DNA of 64,000 nt, taken from NCBI RefSeq assembly GCF_000613865.1, contig NZ_BAJU01000003.1, positions 62,001-126,000 on the forward strand, given 5' to 3'. The stretch's first letter is position 1. Every line of letters starts with the position of its first letter. Under the pieces are notes generated by a model, which had not been told where the DNA came from, did no database searches, and saw only the letters and a program-made list of their open reading frames with translations. Made by a program: the position numbers and the translations under genes. Shown here piece after piece: positions 1-64,000 of this stretch. The stretch is from Acetobacter okinawensis JCM 25146. Lineage in GTDB: Bacteria; Pseudomonadota; Alphaproteobacteria; Acetobacterales; Acetobacteraceae.

Positions 1-1547
1 CGCTCAGCATACTCTGCCAACATAAAAGAACGTGGCGACTGCTCTGCGGCTTTGTTTGACACAACAGGCCAACTTATTGCGCAAGCACAGCATATTCCGT
101 TCCATCTTGGATCGTTGCTGGGCATTGCGGTCGAAACGCTCGCGCGTGTTGATCTGGATAGTGTTAAACCGGGTGATGTTTTTATCGGTAATGATGCATA
201 CACGGGTGGAGGAACCCATCTTAACGATATTGTTTTTTTAGAACCTGTTTTTTACGAAGAGAGCATTGTCGCGTGGGCTGCAAATCTGGCTCATCATTCT
301 GACTTTGTTGATCGTGGACATGCGCATATTTATCAGGAAGGATTAAGAATTCCACCCGTAAGGCTCTACCGCGCGGGCAAGCTGCAGCAAGATGTTTTCG
401 ATCTGGTTTTGCTGAATTGTCAGGTCCCACATGAGCGAAAAAATGATTTCCGAGCTCAGATGGCAGCCAATCGTATGGGGGTGCAGCGTTTTCAGGCCCT
501 GTGTGAGCGTTACGGCGTTACCCTTCTCGCAGGAGCGACTAAACTGCTTCTTGATTACTCAGAGCGCAAGACCCGTGCCGGTATCAACGCCTTAAAAGAT
601 GGGACGTATTACTTCAAACACGATTTTGATACTAGTCTCTGGCCAGAAATTCTGTCTTTGGTGGTCAGTATTGAAGTCAAAGGAAGTGAAATTCATTTTG
701 ATTTTGAGGCTGCCCGCCTCAGACAAGATCAGGTTTGAACATGGTGTTTACCATGCTTCAGGCATCAGTTTACTATGTAATCAAAACCTTGATAGACCTT
801 GATACGCCAGCAAATGCTGGGTTCCATCGTCCTGTTTCAATTAGTGCGCCTGAGCAGTCTATTGTCAATGCGCGCTCACCTGCTGCCGTTTATAGCCGCC
901 ATGACGTTGCACAGCGTTTGATTGATATGATGTTGGCGGCATTGCTTGATGCTGTCCCAGAACGGGGGATTGCGGCATCAACCGGGATTACAGTCATGAC
1001 AACAAGTGGCTTACATCCGCGTACCGGGCGCTTCAATGTGTATAATGAAAGCATGGGAGGTGGCATGGGGGCGCGGGCCACGCGTGATGGTGTGGATGGC
1101 GTGCATGTGCACGGCACAAATTCTGCCAACATCCCTGTTGAAGCATTGGAAACAGAGCACCCTTTGCGTGTTGAATGTTATGAATTGGTGACAGACTCAG
1201 GTGGGGCAGGAGCATTCCGAGGAGGAATGGCTATTCGCCGTCGTATTACTCCCATTGGCAACGCTGTGTCTCTCAATGTCGGTGGACCACTGAATCGTGT
1301 TCCGGCATGGGGAGTGCTGGGGGCACAGCCTGGTGGGTTGTCCCGTGTAGAATTGAGTGCTGGAGCGACGCCGTTAGTGCAACGGAATGGCATCTTGCGA
1401 CCGGGTGAAAGTGTTACGGTCATTACATCGGGTGGTGGTGGTTATGGTGAGCCTCATTCACGATCGCGGGAATTGGTGCGTAAAGATTTGCGTGAAGGTC
1501 GCATTTCAGAACGGGCTGCAAAAGAAATTTATAATTTGAAGATTTGA
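1..1547 (+). CDS. hyuB: Hydantoinase B / 5-oxoprolinase-type subunit (HyuB), 5'-partial, one frameshift
   Basis: This is the HyuB subunit of an ATP-dependent N-methylhydantoinase/5-oxoprolinase-type amidohydrolase, a cytoplasmic enzyme that normally works with a HyuA subunit, probably encoded before the window. The first codons read straight in from the window edge. The family features are visible: an N-terminal KERGDCS-like segment, GDVFIGNDAYTGGGTHLND around residue 60, the PANAGFHRP segment near 275, and a glycine-rich C-terminus (SGGGGYG). The reading frame breaks near 706-709, where GAGGC should read GAGGGC. One missing G is enough to join the two halves into about 515 residues with no further stop. 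The substrate cannot be told from sequence. Family assignment is firm; whether the gene is truly broken is doubtful. Confidence 0.88.
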
Positions 1548-1577
1548 TGGCGGGAATTTTTATAGGAGTGAAAGGTA

Positions 1578-1700
1578 ATGATATCGGAGATGAGTTACAA
1601 TATTATAAGTAATGTTGATTTCAGAGCGTCTTTGTTTGTGGCAATATTTATTAATTACTTCATCTTGATGGGTGTTTTCTGGATAATGTTTGTTTTTTAA
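1578..1700 (+). CDS. Possible 40-residue membrane peptide
   Basis: A short reading frame starts 30 nt after hyuB, behind an unusually good ribosome-binding stretch (AGGAGTGAAAGG, ending 2 nt before the ATG). The 40-residue product has a short polar N-terminus, then a continuous hydrophobic stretch from about residue 19 to the end, rich in F, I, V and L, consistent with one transmembrane helix. I do not recognise a family. It could be a small subunit linked to hydantoin uptake or enzyme anchoring, or chance. Support is the Shine-Dalgarno sequence, the position in line with hyuB and the hydrophobic composition only. Confidence 0.45.
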   Translation: MISEMSYNIISNVDFRASLFVAIFINYFILMGVFWIMFVF

Positions 1701-1975
1701 AATTCAGGGTAATTCTCCACGGATCACGTTGGTTTTTCTTTGAAGGGAATACCGGCGTGGTCTCTGTTTTTTGAGTTTTTAATGACCTAAACTGCGTCGA
1801 TGTGGATGCTCTATTCTGGTCTCAGGGGCAGAACCGGGGCTTTATGAGGCCGTCAGATGTGCTACTCCACGCCTTCTGATGCAGGCATCTGTACTATGCT
1901 AGCCTCACGACCTGTTAATTCATTGAATTGAACGGTGTTCCGTGTTTCACAGTCTTACCTATTTGAGGTGGTGCG

Positions 1976-2658
1976 GTGAGTGACGTGTGTTTGCTGTCTG
2001 AGAGGCAGATAGAGCGGATTGAGTCATTTTCCCTCTTGCGCACGGAGTACCATGCATGGATGACCGGTGCGTTCTGAGCGGGATCGTTTATGTGATCCGC
2101 AACGGCTTTCAGTGGAAGGATGCCCCGAAAGCGTATGCTCCGCACAAGAATTTGTATAATCGCTTCATCCGGTGGGGCCACTAGGGTGTCTTTGACAGGA
2201 TATTTGTTGTCCTGACAGAACAGGCTGGCCCTTCAATGCGCCTGATGATCGATGCAACACATCTCAAAACACACCGGGCAGCGGCCTCCCTGCTTAAAAA
2301 GGGGCTTTTCTCCGCCATATCGGACGGACAAAAAGACGGCTTGAACTCAAAGTTCCATGCCGTATGTGATGGACAGGGACGCCCTGTCCGCCTTCATCTG
2401 ACTGCTTGAGAGATCAGTGATTTCAAAGGCGCTGATGTGCTGCTGGCGGACCTGCCGGATGAGACAGAGGAAGTCATCGCTGATCGGGGATACGACAGCA
2501 ATAAAATCAGACAGTCTCTCGCGGATCGGAGCATTACCGTTTGTATTCTGCCAAAGAAGAACGGGCGGCGTGTTGCGACCCGATATGGCCGGTGCGCTCA
2601 TACATTCATGTCCGCAATTCATATCGCAGCAAGAGTCATTTTTTACCTCAAAAAATGA
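1976..2658 (+). mobile_element. Degenerate IS5-family transposase remnant
   Basis: The translated pieces match the one-ORF IS5-type transposases (IS427/IS1031-like) common in acetic acid bacteria: an N-terminal SERQIERIE segment, GIVYVIRNGFQWKDAP, the first catalytic Asp in LMIDATHLK, a second Asp in ADRGYDSN, and a terminal RYGRCAHTFMSA segment. It is dead. There is a frameshift near 2025-2035, a TAG at about 2182 and a TGA at about 2407. In addition the text jumps from ILPKKN directly to RRVATRY, so the roughly 40-residue stretch that carries the catalytic Glu (the RHK-x-EN region) is deleted. I could not identify terminal inverted repeats. The 1701-1975 stretch before it shows no gene. Confidence 0.8.
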
Positions 2659-2776
2659 GTCCTGAGCCTAAGGCGTGCAAACCCTTCGAGACCGCGTACG
2701 CCAGATATGAAAGGTGTGGCAGGCACGCGGGAAATGGGCGCCGCTATTGTGCAGTGCATCCCGCGAGAGTTGCTAT

Positions 2777-2791
2777 TGCAAATAACTTGCA
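2777..2791. promoter_or_regulatory. Fur-like iron box before TonB receptor gene
   Basis: TGCAAATAACTTGCA is a 7-1-7 near-palindrome with one mismatched pair, placed 47 nt before the receptor start codon. It resembles the alphaproteobacterial Fur/Mur-type box (TGCAAAT-n-ATTTGCA). Position in front of a siderophore-type receptor makes iron control likely; the regulator itself is not in the window. Confidence 0.5.
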
Positions 2792-2838
2792 TTTACGACA
2801 TAAGCGCCAGAGCCAATATCACCATGTGAGTCCTAAAA

Positions 2839-5110
2839 ATGAGTTTTCGTGCATTCTGCCTGAACACACTCTCAGTTTCTGGTCTGCTAATGGGCCTCGA
2901 GGTCTCTGCGGTTTCCATAGCTGTTGCGGGTAATGCAGACCCGTCTCCCCGTAATGCGCAACGGGCAGGGGGATCTGTGGCTAAGTCTTCGGGCAGTCAG
3001 GCTAAAAAGTCTGATAAACAGACACGTGACAACAAAAATCTGGGTCAGCAAAGCCAAGAGAACGAAAATATCGTTGTGAGGGCTGCTCGCCAGAACCGTA
3101 TGTATGTTTCCAGTGGTGGTGATCTTGGCGCACTGGGAAAGAAAAAAGGTTTGGATGTGCCTTTTAATATTCGCAGTTACAATTCCAGCCTGATTTTGAA
3201 CCAGCAGTCACAGACGCTCGGAGATGTCTTGCTGAATGATCCGACCGTGCGGACAACTACGGGTTATGGGAATTACGCACAGCTTTTCCAAATCCGTGGT
3301 TTTACGTTGTATGGGGATGATGTGGCTATTGATGGCCTGTACGGTGTAACCCCACGCCAGCTGGTTTCTCCCCAGTTATATGATTCAGTGCAGGTGCTCA
3401 ATGGTGCCAGCGCCTTTCTTAATGGTGCAGCACCGGGTGGCTCCGCCATTGGTGGTAACGTCAACCTTGTGCCTAAAATTGCTGGCACTACGGATATTAC
3501 GCGTCTTACCGGGGATTATACTAGCAGTGGTCAGGGGGGAGGGGCCTTTGATATCAGCCGCCGTTTTGGTCAGGACCATGCTTTTGGTTTGCGTTTTAAT
3601 GCCGCTGGTATGGACGGGGATACCCCGATCAGGGACGAACGGCGTGATGACGTCGCACTCGGCGTTGCTTTTGACTGGCACAATGATGATACGCGCATCA
3701 ACATGAACATGAATTACCAGAAACAACAGGTTTTTGGTGGTCGCAGCGCAATTATTGTCTCCAGTCTGGCAACAACCATGCCAACACCTAGAACAACGGC
3801 TCCTTCCGCCAACTGGGGACAGCGCTGGGCTTATACGGATCTTAGCTATGTGTTTGGTACACTGAATGTAGAGCATGATTTTGGATCGCATATAACCGCT
3901 TACGGAAAATTTGGTGCGCAAAGTGGTAACGAAATGGGCAATTACGCGACCACCACACTCACCAATTCCATTACCGGTGATGGCACTGTAGGTGCTATGG
4001 CGACCGCCTATAATGTGATGAATGAAGCTACGCAGGCAGGGTTACGCGGGCATGTCACGACCGGCCCGATCAAACATGAACTGAATGCCGGTGGGGCTGC
4101 TACATGGGAGGCATCGGATTCCGCTTATGCTATGAGCCTGACATCACAAGCAGGTAATATCTATAACCCGACACAATTTACGCCGTCTGAGAGCTACGCC
4201 CGAGGCAACATGAATGACCCCGGCCGCGTATCATGGAATAAACTCTACAGCCTTTTCCTGTCAGATACCATGACCGTCTGGCACGATCGCATCGCTTTAA
4301 CGGGAGGTTTCCGGTATCAGGATATTCTGTCCAATTCCTTCGATTATGGTACGGGTAGTCCGCTGTCGCATTATAGTTCTGCGGCTTTTTCACCCGTCAT
4401 TGGGCTTGTTATTCATCCTACCAAGCATACTGCGCTTTATTTCAACCGTATTCAGGGGCTGTCGGCAGGGACGACCGTGGGGTCAACCTATGTTAATGCC
4501 GGTCAGGTTTTTGCGCCTTATCAGAGCACCCAGTATGAAGTCGGCGCGAAGTATGACGTCGGGCGTTTTTGCAGCCGGTGTCGCTTTCTTTCAGACGTCC
4601 ATGCCTTATGGCATGACACAGAGTGTTTCCGCCAGCCAATCCATCTACACTCAGGATGGCAGGCAGCGTAATCAGGGTATGGAACTGACCTTCAATGGTG
4701 AGATCGTGCACGGCCTGCGCTTTAATGGCGGGTTGACTCTGATTGACGCCAAACAGGTCCGCACGTCAAACAACCTGTATAACGGCAATACGGTTATTGG
4801 CATTCCTAACTACACCATAAACGGCAACCTTGAATATGATGTGCCCTTTATCAAAGGTATGACACTTGTCGGGCGGGTTATCAGCACAGGCAAACAGCAG
4901 TTTAATAATGCCAACACGGCACACCTGCCTGCATGGTCACGTTTTGACCTTGGTGCGCGCTACACATTTCTGGTTGATAAAAAGCCCCTTACGGCCCGGT
5001 TTGAGGTCACGAATATTGGCAACCAGCGTTACTGGGCCTCTGTTTACCAGAGCAACCTTATTATGGGTGACCCGGAGACCTTCAAATTTTCCATCAGCGC
5101 CGATCTCTGA
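2839..5110 (+). CDS. TonB-dependent siderophore receptor, one frameshift
   Basis: An outer-membrane receptor for a ferric siderophore, energised by TonB-ExbBD. The start ATG is followed by a signal-peptide-like stretch (about residues 1-30). A plug domain follows (LGDVLLNDPTVRTTTGYGNYAQ and QIRGFTLYGDD, about residues 130-160), then a 22-strand-type barrel ending in NIGNQRYWASVYQ and a terminal hydrophobic residue (FKFSISADL). Corrected length is about 756 residues, normal for the family. The frame breaks in the T5 run at 4566-4570; one T too many explains it (GRFAAGVAFFQ is restored). A Fur-like box precedes it. It converges with the PepSY operon on the other strand, a frequent partner of such receptors. 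The siderophore is unknown. Confidence 0.88.
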
Positions 5111-5156
5111 TCGGCAGGAATGGTCTTAAACCGTAGCTGATGGGTGGCTCTGGGCG

Positions 5157-5456
5157 TCACCGGTGTGACTGAAGGCACGCCAGACCCAGAGCCGTGACGA
5201 CTCCTGCGAGGGAAAATGTGCCGCACCAGTAGAATATGCCAGCCGTTGGGCCGGCGGTCATGCACAGGGCAAGAGACATCAGTGGGGCTGCCAGCAACAC
5301 CAGTTTGCCCAAACCGCTTGGGACTGGCCCATTATAACCCAGCAGACGGCAGATTTTAGGCTGCTGGATTGCATGGGCGCTCAAAACAATGACCCACGTT
5401 ATAAAAGCCCATAATGGTGCGCCATCCAGAACAATGGTAGGTATGAACTCCTTCAT
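5157..5456 (-). CDS. DUF3325-type small membrane protein
   Basis: A 99-residue inner-membrane protein with about three hydrophobic helices. It resembles the DUF3325 proteins that follow PepSY-TM genes in iron-uptake clusters. The start chosen is the ATG at 5456, whose bases overlap the TGA of the upstream PepSY gene (ATGA), so the two are translationally coupled. Longer upstream frames run through the PepSY coding sequence and are not used. Its role is not defined in the family; the position argues for siderophore reduction or iron release at the inner membrane. Confidence 0.7.
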   Translation of the reverse strand: MKEFIPTIVLDGAPLWAFITWVIVLSAHAIQQPKICRLLGYNGPVPSGLGKLVLLAAPLMSLALCMTAGPTAGIFYWCGTFSLAGVVTALGLACLQSHR

Positions 5457-6910
5457 GTCTGGTGAGGGGCGTTCAGGCGTTGATGGATTGCTTTGGCACT
5501 CATCCCAACCACCAGCGCACAGCAATCGATTGCGCAAAAAATGTTTCTGCCCAATAGAACTGTCCAGCTCGAACGGGTCAGAATATCCAGAATAGGCAAG
5601 CCCATGCCTAGGATGGTGACTGCCAGCAATTGCTGCCGCCAAGCCGACATGGCCCGCTTGGCAAGAACCAGCCCCCACGCATGTAGCAGGCTGAAGAGCC
5701 AGATAGCCATAAAGATATTGCGTTCCCACATCACGCGGGAGGCGAGCGTCGCACTTAGCAGACGATTGGTCCAGAACAAACCGAGTGCTGCAACCACAAA
5801 GCCGACCAAGACTGCAATTACGAGAGATTCAGCCAGACAAAAGCTGATTGTATTCCCATAGCGGCGGCGATACCGCATAAGAAAAAGCACAAGACCGCTT
5901 GCAATAAGCAGTGTTCCCCCAAGTCCGGACAGAAAATAAAGCCATCGGAGCGGTAATGGTGTCCAACGGGCAAAATGAAACCCTCGGAAGCCCTGCGATA
6001 AGACCGTTGTAGCGCCAATGTGTTTTACATGGCGGAGGAAAGCCCCATCCTCGTAACGGAACTCTGCTTCATCCCGGGTCATCAGAAAGCTAGCTCCATC
6101 AGCACGCACGGCACTGATGTGATGTGGGTTAAACAGGAAAAAACCGATCTGTCCGGCTCCAAACTCCGCCTCTGCCCGTGTCAGCATGGGGGTAAGGGAT
6201 GGTAATGCCTGCGGTGTTTTAAGCGCGGTTGGCATTGGGCCTGCTTGCCGGTGAATGGCCGCACCGTCAGGCAGGACTGCCGCTGCATGAATAATAACGC
6301 CAGTATACGTTATGCCCACAATAAACGGCAGAAAAAACACACCGGCAAGGATGTGCCCATCCAGCCAGGCCCGTGCGCGCGCTGCAAATGGGCGGAACAG
6401 CACAAGATCTGGCAACAGTAAACGTAGATGGATGATAATGCCGGAGAGTATACCAACCAGCATGGCCAGACCCAGCATATCGACAACGCGGCGCCCCCAG
6501 TCGCGGCCCAACCAGAGCGTGAAATGCAGGTTATAGAAAAGTTGCCCCCCAACGGTCTGTCTGACGTTGATGCGTTGCCCATCTATCGGGTCCAGCGCTG
6601 GGCCGACAAATTCATGCCCATCATACTGCAACACTCTCAGCACGGGATCACGCACTGAAGGGAGGGAGAGAAAAGGTTGCTTGCCTTGAGCGCGCAGCGT
6701 TTCCAGATTTTGACGTGCGGCTTCAAGTGCTTTGGGGGAGGGAGCGAGGCCAGACGGCAGCCTTGAGTTTTCTGGCTGCATCCAGCGGGTTATTTCTGTG
6801 TTAAAAACAGCCAGCGTGCCACCAGCAAAAATAACGCAGAGAAGCAGCCCGGTTACAAATCCAATCCAGGTATGTAACCATCCCAAGCGCTGGCGCAGTG
6901 TGTCACGCAT
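5453..6910 (-). CDS. PepSY-associated TM protein (PiuB/FoxB-like)
   Basis: A 485-residue inner-membrane protein of the PepSY-TM family. An N-terminal helix begins RLGWLHTWIGFVTGLLL, a large periplasmic PepSY-containing loop follows, and further helices lie near residues 140, 190, 340, 380, 415 and 445. Relatives (PiuB, FoxB) act in reductive release of iron from ferrisiderophores or haem-linked electron transfer at the inner membrane. The start at 6910 was chosen because it shares its A with the TGA of the upstream gene (TGATG); it also matches the usual family N-terminus (MRDTLRQRLGWLHTW). The downstream DUF3325 gene overlaps by ATGA, so the three genes form a tight operon. It lies convergent to a siderophore receptor, which fits a joint role. 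Confidence 0.82.
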   Translation of the reverse strand: MRDTLRQRLGWLHTWIGFVTGLLLCVIFAGGTLAVFNTEITRWMQPENSRLPSGLAPSPKALEAARQNLETLRAQGKQPFLSLPSVRDPVLRVLQYDGHEFVGPALDPIDGQRINVRQTVGGQLFYNLHFTLWLGRDWGRRVVDMLGLAMLVGILSGIIIHLRLLLPDLVLFRPFAARARAWLDGHILAGVFFLPFIVGITYTGVIIHAAAVLPDGAAIHRQAGPMPTALKTPQALPSLTPMLTRAEAEFGAGQIGFFLFNPHHISAVRADGASFLMTRDEAEFRYEDGAFLRHVKHIGATTVLSQGFRGFHFARWTPLPLRWLYFLSGLGGTLLIASGLVLFLMRYRRRYGNTISFCLAESLVIAVLVGFVVAALGLFWTNRLLSATLASRVMWERNIFMAIWLFSLLHAWGLVLAKRAMSAWRQQLLAVTILGMGLPILDILTRSSWTVLLGRNIFCAIDCCALVVGMSAKAIHQRLNAPHQT

Positions 6911-7197
6911 CAGCCTAGCTGGCAGGCAAGCATTGCCAGTGTGCCTATTATGCCTAGCGCCAGCAGACCATAACGGTGCCATCCAAAACCGATGATCATG
7001 AATATGGGAATAAGTAGGCAGGCCATAATCTGGCCAGCCACATAGGCATTTTCACCTATGGAGGAGAAGTGTAGGGCAACAGCCTGCACAATGGCCGCAC
7101 CACTCCCCCATGCCAGACTCATACATATGACAAGACGTAACACACGCGAATAAGCAGGAGACCACGCTTTGAAGGGAATTATGCGACTCATTCTCAT
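6910..7197 (-). CDS. DUF3649-like small membrane protein
   Basis: About 95 residues with two or three hydrophobic helices, first gene of the PepSY operon and overlapping it by one base. The protein starts MRMSRIIPF; an internal ATG two codons on is an alternative start. It resembles the DUF3649 proteins that precede PepSY-TM genes in siderophore clusters, but the match is by pattern and context, not by a diagnostic motif. The ATG sits directly behind a TATAAT-like sequence with no Shine-Dalgarno, and the Fur-like box overlaps the first codons. The transcript may therefore be leaderless, or the true start lies further inside. Confidence 0.6.
   Translation of the reverse strand: MRMSRIIPFKAWSPAYSRVLRLVICMSLAWGSGAAIVQAVALHFSSIGENAYVAGQIMACLLIPIFMIIGFGWHRYGLLALGIIGTLAMLACQLG
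7182..7196. promoter_or_regulatory. Fur-like box at start of PepSY operon
   Basis: On the minus strand the sequence reads TGAGAATGAGTCGCA, nearly identical to the one at 13117-13131 in front of another siderophore receptor (14 of 15 bases). A TATAAT-like -10 lies just upstream. Repressor binding here would cover the transcription and translation start. Confidence 0.5.
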
Positions 7198-7279
7198 GTT
7201 ATTATAATGAAGCGCAACAGAGGTAAAGATGTCGGGCATGCTCACAAAGCTTTCTGGCCTGTGAGCATGCACCGGATAA

Positions 7280-7801
7280 TTAGTGGTGAGACGGTCGGAC
7301 GGCTACGACCTCAATCTCCACCAGCCACCCCGGGTTGGCGAGCTGCGCTACACCAAAAGCAGAGCGAACCGGCAGATTGGGTTGTGACTTGGTGCCAAAA
7401 AACTTGGTGTAGCCTTTCATCATGCCTTCAAAATCAAGCTTTTTGGTTTTTGCATCTGCCACCATAAAAACATGCATCTGCACCACGTCTCCCATGGTTA
7501 GCCCCATGCCTGCAAGCGTGTCCTCTATCCGTTTGAGGGCTCCTTCCGTCTGTGCTGCCATGTCACCATAAGCTTCCAGACTTTTCTGTGGTGCTTTTGT
7601 GTTGGTAACGGGGGCCCCCATACCGCTCAGATAAACGGTGGAAGAACCGGCAGGCACTTCAATTGCTGAAGCAATGGGAAACGTTGGCTCGTTATGTCGG
7701 ATAATATCACTTTGGGCATATGCCGGTGCTGAAGACACGGAGGCTGCCAAAACTGTTGTTGCAAAAAGGGAAGAAACTCCTGCGAGTTTGAATATGTGCA
7801 T
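7280..7801 (-). CDS. Exported RidA/YjgF-family imine deaminase
   Basis: A 173-residue protein with a clear Sec signal peptide (about residues 1-29, ending APAYA) followed by a RidA/YjgF/UK114 domain. RidA proteins hydrolyse reactive enamine/imine intermediates to ketones and ammonia. The key Arg (R146 in PVRSAFGV) and the acidic pair in VEIEV (about 162-164) are spaced as in the active RidA subgroup. A gene for an exported RidA lies 4 nt after a cytochrome c gene, with its ribosome-binding site (GAGGAG) inside the cytochrome's last codons. The partner enzyme upstream is a flavin amine oxidase, whose primary products are imines. This makes a periplasmic imine-clearing role an attractive inference. 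Confidence 0.85.
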   Translation of the reverse strand: MHIFKLAGVSSLFATTVLAASVSSAPAYAQSDIIRHNEPTFPIASAIEVPAGSSTVYLSGMGAPVTNTKAPQKSLEAYGDMAAQTEGALKRIEDTLAGMGLTMGDVVQMHVFMVADAKTKKLDFEGMMKGYTKFFGTKSQPNLPVRSAFGVAQLANPGWLVEIEVVAVRPSHH

Positions 7802-7805
7802 AGTC

Positions 7806-8222
7806 TTATTGCTCCTCGGCTGTCAGATGGGGACGCATCAGAGCGACTTCTGACGGGTTGAGTTTATCTGTATAATGATTACCAAAATGCGTACGAATAT
7901 AGTTCACCACATCCGCAACCTGTTTGTCATTCAACAGGCCGGAGAACCACGGCATGGCTCCATAGCCGTTAAGAATGACGGTTGCAGGGTAACTAGCAGC
8001 CTGCAAGTGTGGGTTATGTGCCAGAGCTGGAATTTGTGCTCCAGCGCCTACGGCGCCCTGCCCATCTGGCATATGGCAGCTCTGGCAGATGTGGCGGTAG
8101 ATTGCCTCGCCCGAGGGTAAGGCTTCTATTTTGCCAGAAATTGCACTTGCGCTATCAGCCCGGGCAAAACCGGCAGGCACAACAACAGCCATTAGCGCCG
8201 AGAAAAGGAGAAATTTACGCAT
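7806..8222 (-). CDS. Periplasmic c-type cytochrome
   Basis: A 138-residue monohaem class I cytochrome c. It has a Sec signal peptide (residues 1-22), one haem motif CQSCH at 46-50 and a likely axial Met at 90 (NGYGAMPWF). Its start ATG shares a base with the TGA of the flavin amine oxidase gene (TGATG), so the two should be made together. The likely job is to take electrons from the amine oxidase and pass them to the respiratory chain, as shown for NicA2-type flavin amine dehydrogenases with their cytochrome partners; here that is inference from gene order. Confidence 0.9.
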   Translation of the reverse strand: MRKFLLFSALMAVVVPAGFARADSASAISGKIEALPSGEAIYRHICQSCHMPDGQGAVGAGAQIPALAHNPHLQAASYPATVILNGYGAMPWFSGLLNDKQVADVVNYIRTHFGNHYTDKLNPSEVALMRPHLTAEEQ

Positions 8223-9822
8223 CAGGCTGCTCCCAGGGCTCGTTTGTGCAAACGTGTAACCGCATCCAGCGCGGAGAGAATGGCTCCTTCCTGCCAGCAG
8301 CCGACGTAAGACGCATGCTCGCCTGCCAGAACCAGCCTCTGGTCAATGGAGCACAGCGTTTTATAGTGCGTTTTGCGTGCCTCCTCGCTCCACATGGAAC
8401 AGCAGCCCAAGGTCCAGGCACCCGGCTCCATGCAAAACTTACACCATTCAGAAATTCCTTGCGGTACTGGGGGTGAAAAGCCATTCCCTGCTTTATGCCT
8501 TGTTCCAGTCGCTCCTGTGGAGTCATTCCTGCAAAGTCATATGCGGCAGGGCCAAACATATAGCCCCCCAGCAGCACGGCTGGTCCTTTGGAAAAAATGC
8601 CGTGGCTTGGGTAGGAAATCTGGCTGATGGGCTGATCCGTAAAGCTGATGCCGCCGTAAATCTGGTCATCTTCCTCCCAAAAGCGGCGCTTGAATTCCAG
8701 ACCAAGTTTAACAGAAGATGCATAGGGTACAGCACCGATGGCGGCCTTCATTCCATCACTCACCTGCACATCCAGCTGTGACAGAATGGAGAGAGGGATT
8801 GTGCAAACACAATAATCAGCCTTTGCCTGACGCACCACACCACCATGCTGCATGTCGTTATAGGTCACACTAACACCATGGTCATCCTGGTGGATGGCCG
8901 TGACCTTGCAGTTGAGTTGCAGGAGGTCTTTAACCTGTCTGGTAAAAGCCTTGCCAATATTGTCCATCCCCCCCACAGGCTGGAACATTGTTGTCTGCAT
9001 ATCCAGCCGTTCATGGAACGCCATCCAGTTCCACATGCCTGACTTCCAGATTTCACTTCTATTCATCAGGTCCGAAGGTATTGGGGCACCATTAAGCCCG
9101 CCGCCCTGTGGCTTTTCAAACCCGCGTCGTAGCGAGCTGAGATTACCTTTGGTATAGGTCAGTTCCGGCGTAAGGGCCCCCCATCCCTGCATGGCGTCTT
9201 TCAGGTGTGCCACCTCATCAGCACTCACCAGATCATCGAGCTTGTGCTGGTCCACAGCTTTAGCCAGAAGCTCTGCGGTAAAGCCTGTAAAATCAGATGC
9301 CAGTTCCCGGTAACGGACTGCTTTGCCACCAAAAGAACCGGTCGAATGGAGCCAGCTATTATGGTTCAGCTCAATAAAGGGTTCCAGTTGCACACCAAAC
9401 TCGCGGCAGTAGTACAAAAGCCCTTGATGGTGGTAAGGAATACGCCACGGGCCGGGGTTTATGTAGTTCCCGGGAGCAAAGCCAACTTTTTGCGTTGCAC
9501 CGCCCAGCTCCGTTACCGTGTCGCCTCCACGCAGGCTAATGTTGCGACCACCGCTACGTGTCTGGAATTCAATAATTTTAACATCATAGCCTGCTTTGCG
9601 CAGTTCATAAGCACTGAGCATCCCCGCAAGTCCTGCTCCGAGCACCAGAACCGAGGTTCCTTTTTTGGCTCCAGACAGTTTGGGAGGGCCGGAAAAATCC
9701 GTTCCCATGGCATGGCCCATACTGGTCATGGCTTGGTAAAGTGCAACGCTTCCTGCCAATGTACCAATACGGCTCAGAAGTTGCCGCCGTGTTTGTGAAT
9801 GGGTGTTTGATGGACTTGCCAT
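8222..9822 (-). CDS. Tat-exported flavin amine oxidase/dehydrogenase, one frameshift
   Basis: A FAD-dependent amine oxidoreductase of the monoamine oxidase/NicA2 superfamily, about 533 residues after correction. A twin-arginine signal (TRRQLLSRIG, residues 11-20) sends the folded flavoprotein to the periplasm. The FAD-binding GAGLAG is at 62-67, the RSGGR loop at 89-93, and the C-terminal flavin motif (LVLAGEHASYVGCWQEGAI) is present but in another frame. One missing base near 8416-8419 accounts for this. Once corrected, the stop overlaps the cytochrome c start. The ATG at 9822 was chosen for its AGGGA 6 nt upstream; a GTG 30 nt earlier is possible. The substrate is unknown; the order TonB receptor - oxidase - cytochrome c - RidA suggests an amine taken up from outside. 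Confidence 0.88.
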
Positions 9823-9876
9823 TGAGTATCCCTGCTTTTTTCTCTTACTCACGGTTCCAATAAAAACCGAACCGGC

Positions 9877-9914
9877 AAAACATGCCTGACGTGTAAAAAT
9901 ATGCGTCAGGCATG
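9877..9914 (-). terminator. Rho-independent terminator after TonB receptor gene
   Basis: Perfect 11-bp arms, CATGCCTGACG (9881-9891) and CGTCAGGCATG (9904-9914), with a 12-nt loop, followed on the minus strand by TTTT. It sits between the receptor stop and the amine oxidase start, so the oxidase operon probably has its own promoter or depends on read-through. Confidence 0.75.
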
Positions 9915-9921
9915 ATCTGTT

Positions 9922-12561
9922 TTAGAAATCTGCGTTCAGACGACCATAATAGTAGGCACCTGTGATTGGCACCTGCAGAGAGAACTGGTCGTAAGGCTGT
10001 GCGCCGCGGGAGTTGTTGATCTGCGCAACCATACGGGGTTTGACATCGGAAATGTTGTTAACACCCACAGCCATGTGCCAGTTCTTGTTAAAGCGGTAGC
10101 CTATTTCAATATCTGTCATCCAACGCGGTGTGTTCTTGAACTGGTTGAAGCACACATTGGAGTAAGCCAGTTTTCCACCACCCGAGCAGGGGGTGTTCTG
10201 GTTCTGCCAGTCGTAATAGGTCAGCATGGAGGTGGTTTCTCCATACCGGGTTTCACGCACGTTAAAGTCCCAGTTTTTGTAACGGTAGAATGCGTTCAGG
10301 ATAATCTTGCTGCGTGGGTAAGCCGTTGTGATGTAAGAAATATTCTGTGCATTCAGCAAAGGATTGCCATTTGTATCCAGTGCGTTGTGATGCAGACGGG
10401 TACGGTTGAGATCAAGCGCCAGAGTAAGTGCGAGCGTGCCAGCCGTGCGGAAACGGAAGGTGTAATCAGCTTTGATATCCAGCCCCTGAGTGCGTGTGCT
10501 GGCTCCGTTGGTCATGAAGTATGCAGACACGTTGTCAGCAATCAGGCCATTGGAAGGCAGGAGATAACCAAGTTGTTCAATGGCAGAAATAGCGCTGGCA
10601 CCATTGACCGTGCCGCCACCGACAATACGGTCGCGCAGGTTAATCTGATAAACATCTGCTTCAACATGGAACCCACGAACTGGTTCAATAACAATGCCAC
10701 CGCTGGCACTGACTGAACGTTCGGGTTTGAGCTTGCTGGCTCCCAGTGTGCGGGCAGCGTCCGAATCAACTGGCAACAGGCCGGAAGCGCCATTGGGGTC
10801 CACGTTCATGGCAGAGTAGTGCTGTTCCGCCAGTGTAGGAGCGCGGAAACCCGTGCTGATGGTGCCACGGAAGGCAATGCGCCGTGTTACGTCATAGCGG
10901 GTGGAAACCTTACCGTTTTCCGCGTTGCCAACGTCTGTGTAATGTTCAAAACGTCCGGCAAAGTCCAGGTCCCAGTTTTTGAACGGATGGAAGTCACCAT
11001 CCACATAACCGGCCCAGATGTCACGGCTCCAGCTTCCTGCACTTTGCGGGCCAATACCTGCATACCCCTGTGTGCCACCCAGAATATAGGACGCCGGGTC
11101 GCCTGCCGTCAGATCATAGGTTTCCAGCCGGTGCTCAGCGCCAAAAGCCAGCAGCATTGGAACTTTTTGAGCAATGTTGAAGTGTCGGCGGAAGTCGAGG
11201 TTATTGGTCCACTGTGCAAGTCTGTATGTTTCTGCGCGGACGTTTGTCGGGGTCCAGCCGCAGCCAAGTGATGAGTAGTTGGCTGAGGTGCTATCCAGAG
11301 AGCAGTCAGAGGACAGCATACCTGTGTTGGCAGTATTTTTATTGCCAATCTTGGTTTCGTCAGCACCGTAAGTGGTGCTTAGATCCCAGTCGAAACCGAA
11401 GAAATTATCACCTTTAAGGCCAATGGTTGCCGCGTAATCGTTTTCCCGAATGGTTTCGAGCGGGGAAAAACCGGATGGGTAATAGGTCGGCGCAATGGTG
11501 GGAATACGGTAGTTTTCGTATGCTTCACCATAACGATGTGCATAAGTGATCAGGCCGTAAAACTGTATATCGTCGTTGATCTTTTTGCCAAAATCGATGG
11601 CAAGATTTTCACGCGTTTCTTCTGGCGTGCTCATGATCTTGTTGGAATCAAGTGGTAAGTTCATGGCGTTAGCCACGACACCGTTATAATACCCGGTTGT
11701 GGTTGCGCCATTGGGCCAGGAGCCTATCAGACGATGATCTGATGTTTTGACAACGTAATGATCTGTGTGCGTGATCTGGCCAGATAGATGGATATAACCA
11801 TCCTGACCCAGCTTCAGCCCGCCATCTGCATTCAACTGGTATTGCCAGCCGTCACCGTTATAGGCATTGGCCCCGGTTTGGGCTGACATATGCAGGCCGT
11901 GGTCGTCTTTTTTGGTAATAATGTTCACAACACCTGCAATGGCGTCTGACCCGTACATGGCAGCAGCACCGTCTTCCAGCACTTCAATATGGTCAATAGC
12001 ATTTGCTGGGATCATGTTCAGGTCAACGCCGGTCGAGCCAAACTGGGGACCTGCGTCTGCTACAATATTTGCTGTGGAATGACGGCGTTTGCCATCAACA
12101 AGAACCAGAACTTCGTTCGGGTTGAGACCACGCATCTGAATGGAAGATGTCAGCGCGGCGCTGTCTGCCGCCATGGCCTGCACGTTGATCGAGGCGTATG
12201 TCCGCACCAGCGAATCTGCCAGATTAACCTGCCCAGAACGGCGTAGTGTTGCTGCCGTTAAAACGGTAACAGGGGACGAGCTTTGCCTTGCTTTGCGGTT
12301 GGTGGAGTGGGTACCTGTTGAAACATTAACAGTTTCAACATCCCCTGCGTACAAAGCCTTTGTGTTATCCTTTTTACGGCTCGCCGATGTTGGCGCGGTC
12401 GTAGTAACGGGAACCGCCGATACTTTTGTTACTTTGCCGGAACGTTCGTGCGAAATTTTCCGGTGTGTCGTGGCGATTCCCGTAGTTTCTGCCACAGAAA
12501 GAGAGGGCAGAACGGTGCAGAGTGTGGTGGCAAGCAGAGAAAAGCGGCGCGCTAATCGCAT
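9922..12561 (-). CDS. TonB-dependent receptor next to amine oxidase operon
   Basis: An intact 879-residue outer-membrane receptor. It has a signal peptide (residues 1-24, ending SVAET), an 80-residue low-complexity Thr/Ser/Lys-rich linker, and a TonB-box-like segment near VETVNVST. The plug carries SIQMRGLNPNEVLVLVDGKRR and IEVLEDGAAAMYGSDAIAGVVNIITK, and the barrel ends in an aromatic (RLNADF). This plug type (VLVDGKRRHST) belongs to the receptor group that often takes up organic substrates rather than siderophores. It is transcribed towards the amine oxidase/cytochrome c/RidA genes, so its ligand may be the amine substrate; this is inference. No Fur-like box was seen upstream. Confidence 0.9.
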   Translation of the reverse strand: MRLARRFSLLATTLCTVLPSLSVAETTGIATTHRKISHERSGKVTKVSAVPVTTTAPTSASRKKDNTKALYAGDVETVNVSTGTHSTNRKARQSSSPVTVLTAATLRRSGQVNLADSLVRTYASINVQAMAADSAALTSSIQMRGLNPNEVLVLVDGKRRHSTANIVADAGPQFGSTGVDLNMIPANAIDHIEVLEDGAAAMYGSDAIAGVVNIITKKDDHGLHMSAQTGANAYNGDGWQYQLNADGGLKLGQDGYIHLSGQITHTDHYVVKTSDHRLIGSWPNGATTTGYYNGVVANAMNLPLDSNKIMSTPEETRENLAIDFGKKINDDIQFYGLITYAHRYGEAYENYRIPTIAPTYYPSGFSPLETIRENDYAATIGLKGDNFFGFDWDLSTTYGADETKIGNKNTANTGMLSSDCSLDSTSANYSSLGCGWTPTNVRAETYRLAQWTNNLDFRRHFNIAQKVPMLLAFGAEHRLETYDLTAGDPASYILGGTQGYAGIGPQSAGSWSRDIWAGYVDGDFHPFKNWDLDFAGRFEHYTDVGNAENGKVSTRYDVTRRIAFRGTISTGFRAPTLAEQHYSAMNVDPNGASGLLPVDSDAARTLGASKLKPERSVSASGGIVIEPVRGFHVEADVYQINLRDRIVGGGTVNGASAISAIEQLGYLLPSNGLIADNVSAYFMTNGASTRTQGLDIKADYTFRFRTAGTLALTLALDLNRTRLHHNALDTNGNPLLNAQNISYITTAYPRSKIILNAFYRYKNWDFNVRETRYGETTSMLTYYDWQNQNTPCSGGGKLAYSNVCFNQFKNTPRWMTDIEIGYRFNKNWHMAVGVNNISDVKPRMVAQINNSRGAQPYDQFSLQVPITGAYYYGRLNADF

Positions 12562-13156
12562 GTTTCATGTCCCACTTGTAAAGCATTATTGCTTCAACAG
12601 CCGTATTACATTCTGGATAAGAAATGATAGAAAAAAACATACCTGCCGTGGCTATTCTGCATACCGTTGCGAAAACGCAACATATGACGCTCCGCACTGG
12701 CTGTTGCTGCATCAATACCGGCAGCAATGATAGACCTGAAGATCAATCAGGTAATTTGAGCGACTGTCTAAAAACCTGACTGGTGATCCGCAGACTAACA
12801 GGCGGAAGGATATGTGGGAGGAGACAAGGCTTTGTCCGATGGTCTGTCACAAAAAACGTGGCGAACACGCATCTGCACATCACATGCATCCATTATCCTG
12901 CAGCGAAAATTAGTTACCAAAACCCTAAATAATGTGAGCTCATTAGGCCTGATTCTGTTTTTCGCACGTTTGTTGAATAAAATTCATGTGATTGATTAAG
13001 TTACATATTTTCAGTGCGAAGCGATCATCAGTACTGTCATAATCCGATATAAATGAATAAAATGTAATTTATTGTCTCTTTGGAGAGGGTGGGGAATCTG
13101 CTAGGTGCGATGCTCATGAGAATGACTCGCATTAACCTCTATGGTAGGATCTTGAT
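12562..13156. other. Divergent intergenic region between two receptor genes
   Basis: About 600 nt between two TonB-receptor genes read outward. The only clear signal is the Fur-like box at 13117-13131. A frame of about 60 codons at 12814-12999 has no ribosome-binding site or recognisable content and is not called. The rest is AT-rich around 12900-13080 and probably holds both promoters. Confidence 0.5.
13117..13131. promoter_or_regulatory. Fur-like box before siderophore receptor
   Basis: TGAGAATGACTCGCA lies 25 nt before the GTG start of the receptor gene. It matches the box at 7182-7196 in 14 of 15 positions and fits the 7-1-7 Fur pattern loosely (TGAnAAT-n-AnTnnCA). Repetition at two iron-type loci is the main support. 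Confidence 0.55.
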
Positions 13157-15540
13157 GTGACACTCCGTCCTGTAACACCTCTACGCGTAACTGCCCTGTT
13201 AGCCTCGACGTTCCTCTCTCTGGGGGGAGTTTTTGCTGCCGAGGCAGCGGATACTGTATATAATAAGAACAACAAGACTGCCTCTGACGAAGTGGTGGAA
13301 AAAAAAGCGGATGATCGCAAGGAAGTAGCGGTCAAGACGAATAAGAACCAGAAGACCATCGTCAACGTTGCGTCCAGGACAGATGAACACATTCTGGTCA
13401 AAGCCCGCAGATGGGACCGTGGGAGCTATACGGCGGCAGAAACCAGTGCCTCAACTGGTTTGCCGTTAAGCCTGCGGGAGACCCCGCAAACTGTGACAGT
13501 CATAACCCGGCAGGTTATGGATGATCAGCAGATCAATACTCTTGATGATATTCTGAACACAACGCCAGGTGTAACGTCGTATGCGAATGATAATGCTGGC
13601 CGAACAACATATCGCGCACGTGGGTTTGACATTACCAACTACAAAATAGATGGAATGCAGATTGATGCCTCAACCAGCTTTGGGGGTGTTGGGTCATCCA
13701 TGAACATGGATCTGTACGACAACGTGCAGATTGTTCGTGGGGCCAATGGTCTGCTTGGCGGGACGGGTGATCCGTCCGCTACCATTTATATGCAGCGCAA
13801 AGCGCCACAACGTGAGTTTGCAGCCAATGGCCTTTTAAGGTTGGGGAACTGGAATGAGCACCGCGTGATGGCCGACCTGAATGCGCCACTTAATCGTTCG
13901 GGCACCATTCGTAGCCGTTATGTCTTCTCGTGGGATGATACGGATACTTTTCGGGTACGCGAGCATGTTAATCGCATTGGTGCGTTGGCAAATTTTACAG
14001 CAGATATCTCTCCTCGTGACACCCTTAATTTTGGTTTTCAATATGAAAGAACCCAGAATGATGGTGCATCCTGGGGGTCAAACGTGCCGATCTGGTATGC
14101 GGATGGAACGGCAACAAACCTGCCACGCAGTACTAACCCCGCAGCCGACTGGAGCAAGGCGGTCCGCGACCAGTACACGGCATTTATCAACTATGACCAT
14201 GATTTTTCTGCCGGATGGCATCTGAAAGTTGGTTATATGCGCACTCAGGGGAGTTCCTACAACAATCTTGGTGTTGCAAAAGTCAACAATGCTTCACGCG
14301 GTAGTATGGTGGTTTCTGGAATCAGGATGGAACAGGTGCATATCTGAATGCCTTGCATGCCGAATATGAAGATGCGCGTGACAATGCTGACGTCCATGTT
14401 TCTGGGCCTGTTCATTTTCTAGGTCACGAGCACCAGTTGGTATTTGGGTTTAACGGTTATAATGATGAGTTGACTCAATACACCTTTAGTAAGGCCTTGG
14501 GGAACTGTTCTATCGCAGGGGTTAGCCCGTATTCTGGGTGTCAGTACCGTGCTACAGGGTTGCCAATTGCTAATTGGCAGACGTGGGATGGATCTTATCC
14601 CAATTTTACTACGTATAGGACCCACGCGCGTGAAGTAGACGTTACACGCAATTATGGTGCTTATGCATCTGGTCGCTTTGTATTGGCAAAAGGTCTGTCC
14701 TTAATTCTGGGCGGGCGTATGAGCAGTTATCAGGCTTATACGGGCACCTATAACAAAGCGAATCAATATTCAGGTTCTTCCAGCACGGGGCAGCAAAATG
14801 CAGTTCTGACGCCGTATGCAGGTATGGTCTATGACTTTACCAAGACCATGTCGATTTATGGAAGTTATACAAATATTTATACGCCCCAGTCCAACCTGCG
14901 GGATGTTGATAACAAACCTTTGAATCCTGTTATGGGCAAAAGTTATGAAACAGGATTGAAGGGGGAATTTTTCAAGAAGCGGTTAAATACCTCTTTGGCT
15001 TTCTATCTTAATCGGCAGAGCAATGTGGCTCAGGCAACGGGGGCGACAAATGCAAGCACAGGTGAGGCTATTTACGATTCAATTGATGGCGTAAAAACAG
15101 AAGGTATTGACTTTGACGCTTCTGGCGAGCTGCTACCTGGTTGGAATGTCTTTTTCGGTTACAGCTATCTTTACGAAAAAGGTCTGAGTTATCGTCAGGA
15201 CCCACACCATCTTGTACGCCTGACAACGAGCTATACTTTCCCCGGTAAGCTGCATCATCTTACCATTGGTGGGGGTATATCCAGCCAGTCTAGCACGGAA
15301 TGGTCGACCAATCCGGGACGTCCTCTCGGAAACGGTAAGTACGATGCCTCCAATCTTCGTGTCAAAGGGTATACGTTGGTCAACATTATGGCGCGTTACC
15401 GTGTTGCGAATTGGTTGGACATTGCAGGAAATATAACAAACCTGACGGATCGCACCTATGTAAGACAGGAAGGCTTTTATGATGGTATGATTTATGGAGA
15501 GCCCCGCACGTTCAGCTTTACTTTGCGCGGTCATTATTGA
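13157..15540 (+). CDS. TonB-dependent ferric-siderophore receptor, one frameshift
   Basis: An FpvA/FoxA-type siderophore receptor of about 794 residues after correction. Start is a GTG with TAGGAT 8 nt upstream. The signal peptide covers residues 1-31. The plug shows SLRETPQTVTVITRQVMDDQ, LDDILNTTPGVTSYAND and YRARGFDITNYKIDGM (about 105-180), and IVRGANGLLGGTGDPSATI. The barrel ends with NITNLTDRTYV and FSFTLRGHY. The frame breaks at the GG of 14318-14319, where one more G restores SGNQDGTGAYLNALHAEYED. A Fur-like box precedes the gene and a hairpin follows it. Iron regulation and siderophore uptake are well supported by family and context; ligand unknown. Confidence 0.88.
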
Positions 15541-15574
15541 TTTCGCAAATCATTTTCTGATCTTGAAATTGTTT

Positions 15575-15604
15575 AACAGCAGGGAACGGAAGTCCCCTGC
15601 TGTT
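15575..15604 (+). terminator. Hairpin after siderophore receptor gene
   Basis: AACAGCAGGG (15575-15584) pairs with CCCTGCTGTT (15595-15604) across a 10-nt loop, 35 nt after the receptor stop. The following ATTGATTT is only weakly T-rich, so it may terminate in both directions between convergent genes. Confidence 0.6.
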
Positions 15605-15753
15605 ATTGATTTCTAAGGTCTTCAGGGGGATAATTATTGGGTTCTCTTGTTCTTTTGTATTAAATTTAAAATTATTTTCGGCTCATACATATGAGCTTAG
15701 CGCCAAGTCTTCTACTAGGGTAGGCGGTCAGGTAGGTGGGATTGCCACGTGAT

Positions 15754-16644
15754 TCATTGAGCAGACGCTGCAAACTCTATAAAATCGCGCAGGTAGTGAA
15801 TGTCTTCATCAGTCTCTCTATGACCAAGGAATATCTGTTTCGCAATGCCTTTTTTACTCAACTTTACAGGATAAAGTTCAAAACGAGTGGCATATTCTGT
15901 AACCAGCCAGCGTGGGAGTGCTGCAACACCTCGGCCATGTGCGACCATAACCAGCATGATATCTGTTGTCTCGATCTGCTTCTGTCGCCGTGGCGCTATG
16001 CCCGCTGGTTGTAAAAACTGTGTAAAAATATCAAGACGTTCTGATGGGACGGGGTAGGTAATCAAAGTCTCGTTTGCAAGGTGCTCTGGCAAGACGAATT
16101 TTTGTCCCCGCAAGGGGTGTTCGGGGCCAACAGCTAGAACAAGCTCATAATCAAAAACTGGTGTGAACTTCAGACCGGGTTTGTAGAGAGGGTCGGGCGT
16201 AACAAGAATATCAACCTCATTACTGAAGAGTGCGCCAATACCACCAAACTGAAACTTCTGACGTACATCCACATCAACCTTAGGCCATCTCTCCAGATAT
16301 GGGGATACGACCTTGAGGAGCCACTGATAACAGGGGTGACATTCCATGCCAATGCGGAGTGTGCCACGTTCGCCATTACTGAACTGTTGAAGACGTTTTT
16401 CCGCTAATTCGAACTGAGGAAGAAGGCGGTTGGCGAGTGCCAGAAGCCATTCTCCAGCTTGGGTGAGTACAAGGGATCGTCCCTCCCGCCGCCATATCTT
16501 GACTTCGAACTGGGTTTCTATCTTGCGGATAGCGTGGCTAAGCGCAGGCTGGGTCAGATTTAGGCGCGTGCTTGCCGCAGTCAAGGAACCTTCTCTGGCC
16601 ACTTCCTGAATAATTTTCAGGTGGCTGCGCTCCAGAATACCCAT
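15754..16644 (-). CDS. metR: MetR-type LysR regulator of methionine genes
   Basis: A 296-residue LysR-family regulator that matches MetR over its full length. The winged HTH at residues 1-65 contains EGSLTAASTRLNLTQPALSHAIRKIE. The effector domain carries the MetR-typical strings GMECHPCYQWL, FDYELVLAVGPEHPL and FLQPAGIAPR. MetR activates met genes and senses homocysteine. The ATG at 16644 was chosen because GGAG lies just upstream; a TTG 12 nt earlier is less likely. It lies behind mesX-mesD on the same strand with a 204-nt gap, so it probably controls them. A sequence in its upstream region recurs before a sulfatase gene (see 16676). Confidence 0.85.
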   Translation of the reverse strand: MGILERSHLKIIQEVAREGSLTAASTRLNLTQPALSHAIRKIETQFEVKIWRREGRSLVLTQAGEWLLALANRLLPQFELAEKRLQQFSNGERGTLRIGMECHPCYQWLLKVVSPYLERWPKVDVDVRQKFQFGGIGALFSNEVDILVTPDPLYKPGLKFTPVFDYELVLAVGPEHPLRGQKFVLPEHLANETLITYPVPSERLDIFTQFLQPAGIAPRRQKQIETTDIMLVMVAHGRGVAALPRWLVTEYATRFELYPVKLSKKGIAKQIFLGHRETDEDIHYLRDFIEFAASAQ

Positions 16645-16675
16645 GCTCCACTCCAAAAATGCACAGAATGATACA

Positions 16676-16691
16676 GTTATAAAATTATATC
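16676..16691. promoter_or_regulatory. Motif shared by metR and sulfatase promoters
   Basis: GTTATAAAATTATATC occurs here, 32 nt before the metR start, and with one change (GTTACAAAATTATATC) at 25249-25264 between the divergent DUF1254 and sulfatase genes. Both loci are sulfur-related, so a common sulfur-responsive operator is possible. AT-rich sequence makes chance a real alternative. Confidence 0.3.
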
Positions 16692-16848
16692 ATAATGCTT
16701 CGTAAAGCCCATGTAGTAAACGACGGTGGTTTTTATGCTCGTGGCCGTATCAGGTGCGAGGCGAGGGGACTATGCTCCGCCAGAGTAACGGTTGCAGTTC
16801 TTTAGCTTCCGTTACCAGTTGGTTGCTCATGTTTTGGCATGGACTCTA

Positions 16849-17877
16849 CTAGCTAGAGAGTTCTTTACGGACAATGTCTGCACCAGCGCTTAGGGCTTTG
16901 AGTTTATCTCTTGCAACCTGCCGAGGCAGAGGGGCCATGCCGCAGTTGGTGCAGGGGTAGAGGTTTGGTGCGTCTACAAACTGCAAGGCTTTGCGTAAAG
17001 TATTAGCAACGTCTTCTGGTGTTTCAACGGCATGAGTTGCCACATCAATCGCACCGACCATAACTTTTTTGCCCCGGATGAGTTCGATCAGGTCCATTGG
17101 AACCCGGGAGTTCTGGCACTCTAGGGAAAGTAAGTCGATATTGGATTTTTGTAGTTTGGGGAAAATTTTCTCATATTGCCTCCACTCTGACCCCAGAGTA
17201 TTTTTCCAGTCAATATTTGCTTTAATGCCATAGCCGTAGCAGATATGGACTGCTGTTTCGCACTTAAGACCGTTCAGAGCCCTTTCTAGAGCTGCTATGC
17301 CCCAGTCATTGACTTCATCAAAGAACACGTTAAAGGCGGGCTCATCAAACTGGATAATATCAACACCAGCGGCTTCGAGTTCTTTGGCTTCGAGGTTAAG
17401 AATTCTGGCAAATTCCCACGCCAGTTTCTCGCGGCTTTTGTAATGGCCGTCATGGAGTGTATCAATCATAGTCATGGGGCCGGGCAATGCCCATTTGATA
17501 GGTTTTTTTGTTAAAGTGCGTAAAAATTTTGCATCTTCGACAAAGACGGATTTTTCGCGTGTTACTGTTCCTACGACCGACGGCACGCTGGCATTGTAGC
17601 GGTTACGAATTTTAACCGTCTGACGGTTTTCAAAATCAACGCCACTCAGGTGTTCAATAAAAGTTGTTACAAAGTGCTGGCGTGTCTGTTCACCATCACT
17701 GACAATGTCAATGCCTGCGTGATCCTGGTCATCTAGTGTTAAGCGCAACGCATCCTGTTTGCCTTCGAGCAGTTCTTCCCCCTGTAGTTTCCAAGGTGAC
17801 CAGAGTGTCTCAGGTTGGGCGAGCCAGGACGGTTTTGGTAAGCTGCCAGCTGTTGCGGTTGGGAGTAATGTTGTCAT
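16849..17877 (-). CDS. mesD: MesD, core-MetE folate-independent methionine synthase
   Basis: A 342-residue enzyme corresponding to the C-terminal catalytic half of cobalamin-independent methionine synthase (MetE). It makes methionine from homocysteine but lacks the N-terminal folate-handling half. The expected zinc ligands are in place: H211 and C213 (AVHICYGYG), E253 (LLSLECQ) and C312 (CTNCGM). FDEPAF at 177-182 and the DGEQTR segment at 61-66 are also MetE-like. It lies 28 nt after mesX (DUF1852) on the same strand. That pairing is the published signature of the MesD/MesX system, which needs oxygen and whose methyl donor is unknown. MetR adjacent supports the assignment. Confidence 0.85.
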   Translation of the reverse strand: MTTLLPTATAGSLPKPSWLAQPETLWSPWKLQGEELLEGKQDALRLTLDDQDHAGIDIVSDGEQTRQHFVTTFIEHLSGVDFENRQTVKIRNRYNASVPSVVGTVTREKSVFVEDAKFLRTLTKKPIKWALPGPMTMIDTLHDGHYKSREKLAWEFARILNLEAKELEAAGVDIIQFDEPAFNVFFDEVNDWGIAALERALNGLKCETAVHICYGYGIKANIDWKNTLGSEWRQYEKIFPKLQKSNIDLLSLECQNSRVPMDLIELIRGKKVMVGAIDVATHAVETPEDVANTLRKALQFVDAPNLYPCTNCGMAPLPRQVARDKLKALSAGADIVRKELSS

Positions 17878-17905
17878 GAGTGATAGCCTTATGTTTTTGG
17901 TTTAA

Positions 17906-18887
17906 TCATGCGGAATAACTGGCAGACCATTGCTCAAGCCTGTCATGGTAGGGGCTGATAAAGCTTTCTTCCGTATATTTCCCCTGTGCAATGGCCAGTT
18001 GACTGCGTTCTTCTCGGTCGTAAACAACACGCGTGAGCGAATAGTCCTGATGACTTAAGCTGGGATGGTAGTCTTTGGGGGCTACCGAATTGGCATTATA
18101 AATTTCAGGGCGATAAATTTTGGAAAACCTCCATTGTACTGATAGTACTGATAAGTTCGAGAGTGGAGTAATCAGAAAGGAGGTCGCCAAAAAAGTAGAA
18201 TGCCAGAGGCGCCACGCTATCAGGGGGTAGAAAATAGCGTACCTTCATGCCCATTTTTGCAAAATACTGATCAGTCAAAGAAAATTCATTTTGTTGATAT
18301 TCAACGCCGAGCACCGGGTGCTGGTTATCTGTCCGATGATAGGTTTTGTTGGTAGAAACACTCAGGCAAATAACCGGGAGCTTATGAAAATTCATTTGAT
18401 AGGCCGGGGATTGGAGGAGGCATTTGAAGAGCTTTCCATGTAAATCTCCAAAATTATTGGGGATATTGAAGTCAGGTTTATTCTTGTTATAATTTGGCAG
18501 TAATACGCTAAAATCATAGTCCCGTACATAAGAAGAAAAGTTATTTCCCACCAGACCAGAAATTCGTTTTTGATATGTTTTGTCTATGATTGATGTATTC
18601 AGAATTTCAATGAGAGGAAAAGAGTTTCTTCTGTTCTCAATGTCTATGTCGAGTTCGAAGGAAATAATTTCAACTTCTACAGAATAGCGATTGCCTTGCA
18701 GATTATCCCAATGAGCGAGACTATTAAAACGATTATCAATCATCTGGATGACATTGCGCAGGTTTTCTTGACGGTTTTCACCTCTTGCCAGATTGGCAAA
18801 GTTGGTTGTCAGGCGCGTATTGTCTGAAGGGTGGTAATGTTCATCAAACCGAATGCGTTTAATATTGAATGCAGATTGCTTTATCAT
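17906..18887 (-). CDS. mesX: MesX (DUF1852), partner of MesD, one frameshift
   Basis: A DUF1852 protein of about 326 residues, the obligatory partner of MesD in folate-independent methionine synthesis; its chemistry is not known. The start is the ATG at 18887, giving MIKQSAFNIKRIRFDEHYHP at the N-terminus, the typical family opening. Longer upstream codons lack family sequence. The C-terminal KIYRPEIYNANSVAPKDYHPS and VVYDREERSQLAIAQGKYTEE segments are in another frame. The break lies in the A4/T4 runs at 18118-18127, and one surplus T restores the frame (TMEV then SKIYRPE). No signal peptide is visible, so it acts in the cytoplasm. It is first in the mesX-mesD operon. Confidence 0.83.
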
Positions 18888-18940
18888 AGTTGTTTTGCGT
18901 CCTGTTTTTATATTGCTGATTTGTTTTACTGTTCTCATGC

Positions 18941-18968
18941 TCAGGCATATTGAAGATGTTATGCCTGA
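18941..18968. promoter_or_regulatory. Hairpin in the mesX leader region
   Basis: TCAGGCATA (18941-18949) and TATGCCTGA (18960-18968) form a perfect 9-bp inverted repeat 54 nt before the mesX start. It has no T-run behind it and does not look like a SAM riboswitch. Nearby, TGATTTGATTTCA (18988-19000) fits the MetR box TGAA-n5-TTCA at 7 of 8 fixed positions. Both are candidates only. Confidence 0.35.
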
Positions 18969-19018
18969 ATGATCTATTGAATAAAAATGATTTGATTTCA
19001 TTTATCCATAAATATCAT

Positions 19019-20047
19019 TCATGGATTGAGGACTGTTTTTAAAGGAAGGCCATCTATGCTCTGGCTGTTCTTACGCGTAGGGCTGACAATAGGAAGATGC
19101 AGATTATTCAAAAAACTCTTGTTTTGGCGAGATTTAGATCGTGGTGAAGCTGGGCGGTTCAGTTTTTTCAAGTGCTGAGTTAATTTTCCCAGAAGGTCAC
19201 TCTTTAGTCGTGGAATAATCCAGTACAGAGTAACATCAATAGCATGCTGCGGAGGAAGCTCGATGAGTCTGCCTGTTGCAAGATGTTCCTGTGCCAGACA
19301 AAGAGGTTGTAGGCCCCACCCAAGACCAGCCAGTGCAAAATCCAGAAATCCCTGAGGGGAGGGGATGTAATGTACGTGCAATGGCAGGGGCGTGTGGTGC
19401 ACATCTTGTAGCCAGCGTGTTTGCAGTTTGTCACGTTTTTCAAAGCACATGCATGGTGCCGTTGCGAATGCGGCACGCGTGAACCCGTTGGAAAAGTGAC
19501 GCAGTATAAAATCGGGACTAGCGCAGGCAACGTAGCGCAACACGCCCAGATGGGTTGTGTGGCATCCCGGTACCGGAGTGGCATCTGCCGTAACTGCGGC
19601 CATAACATCGCCCGAACGCAGCCGATCTGCCGTATGAGCTTCATCTTCAACAAGAAGGTCCAGAAAGACATCTGTCTCTTTTGCAAAGTCGGCTATTGCT
19701 CTGGGGAACCATGTTGCCAGACTATCCGCGTTTACTGCGATTTTAAGGGTTGGGGAGCGGGAGACCGCCATAACCCCTTGCCCGCAGAGTTCGGGAATTT
19801 CGGCCTCAAGTAGGCGTACCTTGTCAATATGCGCGCAAAGCGCTTTGCCCAGGGCAGTGGGCAGGCAAGGTTGGCCTCTGACGATCAGGAGCGATCCCAG
19901 TCTTTCCTCGTATCCTCGGACGCGTTGTGAAATTGCTGAGGGGGTGAGGCCAAGAGCGTGAGCGGCCCCTTCAAAAGACCCTTCACGCACAACGGCACTG
20001 ACAGCATTCAAGGCGGCGTAATCTAGCATGATTAAGGATTGCTTCAT
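19019..20047 (-). CDS. argP: ArgP/LysG-type LysR regulator
   Basis: A 342-residue LysR regulator of the ArgP/LysG (IciA) group, which senses lysine and arginine and activates an amino-acid exporter. It has the short N-terminus MLDYAALNAVSAVVREGSFEGAA, the HTH LTPSAISQRVRGYEERLG and an effector domain with AVNADSLATWFPRA, typical of ArgP. It is divergent from an ArgO/LysE exporter gene, the classical arrangement. The ATG at 20047 or the one six codons later may be the start. The last 45 or so residues (basic, Ser/Asn-rich) exceed the family length. A one-base slip in the A6 run near 19165 would give a normal end, so the tail may be artefactual. Confidence 0.85.
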   Translation of the reverse strand: MKQSLIMLDYAALNAVSAVVREGSFEGAAHALGLTPSAISQRVRGYEERLGSLLIVRGQPCLPTALGKALCAHIDKVRLLEAEIPELCGQGVMAVSRSPTLKIAVNADSLATWFPRAIADFAKETDVFLDLLVEDEAHTADRLRSGDVMAAVTADATPVPGCHTTHLGVLRYVACASPDFILRHFSNGFTRAAFATAPCMCFEKRDKLQTRWLQDVHHTPLPLHVHYIPSPQGFLDFALAGLGWGLQPLCLAQEHLATGRLIELPPQHAIDVTLYWIIPRLKSDLLGKLTQHLKKLNRPASPRSKSRQNKSFLNNLHLPIVSPTRKNSQSIDGLPLKTVLNP

Positions 20048-20054
20048 ATCATGT

Positions 20055-20072
20055 AGAAAAACAAGTTTTTCT
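20055..20072. promoter_or_regulatory. Inverted repeat in argP-argO divergent promoter
   Basis: AGAAAAAC and GTTTTTCT form perfect 8-bp arms around a 2-nt centre, between the divergent regulator and exporter genes. A LysR-type operator is a reasonable reading from position; the T-n11-A hallmark was not convincingly aligned. Confidence 0.4.
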
Positions 20073-20101
20073 TATGTCGCAAACGTGGCTATCCAGGTTT
20101 G

Positions 20102-20743
20102 ATGATGTCTTTTCTACTTCCATTTTGTTCTGGTTTTGCCCTGTCTGCCTCTTTGATCGTAGCCATTGGCGCACAAAATCTGTTCGTGCTTCGTCAAGGA
20201 TTAAAGCAGGAGCATGTTGGTATGATTGTTCTGTTCTGTGGTTTTTCAGATGCCGTGCTGATCATTGCTGGAGTGAGCGGAATGGGAGCAGTGGTTGCAG
20301 TCCTACCCACGTTAACAGTGGGGTTTACACTAGTTGGTGCGGGATTTTTGGCATGGTATGGCACACAGTCCTTACGTCGTGCGGCCCAACATGGCAGCAT
20401 GTCTGTCGAGTTGGGGCAGAGTGTTTCGTTAAAAAGAGCGCTGGCAACTGTTGCGGCTTTTACGTGGCTTAATCCTCATGTCTATCTCGACACAGTCTTG
20501 TTGATGGGGGCTGCGGCCACGGCACAACCCTTGTCGGCAAGGCCCATATTTGCGGTTGGCGCGGCATCAGCCAGTTTTTTGTGGTTTGCTGCTCTGGGGT
20601 ATGGGGCGCGCTTCTTGCAGCCTGTTTTTGCCCGCCCGCGTGCCTGGCAGGTTTTTGACTGCATTATTGGAGGAGTCATGTTCGTCCTTGCAGGCTTTCT
20701 GCTCTGGAGTGGTGCATTTCATCAATTTCTGAAACAGGAATAG
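20102..20743 (+). CDS. argO: ArgO/LysE-family amino-acid exporter
   Basis: A 213-residue inner-membrane exporter of the LysE superfamily with five to six hydrophobic segments. The family signature is at the N-terminus: FCSGFALSASLIVAIGAQNLFVLRQGL (about residues 9-36). AFTWLNPHVYLDTVLL lies in the middle, including the conserved NPxxYLD. Such proteins export lysine and/or arginine when cellular levels rise. It is divergent from the ArgP-like regulator and followed after 8 nt by a small multidrug-resistance-type gene, so these two are co-transcribed. ATG at 20102 or 20105 may be used. Confidence 0.88.
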   Translation: MMSFLLPFCSGFALSASLIVAIGAQNLFVLRQGLKQEHVGMIVLFCGFSDAVLIIAGVSGMGAVVAVLPTLTVGFTLVGAGFLAWYGTQSLRRAAQHGSMSVELGQSVSLKRALATVAAFTWLNPHVYLDTVLLMGAAATAQPLSARPIFAVGAASASFLWFAALGYGARFLQPVFARPRAWQVFDCIIGGVMFVLAGFLLWSGAFHQFLKQE

Positions 20744-20751
20744 GACATTCC

Positions 20752-21072
20752 ATGCATTGGGTTGCGCTCCTTCTGGCTGGTGTTTTTGAGGTGGTCTGGG
20801 CAACAGCCATGAAGCAGTCTGCCGGTTTTTCCAGATTATGGCCTTCCGCGCTCTGCATTGCCGGGATGCTGATCAGCATTGGCCTGCTTTCTGCCGCCAT
20901 GCGGTCTTTGCCACTTGGAACAGCCTATACGGTCTGGACCGGAGTGGGAGCTGTTGGGGCTTTTGTTGCCGGGATCGTGTTTTTTGGTGAGCAGGCTAGC
21001 GTAATACGCTTTGTGGCGGCAGTACTTATAGTGTCCGGCCTAGTCTTGATGAAAATAGGAGATCAGGCGTAG
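20752..21072 (+). CDS. gdx: Gdx/SugE-type SMR transporter (guanidinium exporter)
   Basis: A 106-residue four-helix SMR protein. The active-site Glu is in GVFEVVWATAMK (residue 13) and the Gdx/SugE-typical SLPLGTAYTVWTGVGAVGA lies at about 48-68. Gdx-type members exchange guanidinium for protons; the EmrE-type drug exporters differ in these motifs. The start has TAGGA 6 nt upstream. It lies 8 nt behind the arginine/lysine exporter gene, leaving no room for a guanidine riboswitch. Export of guanidinium compounds alongside arginine is a plausible joint function, by inference. Confidence 0.85.
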   Translation: MHWVALLLAGVFEVVWATAMKQSAGFSRLWPSALCIAGMLISIGLLSAAMRSLPLGTAYTVWTGVGAVGAFVAGIVFFGEQASVIRFVAAVLIVSGLVLMKIGDQA

Positions 21073-21096
21073 GATACCGCGCTCTGCATTCCAGAG

Positions 21097-22060
21097 TCAG
21101 TGTCGTTGACCAAAGCGTTTTCTATACTCCGCAGGTGTGACGCCAAGATGGCGCTGGAACACCCGGCGCAAAACCCTGACAGACCCAAAACCTGCCTCGG
21201 CAGCTACGACTTTTGGTGGTTTACGTCCATCTTCCAGCAGACTGCGGGCAATGGTAAGGCGTGTCTGCTCTACCCACCGGGCGGGAGATAAACCGGTTTC
21301 CTTCGCAAAGAGGCGCGTCAGCTGCCGGCGTTCCAGCATGACCATGCGGGCCATTGCTTCCACACTGTATTCGGCATCTGGTTGCTGGATGATCTGGCGC
21401 TGGAGAGACTGTAAGGCAGACCGACCTGCAGGGGAGAGTTCCCGCTGCCGACTGTACTGCAACTGCCCACCGGGTCGTTTGTAAAAAAGGACCAGTTGCC
21501 GGGCAACGTCGCGGGCAATTCGTTCCCCCATATCCTCCCGCACCAGAGAGAGTGCCAGATCCAGACCGGAAGAGACACCGGCCGCAGTGCGGAGCGGACC
21601 TTCCTCCCTGACAATAGCGTTTGCATCCACACTTACAGCGGGGAACTGCTGGCGGACACACTCCACATCTGCCAGTGCGCGGCAATGGTGTGGCCATTTA
21701 GCAGGCCAGTTTGCGCGAGAGGAAAAACACCCCCACAAATTGATCCAAAACGGCGGGCTTTTGGGGCTTCCCGCAACAACCATCTAGTCAAGACCGGATC
21801 AGAGGGTCTGTTTGCAGCATCGGGAGCACCTGCGACCAGCAAAGTATCAATGCATGTGTTATGTATATCCCCAAGCAGCAGGTCGGCCCGCAAATGAAAA
21901 CCACAAGAACTGCGAATGTCCTTTTTTGCAGCTATGATGACAGAGCGGTAAAGTGGGGCACCATAAAAAGTGTTGGCTTCCGCAAATACATCGGCTGGTC
22001 CGGCGACATCCATTAACTGGACGCGTCATTCACCATAAAGACAATCAGAAGTTCGGTCAT
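21097..22060 (-). CDS. GlxA-type AraC regulator (DJ-1/PfpI + HTH), two frameshifts
   Basis: A transcription regulator of about 321 residues with an N-terminal DJ-1/PfpI-like amidotransferase fold. The N-terminus reads LMDVAGPADVFAEAN, and the nucleophile-elbow-like SICGGVF is near residue 108. The C-terminal AraC helix-turn-helix pair is MARMVMLERRQLTRLFAKETG followed by VAAEAGFGSVRVLRRVFQRHLG. The gene falls into three frames. One missing G/C at 22019-22020 splits off the first 15 residues (MTELLIVFMVNDAS). One missing base at 21672-21673 splits the DJ-1 domain from the rest (HW then ADVECVRQQFPAV). With both corrected the length is normal. It follows aarC by 18 nt on the same strand. Ligand and targets are unknown. 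Confidence 0.82.
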
Positions 22061-22078
22061 CCTGCTTCCGGTTCCTGT

Positions 22079-23588
<1,510 letters not shown>

Positions 23589-23793
23589 GGCATGCTCTCA
23601 TCCGAGTGTTCTGCAAGTCACTTATGATGAGAGCTGAACAGCACGGACAGCAACGGCAATAATGGTCCGACAAAACGGTATCATGGACCATATTGAGACA
23701 TGTCTCGCCACATGCCTGTGATCCTTACGATGTCGGGTTTGATCTGCCTGTTGTCCGTGCGGTCAATCACGCGGGATATTCAGGTTTTACTCC
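23589..23793. other. Gap between aarC and the DUF1254 gene
   Basis: About 200 nt with no convincing reading frame; presumably the aarC promoter. No hairpin with a T-run was seen. Confidence 0.4.
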
Positions 23794-25169
23794 TTAGCTG
23801 TTATCAACAAGTTGAAGGGGAGGCACATTCCATGTGCGGTTCAGCAATGCCGGTTGTGGCAGATAGGTGCGTAGGAAGAGACCAAAGGGCGCATGGAGTG
23901 GCGCTGGCAACCAGTTTGCGGTCTGCTGAGCCGTGCTCGGCTTTTGCCGGGAAATAATAATATCCAAACTTCCATCGGGATTTTTGATCAGACCCGGGGT
24001 TCTGTCTCCAATCGTATAGCGATTGATGGGATTGCGGGTGAAGAAATACTGGTGATCAGGCGTTGCTTCGTAAAGACTAAGGGACCAGAAGGCATTGACC
24101 GGAGGTAACTGACCTGCGGCAAAGTGGAGCAGGAGATGCTTTCCGGCAGGGCATGTCTGTTGCTCGGGTGTAAGAGCCGCAACAAGATACAGGGCCTCGT
24201 CATTAGGGAGTGCCAGCAGGCCACCTACGGCGACCTGCGCGCGATAAAGGTAATCCTGCCCAAAATTGCCCAGATCAGGTTTTGGCCAGAACCATCCGTT
24301 ATGTGCAGCACCAAGCGTGCTACGGTTGGCCAGTTCAGATTTTGCCCGATCCAGACCCAGGTGGATTTCAGCAGCCTGTGCGGCGGAAAAACTGCCGGGA
24401 TTGAATCTACTATTGGCCGTGAGCCTAAAGGGGCAATTTTTTTTACAACTGCTTCATCTGTCGCAAAGGCCGGTGTTTCGTTCAGCAGGTCCTGTGCTGC
24501 GGCAAAGTAATCCTGCCAAGAGGCATTGCGGCTGGTGCTAAAAACCGGAGGTTTTGCAACTGTTGGTGCTTGCAGGATAATGCGGTCCTGAATGTCATGC
24601 GCGGCCGGCAGGTCCTGTGTTCCGTTCACAAGTGTGCGGATCAGCAAGCAGACCCAGCGTGTCGGTGAACGGATGTCTGTTAGGGAGTGGGTGCTTTGTT
24701 CTGGCCCTATAATGGTGAAGGACCCGCCGTCATTCCCTGTTGTACGCGTGCCAAGAATGGCAAAATTGTTTGTGTACATATCAATCAGGGCTGCGGAAAT
24801 ATATCTGTCTCCCGTCGGGGGGACATGGAGTTTGACTGGGCCAGCCGAGAGGTCCAGCCATGCCACGGAATAAAGCGTGTCATTATTAGGGGTGGTAATA
24901 AAGCGGTCTTGCCAGTCACTTAATGTGCGTTTGTGAATAAGCGTGTTTGCAGGGTTATCTTTCAGAATTCGTGCCCGAGCAAGGGCATTTTCCGCTAACG
25001 GAACAGTAAAAATCCATGCTTGCCGGCTGGCTTCGGCAAGAGGCGGTAAGGGCGGGGTTACTGGCGGCACTTGTGCCTGCACAAGTCTGGGGGCGAGGAG
25101 TGAAGTGAGCCCCGTGCTTGCGGCGAGAGCCATAAAACGGCGGCGATCTGGGGTTGTGAAGGAAACCAT
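23794..25169 (-). CDS. Tat-exported DUF1254/DUF1214 protein, one frameshift
   Basis: An exported protein of about 458 residues with an N-terminal DUF1254 and a C-terminal DUF1214 domain. A Tat signal (PDRRRFMALAAS) begins at residue 7. The DUF1254 core has TPNNDTLYSVAWLDLS (about 102-117). The DUF1214 part, recovered by reading on in another frame, includes NFGQDYLYRAQVAVGGLLALP, VNAFWSLSLYE and the terminal RTYLPQP. One missing T (AA on the plus strand at 24404-24405) explains the break. The biochemical function of this family is not known to me. It is divergent from a sulfatase gene and may share its control. Confidence 0.82.
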
Positions 25170-25248
25170 GACAATTCCACTAATAATAAAAGTTAGTAAT
25201 GCATTGAATCGAAAAATATCGTATTTAATATCCTCAGTAAAGCTGTAA

Positions 25249-25264
25249 GTTACAAAATTATATC
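25249..25264. promoter_or_regulatory. Copy of the metR-promoter motif at sulfatase promoter
   Basis: GTTACAAAATTATATC lies 41 nt before the sulfatase start and 80 nt before the divergent DUF1254 gene. It matches 15 of 16 bases of 16676-16691 and is on the same strand. Confidence 0.3.
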
Positions 25265-25304
25265 GTTATTAAGCGTGTATTTTTAGGGAAAAGACCAGAA
25301 CATC

Positions 25305-27290
25305 ATGCATACGTTTTCCAGAAGGCAGGCTCTTGCAGGAAGTGCCGCGTTATCCACTCTGCTCCTTGCTCCGCGTGGTGCAGAGGCGCGGACACAGTCA
25401 CGGCCAAATATTGTATGGATTATATGCCACGATATTCATGCCCCATTGCTTGGGTGTTATGGCAATGCTTTGGCCCAAACTCCTACGATTGATCAGTTGG
25501 CGCAGGGCGGCATTCGGTTTGACAAAGCCTATGCCACTACGCCTGTTTGCTCACCTTCCCGTTTTTCTATGCTGACCGGAATATCACCACAGAGCTGGGC
25601 ACCCGCGGAAAACATGCGTTCTGTTGCAAAGGTTGCCGGTTATATTCAGGCTTTGCCGCAATATATGCGTGCAGGTGGGTACTACTGCACCAACAACGTG
25701 TTTACAGATTACAATTGTGATTTTGATCCGCACCATATCTGGGATGAGTGCTCCATTACGGCGCACTGGCGTAAGCGTCCCCAAAATACGCCATTTTTTA
25801 GCGTTTATAACTATCTGATTACCCATGAATCGCATGTGTTTGAAACAACGCCGCTTGTAACGGATCCGGCAAAGGTTGATGTGCCGCCATACCTGCCAGA
25901 CACACCGGAGGTAAGGGACGCACTGGCGCGTAATATTGATATGGTGAACGCGCAGGACAAAGCTGTTGCTCATATTCTTGAAGAACTGGAACAGGATGGG
26001 TTGGCGGAAGAGACAGTCGTCTTTTTTCTGGCAGACCATGGGGGCGTGGCCCCTCGAACCAAACGGTATTGCTACGAAGGTGGGCTGAACGTCCCCTTTA
26101 TTGTGCATTTTCCGCAAAAATATGCCCATCTTGCACAGCGTCCTTTAGGCCAGCCCAGCCCGGACCTTGTTAGTCTTGTGGACATGGCCCCCACGACCCT
26201 GACCTTGGCGGGGCTGCCTGTGCCTGAAGTCATGCAGGGACAAAGTATGTTTGGGGAATCTGCCATAACACCAAGGCGTTATGTGTTTAGTGGTCGCAAT
26301 CGTATGGATGAATGTTACGACCTGATGCGTACAGTCACCGATGGGCGCTACCGTTATATCCGTAACTATATGCCGCACCGTATTTATGGCCAGCACAATA
26401 GTTACGAGTGGATGGGGCGGGCTTACCAGTCCTGGCAGGCGCAGTGGCTGGCGGGGCATCTTGATCAGATACAATCTGCATTCTGGCAGACAAAACCTGC
26501 CGAGGAGCTGTATGACCTGCATCAGGACCCTCACCAGATACGTAATCTGGCTCAGGATCTGCAGGCGCAGGATACGCTCAGGGAGCTTAGTGCGGCTCTT
26601 GATGAACATATGCTAAAAACACACGACAATGGGTTTATGCCAGAGACCTCCGAACAGCAGGGGTATTTTGTCAGCCGAAACGCAGATATTTATCCGTTAA
26701 GTGAGCTGTTGCCGCTGGCTAACAGGGTCATTACGCGTAATGCACAGAATATGGAACCGTTTGGCAAGGTTCTGGCACACCCGAATGAGTCCATGCGTTA
26801 TTGGGCAGCGACTGGCCTGCTTATTCTGCAGGATTCCTTGAGTGCGAGAACGGTAGAGCGAATCAGACAGCAGTTTTTGGTGGAAACATCACCTTCCGTG
26901 CGTGCACTCCAGAGTGAAATTCTGCTGAACAGTCGGCGAGGGCAGGAAGCGGCTCCGTGGCTTGCGGCAACCATTCGTAATCCAACCGATAGTACGGCGG
27001 CTCTGGCGGCTCTGGTTGCTGTTACATGGAGTAGCCGCACGCAGGCTCTGGCCATCAAGCCTGCGGTAGAGGCCGCGCTGAACGCAAAAAACGTACCCAC
27101 AACACTGGAGGGGATATTGATGCTGTTCGCCGTCAAGTCCTCGGCTGGTTATCTGGACACGGTTCTGGCAGGCACCTATGCGCCAGATAGCAGGACCAGA
27201 AAGGAAGACCCTGCGGCCATGTTCCACACTCCGGCAGGTCAGCTTTTATTCCGGGCCATGGGAGGCGTTCCGGGTAATCCGCAGATATGA
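25305..27290 (+). CDS. Tat-exported sulfatase with C-terminal helical extension
   Basis: An intact 661-residue type I sulfatase. It has a Tat signal (SRRQALAGSAA, residues 5-15) and a metal-binding N-terminus NIVWIICHDIHAPLLGCYG. The formylglycine motif C82-S-P-S-R86 lies in TTPVCSPSRFSMLTG. FFLADHGG (about residue 242) supplies more metal/catalytic residues. The order and the ECYDLMRTVTDGRYRYIRNY segment resemble heparan N-sulfatase-like and other sugar-sulfatase groups. Beyond about residue 480 there is an Ala/Leu-rich helical repeat region of HEAT-like appearance. It needs formylglycine conversion, for which a gene lies at 40435. The substrate is not predictable. A strong terminator follows. 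Confidence 0.9.
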   Translation: MHTFSRRQALAGSAALSTLLLAPRGAEARTQSRPNIVWIICHDIHAPLLGCYGNALAQTPTIDQLAQGGIRFDKAYATTPVCSPSRFSMLTGISPQSWAPAENMRSVAKVAGYIQALPQYMRAGGYYCTNNVFTDYNCDFDPHHIWDECSITAHWRKRPQNTPFFSVYNYLITHESHVFETTPLVTDPAKVDVPPYLPDTPEVRDALARNIDMVNAQDKAVAHILEELEQDGLAEETVVFFLADHGGVAPRTKRYCYEGGLNVPFIVHFPQKYAHLAQRPLGQPSPDLVSLVDMAPTTLTLAGLPVPEVMQGQSMFGESAITPRRYVFSGRNRMDECYDLMRTVTDGRYRYIRNYMPHRIYGQHNSYEWMGRAYQSWQAQWLAGHLDQIQSAFWQTKPAEELYDLHQDPHQIRNLAQDLQAQDTLRELSAALDEHMLKTHDNGFMPETSEQQGYFVSRNADIYPLSELLPLANRVITRNAQNMEPFGKVLAHPNESMRYWAATGLLILQDSLSARTVERIRQQFLVETSPSVRALQSEILLNSRRGQEAAPWLAATIRNPTDSTAALAALVAVTWSSRTQALAIKPAVEAALNAKNVPTTLEGILMLFAVKSSAGYLDTVLAGTYAPDSRTRKEDPAAMFHTPAGQLLFRAMGGVPGNPQI

Positions 27291-27305
27291 GCGTGATTAC
27301 ATATT

Positions 27306-27341
27306 GGTGAGAGGCATGTTCTGCCTCTCACCATTTTGTTG
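27306..27341 (+). terminator. Strong rho-independent terminator after sulfatase gene
   Basis: GGTGAGAGGCA (27306-27316) and TGCCTCTCACC (27322-27332) form a perfect 11-bp stem with a 5-nt loop, followed by ATTTTGTTGTT. It separates the sulfatase from the convergent arylsulfatase gene. Confidence 0.85.
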
Positions 27342-29660
27342 TTACTGCAAATCGGTGACAACAAGTTTTTCAACCGTGCCAGAAAAAGCCGCGGGGGCTG
27401 TATAGTCTGTGCTGACGGCTGATCCCAGATCCTGACCAATATCCAGCATTTCGGATGTTTGGACGGTAACGTTGGCAAAATGGACTGTGTTGCTGGCTTT
27501 GCCATCAAGCGTGATTGTTACGTTGCCGGGGGTGGGCTTGTGGCTGGTCAACCATCCCAGATTTTTGGCATGCGGGGTAGGGGCGCCCGAAGTGGCCGTG
27601 TTTGCAGGTTCCACACTCACAACGATATGGTGTTTTCCTGCATTCAGGGGGGAGTTCGAGCGTATTTTACCAACCGTGTAACCGTTGCTGTTCGCCTGAT
27701 AAACAAGATGATGGTTCTGGGCAAACAGTGTAACGCCCCCATTCAGGCCACCGTCAGCAAAGATAACCCCCTCTCCGCCTTGTGTGGGTACATCGACGTC
27801 CGCCTCAAGCGTGTAATGACCGCCAGACAGATGAGGGGCATGCCACTGGTCAATGCGGCTTGTGCCGCTACGGTAGGTAAAAACCTTTTGTCCGCTTGCT
27901 GCACCAACAGGATAGAGGCCTGCAATACCCGGACGGAGTGGGTCAACCTGATTACGTCTGGCCTCTTTGTTGAAGAGAGCCTGAAGTTCTTTCAGTTTTT
28001 CGGGGTAACGCTCGGCTAGATTGGTAGCCTGACTGTAATCATCATCAAGTTTGTAAAGTTCCCAGTTGTGGGTGTCATGCTGGCCTTGTGTCAGGTAGGC
28101 GCTGCCATTGGGGCCTTCCCATGTCTGTTGTGCAAGAATGCCTGCCCACCAGCCATCGGCGTAGATGCTACGGTTGCCGTTGGTCGCAAAATACTGGATG
28201 TGGTGGCGGGATGGGGCAGCGGGCTGTTCCAGTGTGTAGAGCAGGCTGGTGCCTTCCAGCGGCCATTGAGCAACGCTGTTCGTTGTGGTGGGGGGTGTTA
28301 TGTGCGCAGCTTCGTAAAGGGTTGGTGCAATATCCACCAGATGGCTGAACTGGGAGCGCAGACCTTGCGCCTGCGGGTAGTGGGCAGGCCATGAAACAAC
28401 CAGCGGGTCTGTGGTGCCACCCAGATGGGATGCATCCTGTTTTGTGCCCTGAAATGGGGCGGTCAGCGCCCACGCCCATGCTGCGGCATAGTGGTTGAGG
28501 TAATGCTCATTCCCCAGGGCGTTGGCTATTTTCAGGCGCTCTTTGACTGAAGGAATTGTGCCATCCGCATTTTTTGCGTCATGGCCCAGAGGCCCTCCTT
28601 CTGCACTGCCGCCGTTATCGCCAAAAATTTCCAGCACCAGAGTGTTGTCGGCCTGACCTTCCTCACGGATTGTGGCAAGCAGTCGACCAATTTCATGGTC
28701 TGTCTGCTCAGCAAAACCTGCATAAACTTCCATTTGATGGGCTACGAGTTTTTTCTGGTCCGGGTCGAGGGAATCCCATGCTGGCAGGCCAGCCGGGCGG
28801 GGTGTCAGTTTTGCATTGGCGGGGATCACTCCGAGTGCTTTCTGGCGGTCGAATATCTGCTGACGCAGAACATCCCATCCTTGGTCGAATTTGCCCTTAT
28901 ATTTTTCTATCCACTGATGCGGGACTTGGTGAGGTTCATGTGTGGCACCCGTTGCATAATAGAGGAAAAAGGGCTTGTCGTGCTCCAGTGCGTCATGGGT
29001 ATGCAGCCAGTTTATGGCGTTGTTTGTTATATCTGTTGTAAAATGATAGCCCTGTTCGGGCGTTTGTGGTGTTTCTACTGGAGTGCGGTCGCGGTACAGG
29101 CGCGGGTAATACTGGCTGTCTGCTGCGGCGAGAAAACCGTAAAAATGCTCAAACCCCCAACGCCCTGTGGGCCATAAATCATAGGGGCCAGTAGGGTTGG
29201 CCTGCCAGTAGGGAGTGTTGTGCCATTTACCAAAAGCCGCAGTGCTGTATCCGCCGGCTTTCAGCACGGCCGCAACCGGTGTAACCGCCGGAGGGAGAAT
29301 GGTGTTATACCCCGGATAAGGAGCCGCCGCTTCGGTAATGGTGCCAAACCCGACCTGATGATCGTTATATCCGGTCAGTAGGGATGCGCGCGAGGGTGCG
29401 CAAAGCGCATTGACATGAAAGTTGTTATACGTTGCTCCGTGCTCGCTTAACGCCTTGAAATTTGGTGTGGCAATAGGTCCACCAAATAGTTCTGTTGCGC
29501 CGAAAGAAACGTCGTCAACCAGTATGACCACAATGTTAGGTGCCCCTTTGGGGGGCTGTATGTCTTTAGGCCATACCGGAGCGGGCTCGGCCCTGACGTG
29601 TGCTGTGGAAAAAAATACTGTGCATGCGAGTAAAAGACCTGCTTTCCCGAGGTTTAGCAT
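27342..29660 (-). CDS. Sec-exported arylsulfatase (AtsA type, ~770 residues)
   Basis: An intact 772-residue arylsulfatase. It has a Sec signal peptide (residues 1-24, ending HVRAE) and a metal site PNIVVILVDDVSFG. The formylglycine motif is C87-A-P-S-R91, FGKWHNTPYWQ follows near 144, and IFGDNGGSAEGG lies near 358. The long form with a C-terminal beta-rich domain (GGHYTLEADVDVPTQGGEGVI onward) is typical of periplasmic AtsA-like enzymes that release sulfate from aryl sulfates. A paralogue of the same architecture lies at 38087. It is the last gene of a minus-strand operon after an ABC binding protein and an aryl-sulfate sulfotransferase, with 60-nt gaps. Role: sulfate release from imported aryl sulfates. 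Confidence 0.9.
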   Translation of the reverse strand: MLNLGKAGLLLACTVFFSTAHVRAEPAPVWPKDIQPPKGAPNIVVILVDDVSFGATELFGGPIATPNFKALSEHGATYNNFHVNALCAPSRASLLTGYNDHQVGFGTITEAAAPYPGYNTILPPAVTPVAAVLKAGGYSTAAFGKWHNTPYWQANPTGPYDLWPTGRWGFEHFYGFLAAADSQYYPRLYRDRTPVETPQTPEQGYHFTTDITNNAINWLHTHDALEHDKPFFLYYATGATHEPHQVPHQWIEKYKGKFDQGWDVLRQQIFDRQKALGVIPANAKLTPRPAGLPAWDSLDPDQKKLVAHQMEVYAGFAEQTDHEIGRLLATIREEGQADNTLVLEIFGDNGGSAEGGPLGHDAKNADGTIPSVKERLKIANALGNEHYLNHYAAAWAWALTAPFQGTKQDASHLGGTTDPLVVSWPAHYPQAQGLRSQFSHLVDIAPTLYEAAHITPPTTTNSVAQWPLEGTSLLYTLEQPAAPSRHHIQYFATNGNRSIYADGWWAGILAQQTWEGPNGSAYLTQGQHDTHNWELYKLDDDYSQATNLAERYPEKLKELQALFNKEARRNQVDPLRPGIAGLYPVGAASGQKVFTYRSGTSRIDQWHAPHLSGGHYTLEADVDVPTQGGEGVIFADGGLNGGVTLFAQNHHLVYQANSNGYTVGKIRSNSPLNAGKHHIVVSVEPANTATSGAPTPHAKNLGWLTSHKPTPGNVTITLDGKASNTVHFANVTVQTSEMLDIGQDLGSAVSTDYTAPAAFSGTVEKLVVTDLQ

Positions 29661-29721
29661 CGGTGGTTTGTCCTGTCGGTGTTGCGTGTAATGCCGGGGT
29701 GTTGTGTTGTGGCAGGCGTGC

Positions 29722-31077
29722 TCAGGGGGCGGGAGGAGTGGTCAGTGCTGCTTCGGTATGCGGGGTACCATCCGGTGCCCAGTCATAGGGGACTGGCTGA
29801 ATGCGATAGACCCAGTTTGACCGGGTGGGGTGACCTTCCCCCGTTGTCGGGGCTTCTCCAGTATAGGGGGAGACATATTCCCATACGATTTCTCCAGTTG
29901 GCGTAACCTGAAAAAATCTGCCGTTCATACCTTCATCAATAAGGGTATTGCCATTGGGCAGACGGTCTACAGAACTGATAAAGCTGCTGTAAAAACTCCA
30001 GGGTGCACCACCCGAGTTTTGCCCTGTATAGGACCAGACAACCTGATTGCTCACCGGGTTGATTTCCAGAATGCGCGAGCCAGCGGCAACCTGTAACGGA
30101 TGGGCCGGGTATCCGGCTTCTCCCTGATTATCAAAAACAAGTATATTGCCCGCTCCGGGCAGACCTTGTGCAATCAGGTGGGCATCATGCTGACCAACAA
30201 ACTGATTGACCGGAAAAGGAGCAGGAGAGTCCTTGCGTCCGCGTGGCGGCAGGTTGGGGCCAAGGCGCCAGACAACTTTGCCGGTGTCCGGGTTTAGAAT
30301 GGCAATAAAGTTGGCCTCTCTCGAATCAACAATAATGTTGCCGGGAGCAAAGCGTTTGTCCCCCTCCTGCTCCCAGTGGTTGGGGCCTACGAGTTGCATG
30401 TCGTTAAAATGGAGGTAATCGGGGTTTTCCGCATGGAGTACCAATGCAAGCTGCGCAGGCGTAAAGCCAAATTCTTTCAGATGATCACCTGCTTTCCACG
30501 TCCAGCGGATGTGCCGTCTGGGCCGATGTTGTAGATTACATCATCCAGCACAGGTTTGGCCCCGTCAGATGTTGCGGTTCTGGTTGGCCAGCAGCAGGGT
30601 TCCGCCGTCTGCCAGACGAACCCAGTCGTGGTGCTGGCGGGCATTGCCACCGGGGGCCTGTGTGCCCCATTCCCAGAGTGTTTTGCCTGACCAGTCAACA
30701 TATCCAAACGTCCGGTCACGAAAGCCGGCAACGGCACCGGGGATTTTGTGGGTTCCATCACCGGGAATCTCCGATAGCTGAAGGCCAATGACGCCTTTCT
30801 GGTCATCCACAAGTGCGGGGTCCACATATTTGGCAGGAAAGCCGGATTTATCCCATCGGTGGACTTCATGCCCATTCATGTCGATCAGGTGGGTGTGCCC
30901 ATCACTGCCGGAAAACAGGACGAAGCTGTTGTAAGCCTTTTGAGGGTCATACCGGGTGACACCTGTAGGAAAAACGCTGGGAGAAGCCTGCACGGAGGGA
31001 GCATGCAAAACCAGCGTGCTCAGGGCTGTTGCGGCCAGAGCCGCCAGACGCCGGATAGATGTGAGATGAAATACCAT
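29722..31077 (-). CDS. Aryl-sulfate sulfotransferase (ASST family), two frameshifts
   Basis: A periplasmic PAPS-independent aryl-sulfotransferase family protein of about 451 residues, with a signal peptide (residues 1-31). ASST enzymes move a sulfuryl group from one phenolic sulfate to another acceptor through a sulfo-histidine. Family text is clear: GSDGHTHLIDMNGHEVHRWD, ARQHHDWVRLADGGTLLLANQ, VGQHDAHLIAQGLPGAGNILVFDNQG, and SSVDRLPNGNTLIDEGMNGRFFQV. The frame breaks twice, near 30578 (one A too many on the coding strand) and near 30510-30512 (one base missing). The corrected middle reads ATSDGAKPVLDDVIYNIGPDG, then RWTWKAGDHLKEFGF. The catalytic His was not assigned with certainty. It sits between the ABC binding protein and arylsulfatase genes. 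Confidence 0.82.
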
Positions 31078-31137
31078 GAAGTGTTCTTTCTTTAAAAACT
31101 AAGGAGAGGTTTGAGCAGGGAAGGGCGGCGGGTATTG

Positions 31138-32172
31138 CTACAGGGGAGTAACCACCTGTGGCGTCTGCACTGGGTTGAAGGCATTGGTGTAAAATGCGCT
31201 GGCAGGAAGGGAGGCCGAGCGCATGTCCCCCCGCCAGGCATACCAGGGCTGGAAGCGCGAAAAATCTTCAGGAAGGATGTAGCCACCACGTGTAACCACA
31301 CTGGTAGAGCGCCAGTGTTGGGCGGGTATGGTGCTTTCACCCCGCTTTCTGTTTTTTATGATATATGTAAGGAATTTTCGTACATCATCGGGCGGCGTTG
31401 TTTGTGCCCATGTGATGGCGCGGGCAGTTGCCTGCGTAAAATGGCGTGCACTTTGCGGCCAGGCTTCCATGTAACTGTTACGCAGGATAATGCTGTCTGT
31501 ATTGCCCGGACCATACAGCGCATATTCTGTTGTGACTTCAAACAGGTCACTTTGCTGCAAAGCAACTTCGCGGAATACGCTGGACAGAACAACAGCATCC
31601 ACACGGCCATGGCGGAGTGCCTGCCCTGCAACAACAGGGGGAATGGCAACAAGGATGATGCTTCGGATTTCTGCATCCGTCAGGCCATAGGCCTTTAGAT
31701 ACTGTTCAATAAAGCACTCATGCTCGGCCATGAGCGTATTGACCCCGATCGTTTTGCCTATCAGGTCTTTAGGAGTTCTCAGAGAAGAGTCTCTGCGGAC
31801 AAATAGCCCCCCAGACGTCAGCTTGTCCGCACCGCCATATGCAAGAACAGCCCTGACCGGAGCCCCTGCGGCTACGAGCTTGATGATCGCGCCGTTAAAG
31901 GCCTCTCCAAAGTCAGTGTCTCCGGTTGTGGCGGCCTGTAAGTCCTGTGGCCCGCTGGTCGTGTTGCCCACCCATTCCAGCTTCAAAGGTGCCAGATAAC
32001 CGAGCGCATCGGCCAGTTCGGGGTAGAGCACAATACCGGCCAAGCCCTGATAACGCAGGCGGTCAGGGTGGCCGGAGTCCCGTGGCCTGGCGAACACACG
32101 TGGAGAGGCAAGCACGCTCATTGATGTGGCGGCCCTCAATATAAAATTGCGGCGGGAGAGGGAGTTCGCCAT
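31138..32172 (-). CDS. ABC substrate-binding protein, sulfonate/sulfate-ester type (SsuA/AtsR-like)
   Basis: A 344-residue periplasmic binding protein of the SsuA/TauA/NrtA family. It has a Tat-type signal (SLSRRNFILRAATSM) at the N-terminus, chosen with the ATG at 32172 rather than upstream codons. The family text includes PKDLIGKTIGVNTLMAEHECFIEQYL and VVLSSVFREVALQQ. These proteins bind sulfonates, taurine, alkyl/aryl sulfates or nitrate; the island context favours sulfate esters or sulfonates. It is divergent from the matching ATPase and permease genes (115-nt gap) and heads the operon with ASST and arylsulfatase. Confidence 0.85.
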   Translation of the reverse strand: MANSLSRRNFILRAATSMSVLASPRVFARPRDSGHPDRLRYQGLAGIVLYPELADALGYLAPLKLEWVGNTTSGPQDLQAATTGDTDFGEAFNGAIIKLVAAGAPVRAVLAYGGADKLTSGGLFVRRDSSLRTPKDLIGKTIGVNTLMAEHECFIEQYLKAYGLTDAEIRSIILVAIPPVVAGQALRHGRVDAVVLSSVFREVALQQSDLFEVTTEYALYGPGNTDSIILRNSYMEAWPQSARHFTQATARAITWAQTTPPDDVRKFLTYIIKNRKRGESTIPAQHWRSTSVVTRGGYILPEDFSRFQPWYAWRGDMRSASLPASAFYTNAFNPVQTPQVVTPL

Positions 32173-32226
32173 TCCACTATTCCAGAAAGTTAAAACTTGA
32201 AAAAACAACTTGACTATATCGCAGCA

Positions 32227-32238
32227 TTTAATTCAACT
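32227..32238. promoter_or_regulatory. Possible operator in the divergent ABC transporter promoter
   Basis: TTTAATTCAACT lies about 50 nt before the ABC ATPase gene. The same 12-mer occurs on the minus strand about 80 nt before the sulfatase gene at 44291, in the same orientation to the gene. A shorter TCAACT-containing version precedes the TonB receptor at 35467. Candidate sulfur-starvation operator; AT-rich, so weak. Confidence 0.3.
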
Positions 32239-32287
32239 CATTTTATTGCGTTAGTTATAAAAACAACTATGCAATGGAGTTAAATCA

Positions 32288-33112
32288 GTGATGACCACAC
32301 AGCCAGCCAGACCAATCAGGCTCCGTTTTGAAAATCTGAGCAAAAGTTACCCGGCCACTGTGCGGGCGGGGCGCAATGCAACAGGCAATCTGGTGCTCAA
32401 AGATATTGAACTCGATGTTTTTGAGGGCGAGTTTCTTGTTATTGTCGGGCCGAGCGGGTGTGGAAAATCAACACTTCTGGACCTTGCTGCCGGGCTGAGC
32501 CTGCCCACCGGCGGGCGCATGGTGCTGGACGGCCGGACTGTTACAAAGCCCGGACCAGAACGCAGTGTTGTGTTTCAGAATTATGCTCTTTTCCCGTGGA
32601 AAACAGTATTCGACAACATTGCTTTTGCTCTGGCTGCTGCCGGTGTGCCGCGTCGGACACAATATGAGCGGGTTAGGCGTGTTCTGGCTCTTGTTGGTCT
32701 GGAGGATGCGGCAGATCGTTATCCACACCAGCTTTCAGGCGGGATGAAGCAACGTGTGGCTATTGCGCGTAGTCTTTCCGTCGAACCGGAAGTGCTGTTG
32801 ATGGATGAGCCATTTGGCGCACTGGATGCTCAGACCCGTGAGGATCTGCAAGTGGAGTTGCGCCGGTTGTGGCGTCGCAACAATATGACCATCATCTTTA
32901 TTACTCATGATATTGATGAGGCACTCTCCCTCGGTCAGCGTGTGGCCGTTATGGGGCGTGCGCCGGGGCGTGTTGTTGACGTTGTGCAACTGCCATTTCA
33001 GCCCGATGCCGCAGTGGATGAAATACGCACACATCCAGAATACGGAGAACTGCGCCGTTATATTCGTGCAGTTCTGTCTCACCCGGATGCGGCGACGCAG
33101 GCTGCGGTATGA
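32288..33112 (+). CDS. ABC transporter ATPase, sulfonate/sulfate-ester type (SsuB/TauB-like)
   Basis: A 274-residue ATP-binding protein. It has Walker A GPSGCGKST (about residues 57-65), Q-loop QNYALFPW, signature LSGGMKQR, Walker B VLLMDEPF and the H-loop THDIDEAL. The N-terminal ENLSKSYPA and the sequence following Walker B are typical of the SsuB/TauB/NrtD group. The GTG at 32288 has TGGAG 9 nt upstream; the ATG directly after it is the alternative. It is followed by the permease gene after 19 nt. Together with the binding protein it should import alkyl/aryl sulfates or sulfonates. Confidence 0.9.
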   Translation: MMTTQPARPIRLRFENLSKSYPATVRAGRNATGNLVLKDIELDVFEGEFLVIVGPSGCGKSTLLDLAAGLSLPTGGRMVLDGRTVTKPGPERSVVFQNYALFPWKTVFDNIAFALAAAGVPRRTQYERVRRVLALVGLEDAADRYPHQLSGGMKQRVAIARSLSVEPEVLLMDEPFGALDAQTREDLQVELRRLWRRNNMTIIFITHDIDEALSLGQRVAVMGRAPGRVVDVVQLPFQPDAAVDEIRTHPEYGELRRYIRAVLSHPDAATQAAV

Positions 33113-33131
33113 GCATGAGGACAAAGGTATA

Positions 33132-33956
33132 ATGAGCGCATCAGTAACAGAGGGTTATGCCAGAGCCCAATCTGCACGATCAGGTGGCATCCGGACACTG
33201 CTCGTCTTTCCGGCTCGGTTCATAAGCAGGAGTGCGGCGTTGGTCATACTGGCCTGTGTATGGGAGGTCATTTCTCGCACGGGAGTTATCAATCCGCTCT
33301 TTTTACCCCCATTTTCGGTTGTCGTGACCGAAGTTTATCATGGGTTCGCAAGTGGTTATCTAGTTCAGCACGTCATGGCCAGTCTGGGGCGTGCGGTGCC
33401 GGGTCTGTTGCTGGCTTTGCTGGCTGGAGTGCCCCTTGGTCTTGCTTTGGGGACTTCTGGCCGTTTGAACACGTTTATAGACCCTGTTGTAGAAGTCCTG
33501 CGGAATACGTCTGCCCTGGCATTGCTGCCCGTTTTTACGCTGATGTTGGGGATAGGGGAAACATCCAAGATTGCCATGGTGTTTTATGCAGCACTCTGGC
33601 CCATCCTCCTTGGCACTATCAACGGGTTACGCGGCGTGGATCCGTTGTGGATAAAGGCTGGCCGCTCCATGGGCCTTTCTGGCGGAAAGCTGTTTGTAAA
33701 AATTGTTATTCCCGCGTCTCTTCCTTCAATTTTCACGGGCATTCGTCTTGCCGCTGCGGCAGGTCTTCTGGTTCTGGTCGCAGCGGAAATGGTCGGCTCC
33801 AGAGCTGGCCTTGGTTACGTGATCAATGCGTCCCAGCTCGATTTTGATTTGCCGGGCATGTACGCCGCAATCCTTGTCCTGTCCGTTGTGGGCTACGCAA
33901 CAAATGCGGCTCTTGTTCTGGTTGAGACGCATTTTTTACGGTGGAAACAAACGTAA
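33132..33956 (+). CDS. ABC transporter permease, sulfonate/sulfate-ester type (SsuC/TauC-like)
   Basis: A 274-residue BPD-type permease with about six hydrophobic helices. The cytoplasmic EAA-like loop is WIKAGRSMGLSGGKLFVKIVIPASLPSIFTGIRLA (about 176-210), as in SsuC/TauC. Start is the ATG at 33132; upstream codons in frame overlap the ATPase gene and lack permease sequence. It sits between the ATPase and the AtsK/TauD-type dioxygenase genes in one operon. Confidence 0.9.
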   Translation: MSASVTEGYARAQSARSGGIRTLLVFPARFISRSAALVILACVWEVISRTGVINPLFLPPFSVVVTEVYHGFASGYLVQHVMASLGRAVPGLLLALLAGVPLGLALGTSGRLNTFIDPVVEVLRNTSALALLPVFTLMLGIGETSKIAMVFYAALWPILLGTINGLRGVDPLWIKAGRSMGLSGGKLFVKIVIPASLPSIFTGIRLAAAAGLLVLVAAEMVGSRAGLGYVINASQLDFDLPGMYAAILVLSVVGYATNAALVLVETHFLRWKQT

Positions 33957-34002
33957 CAACTCAACCTGTTCAGTCTCTGACGCTTTTGTAAGAGGTAAGA
34001 TC

Positions 34003-34914
34003 ATGTCTGAAACTTCTGTAAAAACGCCTGCTTCGTCCGGTCTGTCTGAGCTGCATGTTCGCCCTATCGCGGGTGCGCTGGGAGCAGAAATAAGTGGCAT
34101 CAGGCTTTCTGGTGCTCTTGATCCGCAGATATTTGCGGAGCTTAAGGCGCTGCTGCACAAACATAAGGTCATTTTCATCCGCGGGCAGGTGCATCTGAGC
34201 GATCAGGAGCAGGAGGCGTTTGCAAGTCTGTTTGGCAACCCTGTTCCGCACCCAACTGTTCCATCGGCTGATGGAACAAGCGCCATTCTGTCCATAGACA
34301 GCAAACGCGGCAATCGTGCCGATAGCTGGCATAGCGATGTGACCTTTGTTCCCAACTATCCCAAGGTTACGGTTTTGCGTGGTGTGGTTGTTCCGCCTGT
34401 GGGAGGGGATACCGTGTGGGCAAATACCACGCTGGCGTATGATACTCTTCCTGCTCCCCTTAAAATTCTTGCTGATAATCTGCACGCGATACACACCAAT
34501 ACTTACGATTATGCAGCATCACACCGCGTGACATCGTCACCGGAATCTTTGGAATATCGGCGTATTTTTACCGCGACACAATTTGAGACAGAACATCCGG
34601 TTGTGCGCATTCATCCTGTTACCGGTGAACGCACTTTGCTGCTGGGTCATTTTGTTAAAAAATTTGTTGGGCTGTCGCAGCGTGATAGTCGTCGTATTCT
34701 GGAGTTTTTCCAAGATCATATTACCGGTGTGGACAATACCGTGCGTTGGCAATGGAAAGTAGGCGATGTGGCAATTTGGGATAATCAGGCCACCCAACAC
34801 AGGGCTGTTAATGATTTTGGAGATGAGCCGCGTCTGCTACGCCGTAGTACTATAGAAGGTGAGATACCTGTAGGTGTGGATGGCTTTGTGAGCACCGTAG
34901 TTTCCGCAGAATAA
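34003..34914 (+). CDS. atsK: Fe(II)/2-oxoglutarate-dependent alkylsulfatase/sulfonate dioxygenase (AtsK/TauD type)
   Basis: A 303-residue cytoplasmic dioxygenase. The iron-binding triad is H110, D112 (SWHSDVTF) and H266 (ATQHRAVND), and the 2-oxoglutarate-binding Arg lies in RLLRRSTIEG (about 278-282). The spacing is close to that of AtsK, which oxidises alkyl sulfates to aldehyde plus sulfate; TauD acts on taurine. The VTFVPNYPKVTVLRG and HTNTYDY segments also look AtsK-like. The gene follows the ABC transporter with AGAGG before the ATG and is closed by a strong terminator. It should release sulfate from imported alkyl sulfate esters; the exact substrate is inferred. Confidence 0.85.
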   Translation: MSETSVKTPASSGLSELHVRPIAGALGAEISGIRLSGALDPQIFAELKALLHKHKVIFIRGQVHLSDQEQEAFASLFGNPVPHPTVPSADGTSAILSIDSKRGNRADSWHSDVTFVPNYPKVTVLRGVVVPPVGGDTVWANTTLAYDTLPAPLKILADNLHAIHTNTYDYAASHRVTSSPESLEYRRIFTATQFETEHPVVRIHPVTGERTLLLGHFVKKFVGLSQRDSRRILEFFQDHITGVDNTVRWQWKVGDVAIWDNQATQHRAVNDFGDEPRLLRRSTIEGEIPVGVDGFVSTVVSAE

Positions 34915-34943
34915 ACACATCCAGGCAATGATGTTGGGCGATG

Positions 34944-34993
34944 AGGCGTTGCGGGTGGCAGAGTAAAGTTGCTGCCAGCAACGCCTGTTTTTT
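34944..34993 (+). terminator. Strong terminator after the ABC-atsK operon
   Basis: A nested hairpin: outer arms AGGCGTTGC (34944-34952) and GCAACGCCT (34978-34986), inner arms TGGCAG and CTGCCA, then GTTTTTT. Confidence 0.88.
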
Positions 34994-35466
34994 GAGTCTT
35001 CGCGGATACTGGTTTTATTGAAAAGCGCTTCCTGTTGACAAAGTTTATCGGAAACGATTCCGTAAACCTCATCTCCCTAAATTGATCATTCATAAGTTCA
35101 GGGGAGCCAGTCGTGTATTGCGGACCTCAATCATGGATAAACGGCTGATTTTTAAATTTTGTTACATATACTACAAAAAAATATTGTGAATAACGTCGGC
35201 GCAGCCTGAAAAAACAGACGTAGAACTTGATTTTAAAAAATAGAATATTGTAATTAAAGAAAAAATTTTCACTAATACATATAAATTCTTCCCCGCGGTG
35301 AGCGACCTGATGGGAGAGGATGTGTTGAAATGTCGATAAAATATGGTACAAAAGACACAATGACACATAAGAGTCGTTAAATTTAAAAACCACTAACAAA
35401 ATTAGTTTGTAAAAAAATAAATCAACTAAGATATTGTGATTGTGAAATTAACAACGTTATAGAGTA
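34994..35466. other. AT-rich intergenic region before TonB receptor gene
   Basis: About 470 nt, strongly AT-rich from 35130 to 35460. Open frames on the minus strand here have low-complexity Phe/Ile/Tyr content and no ribosome-binding site, so they are not called. The region probably carries the receptor promoter, including ATCAACTAAGATATTG near 35422-35437, which resembles the candidate operators at 32227 and 44371. Confidence 0.4.
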
Positions 35467-38005
35467 GTGAATAAGATGCTGTCTTCAGGAAAAACCTTAC
35501 TGATAGCTTTTGCCCTGGTGGCGGAAGGCGGCATGGCCGAGCAGGTTCTGGCTCAGGGTGCGGGTAATGTGACATCCAGCCATGGAGCGCACCACCATGC
35601 GCAGCGCTCACAGGCACGATCGGCCGGGCACGTGCAGGCAAAGCCTCGTTCTGCGCCGGATTCAAAGCCCCTTCAGGCCAAGGCGGAGGAGATTTCGGTC
35701 TCTGTGGCGGCAACCAGCAGGGCTGCCCACAATATTGACCGCGAAACACATGAGCTGCAAAAAGTGCCTCAGGCCAGCACTCGTATCGATGCCAAAGAAC
35801 TCAGGGCGGAGCATATCACTGCTTTGCCGCAGGCAACCCGGCTCCTGCCAACGGTTCAGTTGAATATTTCCAATCCTCGTAACACTGCAATCAATATTCG
35901 TGGTCTGGGTGCTGCGGGTACGGCCGCAACAGATGGGATAGAGGGCGGGGTGGCAGTGTACGTGGATGACGTCTATCGCTCGCGCCCGGGCACGGCCCTG
36001 ACAGACCTGCCGGATATGAATGGCATTACTGTGTTGCGTGGTCCGTCCGGTACAGAGGGCGGCATGGTGACAACGGCTGGTGCAATTTCTCTTACGACCG
36101 CAGCGCCGGACCTGCATACACGCCATGTGTACGGCGAAGCAGGTGTGGGCAACTTCAACTACAACCGCTGGAATCTGGGTGTGACAACACCCATTATCAA
36201 GGACAAGCTCGCTATCAGGCTCAGTGGTCTGGGTTATGGTTATGATGGCTGGGTCAAAAATCTTGATGGCGGTGGAGATACGGGAGGGCAGACCAGTCGC
36301 GCCTTCCGTGCGCAGGTTCTGGCTCATCCCACAGATGAGATCAGCGTGCGTATTATCGGCGATTACTCGCACCTGCGTGAGAACTGCTGCAACCCGGGGC
36401 TGGTCAAAGGTTCCACCACCCGCTCGGATGGTCAGGCCTGGTTCGCTGGGTCTCTGGCACAGCGGAGTGGATGGACGGGCTATACCCCCTATGTTGGCAA
36501 TGGTTATACGGTTGATCGCAACTCCACAGCGACTGCGGAACAGGAAGACATAGGTCTTTCGGGGCATATTGATTGGCACCATAATAACTTTACGCTGTCG
36601 TCTATTACCGCGTACCGGTGGTGGAACTGGTGGCCGTCGAATGATGGTGACCTGAATGGGATCAATGCCGTCACCCAAGGGAATGCCAAGGTTAACCAGA
36701 ACCAGTTTACGCAGGAATTCCGTTTTTCAAGCTCGCTGGGCAAGCTGCTCGACTACCGGGTGGGTGCGTTCTACATGTGGCAGGAAAACCGGGTGTATAG
36801 TGATCAGGCTTATGGTGACCAGATGGCCCAGTGGGCGGGTTATGGCATGCCAGGTGGGTCCAGCATTGCGACAACCGCGCAGGCCAACAATGCCTTGAAC
36901 GGCTATAATGTGCGTAGCTATGACCAACCGACCACCAACTACTACGCGGCCTATGCCAACGGCACATGGCATGTGCACCCCAAGATCGATATTGTAACGG
37001 GTGTGCGCTATAACTACGCAGCAAAAACCGGTAGTTTTGCCCAATGGCAGATAAGACCATCGAGCTATAGCTCAGCCGTTACACCGCTGAGTGTGGCGCA
37101 GACAATCTGGAATACTTACGGCAGCAACGGCACTGCCGATTACGGTGCTCATGTTGATAACGGGTTTGTAACGGGTCAGTTCGTAGTGAATTACAAGCTG
37201 ACTGACAATGTTATCGTGTATGCGCGTTATGCTCGTGGCGGCAAGTCTGGCGGCTTGAATCTGACAAGCTTTAACGCCAGCCAGCGCACGGCGGGTGCTG
37301 TTACGCCAAACGTGGGTAAGGAAACGGATGATGCGTTCGAGGTGGGCTCCAAGGCATCTCTCCTTGATAACCGGCTGCTGGTCAGCGGCGCACTCTACCA
37401 GACAAATGACCATAATTATCAGGTTACTGCGACACATGAATATCAGGGCGCGCTGGTTTCCTATCTGAGCAGTGCACCCAAGGTACGGGTTCGTGGGGCG
37501 GAGGCGGACATCCACTACAGCCCGATTGTCAATCTGATTACCTCATTGTCCGCATCGTATAACGATGCGCAGTTTCTGGAGTATTCCACGGGGCCCGCCG
37601 GAAGTCATTACGACGGGTGCATGGAGCATGAACCATACACAGGTTCCGTTTGTGCCGCGCTGGGCGTTGTCTGCTGCGGTGCAGTACTCACATTCTGTCG
37701 GACATGCGTTCCGTTCCAGCGTTGATGGCTACGTAGGCGGCAGTTACAACTACAACACCAGAATGAACACCAGTGCCAACAACTCGTCCTACGGCTGGGT
37801 GCAGGCTTATGGCACGCTCAACCTTAACTTTGGCTTCCGTGACCATTCAGGGCGCTGGGATTTTCAGGGCTTTATTAACAACGCCACGGATGAGCGGCGG
37901 ATCAGCCAGCTTTCTCAAGGTGGGGGTATGAGTGGTAACGGGGCATGGTATGCCTATGTCACGCAGCCACGCAGCTTTGGGTTTATTGCTCGGGCTAATT
38001 ACTAA
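35467..38005 (+). CDS. TonB-dependent receptor of the organosulfur island, one frameshift
   Basis: An outer-membrane receptor of about 845 residues after correction. The start is GTG at 35467 or ATG three codons on; a signal peptide (to about residue 30, VLAQG) follows. The plug has RLLPTVQLNISNPRNTAINIRGLGA, GVAVYVDDVYRSRPG and ITVLRGPSGTEGG. This is the class often linked to uptake of organic sulfur or carbon compounds rather than siderophores (YVDDVY, no siderophore signature). The barrel end is FGFIARANY. The frame breaks at the GGG of 37615-37617; one G too many explains it (YDGAWSMNHTQVPFVPRWALS). It stands directly before a sulfatase-FGE-sulfatase run, suggesting it imports the sulfated substrate. 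Confidence 0.87.
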
Positions 38006-38018
38006 AATTTATCGGCAA

Positions 38019-38052
38019 GGAAACCATATTTCATGGTTTCCATACCATTTTT
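38019..38052 (+). terminator. Hairpin after TonB receptor gene
   Basis: GGAAACCAT (38019-38027) and ATGGTTTCC (38033-38041) form a 9-bp stem with a 5-nt loop; ATACCATTTTT follows. It argues against starting the next gene at the ATG inside the stem. Confidence 0.6.
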
Positions 38053-38086
38053 ATGTCCTTCCATGTTCGATCATAGAGTGAGCGCC

Positions 38087-40413
38087 ATGCGTCGTTTTGT
38101 TACCTATGCTGCCAGTCTGTTTGCGGCCAGTAGCCTGAGTGCCGCAGCTTTTGCCCAGCCTGCCCCGGCAGCACCTGCGCCACAAGCTGTTCATCCGGCT
38201 TATCCTCAGTCCCCACGTGCACCACAGGGCGCGCCCAACATCTTGCTTGTTTTGCTGGATGATGCCGGTTTTGCAACCAGCTCGGCTTTTGGTGGCAAGG
38301 CACGCACGCCCAATCTTGAACGCTTTGCCGCGGAAGGGGTGCGTTACAATCAGTTCAATACCACAGCCATCTGCTCTCCCACGCGTGCAGCATTGCTGAC
38401 AGGGCGTAACCACCACCAGGTCGGGTTTGGAAACCTGATGGACATACCAGCAGGGTTTGATGGGTATAATACCGTATGGAAGGCACAGACCGCCTCCATC
38501 GCGCGTGTATTACAGATCAATGGGTATTCGACTGCAGCCTTTGGCAAGTGGCACAATACACCACGGTGGGAAACGTCGGCCGCAGGGCCGTTCAATCATT
38601 GGCCAACGGGTCTGGGCTTTGACCATTTTTACGGTTTTATGAGCGGCACGGATGACCAGTGGGAACCACATCTTTACAATGACACAACTCAGGTCCCCAA
38701 TCCGGCCACTCCTGAACAGGGGTACCATCTGACCAAAGACCTTGTGGGCAAGGCGGTCGCATGGGTGGATGACCACGAGGTTCTGGCGGGTAACCGTCCT
38801 TACTTCCTGTATTTTGCAACAGGTGCGGTGCATATGCCGCATAACGTAGCACCCGAATGGATTGCAAAAAACAAGGGACGTTTTGATGAAGGATGGGACA
38901 GTTACCGGGAACAGGCATTCGCCCGGCAGAAGCAGCTTGGTGTTATCCCGCTGATGCCAAACTGACTCCTCGTCCTGCAGGTCTGCCTGCATGGTCCAGC
39001 CTTTCTACCGAGCAAAAACATCTTTATGCCCACCAGATGGAAGTTTTTTCGGCATATATGGAAGAAACAGACCAACAGGTTGGCAAGCTGGTGGATACAC
39101 TGCGTGCGCGACCGGGGGGCGATAACCTGCTGGTGTTCTACATTGTCGGGGATAACGGAGGAAGCGGGGAAGGTGGCCTTGAAGGCACAATTGTTAATGA
39201 AGGAGCAAGCGGCGTTGGCGCACCAGACAGCTTTGCCCTGCAGGTAGCCAATTATAACAAGCTGGGCGGGCCAGACGTGGCTGACAACTATGCGGCAGGC
39301 TGGGCATGGGCCACCAGCACGCCGTTCCAGTGGATGAAGCAGGTCGCCTCTCATTTTGGGGGAACACGCAACCCGCTGATTGTGGACTGGCCCGGCCATA
39401 CTCAGGCGTCTGACAAGGTAAGGACCCAGTTCAGCCATGTTAACGATATTGCTCCAACCATTCTGGATGTTCTTGGGGTGTCTCTGCCAGAGCAGATTGA
39501 CGGTGTAAGACAAATCCCGTTTGAAGGGCATAGCCTGTTACCGACCTTTACCAACCCGTCGGCTCCCGAAACACACACCGAACAGTATTTTGAAATTTTT
39601 GCAAACCGCGCCATTTACAAAGATGGTTGGGTAGCCGCAGCACGGCATGACTACGAGCCGTGGAATCTGCTGCATGAGGTGCAGAAACTTTACACGTCAC
39701 CCACGCAGAATGATCGGTGGGAACTGTATCATATTGCCACTGATTATAGTGAGGCCGAAGATCTGGCGGGTAAGGAGCCGCAGAAACTGGCTGAACTCAA
39801 AAAAGAGTTTACCGCAGAGGCACAGCGCAATGGTGTCTTCCCCCTGCTGCCGCCGCCGGTGGGTGCTCCAACAATTGTAGCACCTGATACGCACAGCGTT
39901 ACCTACCCCTCGGATATTTCTGGCCTGCCGCCTCATGGTATTCCTGTTCTCGCGGGCAGAGCGCACCGGGTGGAGACAGATATTGCCGTTGCAGCTCCAA
40001 ACGGTCGTGGTGTTATTCTGGCTCAGGGCGGGCGTCTGGGAGGATATGTTTTGTATGAAAAAGATGGTCGCCTGATTTTTGAAAACAATATTTTTGGTCA
40101 GACGCACGAGGTGATCGGCTCCAATGACCGCCTGCCCGCAAAGGCTTCCAAAGTAGGCTATGCCTTTACACCTGATGCGGGTGGTGCCCCCAAAAGTGGT
40201 TTATGGCAACCTCCGACCGATGGGACACTGCAACTGCTGGTTGATGGCAAGGTTGTTGCTCAGGGCAAAATTCATAAATACCCAGCCGTTGCCGGGAGCT
40301 ATGCTGAAACCTTTGATATTGGTCAGGACAGGGGCTCACAGGTCAGCCATGACCCTGCAGGCAAAAGTCCTTATGGGGGCAGGCTGGGCGATACACATCT
40401 TACTGTTCAGTAA
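38087..40413 (+). CDS. Sec-exported arylsulfatase (AtsA type), one frameshift
   Basis: A second long arylsulfatase, about 775 residues after correction and a paralogue of the one at 27342. The ATG at 38087 gives MRRFVTYAASLFAASSLSAAAFAQ as signal region; earlier in-frame ATGs lie within the upstream hairpin. A Pro/Ala-rich linker follows, then the metal site PNILLVLLDDAGF, the formylglycine motif C96-S-P-T-R100, AFGKWHNTPRWE and IVGDNGGSGEGG. The C-terminal beta-rich domain matches the paralogue. The frame breaks at 38947-38949 (one C or G missing; VIPADAKLTPRPAGLPAW is restored). Periplasmic sulfate release is expected after formylglycine formation by the neighbouring FGE. Confidence 0.88.
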
Positions 40414-40434
40414 ATCAGGTGGATACGAAAGAGC

Positions 40435-41418
40435 ATGATACAGGATACCCGGGCGGACACCATGTGCCTTATCAAAGGAGGCAGCTTTACAATGGGGTCG
40501 GAACATTTTTACCCGGAGGAACGGCCATGCCGCCGGGTGAGTGTGTCGGATTTCTGGATAGATAAAACGCCAACCACCAACCGTGCCTTTGCCGCCTTTG
40601 TTGCGGCAACAGGCTACTGCACAGTTGCTGAGGTAGCACCCGACCCCAAAGACTACCCGGGTATGCCGCCAGAACTGGCGGTTCCGGGTTCCCTTGTGTT
40701 TCACAAAACGGATAGACCAGTCCCGCTGAGTGATCCCATGCAGTGGTGGGCCTTTGTGCCCGGAGCAGACTGGCGGCATCCTACCGGGCCGGAGAGTTCG
40801 ATCGAACATATTATGGACCATCCGGTAGTGCAGGTCGCCTATACGGATGCTGTGGCTTACGCTGCATGGGCAGGTAAGGCTTTACCGACCGAGGCAGAGT
40901 GGGAATATGCCGGGCGTGGTGGTCTACAGGGGACGGAATATGCATGGGGGGATGAACTAGCCCCCGATGGCCAGATCCTTGCCAATTACTGGACCGGCAT
41001 TTTCCCTTTTGCAAACCAGAGGCCGGGAGGGGGGTACCGTACAACGCAGGTCGGCAGTTATCCCCCTAACGGGTATGGATTGTCGGATATGATCGGCAAC
41101 GTTTGGGAGTGGACGGAGGATTGGTACATCCTGCCCGAAGCGCAATTGCGTAAAAGTGGCAAACGCCCATGCTGTGTTGTGGCCAACCCGCGTGGTGGTA
41201 CCCTGCGGGAGAGTCTGGACCGCGAGGGTGGGGTACCCATTGGGCGCAAGGTGCTCAAAGGCGGGTCGCACCTGTGTGCAGCCAATTACTGCCAGCGCTA
41301 CCGCCCGGCTGCCCGGCACCCACAGACAATAGAAAGTGCGACCAGCCATATTGGTTTTCGCTGTGTTGTGCGCGCAGCAGATGCGGATGTGGTTCCGGTT
41401 GCAAACATTCAGGCTTAA
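40435..41418 (+). CDS. Formylglycine-generating enzyme (sulfatase maturase)
   Basis: An intact 327-residue aerobic, copper-dependent formylglycine-generating enzyme. It oxidises the Cys of the CxPxR/CxAxR motif in unfolded sulfatases to formylglycine before export. FGE landmarks are present: IKGGSFTMGSEHFYPEERP at 13-31, ALPTEAEWEYAGRGG at 149-163, GLSDMIGNVWEWTEDWY, and the KGGSHLC-AANYC pair. The two copper-binding cysteines are C281 and C286, followed by RYRPAARHPQTIESATSHIGFRC. It has no signal peptide, so it acts in the cytoplasm. It lies 21 nt after one sulfatase gene and 12 nt before another, and is the only maturase seen for five sulfatases. Confidence 0.92.
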   Translation: MIQDTRADTMCLIKGGSFTMGSEHFYPEERPCRRVSVSDFWIDKTPTTNRAFAAFVAATGYCTVAEVAPDPKDYPGMPPELAVPGSLVFHKTDRPVPLSDPMQWWAFVPGADWRHPTGPESSIEHIMDHPVVQVAYTDAVAYAAWAGKALPTEAEWEYAGRGGLQGTEYAWGDELAPDGQILANYWTGIFPFANQRPGGGYRTTQVGSYPPNGYGLSDMIGNVWEWTEDWYILPEAQLRKSGKRPCCVVANPRGGTLRESLDREGGVPIGRKVLKGGSHLCAANYCQRYRPAARHPQTIESATSHIGFRCVVRAADADVVPVANIQA

Positions 41419-41430
41419 AGGAGTTTTATA

Positions 41431-42851
41431 ATGGTTGGAGCCAATAGTGGGCGCCGTGGTTTTCTGGCTGGTGTCACCGGCCTTGGTCTGGGGGCTGCGC
41501 TGCAAGGTGTTCCGGCTGCGCAGGCTGCTACTCGGTCGAGCAAACCCAATATTATTTTTATTCTGGCAGATGATCTGGGTTATGCAGATGTCAGTTGCTT
41601 CGGCAATCCGGATTTTTCAACCCCCGCCATTGACCGGATCGCTCATGATGGTATCCGGCTGACACACGCCTACGCCAATTCAGCAGTTTGTTCGGCAACC
41701 CGCACGGCGTTGATTACAGGCCGTTATCAGGACCGTATCGCCTGTGGGCTGGAGGAGCCGATCAGCGGTGCCAACAAGGCAGTCGGCCTGACTCCTGGTC
41801 TGCCAACCCTGCCAGCACAGCTAAAAAAGCAGGGCTACAAAACAGCTCTTGTCGGGAAATGGCATTTGGGAAGCCCCCCGCATTTTGGTCCGCTTAAAAG
41901 TGGGTATGACCATTTTTATGGGATATCAGGCGGTGCGGCAGACTACTTTACGCATCAAGGCATCCGGGAGAAGACCAGTTTTACCGTGATGACCATCTGA
42001 TCCATGAGCACGGCTATCTGACCGGCCTGTTGGGGCAGGAGGCGGTCCGGCTGGTTAAGGGATATGCACGGGAAAAAGATCCCTTTTTTATCAGTCTGCA
42101 TTTCAATGCACCGCACTGGCCATGGGAAGGGCCGGAGGATGAGGCTGAATCACGACGTCTCAAAGGGCATATTTTTGACTATGATGGCGGTAACCTGAAA
42201 ACCTACGCCAAAATGGTGCAGGCAATGGATACCCAGATAGGCCATGTTCTGGATGCATTGGAGCAGTCTGGACTTGCCCAGAATACGATTGTAGTTTTTA
42301 CAAGCGATAATGGTGGAGAGCGCTATTCCGATACATGGCCATTTACTGGCATTAAAGGAGAGCTGCTGGAAGGTGGGTTGCGTGTACCCGCAGTCCTGCG
42401 TTGGCCAGAGCAGGTCAAGGCCGGGCAGGAAACAGCGCAGCCGGTTATAACAATGGACTGGCTACCAACTTTTCTTGCAGCGGCGGGGGGCGTGCCAGAC
42501 CCTGCTTTTGCAAGCGATGGTATCAACATTCTACCATTTCTGGCTGATCCGGCGCGGACGCAGGATCGGTCTTTTTTCTGGCGTTACAAACTGCGCGACC
42601 AGCATGCCCACCTTCTGGGGCAATACAAGTATTTAAAGATTGAGCAGAACGAATTTCTTTTTGACGTGGTCAATGATCCCAGAGAGCGGGCCAATCTCAA
42701 GGACCGTCAGCCAGAACTGTTTGCGCACCTTAAACAGGAGTGGGAGCAGTGGAACAGCCAGATGCTGCCTTACCCGGAACGCAGTTACAGCTGGGGGGCG
42801 GATGGCAAGCATTTTGCCGACCATTATGGTGCAACACCAGAAGAAGATTGA
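41431..42851 (+). CDS. Tat-exported sulfatase with CxAxR motif, one frameshift
   Basis: A type I sulfatase of about 473 residues after correction. It has a Tat signal (SGRRGFLAGVTG, residues 6-17) and the metal site PNIIFILADDLGYADVSCFG. The formylglycine motif is C87-S-A-T-R91 (the CxAxR variant), ALVGKWHLG lies near 140 and FTSDNGGERYSD in the second half. The frame breaks at AA 41971-41972; one more A restores REKDQFYRDDHLIHEHGYLT. The gene is 12 nt after the FGE gene, with AAGGAGTTT before the ATG, so the two are co-expressed. The sequence looks like the alphaproteobacterial arylsulfatase group with CSATR; substrate unknown. Confidence 0.87.
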
Positions 42852-42866
42852 TGTGAGCATGCCCGT

Positions 42867-42899
42867 TATCTGACCTCGGTGCAGGAGCGAGGTCAGATA
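42867..42899. terminator. Bidirectional hairpin between convergent sulfatase genes
   Basis: TATCTGACCTCG (42867-42878) pairs perfectly with CGAGGTCAGATA (42888-42899). A smaller stem, GCCTGC/GCAGGC (42900-42916), adjoins it and overlaps the stop of the minus-strand sulfatase. There is no T-run, but the position fits a shared terminator. Confidence 0.7.
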
Positions 42900-42906
42900 G
42901 CCTGCT

Positions 42907-44291
42907 TTATGCAGGCACGGGTGGTTCGTGGGGGGATATGCCATCAACGCGGTTAACAACTGCCCCCGAGGGTGCGCGGACGGGCCCATTGAGTAGTGGG
43001 TCCTGTGTCTGCTGCATCCATGTAAGGAGTTTGCGCCGCATATCCTGCAGAACGGCCTGACAATCAGGGTCATGCACCCGGTTGTCATGTTCGGTCGGGT
43101 CAAAGGTCAGGTCGTAAAGTGCTTCCTCCGGCACATGCTGGGACTTCCATCCGGCGGCAAGCCATATGGTTTTGCTCGGGCTGTCATCACAGTTTGGAAG
43201 AACTGGTGTGTTACGCTGGTCAAAACGGCGAATGTACTTCCAGCGTTTGCTCCGCACGGCCCGCATGGTTCATACGCTGCGTGGTAGGAGACTTCAGCAA
43301 AAATGGTTTCATGAATTTCTGCATCATGTCCCATCAGGCATGGCAGAAAAGAGGTGCCAGTCAGCCACGCTGGTGCAGGAAGGTTCAGATAAGCACACAG
43401 GGTCGGAAACAGGTCGGTCTGGGAAATAAGCGTATGATTTTCCTGCCCGGCAGCCAGCCCCGGCCCGCGCATGATAAACGCCGTTCCCAGTCCTTCGTCT
43501 GTCAGGGTGCATTTCATGCGGGGGAAAGGCAGTCCGTGGTCGGTTGTAAAAATAACCAGTGTGTTACGGTCATATCCATTCCGGCTTAATGCATCCAGAA
43601 CGCGGGATACGCCGTAGTTTAACTGGCGTACACTAGCCCCGAAAGCGGCAAAATCATACCGTGTTTCGGGCGTGTCCGGTATTGAGCGTGGTACATCACG
43701 CACCTGAGCAATGTCCTGTGGTTGTGGTGTTGGGTATTCTCTATGGGTTTCAAAAAAACCGACATCAAGAAAAAATGGCTGGCGCGGCCTTGAATCCAGA
43801 AAACGTTCAGCAACCGGAGCCACAACACTTGCTTCGGATAACCAGTGGCCCTGTGCATCGCGCACGCATAGATTACGGTCATACCCTAAAGTGTTGGGGT
43901 CAGCTGCAACATGCTGCATGCCGGTTAGCACGGCCTGATACCCATAGTGTTGCAGGTAACGGAAGATGAGTTGCTGCGGGTCGTTCAGGCTAAAGCCCCT
44001 GTGTGCCAGCCCGTTCATGCCTGAACGATGGGCGGGCTGGCCTGTTAGCATTGCTGCACGGCTTGGCGAACAGACAGGAGCGCCGCTGAAAACCTGATGG
44101 AAAAGTACACCCTGCTGGGCAAGGCGTGCAATGGCAGGGGCAGGAACACCACTTTTGTAGGGGCTTAGGTACCGCCCGCTATCGTGCGAGTGAATGTAAA
44201 CAATATTGGGCCGCGCATGTATGGTGGATGCATGGGCAGACGCAGGCAGAAGGGCAGTGGCACTGCCTTGCAGAAGATGGCGGCGTCTCAT
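42907..44291 (-). CDS. Tat-exported sulfatase, one frameshift
   Basis: A type I sulfatase of about 461 residues after correction. It has a short Tat signal (MRRRHLLQGSATALLPASA) and the metal site PNIVYIHSHDSGRYLSPY. The formylglycine motif is C74-S-P-S-R78, with FTTDHGLPFPRMKCTL near 250. It resembles the compact HSHDSGR-type sulfatases often annotated as heparan N-sulfatase-like. The frame breaks at GG 43267-43268 on the plus strand; one more base restores YEPMRAVRSKRWKYIRRFD. It is the outer edge of the sulfatase island and convergent to the CxAxR sulfatase. Its upstream region carries TTTAATTCAACT, as in the ABC promoter. Confidence 0.87.
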
Positions 44292-44370
44292 GTCAAACTT
44301 TCACGTTAGCAGGCAAAAACAGCATAATAACGATCAAAGAATGGCATAAAAACAAAACAATCACAAATTT

Positions 44371-44384
44371 AAGTTGAATTAAAA
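44371..44384 (-). promoter_or_regulatory. Second copy of the TTTAATTCAACT motif
   Basis: Read on the minus strand this is TTTTAATTCAACTT, about 80 nt before the sulfatase start. It shares 12 bases with 32227-32238. The 44292-44525 gap holds no gene. Confidence 0.3.
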
Positions 44385-44525
44385 AATAACAATAAATGAT
44401 GTATTATATACAGGACACGAAAAGTCGTGCTGATGATCTTACCCGGAATATTAAGCCCCCTCCTTGATTCAGGAGTTCCAGAGCGTTGATCTGCGTCCCT
44501 TCAGGCAGAGCATTGTCCGCAATTC

Positions 44526-45944
44526 TCAGGTGTCGTCTTGATAGAAGTGGACGTTCCTGCCGGTTAGCAGTTTTTCTAGAGAGTGAAAAATTCTTTGATT
44601 TTCACATTGTGTCACATTGAACCGCATGAATGCAGAGGCAGACTGGCTAACACTGAAGACATTACCGGGAGCGTGAATGATTTTATCGTGTAGGCTGTCG
44701 AGCGCGATCTTTGTTGAATCCTGCCCATCAGGCAGTCGACACCATAAATAGAAGCCTCCTTTGGGTACAATCCAAGGGAATATGCCAAGCGTTTCCAAAG
44801 TATGCAGCACTGTTTTGCGGGATTTTTCCAGACGTCTTTGAATTTCCAGCATGTGTTTGCGATAATTTCCACCTTCGAGCACATCTGCGATGACTTCAGT
44901 AATCATAGGGCTTGGGGCGCCAAAACTGGTCGCAACCTGTAGGTCAATCAATCCTTCGATCAGGTCTTTCCGCGCGGCAATATAACCGCATCTTACTGAT
45001 GCAGAAAGCGCCTTGGAAAAACTGCCAATCCGTATAACGTGCTCCAGCCCGTCCATGATCGCCAGTCGGGGGGAGGGGATTGTTTCAAAATCCGTAAAGA
45101 TGTCATCTTCAACAATTACAAGACCGGAGGCCGCGGCAATACTAAGCAGGCGGAAGGCCGTCTGGGGGGAGAGGGTTGCGCCCGTGGGGTTATGCAATAC
45201 CGAGTTGGTGATGTACAGGCGCGGTTTTTCCTGTTGAACAATGCGCTCAAAAGCTGCGGTATCAGGACCGGTTGCAGTGTAAGGCACCCCGACAATCCGG
45301 ATTTCATGCGCTCGGAGCAGGGCCTGAAAGTTGAAGTAACACGGATCATCCACCAGCACCGTGTCGCCACGGCGTGCCAGCAGGCGGCAGATCAGGTCAA
45401 CCGCCTGCGTGCCAGACCCCGCGAGCAAAACCTGATCGGGGCTAATGGCAAGACCTTCTGTTGCAAACTGGGACGCCAGAAGGCGACGCAAGCGTAGTGC
45501 TCCTCTGGTGCCACCATATTCCGACAAAACATGGCTCTCCCCGCGTGCTACAGCCCGTAAGGCTTTACGCAGTGTATCATTCGGCATCCATTCAGTGGGG
45601 ATCCAGCCGCAGCCGGGTTTTAGAACGCTTGGGTCAGAATCAAGGGATTGGCGCGATACCCAGAACGGATCAATGGCCCGAGCAGCAGGAGTGGACGCTT
45701 CTGCCAGCGATAGCGGCGGAAGTGCGCGCCCCGTAACATAAAAACCTGACCCCAGACGCGGTGCAATAACACCCTCGGCTGCCAGCCGGTCATAGGCCTG
45801 CACCACGGTGGACGGTGAGGCCTGCATGGTTCTGGCAAACTGCCGGATGGACGGCAGACGGTCACCAGGAACAAGGGAGCGGGTGGCAATGCGCTGCCGG
45901 ATCGCCTCCATAATGGCGGATGTCCGTGTTGGTTGATGTTTCAA
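44526..45944 (-). CDS. MocR-type regulator (GntR HTH + aminotransferase domain)
   Basis: A 472-residue MocR/PdxR-type transcription factor. The N-terminal GntR winged HTH (VPGDRLPSIRQFARTMQASPSTVVQAYDRL, about 25-54) is joined to a fold-type I aminotransferase domain. PLP-binding residues are visible: N252 in HNPTG, D280/D281 in VIVEDD, K311 in SFSKAL for the Schiff base, and R318. Such factors use PLP or its adducts as effector and usually regulate a divergent neighbour. Here that is an EamA exporter gene, with a striking palindrome between them. An amino-acid or amine-linked signal is likely, but the ligand is unknown. Confidence 0.9.
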   Translation of the reverse strand: MKHQPTRTSAIMEAIRQRIATRSLVPGDRLPSIRQFARTMQASPSTVVQAYDRLAAEGVIAPRLGSGFYVTGRALPPLSLAEASTPAARAIDPFWVSRQSLDSDPSVLKPGCGWIPTEWMPNDTLRKALRAVARGESHVLSEYGGTRGALRLRRLLASQFATEGLAISPDQVLLAGSGTQAVDLICRLLARRGDTVLVDDPCYFNFQALLRAHEIRIVGVPYTATGPDTAAFERIVQQEKPRLYITNSVLHNPTGATLSPQTAFRLLSIAAASGLVIVEDDIFTDFETIPSPRLAIMDGLEHVIRIGSFSKALSASVRCGYIAARKDLIEGLIDLQVATSFGAPSPMITEVIADVLEGGNYRKHMLEIQRRLEKSRKTVLHTLETLGIFPWIVPKGGFYLWCRLPDGQDSTKIALDSLHDKIIHAPGNVFSVSQSASAFMRFNVTQCENQRIFHSLEKLLTGRNVHFYQDDT

Positions 45945-45960
45945 TGCCAGTCTCTGTAAT

Positions 45961-46000
45961 TGTATGGGTTATATAACCCATACAGTTTTTTATAACTGTA
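45961..46000. promoter_or_regulatory. Overlapping palindromes, likely MocR operator
   Basis: Positions 45961-45984 are a perfect 24-bp palindrome with half-site TGTATGGGTTAT. A second inverted repeat, TACAGTT-n6-AACTGTA (45981-46000), overlaps its right end. A further partial half-site, ATACCCCATA, lies near 46053. All are inside the 137-nt region between the MocR and EamA genes. This is the expected place for autoregulation and control of the exporter. Confidence 0.65.
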
Positions 46001-46081
46001 TCAGATTGTAACTGGTCCGGGCAATGCTGCTCCATACATTCAGGCGCACCATATACCCCATAATATGAAGGACCCCTGTGC

Positions 46082-46942
46082 ATGAAACGGACAACGGAAG
46101 GATGGGGCAGTGGTCTGCTGGGTGTCATCATCTTTAGTGGCTCCCTTCCTGCTACGCGCGTTGCAGTCGCGGATTTTTCTCCTGTTTTTCTGACCTGCGC
46201 GCGTGCCGTTATCGCGGCACTGCTGGGAAGTGTCTTTTTGTTCGCACTCCGTCAGCCCCGGCCCCAACGGCGGGATATTGTTCCGCTCAGCCTTGTTGCC
46301 GCTGGTGGTGTGGTCGGTTTTCCGCTGCTGTCAGCTCTGGCTTTGCAGCATATTACCGCAGCCTACTCCATTGTATTTATAGGTCTACTACCGTTGGCCA
46401 CGGCAATTTTTGGGGTGCTGCGTGGGGGAGAACAGCCCAAGCCTGCCTTCTGGTTATTCTCCACCATTGGTGGTGCTGTTGTGGCCGGGTTTGCACTCTA
46501 CGGTAGTCAGGCAGGTAATTTTGCAGGCGATCTTCTTATGGTTGCGGCCATTCTGGTCTGCGGTCTGGCGTATGCGGAGGGGGCAACACTTTCCCGCCGT
46601 CTGGGAGGTTGGCAGGTTATCTCATGGTCTCTGCTTTTGTCCCTGCCGCTTATGGCGCTCATTGCTCTGGCTTATCTGCCAACCAGTTGGGGGCATATTC
46701 AGCTCTCCTCATGGATTGGCCTTGGTTATGTTTCGGTCTTTAGCATGCTGGTTGGTTTTATCTTCTGGTATCAGGGGCTGGCCCTGGGGGGTATTGCCAG
46801 TGTTGGGCAGCTTCAGTTGCTGCAGCCTTTTTTGGGTCTGCTGCTTGCTGCACTCTTTTTGCATGAACCGATTGCATGGAGCATGCTGGCTTCTACGCTC
46901 ATTGTTGTCCTATGTGTAGCTGGCGCAAAGCGTTTTGCCTGA
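46082..46942 (+). CDS. EamA-family (DMT) exporter
   Basis: A 286-residue inner-membrane transporter with ten predicted helices in two EamA repeats, starting with LLGVIIFSGSLPATRVAV. The second repeat shows IGLGYVSVFSMLVGFIFWYQGLALGGIASVGQLQLLQPFLGLL, typical of RhaT/EamA-type metabolite exporters. The ATG at 46082 has an AGGA about 10 nt upstream. It is divergent from the MocR gene and followed after about 57 nt by a DapA-like gene on the same strand. It probably exports an amino acid or a related compound; the substrate is not predictable. Confidence 0.85.
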   Translation: MKRTTEGWGSGLLGVIIFSGSLPATRVAVADFSPVFLTCARAVIAALLGSVFLFALRQPRPQRRDIVPLSLVAAGGVVGFPLLSALALQHITAAYSIVFIGLLPLATAIFGVLRGGEQPKPAFWLFSTIGGAVVAGFALYGSQAGNFAGDLLMVAAILVCGLAYAEGATLSRRLGGWQVISWSLLLSLPLMALIALAYLPTSWGHIQLSSWIGLGYVSVFSMLVGFIFWYQGLALGGIASVGQLQLLQPFLGLLLAALFLHEPIAWSMLASTLIVVLCVAGAKRFA

Positions 46943-46999
46943 CCCACAAAGTATAATATTGCTGGTGACCTGATTGCGTCATGGGAATTGAGGTCTGAT

Positions 47000-47919
47000 A
47001 TGTCACTTTTTCACGGTCTGTCGGCTTTTCCCATTACGCCTGCCAATACGGAGGGTGTGGTCGATGCAGAGGCAGTCATGCATCTGGTCGGCCATCTGTC
47101 TAAGAATGGTGTGGATTCCATTGGTTTGCTGGGCAGTACCGGAACCTACGCCTATCTAAGCCGCATCGAGCGGTGCCGTGTGCTGCGTGCGGCCGTCAAA
47201 GCAGTCGGGGGCAAAACCCCCCTGATTGTGGGGATTGGCACGCTCCGCACTGACGATGCACAAAACCTTGCGCGCGATGCCGCAGCCGAGGGAGCAGACG
47301 GGTTGTTGATGGCCCCAGTGTCCTACACACCGCTGACACAGGAGGAAGCATACCAGCATTATGCCGCTGTAGCGGCTGTAACGTCTTTGCCGCTCTGTAT
47401 CTATAATAATCCGACCACGACGCATTTCAGTTTCGGGCGTGAATTGCTTGCCAGACTGGCAGATGTCCCCAACATTGCCGCCATAAAAATGCCAGCTCCC
47501 GCCGAAGGCAAGGTCGCGCAGGAACTGGCGGAGCTACGGGCCAGCCCTATTGGCAAGCTCAGCATTGGTTACAGCGGGGACTGGATTGCGGCAGAAGCCC
47601 TGCTGGCCGGGTGTGATGGCTGGTTTAGTGTGCTGGGCGGGTTTTTGCCGCAACTGGCCAAGATCATGGTAACGGCTGCACGCGCGGGTCATGCGGATGT
47701 AGTAATAAGTCAGTGCCAGAAGGCGCTGCTCCCTGTGTGGCGGCTTTTTCGGGAGTTTGGGAGTCTGCGGGTTGCCTATGCCGCCACCAATTTTTGGGAC
47801 TTGTAAGTGCCCAGCCGCCTCTACCTCTTCAGCCGTTATCCCTGCAAGACCAGCAAAGAGTTGTTGAAGCGCTACGCGCATGCATGGAGGCGTGCGCCAC
47901 AAACCATCTGCTGCCATGA
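47000..47919 (+). CDS. DapA-like class I aldolase/lyase, one frameshift
   Basis: A Schiff-base aldolase of the dihydrodipicolinate synthase/N-acetylneuraminate lyase family, about 306 residues after correction. The ATG at 47000 has GAGG 6 nt upstream. The Schiff-base K163 (AAIKMPAP) and Y135 (CIYNNP) are present. The substrate-recognition loop that reads GTTGE in DHDPS is GSTGTYAYLS here, so it is probably not a true DapA. The frame breaks at the T5 run 47791-47795; one more T restores ATNFLGLVSAQPPLPLQPL and a normal C-terminus. The gene follows the EamA exporter and may be under the same MocR control. Reaction unknown; a pyruvate-dependent aldol cleavage or condensation is the family norm. 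Confidence 0.83.
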
Positions 47920-47977
47920 TGGCCGTATAACTGGCGCAGAAGGTTTTTGGTGCACTCCAGCAGGAATAAGCGGAGCG

Positions 47978-50080
47978 TTATCGGTGCCCGTTTATCAGCT
48001 CTTCGGCGAGTGCCTGTTCGTCATAAACCACGCGCAGTGCGGCGATGATGGCGCTGGTGTCGGTGGAAACCGCGCGGTTGGAGGTGATGTTATAATAGAG
48101 ATCACCAGCAAGGCTTGGCAGGTTGCCATCAAAAATCAGCCCGACAGCATGGCCCTCCCGGTTCAGCACTGGTGAGCCGGAGTTGCCGCCGACAATGTCG
48201 TTTGTTGAAACAAAGTCCAGATGCGTGGAGAGATCCAACCTGCTTTTTGCATCCAGCCACCGTTGAGGGAGCTGGAAAGGCGCACTGCCTGTGGCGTGGC
48301 GGTACATGCCGGCAAAGTCGGTAAAGGCGGGAATGTTTTTGCCATCCTGCGTCCAGCCGCGCACCGTACCGTAGGACAGGCGGGGCGAGAATGTTGCATC
48401 TGGGTAAAGTGCATCAAGCCGTCCCTCGGCCTTGGCCTGTGCAAAACGCGCACGAGCAATTGCTCCTTCGGCCTGATGCAGAGGAGCCGATACTTCATCG
48501 CGCATACGGTCGCGCAGGGCGGTTAATGTCGGATGAAGGCGGCGTGCAAAAGCAATCATCGGGTCTGATGAGGCGTGAATGGCTGCATCCCCACCTTTCC
48601 ACAGTGCAAGGCGCACGGCGGGGTCTGCCAGCTTTGTCTCGCGCACAAGGCGCGCGGCAAGGGTGTCCGGGCTGTCATTGCCCAGTGCCTCGCGCACCAG
48701 TGGGTCATCTGCGCCCAGTATCTGGCGCAGTGTGGTTAGCCCAAGGGCAAGAGATGTGGTTTCCAGTTCAGGGTAGACGGGGGTTTTTGCCGCGAGTGCG
48801 GCTTCAATTTCCCCCAGTTGTGCGTCATGGTAGCCTGCGTTGCGTTTTGCATCCGGTTTCTGGCGTTCGGCTGCACCGTTCACAAGCATCATGGCTTTAC
48901 CTGCCAGTCCATCAAGCGCCATATGCAGGCCAACATTCCGCGCAAATAGTTCGCGCTGCACGGCTATTGCTTTGTCCACCATGGCAAATGGGGTGCCAAA
49001 TTCCTGCTTGCGGGCGGGGTCGGCATCAATCCATTTCTGGAGTGCGGCATCTTCCTTGGCGCGGCGGGCAACAATGTCGCTTGTACGCAGCGCGCTTTGT
49101 GTGCCGGAATAGGATTTCAGACTATTTTGTGTGCTGAAGAGTTCGTCCTCAGCCTGTTTCTCGTGCTCGGCACTTTCACGCGCATATTGCCATAGCATTC
49201 CCTCACGCACACTCAGCAGAGCAATAACCGTGGGGTTGATAACGTCGCGCTGGAAGGCAAGGGCGGCTGCGGGCAGGCCGCGTTCCGTCCGGCCCGGATT
49301 GCCAGAGGTGAAAACAAGTTCGTTCTCACGCGGGCCGTTGATATCGAACTGAAGATACGGCGTGTGAACAGGCTTGCCGTTTTCGTAAACGCGCAGCATG
49401 GAAAGGTCGATATCGTAGCGTGGATAATTGAAGTTATCCGGGTCTCCCCCAAAAAACGCAATGCCCTGCTCAGGTGCCATGACGATGCGCACATCCTGAT
49501 AACGACGATAACGGTAAAGTGCCGTCTGTCCCCCATGGTAGAGTGATACCATATCGCACCGCCAATGAGCGGCATCGCCTTGCAGGCAGTCCTTTGTCAG
49601 GCGGCTTTCAATCTCCTGCAGGGCAGTGGAGTATGCCTTGGCGGTTTTCCCTTTTGTTTGTGCGTCAACCTGAGAGGAAACATCCGAGATGGAATCCAGT
49701 CGGTCCAGTTCCATTCCTGGGCATTGTCGCTCCTCGGCCAGTGATTTTGTATAAAAACCATTGCGAAAATAATCGTGTTGCTTGTCCGATAAAGCAGCAA
49801 GGCAGGAATTGGCACAGTGATGGTTGGTCATGACCAGCCCATCGCCGGATACGAACGAGGCAGAGCACCCTTCTGCCAGACGGGCAGAAGACTGGATAAC
49901 ATGCTCAATCCACTCCGGCGTTGGTGTAAAGTGATAGGCAGACTGCATTGCCGCGACCGGAAGGTGGTCAAAGGTCCACATGCCTTCTTCTGCGCGGGCG
50001 CTGTGCGGCGCAACGAGTGCTGTGATGACAAGAGCCAGAAACGCAGTCCGAAAAGAGCGTTTACCCAAAGAGCGTTCCAT
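47978..50080 (-). CDS. S46-family dipeptidyl-peptidase (DPP7/DPP11 type)
   Basis: An intact 700-residue periplasmic serine peptidase with a Sec signal (residues 1-30, ending SARAEE). Catalytic residues are visible: His in VMTNHHCA (about 84-90), Asp in AFFGGDPDNFNYPR (about 220), and Ser in DIVGGNSGSPVLN near the C-terminus. S46 enzymes remove N-terminal dipeptides from oligopeptides; DPP7 prefers hydrophobic and DPP11 acidic P1 residues. I could not assign the specificity-determining residue with confidence. The gene stands alone, convergent to the DapA-like gene. It would feed amino acids or dipeptides to the cell. Confidence 0.9.
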   Translation of the reverse strand: MERSLGKRSFRTAFLALVITALVAPHSARAEEGMWTFDHLPVAAMQSAYHFTPTPEWIEHVIQSSARLAEGCSASFVSGDGLVMTNHHCANSCLAALSDKQHDYFRNGFYTKSLAEERQCPGMELDRLDSISDVSSQVDAQTKGKTAKAYSTALQEIESRLTKDCLQGDAAHWRCDMVSLYHGGQTALYRYRRYQDVRIVMAPEQGIAFFGGDPDNFNYPRYDIDLSMLRVYENGKPVHTPYLQFDINGPRENELVFTSGNPGRTERGLPAAALAFQRDVINPTVIALLSVREGMLWQYARESAEHEKQAEDELFSTQNSLKSYSGTQSALRTSDIVARRAKEDAALQKWIDADPARKQEFGTPFAMVDKAIAVQRELFARNVGLHMALDGLAGKAMMLVNGAAERQKPDAKRNAGYHDAQLGEIEAALAAKTPVYPELETTSLALGLTTLRQILGADDPLVREALGNDSPDTLAARLVRETKLADPAVRLALWKGGDAAIHASSDPMIAFARRLHPTLTALRDRMRDEVSAPLHQAEGAIARARFAQAKAEGRLDALYPDATFSPRLSYGTVRGWTQDGKNIPAFTDFAGMYRHATGSAPFQLPQRWLDAKSRLDLSTHLDFVSTNDIVGGNSGSPVLNREGHAVGLIFDGNLPSLAGDLYYNITSNRAVSTDTSAIIAALRVVYDEQALAEELINGHR

Positions 50081-50212
50081 GGCGCATATGTCCTCAGATG
50101 TTATAGTGTAACTTTTTCATCTCACGTGTAGCAGCTTTATCTGTCAAAGAAAATGCAGGGTTACGCTGGATATCAACGTGGCCCGCGCATGGGGGCAACA
50201 GGGTGCTAACAC

Positions 50213-50833
50213 CTACTGCTCGATAATAGGAGTAAGTGCATGTTCCGCACCACACATACAGGCATCCGTAGTGTCGATCGTCAAAAGCAGCCGCACACGT
50301 TGGGCCGCAGGTAGGGATGACAGTGGGGGGGAGCGGTGCAGAATACCTAAATTTTCGGTCCAGTTGGGAAATTTGCGCCCTTTAAGGAAGACAATATCGC
50401 CCGGCGCTGCGGTGTTGATCTGCTCACTGCCATCAGACTTCCATTGTACGCCGGGGCCTTGGTACGCGCGCAGGAGGCGCAGGGTTACATAATCCACATG
50501 GAATTTACGACAACTGTCCCCGGTAATGCGTTCCAGCCGCAGGCGGAGGGAGCTTTGTCCGGCAATTGAAGCATAAACCTCTGCCAGATTCAGGATGTCC
50601 GCAAACAGTGGGAGTGTCACGGCTGTAAAGGCGGTGCGCAGGGACGCCGAAATCATGGGGATTGTGCCGCGTGCCTGCAGAAGGCGTAATCCGTTTTCAA
50701 GATATGCCCGCGATGCGAGGTTTAGGGCGGTGCTTAAAGGGCTTGGGGTAAGAGTGATTGCGCAGTCCGGTTCAAGAATTTTGCGGCTTGCGCAGAGAAG
50801 GTGCACTTTTTCCCCGGTCTGGCAGGCGGGCAT
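50213..50833 (-). CDS. DUF1826 family protein
   Basis: A 206-residue protein of the DUF1826 family. The characteristic stretches are LERITGDSCRKFHVDYVTLRLLRAYQGPG (about 98-126), DIVFLKGRKFPN and ILHRSPPLSSLPAAQRVRLLLTID. The conserved Cys/His in the first stretch and the HRSPP motif suggest metal binding. In other bacteria the family is often found near zinc-responsive genes and COG0523 GTPases, but none are here. No signal peptide is visible. Function unknown. Confidence 0.75.
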   Translation of the reverse strand: MPACQTGEKVHLLCASRKILEPDCAITLTPSPLSTALNLASRAYLENGLRLLQARGTIPMISASLRTAFTAVTLPLFADILNLAEVYASIAGQSSLRLRLERITGDSCRKFHVDYVTLRLLRAYQGPGVQWKSDGSEQINTAAPGDIVFLKGRKFPNWTENLGILHRSPPLSSLPAAQRVRLLLTIDTTDACMCGAEHALTPIIEQ

Positions 50834-51095
50834 GTCAGAAGGCTCCGTGGCTGATTAAATGGTTATATTATAACGTAACAATTGTGGGGCGGCAACAGAG
50901 ACCAGTCTCAAGGGATTTTGGCGCATCCAAGAACCAGGGCATGCCGGTGGAAGCTGTAGCAGAGTTGCTTTTTGTGTAGGGTTTATTGATTGTGATGGCC
51001 CGCTGGCACGCATAAAAAAGGTCAAGGCAGAACCCGCCTGCACGGTGTGTCTTGTGAGGAAAGCGCCGGGGCAAGGGCAGTTAAGGTAAGTAACA

Positions 51096-51986
51096 ATGTT
51101 CCGAGAAAATTTTAACGAACTCCTGTCTTTTCTGGCGGTTGCTCAGGAACGCAGCTTTACCCGTGCGGCCGCCCGACGCGGTGTAACACCCTCTGCGTTA
51201 AGCCACAGCATGCGTCTTTTGGAAGAACGGTTGGGCGTCACCTTGCTGACCAGAACAACGCGTAAGGTTGTTCCGACAAGTGCTGGTGAATATATTCTGC
51301 AAAATATTCAGCCGTTATTTGATGAGATGGAAACACGTCTTTCAAATCTGGAGGAGTTCCGGAGCAGTCCCAGAGGTAAGCTGCGGATTACCGTAACGGA
51401 TGAGGCGCTATTGTATTTTCTGCGACCCAGAATTGCCGATTTTCTTAAAAAATACCCTCAAATCAACATGGAAATCGCAACGGATATGCGCCTTGTTGAT
51501 ATTGTGGAGGAGGCATTTGATGCAGGCGTAAGGCTGGGAGAAATGGTCACACAGGGTATGGTCTCTGTGCCGGTTTCTCCCCCTATTGACTTTGTTGTTG
51601 TGGGGGCTCCGTCCTATTTTTCCACGCGTTCATTACCTAAAGTGCCCAATGCGCTTACTGAGCATAATTGTATAGGTGTCCGGCTTCCAACTCACGGCTC
51701 ACTCTATAAATGGCGTTTCAGGCAGAATGGAAAAGACATAAAATTCCAGCCAACAGGTCAGTTTATCTGCAACAACGTATTTGCTACGCGGGATGCCTGT
51801 TTAGATGGAATAGGTCTTGCCTATATTCCCAGAATTATTGCCCAGCCCCATATTGCAGCAGGCGAGCTTGTTACGGCTTTGGAAAAATTCTGCCCGACAC
51901 ATGCCGGTTTCCATCTTTTTTATCCAAAGCATAGCCAGCATTCCATGCCACTTGCTCTTTTTATTGAAGAGGTCAGGGTAAAATAA
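51096..51986 (+). CDS. LysR-family regulator
   Basis: A 296-residue LysR regulator. The HTH is RSFTRAAARRGVTPSALSHSMRLLEERLG (about 19-47), followed by the linker LLTRTTRKVVPTSAGEYIL and an effector domain with a RFPD-like GAPSYFSTRSLP segment. It belongs to the large DsdC/AaeR/PecT-like group that cannot be matched to a target from sequence. Nearest genes are a ureohydrolase (convergent) and DUF1826 (divergent, about 260 nt away), either of which might be controlled. Between 50834 and 51095 nothing else is seen. Confidence 0.87.
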   Translation: MFRENFNELLSFLAVAQERSFTRAAARRGVTPSALSHSMRLLEERLGVTLLTRTTRKVVPTSAGEYILQNIQPLFDEMETRLSNLEEFRSSPRGKLRITVTDEALLYFLRPRIADFLKKYPQINMEIATDMRLVDIVEEAFDAGVRLGEMVTQGMVSVPVSPPIDFVVVGAPSYFSTRSLPKVPNALTEHNCIGVRLPTHGSLYKWRFRQNGKDIKFQPTGQFICNNVFATRDACLDGIGLAYIPRIIAQPHIAAGELVTALEKFCPTHAGFHLFYPKHSQHSMPLALFIEEVRVK

Positions 51987-51994
51987 TGCTGCGC

Positions 51995-52025
51995 AAGGAT
52001 CGTGCCATAAAATGGCATGATCCTT
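51995..52025. terminator. Hairpin between convergent LysR and ureohydrolase genes
   Basis: AAGGATC (51995-52001) pairs with GATCCTT (52019-52025), with TGCCAT/ATGGCA inside and one mismatch pair between. It lies just after the LysR stop and before the ureohydrolase stop and probably serves both. Confidence 0.65.
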
Positions 52026-52039
52026 TCGGTCTCCTCCCA

Positions 52040-52915
52040 TCAACTGCCCAGAAGCGGAAGCTGCCTGAGCATTTCCTGCAAATTCAGCGCATCCCACGGC
52101 ATATGTTCGGCAATGGTCAGGCCAACGACCTGCTTTTCTGTCGAGACTTCCCCGATCAGTTTTAAAACGTCTGCAATATTCAGCTTTCCTTCCGCAACAT
52201 CGCCAAAGTCATGTTTCCCACGGCCCGGTTTTGCAAACAGAAGGGAGCGGAAGTTATGAGGATCAAGCACGTCCAGATCCAGATGAATTGCCAGAACTTC
52301 TATCTTGCTCTCATTGAGCCACTGCATGACTGGTTGTGCGCCATTGCGCACCTGTTGCGGAGAGCAGGTGTTGATGCCGTGTTCAGCAATAAAACGGGTT
52401 TCATAAGGGAGCGGATCATGAATACCAGCGATCATGATCTGCTCTGCTTTTACAGGCTTTTTGACTTCATGAGTCAGGTCAGGGTCTCCGTGCCCCATAA
52501 GCGCGCCCAGCACATGGGCATGCGCGTTTTTGTACTGCTCAGGGGTTTGAACATCCGGGTGCGTGTCAATCCATAGGATGCCAAACTTGTCCCCATAGTG
52601 TTCTGACAGCCACGCAAAGGGGGAGAGGGAAACCAGACAGTCGCCTCCCAGAACGGCAATCGATCGGGGTTGATGGTGTTCAATAATGCTGCGGGCTGCT
52701 CTGGCCTGTTTTATCAGCACACTGCGCCCGTGCATATTGTTCTCAAATGGCAAAGGCGTGCCGGTCGGTGCGTCAACAGGAACCTCCTCAACCGGGCCTT
52801 GGGCGGGTGGTGCAAGCCACGCGAGCAGTTGAGAGCCCAGATAATAAGGGGGATTATCGCCGCCCTGCCATTGGGGGAAAATCAGGCGCAGTGTGTTTTT
52901 GTCCTGCTTTGACAC
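52040..52915 (-). CDS. Ureohydrolase (arginase/agmatinase superfamily) with altered metal ligand
   Basis: A 291-residue arginase-superfamily enzyme that would hydrolyse a guanidino or formimino group using two Mn ions. Ligands D117, H119 and D121 (WIDTHPDV) and D213, D215 (HLDLDVLDP) are present, and the C-terminal GLTIAEHMP fits. The first ligand motif, GGDH in most members, is GGDC here (C93). The substrate pocket is unlike classical arginase, and agmatinase, guanidinobutyrase or another guanidino-acid hydrolase are all possible. No partner gene adjoins; the neighbouring LysR is convergent. Activity is likely but less sure because of the His-to-Cys change. Confidence 0.82.
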   Translation of the reverse strand: MSKQDKNTLRLIFPQWQGGDNPPYYLGSQLLAWLAPPAQGPVEEVPVDAPTGTPLPFENNMHGRSVLIKQARAARSIIEHHQPRSIAVLGGDCLVSLSPFAWLSEHYGDKFGILWIDTHPDVQTPEQYKNAHAHVLGALMGHGDPDLTHEVKKPVKAEQIMIAGIHDPLPYETRFIAEHGINTCSPQQVRNGAQPVMQWLNESKIEVLAIHLDLDVLDPHNFRSLLFAKPGRGKHDFGDVAEGKLNIADVLKLIGEVSTEKQVVGLTIAEHMPWDALNLQEMLRQLPLLGS

Positions 52916-53350
52916 GATTAGTCTCCTGAAACGCGCAATACGTAAGGGCTTGCGCTCCGCACCGGGGCTGTGTGCATCGTCCGGGCATTACAACTCCATA
53001 CCCGCCATAATAAAGTGCTCAGAGCTTATACCTGCGGGCAGCGTCCATATTTCTCCTCCTTATTCCATGAATTATATACATTTCATAGATTATTATTGAT
53101 GAAATATTTTCACAAATATATTGAGCAGGCATGGTATAGTCATGTAGAACAATCCTATCATAATAGAGAGTTTTTTGCCTGTTTGTAGTGCCGTAGAGAG
53201 AGGGAGGTTCCAGGGCACGGGGAGGTATGTGTGCCGGGCCATCAGAACAGGCTTGATATGACAGTCCTGTTTCTGAGATAATCAGGTTATGATTAAGCCT
53301 GACGCAGTCCATTGGGTGAGTTTTACAGGAATGGGCTGGATATAAACACC
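52916..53350. other. Intergenic region with two outward promoters
   Basis: About 430 nt between divergent ureohydrolase and AraC genes. A 29-codon frame at 53099-53188 has no ribosome-binding site and is not called. AT-rich sequence near 53060-53110 may hold promoters. Confidence 0.4.
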
Positions 53351-54133
53351 ATGAAGCGTACTGCGGATTTTCCGTGTCATCCTCCACCCGTAGTGGGGTT
53401 TGCAGACTGTTATACTGGCGGATTTGTGGATGCATTCCATACGCATGAGCGGGCGCAACTGTCTATTTTTCTGGCTGGGAGTGTGACGGTTAACACGCAG
53501 GATGAAAGCTTCGTGCTGGGGCCGGGGCAGGGGATGTGGCTGCCTGCGCAGGTCATGCATCAGGCGACATGCCGTACTGATCTGGTTTTTCAGGTCGTTT
53601 ATGTAGACCCCAGCTTTACAGGGGCAGATCTGCCTCCGTGTAAAATGTTCGATGTGTCCTCCCTCATGCGTGGGCTCGTGGACGAAATTATTGCAATGAC
53701 CTTCAACTTTGCAATGGACGACCGCATGTCGGCCATTGCCCGGCTTCTTATGGAAGAAATTAACCGGGCGCCCCGCATAGCGGACAGGCTGCTTTTTCCA
53801 ACAGACCTGCGGTTACGGCGTGTGTGCGAGGCGATTATTGCCCAGCCCGGAGACTGCCACGATATTGACTACTGGGCGCGTGAGGCTGGTATGGCGCGCC
53901 GTACGTTTACCCGCCTTTTTCAGCAGGAAATGGGCATGGGTTTTGCCACATGGCGGCGCAGGGTCAGAGTGGTGGAGGCCGCCGCCAGACTGGCAACAGG
54001 CCAGTCCATTGCCGAAGTGGCATTTGATCTGGGCTATGACAATGCGGGGAGCTTTAGCACCATGTTCCACCGGACATTTGGCGCGGTGCCCAGCACGTTG
54101 CGTGCCAGTGCGTCGCAGACGTCCCGCTCGTAA
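53351..54133 (+). CDS. AraC-family regulator with cupin sensor domain
   Basis: A 260-residue AraC regulator. An N-terminal cupin-type sensor (FVDAFHTHERAQLSIFLAGSVTVNT, with LGPGQGMWLPAQVMHQ; about 24-75) is joined to a C-terminal double HTH. The HTH parts are WAREAGMARRTFTRLFQQEMGMGFATWRRR and IAEVAFDLGYDNAGSFSTMFHRTFGAVPS. The start ATG at 53351 gives the family-typical length. It precedes a siderophore receptor gene by about 270 nt on the same strand and may regulate it, as siderophore-sensing AraC proteins do, but the sensor type here is the general cupin kind. Confidence 0.87.
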   Translation: MKRTADFPCHPPPVVGFADCYTGGFVDAFHTHERAQLSIFLAGSVTVNTQDESFVLGPGQGMWLPAQVMHQATCRTDLVFQVVYVDPSFTGADLPPCKMFDVSSLMRGLVDEIIAMTFNFAMDDRMSAIARLLMEEINRAPRIADRLLFPTDLRLRRVCEAIIAQPGDCHDIDYWAREAGMARRTFTRLFQQEMGMGFATWRRRVRVVEAAARLATGQSIAEVAFDLGYDNAGSFSTMFHRTFGAVPSTLRASASQTSRS

Positions 54134-54332
54134 AAAACGGGCAAAGTGCTGCGCACTCGCAAGCTGAGTGCATTCTCTTTTTTAACAATCTGGTTCTGAG
54201 CAGCAATCAGGAGGCTCGGTTTGCCGGTCATGGCAGCCGGGTTTTTTGGCGTTCAGGCGGAATTTTATCGCGTTTGGGCCAATATTGGGCTCCTTGCTTG
54301 CTGCTGTTTATGAATATGGATAGGACCGCAAT

Positions 54333-54347
54333 TGAGTATCATTATTA
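54333..54347. promoter_or_regulatory. Fur-like box before siderophore receptor
   Basis: TGAGTATCATTATTA matches the Fur consensus TGATAATCATTATCA at 12 of 15 positions, 60 nt before the receptor start. Confidence 0.5.
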
Positions 54348-54407
54348 ACAAAAAGGCCGACAGCTGCCCTCCTCCGCAGGAGAAGCCGGTAACAAAACGA
54401 GTTGGGT

Positions 54408-56624
54408 ATGAAGCGCAGCAAACTTTTCTATACGGTTTTTTTCTCGTTTGTTCTGAGTGATGCGGCTCTTGCTGCCGATCAGGAGGCGCAGACGGATCAA
54501 TCCCGGCACCCCAAGGTGGTGACATCTGCGCAGGTTGCCGCCGATAAGGCCAAAGCCGCGGTTCTCAAGAACGAGATGGTTGAGGTCCGCGGCCATGGCA
54601 GGTCATCTGTTCTGGCGTCTTCTGCCACAAAAACCAACACACCGCTGGTTGAGACGGCGCAGTCTGTTACCGTCATCACGCGGGATGAAATGGATACGCG
54701 CGGTGTTCTCACCCTTAATCAGGCCGTGCGCTATGCTGCGGGTATCACGGCTGATACGCGCGGGGGCGAGGGCACACGTTATGACCTGTTTGACCTGCGT
54801 GGCTTTACCGTTCCCACTTTTCTGGATGGGCTGAAGGTGCAGGACAGCCCGACAGGCTTTGCCGTGGCGCAGACCGATACCTTCCGTCTGGACCGGGTAG
54901 AGCTGCTGAAAGGCCCAGCCTCCGCGCTTTATGGCCAGTCGAGCCCCGGTGGGTTGACGGCCCTGTCCAGTAAGCTGCCCACCGATCAGAAATTTTATGG
55001 GTCTGTGGGTACAACAGGGGGCATGTTTGACCTGTACCGTGTGGATGCCGATGTCGGTGGTTTTGCAACGGATGATGGCCTTGTGCGCTACCGTATTTAC
55101 GGCACGGCCAATGGGCAGCATACACAGCTTAGCAAAACAGGGAGCAGGCGCTTTAGCATAAGCCCGGCCTTTACATTCGGTGGGGATGGCCCAACAACCC
55201 TGACCCTGCTGGGCAATTACCAGTATGACCCCGAAAACGGCTCTTATGGCGGCGCACCACTTGTGGGCTCATACAAGGCTGGAACATTTGGCTATCTGCC
55301 CCGTAATTTTTATGATGGCGATGCTTCGTTTGAAAAGTTCAACCGCAGGCAGGGTGGCATTACCTATATTCTGAACCATCGTTTTAATGACGACTGGAGC
55401 TTTAGCACCCGTGGTCGCTACGATGATATCATGACCAATTATCGCAGTGTGCTGAATACTGGAGATTACGACAGCCCGGACATGACAAGCGGTACCATGC
55501 TGGGTCGATACTCCTACGGAGCACGGGAACATAACCACAACCTGGCATTTGACAGCCAGTTCAAGGGGCATGTTCGTACCGGGCCGTTGCAGCATGCGCT
55601 GATGTTCGGTTTTGACTACATGCAGCAACACTCGCGCGATAATGAGAGCATGGGTACGGCTCCCGATCTGGATGTGGTCAACCCGGATTATAATATGGCT
55701 ATCCCCGATATGGACCCGGCGGAGAATTACCGAACAACCTCGCAGCAGATCGGGGTTTATGCTCAGGATGAAATACGCTGGCGGCGCTTTATCCTGACTG
55801 GCAGCCTGCGCAATGACTGGTACCATGCGCACCGGGTCACGTATCTGAGCCCTTCGGACGAGACGCAGAACTCTAGTAAAATTACGTGGCGTGCGTCCGG
55901 GCTTTACCACTTCGATTTTGGTCTTGCGCCTTATATCAGCTACTCAACGTCCTTTCAGCCGCAGGTTGGCAATGTGGTGAGTGCAGATGGGCTCAGCACG
56001 CGGCAGGCAACACCGTCCATGGGCAAGCAGTTGGAAGGTGGGGTGAAGTACCAATTGCCGGGCACCACGCTGTTGCTGACTGCGGCGGGCTTTCATATCG
56101 AGCAGAGCAATGTCCTTGTCTCTGTTCCGGGTACGGGGAACTACACGCAAAGTGGGCTCGTGCATTCCGATGGCTTTGAGTTTGAGGCGCATGCCGAGCC
56201 GTTCCACAACCTGATGCTGACAGCGGCAGTAAGTGTGCAGAAGATCAAGGATGATTCCACACAAAAGCCGCTGGTCCAGTCTGGCAGGGGGAATGCATCT
56301 TTGTTCGCATTCTACACAATGCCATCGGGTAAACTCAAAGGTTTCGGCTTTGGGGGCGGCATGCGTTATACCGCCAGAACCTATGGTGGAGAGCTGGCCG
56401 ATGGCAGCGTGTGGCTTCCACAATATGCGCTGTTTGATGCGTCCGTCTCGTATGACATGTCCAATCTTTCTCACTCTCTCAAAGGGTGGAAAGTGTCGGC
56501 CAATGTCCGCAACCTGTTTGACAAGAACTATGTTGCCAACTGCTATGCTGATGGGGCCGTTGGCGGATACTGCTTCTTTGGTGAGCGTCGCAATGCACAG
56601 GCCAGCATAGGCTACAGCTGGTAA
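54408..56624 (+). CDS. TonB-dependent ferric-siderophore receptor
   Basis: An intact siderophore receptor of 738 residues from the ATG at 54408 (a TTG two codons earlier is possible). Signal peptide about residues 1-22 (VLSDAALAAD). The plug has VETAQSVTVITRDEMDTRGVLTLNQAVRYAAGI, YDLFDLRGFTVPTFLDGLK and LLKGPASALYGQSSPGGL, the FhuE/FoxA-type signature of hydroxamate-type siderophore receptors. The barrel ends in RNLFDKNYVANCY and ASIGYSW with the terminal aromatic. A Fur-like box precedes it and an AraC regulator gene is upstream. Iron-regulated ferrisiderophore uptake is well supported; the ligand is inferred only at class level. Confidence 0.92.
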   Translation: MKRSKLFYTVFFSFVLSDAALAADQEAQTDQSRHPKVVTSAQVAADKAKAAVLKNEMVEVRGHGRSSVLASSATKTNTPLVETAQSVTVITRDEMDTRGVLTLNQAVRYAAGITADTRGGEGTRYDLFDLRGFTVPTFLDGLKVQDSPTGFAVAQTDTFRLDRVELLKGPASALYGQSSPGGLTALSSKLPTDQKFYGSVGTTGGMFDLYRVDADVGGFATDDGLVRYRIYGTANGQHTQLSKTGSRRFSISPAFTFGGDGPTTLTLLGNYQYDPENGSYGGAPLVGSYKAGTFGYLPRNFYDGDASFEKFNRRQGGITYILNHRFNDDWSFSTRGRYDDIMTNYRSVLNTGDYDSPDMTSGTMLGRYSYGAREHNHNLAFDSQFKGHVRTGPLQHALMFGFDYMQQHSRDNESMGTAPDLDVVNPDYNMAIPDMDPAENYRTTSQQIGVYAQDEIRWRRFILTGSLRNDWYHAHRVTYLSPSDETQNSSKITWRASGLYHFDFGLAPYISYSTSFQPQVGNVVSADGLSTRQATPSMGKQLEGGVKYQLPGTTLLLTAAGFHIEQSNVLVSVPGTGNYTQSGLVHSDGFEFEAHAEPFHNLMLTAAVSVQKIKDDSTQKPLVQSGRGNASLFAFYTMPSGKLKGFGFGGGMRYTARTYGGELADGSVWLPQYALFDASVSYDMSNLSHSLKGWKVSANVRNLFDKNYVANCYADGAVGGYCFFGERRNAQASIGYSW

Positions 56625-57451
56625 ATATAGTGCGGGCAGCAGCTTGGAGCCGCTGCCCGCCTAACAGTAGCGACCGGGTTAAAAATATCCGCCGCTGCTT
56701 TTTGTTCCGTGGAGCAGGTGGCAGCATCGGGTTGTGTCGGGTGGGCCTGTAGCGTCTGGAGTTCCGCGCGGACTGCTGCCATTTTTTCCACAAACCAGGG
56801 TTGTGCCTGTAATGCGGCAAACATGGCTGCCCCGTTCATATACCCTGCCTGCACATCGCTCTTCCAGTGTACGCCGCAGACAATGCGGCTTTCACCAAAA
56901 ATACGCGCACGCTGCATAATCTCGCTAGCACGCTCAGGCAAAGCGCTGGCCAGAATGGAGGCTGTCATCCAGCCCCATGTGGTATGCCCAGATGGGTAGG
57001 AAAAACTCGTCTCTAGCTTGCTGCGGGCATCTGGCGTGCAGATGTCCTGCTGGTTCCCCACAAATGGGCGCGGCCTGTGCCAGAAGTTTTTTTCTTCCGT
57101 GACACGCTGTTCGGTTGGTTGCGCCAAGGTCTTTAACAGGTCAAGCAGGGCGGGTAGCCTGTCCGCGCGAAGATTGAACCCGGCCGCACAGGAAAAATCA
57201 CTGATAACGTGCTGTGGCGTCAAATCCGCATCATTATGTGCCAGTTGCCAACGACTGCTGCCATGGAGCGCGCGTGTGTTTTCAAAGGCCTGCATATCGG
57301 CCTCCTGCGCATGCGAGCCAGCGGGGGGCGGTGGGGGCAGAAAGTCACGGCCATCTGGCAGCAGGGCGGTTTGGGCTGCACAGGTCTGAGGCAGGGCAGG
57401 TAGGGCCAGACAGAGCGTTACGGCACAAAAAACAAAAAGACCATGGCGCAT
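56612..57451 (-). CDS. Class A non-specific acid phosphatase (PAP2 family, PhoN-like)
   Basis: An exported phosphomonoesterase of the PAP2/class A acid phosphatase family. The start at 57451 has AAGG 9 nt upstream and gives a Sec signal MRHGLFVFCAVTLCLALPAL. The three-part active-site motif is complete: KNFWHRPRPF, SFSYPSGHTTWGW and SRIVCGVHWKSDV. It releases phosphate from varied organic phosphates in the periplasm. The last 22 or so codons run through a hairpin (56632-56660) and overlap the convergent receptor gene. One extra T in the run at 56681-56685 would place a TAA stop at about 56679 and give about 257 residues, closer to the family, so the end drawn here may be too long. Confidence 0.85.
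   Translation of the reverse strand: MRHGLFVFCAVTLCLALPALPQTCAAQTALLPDGRDFLPPPPPAGSHAQEADMQAFENTRALHGSSRWQLAHNDADLTPQHVISDFSCAAGFNLRADRLPALLDLLKTLAQPTEQRVTEEKNFWHRPRPFVGNQQDICTPDARSKLETSFSYPSGHTTWGWMTASILASALPERASEIMQRARIFGESRIVCGVHWKSDVQAGYMNGAAMFAALQAQPWFVEKMAAVRAELQTLQAHPTQPDAATCSTEQKAAADIFNPVATVRRAAAPSCCPHYIYQL
56632..56660. terminator. Hairpin between siderophore receptor and phosphatase genes
   Basis: GCGGGCAGC (56632-56640) pairs with GCTGCCCGC (56652-56660) around an 11-nt loop, 8 nt after the receptor stop. No T-run follows on the plus strand. It lies inside the nominal end of the phosphatase frame, which supports an earlier phosphatase stop. Confidence 0.55.
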
Positions 57452-57695
57452 GGTGTGGACCTTCATATTGGTATGAACAGGGCTTGTCCCATACGCTAAA
57501 CTGGGCCAGAGCGCGTGTGACGCTTTGATGATGAATACGCGGCTCAGGGCTGATGGTGTGAGTGTTATGCATGCTGTGGCCTTCAACCGCCATTATACCG
57601 GGCTTTGCACATACAGGAGCAAATGTTGTAGGCTGCCTGTGCTGGCGGGCGGGTAAGTTCTCCCTGCATGGTGTTGCCCTACAAGGACCTCGCGG

Positions 57696-58487
57696 ATGAA
57701 AATCGCCTTAGGACAGTTTGCCGTCGCACCGGAATGGTGCGCTAATCTTGCTCAATGTGTTTCCCTGATCGAGCGGGCAGCGGCTGAGGGGGCTAAACTG
57801 CTTGTGCTGCCCGAAAGTCTTATTGCTGCCGATATGCATGATCCGGGCATTACCGTGCGCACCGCCCAGCCACTTGATGGGCCATTTGTCAGTGGTCTGG
57901 TTAACGCGTTGGTGGGCACGGACCTGAGCGTAATCTGCTGTATTGCCACACCAGCCCACCCAGCCTTGACCCATAACTGCCAGATTGTGCTCAATGCGAC
58001 CGGGCTGGTTGCCTGCTACCGTAAATTGCACCTGTATGATGCCTTCAGCATGAAGGAATCAAACGATTATGTCCCCGGTACGGAACTGCCCCCCATTGTG
58101 CAGGTGGGGGACATTCATGTGGGTTTAATGACCTGTTATGATGTGCGCTTTCCCGAGGTTGCGCGCTCTCTTGCCGTGCGCGGAGCAGACCTGCTGAGCG
58201 TGCCTGCCGCATGGGTGCGGGGGCCGGGCAAGGAATGGCACTGGGAGGTGATGGTAACGGCCAGAGCATTGGAAAATACCTGCTACGTTGCTGCTGTGGG
58301 TGAGTGTGGCCCGCGCAATATCGGGTGCAGCATGCTGGTAGATCCACTAGGGGTTGCCGTGACCCGTGCGGGGAGCAGCCCCGACCTGCTGTTTGCTACT
58401 GTGGATAAGGAGCGTATCCGTGCAGCGCGCGAAGCACTGCCTGTGCTGGTCAACCGCCGTTTCCGTGATCCTGAATTAAAGCGTTAA
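57696..58487 (+). CDS. Carbon-nitrogen hydrolase (nitrilase/omega-amidase-like)
   Basis: A 263-residue cytoplasmic member of the nitrilase superfamily. The Glu-Lys-Cys triad is complete: E40 (VLPES), K110 (CYRKLHLYD) and C147 (MTCYDVRFPE). Overall length and the KLHLYDAFSMKESNDYVPG segment resemble the Nit1/YbeM deaminated-glutathione or omega-amidase group. These remove the amide from short alpha-keto acid amides. It starts at ATG 57696 and is followed by an MFS gene with a 76-nt gap. Substrate within the group is uncertain. Confidence 0.87.
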   Translation: MKIALGQFAVAPEWCANLAQCVSLIERAAAEGAKLLVLPESLIAADMHDPGITVRTAQPLDGPFVSGLVNALVGTDLSVICCIATPAHPALTHNCQIVLNATGLVACYRKLHLYDAFSMKESNDYVPGTELPPIVQVGDIHVGLMTCYDVRFPEVARSLAVRGADLLSVPAAWVRGPGKEWHWEVMVTARALENTCYVAAVGECGPRNIGCSMLVDPLGVAVTRAGSSPDLLFATVDKERIRAAREALPVLVNRRFRDPELKR

Positions 58488-58563
58488 TCGTATGCCAGCG
58501 CCGGGAGAGCGGTTTTAACGAACCCGCACCAGTCTGTCTTTTTGTGTTTCCAATCAGGTAGCC

Positions 58564-59760
58564 ATGCTTTTTAAAAATCTTTCGACCGAAGCCACTATCG
58601 GGCTTTGGGCCTTGTTTGCCTGCACCTTTACGGCGCTGACCAGTGAGGTGGCACCCGTGGGCATTCTGATTGAAATGGCACAGACCTTCCACATCCCCGA
58701 AGGTAAAGCCGGTCTGGCCGTCAGTGCATTTGCGCTCATGGTCACGCTAGGTGCTGTGCCTCTGACTATCCTGACTGCGCATGTTGATCGCAAACGGTTG
58801 ATGCTGCTTTCCCTCTCCGGATATGTTGTGTCCAATCTGGTTGTGGCCATGGCGCCGACTTTTGGCCTTTTGTGTGTAGGCCGGTTGATCGGCGGGGTAG
58901 CTCACGCGCTGCTTATGTCCATTGTTTCTGCCTATGCAGCACGTCTGGTACCACCGAGCATGACGGGGCGGGCAATCTCCTTTGTATATGGTGGCACATC
59001 GCTAGGCGCCATACTGGGGGTGCCGGGTACAGCGGCTGTGGGACATCTGGCAAGCTGGCGTGTTGCCATGTACATCATGACTGGCCTTGCCGTTGTGCTG
59101 ACACTCTGCATTGCATTTTTTCTTCCCCCCGTATCATCGACCGTGCATGTCAAGGAGAGCTTGCCCAACATAGTCTCCCGTAAGGTCATGCGCACCTTTC
59201 TGATTGTTGTTGCGGTGGATGCCGTCTTCTTTTTCGCACATAATCTGCTGTACACTTATGTCACGCCACTCCTGCTGGAACATGGTCTGCCGGATGGTGC
59301 GTTGAGCATTGCCCTGTTGCTGACGGGTGCCTTGAGCATTCTGGGGCTGTGGGGGGCCGGGCAGATTGTGGACCGTCGGCCCGCGGCAGGCATGCTGGCC
59401 AGTGGTATGGCCATGCTGGTTGGTATGGGACTGATGTACGGCCATATTCTGCCGGGATGGATGTCCGTTGGTGCTGTGGGGCTGTGGTGCATTGGCTACT
59501 CAGCCATTATTCCCTTTGTTATGTCCGGTGCCATCCGCGCCCGCGCAACACGGGCCGATGTAGCTGGGGCCGCAATTAATGCGGCCAGCAATGCGGGCAT
59601 TCTGCTCGGCTCAGCTGCAGGGGGTGTTGTGTTGACCCATTATGGCTTTGCGGTGCTGACACCCATGGCCATTGCGGTGGCTTTGTGCGGTATTCTCATA
59701 GCGTTTTTCAGCACGTCCGCTTTTCCTCACGTTCTGCATCCGTCCGAACATGACGCATGA
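58564..59760 (+). CDS. MFS efflux transporter (AraJ/sugar-efflux-like)
   Basis: A 398-residue 12-helix major facilitator of the DHA1/AraJ-like type, starting LWALFACTFTALTSEVAPVGIL. TAHVDRKRLML marks the loop 2-3 motif and RLIGGVAHALLMS helix 4. The C-terminal half repeats this pattern (GAGQIVDRRPAAGMLA). Such proteins usually export drugs, sugars or purines; the substrate cannot be told. It lies 76 nt after the nitrilase gene on the same strand, and nothing follows before the convergent GGDEF gene. Confidence 0.85.
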   Translation: MLFKNLSTEATIGLWALFACTFTALTSEVAPVGILIEMAQTFHIPEGKAGLAVSAFALMVTLGAVPLTILTAHVDRKRLMLLSLSGYVVSNLVVAMAPTFGLLCVGRLIGGVAHALLMSIVSAYAARLVPPSMTGRAISFVYGGTSLGAILGVPGTAAVGHLASWRVAMYIMTGLAVVLTLCIAFFLPPVSSTVHVKESLPNIVSRKVMRTFLIVVAVDAVFFFAHNLLYTYVTPLLLEHGLPDGALSIALLLTGALSILGLWGAGQIVDRRPAAGMLASGMAMLVGMGLMYGHILPGWMSVGAVGLWCIGYSAIIPFVMSGAIRARATRADVAGAAINAASNAGILLGSAAGGVVLTHYGFAVLTPMAIAVALCGILIAFFSTSAFPHVLHPSEHDA

Positions 59761-59846
59761 CGGTAATCTGACCGCTGCTTTTGTGCATCACAGGCGTATG
59801 GAGAATAGTACGGGGTAATCACCAGAGGACTTTGCCAGCTACAGGG

Positions 59847-60802
59847 TTATGGGGTTGGCTCTTTGCTGGGTGTTGCAGGCTTTGTGGAGCGTTTTCTGGC
59901 AGGAGTGTTCTTTTTGTTGCTGTACATTGAGTGGTCAGCATGGACCATGATTGTGGCAAGATCCTTGCCATCTTCAGGGTAAAGTCCTCCGCCAATGCTG
60001 CCAGAGAGAGTGAGCTTGATGTTGTTGACCACAACTGGGCGGCTCAGGGTAGCAAGTAGTTTGTTGCGTATTGTATCGAGCATGGTTCTGCTCTCAATAT
60101 CAGGTAGCAGAACGCCAAACTCATCCCCACCCAGCCGAACGACATAATCAGATTTACGGATGTTTTTGCGCAGCCTGAGCGCGAGTGCACGCAGCACGTT
60201 ATCTCCGGTAGCATGGCCGTAAGTGTCGTTAATCGGTTTAAAGCGGTCCAGATCGATCATCAGGAACCCTATGGTCTGGGTGGGATCATCCTCAATTTCC
60301 TCACTCCACCGTTCCATCAGGCCGCGCCTGTTGCCCACTCCTGTTAGTTCGTCTGTAAAAGCGTCTTTCTGGAGGGCGCGGTATTTACGTTTTATGTCCG
60401 AAATATCGTGAAAAATACCAATGGCAATGCCCATTTTATGGAACATAAGCGCATAATGTTGCACAATGCGTACTTTGCCGTCTGCACCTTTGATGTCCAG
60501 CACAAGCCCGGATAATTCGCTTGTTTCTTCCAGATCAGCCCGGCTGCGTGCATGTGCAATCTGGGCACGGAACTGCTCTTGCTGTTTCAGGTCAACACAG
60601 CTGCGGTCAATAAGGTCCACTATGGTTTCAATCCTGTCGTCCGCAATAAGGCTGAACGCAGGGTTGCGCAGAATGATCTGATGGTCAGACAGGCGTACAA
60701 CAACCGTACCGATCGGCACCTTGCTGAACAGTGTTTGTCCTAATGTGCCAGATCTGGGAGGGAGTTGAAGTCGATCTCACCAAGCTGGGGAGCGGTGTTC
60801 AT
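59847..60802 (-). CDS. PAS-GGDEF diguanylate cyclase, one frameshift
   Basis: A diguanylate cyclase of about 318 residues after correction. A PAS-like domain (VPIGTVVVRLSDHQIILRNPAF onward, about 28-125) is followed by a GGDEF domain with DELTGVGNRRGL, FLMIDLDRFKPINDTYGHATGDNVL and an intact active site RLGGDEFGVLLP. It would make cyclic-di-GMP in the cytoplasm; there is no EAL domain. The N-terminus MNTAPQLGEIDFNSLPDLAH lies in another frame; one missing T (AA at 60742-60743) joins it to LGQTLFSKVPIG. Without this the start would be the GTG at 60719. A basic, Lys/Pro-rich tail ends the protein. Confidence 0.87.
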
Positions 60803-61192
60803 GGAGGGCTGTTATCCTGCTTCAGCTGTTCAGGCTGGTCTGGTGCCTCCGTAATGAGGCCATTCACGTTTGGCTACAAGCCAGAAATGAATGAGGTTTT
60901 AAAAATCTTCTTTTGCCATGACCATGGTGTCTTGGCGTTGTTCTGCTATGAATCTACGTTAAATACAGCACAAGCAATGACATATATCAATCACACTATA
61001 TTATTAGTATCCCATCTGTGTGGGACAGGTGTGGCTTTTGTCTTGCTGTAAGGGGTTGAAGCAGCGTTTTTTTCTGCTTCAAAAGCGCATTATGGGCGTT
61101 CTGCCCAAAGGCTTGTGTCAGTCTGGGGGTAGAAAGAGCAAAAACCCCAGCCATGGTTGCCCTCAGGCGTGCATGGCTGGAGTGGATTCTAT
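60803..61192. other. Intergenic region with two hairpins
   Basis: About 390 nt upstream of the GGDEF gene and downstream of the YceI gene. It holds the YceI terminator (61140-61180) and a separate 9-bp inverted repeat TTGAAGCAG / CTGCTTCAA (61056-61064, 61074-61082) enclosing a T-rich loop. No coding frame was judged real. Confidence 0.5.
61140..61180 (-). terminator. Rho-independent terminator of the YceI gene
   Basis: CCAGCCATG (61147-61155) and CATGGCTGG (61172-61180) form a perfect 9-bp stem. On the minus strand it is followed by GGTTTTTGC, placed just after the YceI stop. Confidence 0.82.
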
Positions 61193-61810
61193 TTAGTCCT
61201 GTTTTTCAAAAGCGCCAGCAATGCGCAGGGTTACGGTATCGCCGACGTAGGGCACATACATTTTTATGCCAAAATCACTGCGGTTCAGGGTGCCTGTGGC
61301 TTCAAACCCGGTTGTATATTTTTTGTCCATGGGGTTCACGCCCGCGCCAATAAAATGCACGGTCAGCGTTACGGGTTTTGTCACGCCGTGGAGTGTCAGG
61401 TTGCCATTGACGGTCGCGTTGTTCTGGCCGGTCAGTTTGACGCTGGTTGAAACAAATGTTGCATCCGGGAACTTGGCTGCGTCAAACCATTGTGCGCTCT
61501 TGAGTTCATCCGTCAGTTTTGCGCTGGTGGTCTGTACTGATGCAACAGGAATAGTGACGGACAGCTTGGATGCACTTGGTGTTTTTGCGTTAAGCTCCAG
61601 AGTGCCCGAGGCATTGGAAAAAGCGCCAAAATAATTGGTAAATCCAAAATGCAGGACGGAAAAACCAACCTGAGTGTGTCCGGGTTCAACGGCATAATTG
61701 CCAGACTGAACCTGTGCTGCACTCGTGACTGTCTGGGCAAAAACGGGCGTAACTGCGTTTAAAGCAAGAACGGCAGAGGCTGCGGTCAGTAAGGAGGAAA
61801 AGCGGGGCAT
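61193..61810 (-). CDS. YceI-family periplasmic lipid-binding protein
   Basis: A 205-residue exported protein with a Sec signal (residues 1-25, ending TPVFA) and a YceI lipocalin-like barrel. Family text includes YAVEPGHTQVGFSVLHFGFTNYFGAF, ELKSAQWFDAAKFPDATFVST, GNLTLHGVTKPVTLTVHF and SDFGIKMYVPYVGDTVTLRI. YceI proteins bind isoprenoid or other lipid-like molecules and are often acid- or stress-induced. The gene is monocistronic, with a terminator behind it and an AT-rich upstream region (61811-62056, no gene) for its promoter. Confidence 0.9.
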   Translation of the reverse strand: MPRFSSLLTAASAVLALNAVTPVFAQTVTSAAQVQSGNYAVEPGHTQVGFSVLHFGFTNYFGAFSNASGTLELNAKTPSASKLSVTIPVASVQTTSAKLTDELKSAQWFDAAKFPDATFVSTSVKLTGQNNATVNGNLTLHGVTKPVTLTVHFIGAGVNPMDKKYTTGFEATGTLNRSDFGIKMYVPYVGDTVTLRIAGAFEKQD

Positions 61811-62056
61811 ACTGAAAAATCTCCAAAAAATAGAATAAGCAATCGGGCCGGAGCAGATTTTGTGAGTGAAAACCCTGTTTTGTCAGGTTATCCGGCCGTG
61901 CCGTGAATTGTCTTCACCTGAATAGCAGCCTTAAAGTGCATGCATAAACAACAATAATATAAATGCTTTGTTTCTGATTTTTTGCATGAGTGTTTTCGTC
62001 AGGGTATGTCTGACGGCGCTGGTTGGCGTCCCTCCAGTGGTTGCATCATTGGGGTA

Positions 62057-63076
62057 CTATAAAACCGGATAATGGCAGGCAACCTCATGGCCGGGGGATA
62101 TCTGCTTTAAAATGGGGGTGTCATTCTGGCAGCGTGGTTGCACGGTCGGGCATCGGGTATGAAAACGACAGCCTGATGGCTTATGCACAGGGCTGGGAAT
62201 TTCTCCACGCAACGGCGCATGCCGGGGCGCGCCAACCACAGGCTGCGGGACCGCTTGGGTCAATGCGATGGTGTAAGGGTGGGCGGCATTGTGCAAAACC
62301 TTGTCGGTATCACCAAGCTCCACAATGGCACCAAGGTACATGACGGCTACACGCGTGGATATCTGGCGCACTACGGCAAGGTCATGAGCAATAAAAACAT
62401 AGGTCAGGCCAAGCTGTTTTTGCAGATCGGCAAACAGGTTCACAATCTGTGCCTGAACAGATACATCCAGTGCGGAAACCGGCTCGTCCGCCACGACAAG
62501 GCGAGGGGCAAGGGCTAGTGCGCGTGCAATGTTGATGCGTTGGCGCTGGCCACCAGAAAATTCATGCGGATAACGTTCCAGAGCACTTTGTGGCAGGCTC
62601 ACCAGATCCATGAGTTCGGCCAGCCTGTGTGCTATGGATGATGCAGTCCGCCTGTGGCCATCGGGTGCGCGGTGCACCCGCAAGGGTTCGGCCAGCAGGT
62701 CGCCTATTCGCCTGCGTGGGTTAAGCGAGGCATACGAGTCCTGGAACACCATTTGCATACGTTGGCGTAGCGGGCGCAGGGTGTGTTCGGGCAGCAGCGT
62801 GATGTCCTGCCCTTCAAACAGAATCTGACCGGATGAAACATCGTGCAGGCGTAGCAGGCAGCGCCCCAGTGTGGATTTGCCACAGCCGGACTCCCCGACA
62901 AGGCCCAGCACCTCTCCGGGCATGACGGAGAAAGAAACACCATCTACCGCCTTGAGGGACTGCCCGCGTTTGAGCACATAGGTTTTGTAAACATCCCTGA
63001 CCGCCAGAAGGGGCAGGGGAGGAGTGGGGGATTGTCGCATGTCGGCGGCCTGTGGTGTGGGATGGGGCGAGCGCAT
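62057..63076 (-). CDS. dppF: Peptide ABC transporter ATPase (DppF/OppF type)
   Basis: A 339-residue ATP-binding subunit of an oligopeptide/dipeptide ABC importer. It has Walker [14 protein letters not shown]-loop [10 protein letters not shown], signature EFSGGQRQR, Walker [13 protein letters not shown] and the Opp/Dpp-type C-terminal iron-sulfur-like Cys region ([15 protein letters not shown]). The start at 63076 has GGAG 5 nt upstream and lies 9 nt after the dppD stop. With dppD it powers import of peptides or similar solutes (nickel and glutathione transporters share the family). The rest of the operon is beyond the window. Confidence 0.87.
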
Positions 63077-63085
63077 GGTGGCTCC

Positions 63086-64000
63086 TCACACGGCAAAGGA
63101 TGTGGTGCTGCAAGTCTGCCGGGGCAATGGCCTGCCTTCTGTGGGCAGAACGCAGGCGACCTGATGTCCCGGTCCAATAACATGGAATTGCGGAGGGGGG
63201 GCTGGCAGGCAGGTCGCGTGTGTATAGGTGCAGCGCGGGGCAAAAGCACAGCCCACGGGGCGCTCTGCTGGTTGGGGTGGTCCCCCGGGTATGGCATGCA
63301 GGCGCTCGGGGCGTGGCCCGTTCATGGGGGGATGGAGGCCAGAAGGGCTGCTGTGTAGGGGTGTTGCGGGTGAGCGAACAGGTCCTGTGTTGTGCCCTCC
63401 TCGGCTACCCTGCCAGAATACAGGACTAGCGTGCGGTCGCACGTCTCGGCCACTACGCCCATGTCATGGGTTATGAGCAGAATGGATGACCCATGGGTTG
63501 TACGCAGCTTGCGCATCAGGTCCAGAATCTGGGCCTGAACGGTCACATCCAGCGCTGTGGTGGGTTCATCCGCAATGAGTACTGACGGATTGCACGATAG
63601 AGCCATGGCGATCATCGCGCGCTGGCGCAAACCGCCGGAGAGTTGGTGTGGATAGCGGTTGGCCGTGTTTGCCGGGTCTGGAACGCCCATTTCAGCCAGC
63701 AGTTCAATCGTGCGCGTGCGGGCCTGTTTGCGTGAGAATTTGTTGTGCACACGCAGTTGTTCGTCAATCTGCCAGCCGATGGTGTAAACCGGCGTAAAGG
63801 CGGTCATGGGGTCTTGAAAGATCATGGCAATTTCCCGCCCACGTAAGGCACGGAATTCCCGGGCGGGTAAACCAAGAATCTCCTGTCCTTTAAAGCGGAC
63901 AGAGCCGGTTATGGTCACGCCGGGTGCATCAATCAGGCCCATAAGAGCCATGGCGGTCACGGATTTTCCAGAACCGGATTCTCCGACCAGTCCCAGAATT
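63086..64000 (-). CDS. dppD: Peptide ABC transporter ATPase (DppD/OppD type), N-terminus cut by window, one frameshift
   Basis: ATP-binding subunit paired with DppF. The window edge cuts its N-terminus just before Walker A ([13 protein letters not shown]). The rest shows [16 protein letters not shown], signature QLSGGLRQR and Walker [13 protein letters not shown], and the C-terminal [15 protein letters not shown] Cys region. The frame breaks at the G6 run 63326-63331; seven G would join LLASIPP to [15 protein letters not shown]. The gene stops 9 nt before dppF. Substrate: oligopeptides or a related solute. Confidence 0.87.

Follow-up and report, generated by a model that had tools for sequence, protein, structure and literature searches.

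The window (a stretch of 64,000 nucleotides of Acetobacter okinawensis JCM 25146) contains a run of sulfatase and other sulfur-related genes, which raises the question of whether they gather sulfur from assorted esters or break down one complex sulfated molecule. An earlier, sequence-only reading had placed five sulfatases, one formylglycine-generating enzyme (FGE), a sulfotransferase, an ABC importer, an AtsK-type dioxygenase and a TonB receptor side by side, and profile searches of the open reading frames agreed with it: each family was matched at 25305-44291, where the 12 genes of the island are contiguous. Genome-wide, PF00884 gave 9 matches (7 genes), with 7 matches (5 genes) inside the island. 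We consider it quite probable that this is an enlarged ats/sft-type island for scavenging sulfate esters, whose purpose is sulfur from mixed esters and not carbon from one sulfated glycan.

Gene content and candidate regulatory elements

The features of the island and its neighbours are as follows:

24225..25169, minus strand: DUF1254(-DUF1214) protein, N-terminal part (PF06863, 6e-41), frame broken near 24424
25305..27290, plus strand: S1, S1_8-like sulfatase, 661 aa, motif CSPSR (PF00884, 1.7e-35)
27342..29660, minus strand: S2, arylsulfatase-type sulfatase with C-terminal extension, 772 aa, motif CAPSR (PF00884, 2.2e-63)
29722..31077, minus strand: ASST-family sulfotransferase, here two ORFs (29722-30444 and 30565-31077; PF14269/PF05935 on the C-terminal piece)
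31138..32208, minus strand: SBP, SsuA-like periplasmic binding protein (PF09084, 7.9e-16)
32208..32215, plus strand: [C/T]TTGACT box in the divergent SBP/ATPase region
32288..33112, plus strand: ABC importer ATPase (PF00005, 8.9e-34)
about 33132..33956, plus strand: ABC importer permease (PF00528, 1.2e-23)
about 34003..34914, plus strand: AtsK-type Fe(II)/2-oxoglutarate alkylsulfatase dioxygenase, 303 aa (PF02668, 3.2e-60)
35467..38002, plus strand: TonB-dependent receptor, TBDR (PF07715/PF00593; first ORF 35467-37725)
38033..40413, plus strand: S3, arylsulfatase-type sulfatase, motif CSPTR, two ORFs (PF00884 on both pieces)
40435..41418, plus strand: FGE, 327 aa (PF03781, 4.7e-76)
41431..42851, plus strand: S4, S1_19-like sulfatase, motif CSATR, two ORFs (PF00884 on both pieces)
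43107..44291, minus strand: S5, sulfatase, motif CSPSR (PF00884, 1.3e-40), C-terminus frame-shifted near 43267
44526-45944: GntR/aminotransferase-type regulator gene adjoining the island

All five sulfatases of the window and their relatives carry C-x-[PA]-x-R, i.e., the motif of the S1 formylglycine sulfatases (C/S-x-P/A-x-R). The best PDB match of S1 is the S1_8C sulfatase 9bba, and S4 (queried with its Neokomagataea homologue) matched carrageenan sulfatases. S2 matched 7all and the P. aeruginosa-type arylsulfatase 1hdh (1.1e-52), the latter fitting an arylsulfatase of the S1_4 kind; 1hdh is P. aeruginosa AtsA and bears the S1_4 label in an excerpt of PMC5066984. S2 shares 87% with its A. 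lovaniensis counterpart, and S3, represented by the A. lovaniensis protein, is a paralogue of S2 at 44%. Taken together, the closest solved structures of the island sulfatases have differing substrates. The N-termini of S1, S4 and SBP were judged by eye to be Tat-like. FGE, when aligned to the human enzyme, keeps both C-terminal cysteines, which we take to be the catalytic pair. For the sulfotransferase, the intact A. lovaniensis protein (457 aa) gave PF05935/PF14269 domain matches of 2.8e-20 (PF05935) and 6.6e-18, while the best PDB evidence is a weak match (27 bits) to the sulfotransferase 9kf6.

SBP shares 83% with A. lovaniensis, and its true start is probably inside the listed ORF. Its score against TIGR01728 was 65.9 bits (cut-off 163.5), the ATPase matched nitrate, SaoA and taurine models and the permease matched SaoP, TauC and SsuC models; among the NCBIfam matches listed, none of the three proteins reached the cut-off of any model, those of the SsuA/TauA families included. 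The dioxygenase scored 375 bits to P. putida AtsK (1oij, residues 14-298), 312 to Rv3406 and 175 to TauD, and reached 225 bits against the curated TauD model NF007104 (cut-off 313); by sequence it is far nearer AtsK than TauD.

No regulator gene was found within the island and no LysR gene at 24225-44291, with LysR genes lying outside it at 19019-20047 and 51096-51986. The [C/T]TTGACT box is present in the divergent SBP/ATPase region of 7/7 loci compared, and no conserved upstream box was seen elsewhere in the island, the single box being confined to this region. With one copy in the window, ACTTGACT shows no excess over chance by count, and therefore it is only its position in all seven divergent regions that argues for a shared box, which may be just a -35 element. 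A LacI-like palindrome (35049-35062) was dropped as a shared operator since it is not repeated exactly anywhere else in the window or in 216 loci; two matches with 2 mismatches occur in the window, against 2.1 expected by chance.

Conservation among relatives and broken frames

The island is nearly whole and co-linear in A. lovaniensis (78-86% DNA identity in aligned segments), where S1 is truncated to fragments, two sulfatases are added and the DUF1254 homologue (486 aa, DUF1254 + DUF1214) adjoins it too. Gluconobacter sp. Dm-62 has the same families in one stretch, importer and AtsK included. Among 26 genomes of the Gluconobacter/Neokomagataea GTDB genus, a block FGE-S1-S5-ASST-S4-TBDR-S2-Sx keeps its order in five, which are all the FGE-bearing genomes of the 26, and in 5/5 of these genes of a CysPTWA-type sulfate importer adjoin FGE. 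An importer-AtsK-TBDR core is found in Neokomagataea (plus one sulfatase) and in Saccharibacter. The synteny check in other acetic acid bacteria proposed by the sequence-only reading thus showed genes kept together in A. lovaniensis, Gluconobacter and Neokomagataea. In 4/5 block genomes no importer-AtsK core was seen near the sulfatase block (17-55 kb searched), and the halves may thus work independently. Searches of the island DNA against a plasmid collection gave no match; SBP, S2 and the A. lovaniensis TBDR had relatives of <60% only in that collection, and nothing was found for S1 among viral contigs.

Frames are open in 7/12 island genes in this assembly, and ASST, TBDR, S3, S4 and S5 (C-terminus) are broken. 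In TBDR the break lies near 37594 and the C-terminal barrel runs on in another frame to 38002, as a tblastn match of the Neokomagataea TBDR at 37595-38002 shows. It could be supposed that the island is a decaying remnant whose function is lost in this strain, as not only these five genes are broken, but A. lovaniensis also has a truncated S1, G339 and G329 carry partial copies of S2, Dm-62 has a remnant of S6, and in G340 both SBP and TBDR are split in two. We regard this as unlikely. Each break (the five genes and the neighbouring DUF1254 gene) is a deletion of 1-2 nt relative to A. lovaniensis, at least three of the island breaks are in single-base runs, and all six counterparts are open there (TBDR with 854 aa, S3 with 775 aa and S5 with 461 aa, TBDR and S3 each in a single frame). 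Frame breaks are also spread over the genome: 33 were detected in 380,565 bases outside the window versus 7 in 400,000 of the congener G032 (about fivefold), counts that are to be read as relative rates only, because the detector is a home-made codon model partly trained on the same genomes, which in the island flagged two breaks (24430 and 43268) and missed the rest. Since breaks occur genome-wide and the same genes are whole in A. lovaniensis, assembly error is likelier than decay. Additionally, dN/dS against A. lovaniensis was 0.027-0.100 over 14 island gene pieces and as low in broken as in whole genes; S1, present in A. lovaniensis only as fragments, was excluded, and against G340 dS was saturated and gave no dN/dS value. 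A smaller intactness survey of 14 genes (9 intact, 2 split, 3 partial) is too small a sample to decide.

Sulfur scavenging or a single sulfated substrate

Earlier work on a sulfate-ester cluster of this kind was reportedly done in P. putida S-313. Pseudomonas sp. UW4 has the cluster atsACBR-sftR-atsK-sftP, according to an excerpt of PMC3596284, and judged by that excerpt the island resembles an enlarged Pseudomonas sulfur-scavenging kit: both have an arylsulfatase, an ABC importer with binding protein, the AtsK alkylsulfatase and a TonB receptor, but the island has five sulfatases instead of one, FGE and ASST in addition and a different gene order, and only in Pseudomonas is a LysR gene (SftR) inside the cluster. 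The importer and receptor were likened to the Pseudomonas AtsR/SftP system by gene kind rather than by Pseudomonas sequences. With the tauABCD/ssu sulfonate systems the island shares an SsuA/TauA-like importer and a dioxygenase of the TauD superfamily; however, its dioxygenase is AtsK-like (see the bit scores above), and no SsuD-kind monooxygenase was found among the genes scanned.

The scavenging reading is built on the genes present, their motifs and family matches, their synteny and the purifying selection on them, all of which were observed, and from the sequences the export sites, substrates and direction of flow can be predicted as follows, with induction by sulfate starvation also expected. 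The TonB receptor would carry sulfated organic molecules over the outer membrane, and FGE would mature the sulfatases prior to their export, so that in the periplasm these could release sulfate from aryl, sugar-like and other esters, while ASST may transfer sulfuryl groups from phenol to phenol. Freed sulfate would be taken up by the sulfate importer of the cell, which adjoins the block in Gluconobacter, whereas the SsuA-like ABC importer would take in small alkyl sulfates or sulfonates, which the AtsK-type dioxygenase would cleave oxidatively in the cytoplasm.

Alternatively, the island could be dedicated to the catabolism of a single complex sulfated molecule (a plant or algal glycan, a sulfated flavonoid or a glucosinolate-like compound), with the several sulfatases each stripping different sulfate groups of the same compound. 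The joint presence of S1_4-, S1_8- and S1_19-like subfamilies with a TonB receptor, and the block order kept in five genomes, would fit such a locus, and several S1 sulfatases with a TonB receptor are also common to sulfated-glycan polysaccharide utilisation loci (carrageenan, chondroitin). The defining traits of those loci are a glycoside hydrolase or lyase and SusD; yet the scan of 20 ORFs at 24225-50080 brought up no glycoside hydrolase, polysaccharide lyase or SusD-like gene, the part of the relatives' genes scanned likewise showed no glycan-cleaving enzyme or SusD, and the island has AtsK, ASST and an ABC importer besides. The sulfatase complement varies among relatives by gain and loss (S1 and the two added genes in A. 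lovaniensis, Sx in Gluconobacter), AtsK and an SsuA-like importer suit small molecules, and a sulfate importer adjoins the block. We therefore hold the one-molecule locus to be decidedly unlikely. That separately acquired sulfur genes merely lie together without joint function is very improbable, since the same families co-occur repeatedly in Acetobacter, Gluconobacter and Neokomagataea, even if two modules are separable and the A. lovaniensis FGE is just 42-43% to that of the Gluconobacter block, versus 58-78% for the other genes shared with Dm-62.

The sequence-only reading had left two options, a dedicated pathway for a complex substrate and a broad sulfur-starvation response. The first lost ground with the missing glycan-cleaving and SusD genes in the scanned set, the turnover of sulfatases and the differing substrates of the closest structures, and the second gained from joint conservation, the adjoining CysPTWA-type importer and the AtsK-like dioxygenase. 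Scavenging from assorted esters is thus favoured over the breakdown of one glycan.

S4 without FGE and the biology of acetic acid bacteria

In Neokomagataea G190 and G114, and also in G340 from that GTDB genus, S4 lies next to SBP on the same strand and keeps CSATRTALITG. No FGE was found in these genomes, nor in three more S4-bearing ones (G201, G218 and G294), and the radical-SAM maturase model gave no hit in the two of the first three that were searched with it. A comparison of G190 with G114 shows strong purifying selection on S4. In E. coli, a third sulfatase maturation system has been inferred. It is conceivable, though less likely than not, that S4 is active in bacteria with neither known maturase, and it would then be matured by such a third system or work with its cysteine unmodified. 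These genomes offer a natural test of Cys-type sulfatase maturation without known maturases, which is a long-standing question.

Among the open-licence papers listed by the searches, judged by title and abstract opening, none described a comparable island in acetic acid bacteria, and by titles and counts sulfatases come up with acetic acid bacteria or Gluconobacter in passing mentions only; the main text of a paper on Drosophila/Gluconobacter gene transfer (PMC8474910) has no word starting with "sulf". The island has a two-module build, importer-AtsK-TBDR and sulfatase-FGE-ASST, assembled differently from genus to genus, and it suggests a route by which flower-, fruit- and insect-associated acetic acid bacteria may gain sulfur from sulfate esters.

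Gene content and broken reading frames

All gene classes named in the sequence-only reading were borne out by ORF and Pfam scans of the window (C125:62001-126000 of its source genome, whose 3.16-Mb draft assembly has 127 contigs and is 92.1% complete). The island at 25305-44291 holds 12 genes, in the order sulfatases S1 and S2, sulfotransferase (ASST), SsuA-like ABC importer (SBP, ATPase, permease), AtsK-like dioxygenase, TonB receptor (TBDR), sulfatase S3, formylglycine-generating enzyme (FGE), and sulfatases S4 and S5. About 5 kb to its left, at 15754-20047, a Meth_synt_2 gene (cobalamin-independent methionine synthase catalytic domain) adjoins a MesX oxygenase gene, the MesD/MesX-like methionine synthesis pair being flanked by two LysR genes.

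A single open frame is present in 7 of the 12 island genes, but not in ASST, TBDR, S3, S4 or the end of S5, whose Acetobacter lovaniensis counterparts are open (ASST 457 aa, TBDR 854, S3 775, S4 481, S5 461). Relative to the A. lovaniensis contig, the window lacks 1-2 nt at every site where the frame changes in island genes or in the DUF1254 gene next to them (near 24424, 30514, 30569, 37594, 38950, 41962 and 43267); the remaining indels are intergenic, mutually cancelling, or precede the probable true start of SBP or S3. A codon-model Viterbi scan counted 6 frame shifts in the window (1.11 per 10 kb coding) and 33 across 380,565 bases elsewhere in its source genome (1.02), compared with 7 in 400,000 bases of a congener (0.21), 1 in 32,579 bases of the A. 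lovaniensis contig (0.35) and none in Gluconobacter-type loci totalling 115,955 bases. Between the window and A. lovaniensis, dN/dS was 0.027-0.100 for 14 island gene pieces excluding S1, broken and whole genes alike, and 0.124 for the DUF1254 gene. Genome-wide decay may account for such breaks; we regard them mainly as assembly errors. Outside the island, frame breaks are also suggested by a TonB receptor gene (13157-15540) and an acetyl-CoA hydrolase/transferase gene (22087-23588), each split into two ORFs.

Conservation in acetic acid bacteria

The proposed synteny search found the same families together in A. lovaniensis and Gluconobacter sp. Dm-62. The A. lovaniensis island is co-linear with this one (DNA identity 78-86% over aligned segments); in it S1 is truncated and two sulfatases are added, of 499 aa between AtsK and TBDR and 569 aa between FGE and S4; TonB and ExbB genes adjoin it, probably with ExbD beside them. 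Another genome of the genus (G030:C200, L039:1289-3711) has, next to a sulfatase that resembles S1 at only 27%, an FGE 58-62% identical to that of the window; identity is lower (42-43%) between the FGE of A. lovaniensis and that of the Gluconobacter block.

Dm-62 carries AtsK, permease, ATPase, SBP, an extra sulfatase (Sx), S2, TBDR, S4, ASST, S5, S1 and FGE in one stretch. Of 26 genomes examined in its GTDB genus, which also includes Neokomagataea, 5 have a match to the FGE model PF03781, and all 5, Dm-62 among them, share the order FGE-S1-S5-ASST-S4-TBDR-S2-Sx (S2 partial in G339) with CysP-, CysT-, CysW- and CysA-like genes adjoining FGE. Dm-62 CysP and CysT exceed the cut-offs of their own NCBIfam models, CysW exceeds that of the sulfate-permease subfamily model but not of the CysW model, and CysA falls below its cut-offs; the genes of the other four are 82-93% identical to these. 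The SsuA-like importer and AtsK were not seen within the 17-55 kb searched near the block in those four. Near one such block (L166:17315-18562) lies a gene for a 415-aa LysR-family protein in which two stretches match HTH_1.

Two Neokomagataea genomes and G340, of the same GTDB genus, have S4-SBP / ATPase-permease-AtsK-TBDR with no other sulfatases at the locus (SBP and TBDR each in two pieces in G340), and Saccharibacter has this arrangement without S4. The distribution of SBP is patchy: within the window's genus 2 of 49 genomes carry it, and within the family 8 of 249 do (E <= 1e-20), own genome counted in both. The SBP relatives examined, in 80 of 303 loci, come from Paenibacillus, Amycolatopsis, Burkholderia-type and other bacteria; ATPase and permease follow SBP in most of these loci, and many also contain a TauD-family gene. 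A TBDR relative (27%) on an Azotobacter plasmid adjoins a LacI gene, a sulfonate binding protein and TonB-ExbB-ExbD.

S4 sulfatases and their maturation

S4 occurs at at least 50% identity in 15 of 249 family genomes, with the motif CSATR in 9 of 10 proteins read and CSASR in the tenth (G294). FGE was looked for in 14 of the 15 (all but G170): PF03781 matches were strong in 6, weak only (at most 109 bits) in 3 (G100, G293, G304) and absent in 5 (the Neokomagataea genomes G114 and G190, and G201, G218, G294); G340 had none either. The search for the radical-SAM maturase covered G190, G114 and G340. TIGR03942 found nothing in the G190 record, and its score in that of G114 was 52 bits, below the cut-off of 349; in G340, searched with PF04055 alone among radical-SAM models, one match, to a 415-aa protein encoded on a plasmid, had no obvious counterpart and seems not to be a sulfatase maturase. 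Between G190 and G114, dN/dS was 0.047 for S4 and 0.036-0.123 for neighbouring genes. The apparent absence of FGE possibly reflects draft gaps or a missed divergent FGE. Turnover by recombinant E. meliloti choline sulfatase persists when its Cys is unmodified, according to PMC6189696, in which Benjdia 2007 is the source given for E. coli having a third maturation system. In G304 (L207:11496-16177), a radical-SAM protein and a glycyl-radical enzyme adjoin the S4 sulfatase.

Regulation and predicted function

The island itself contains no regulator gene; next to it, at 44526-45944, lies one of the GntR/aminotransferase type. The divergent SBP/ATPase region contains [C/T]TTGACT at a similar place in 7 of 7 loci, six of them aligned, with a chance of 2-4% per locus by letter shuffling, the loci being related; this box may be a -35 box. 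A palindrome, CGGAAACGATTCCG, presumably LacI-like, lies at 35049-35062, preceding the TBDR start by 418 bases, with no second exact copy in the window or the compared loci.

By sequence comparison, S2 and S3 are AtsA-like (S1_4), S1 is S1_8-like and the nearest matches of S4 are S1_19-type carrageenan sulfatases; the FGE alignment matches both C-terminal cysteines of human FGE. Judged by eye, N-termini are twin-arginine-like in S1, S4, S5 and SBP and Sec-like in S2, S3 and ASST. As the dioxygenase scores higher against P. putida AtsK (375 bits; Rv3406 312) than against TauD 1gqw (175), and falls below the cut-off of the TauD equivalog model, our best guess is that it would act as an alkylsulfatase. 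All substrate assignments here are inferred.

PMC3596284 describes atsACBR-sftR-atsK-sftP of Pseudomonas sp. UW4 as arylsulfatase, importer, LysR regulator, alkylsulfatase and TonB receptor, to which we likened the island; unlike it, the island has no LysR gene and adds FGE, ASST and four more sulfatases. Because LysR is missing, and importer and receptor were matched by kind and not by orthology, we consider the island a variant in kind and not a proven member. The P. aeruginosa sulfur-starvation response includes ABC importers, dioxygenases and sulfatases, as stated in PMC12581299.

The sequence-only reading had offered either a dedicated pathway for a complex sulfated substrate or a broad sulfur-starvation response. 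The dedicated pathway loses ground, as no glycan-cleaving enzyme was found among the genes scanned. Since, in addition, a sulfate importer adjoins the block in relatives, the best-supported function of the island is sulfur scavenging from mixed esters.
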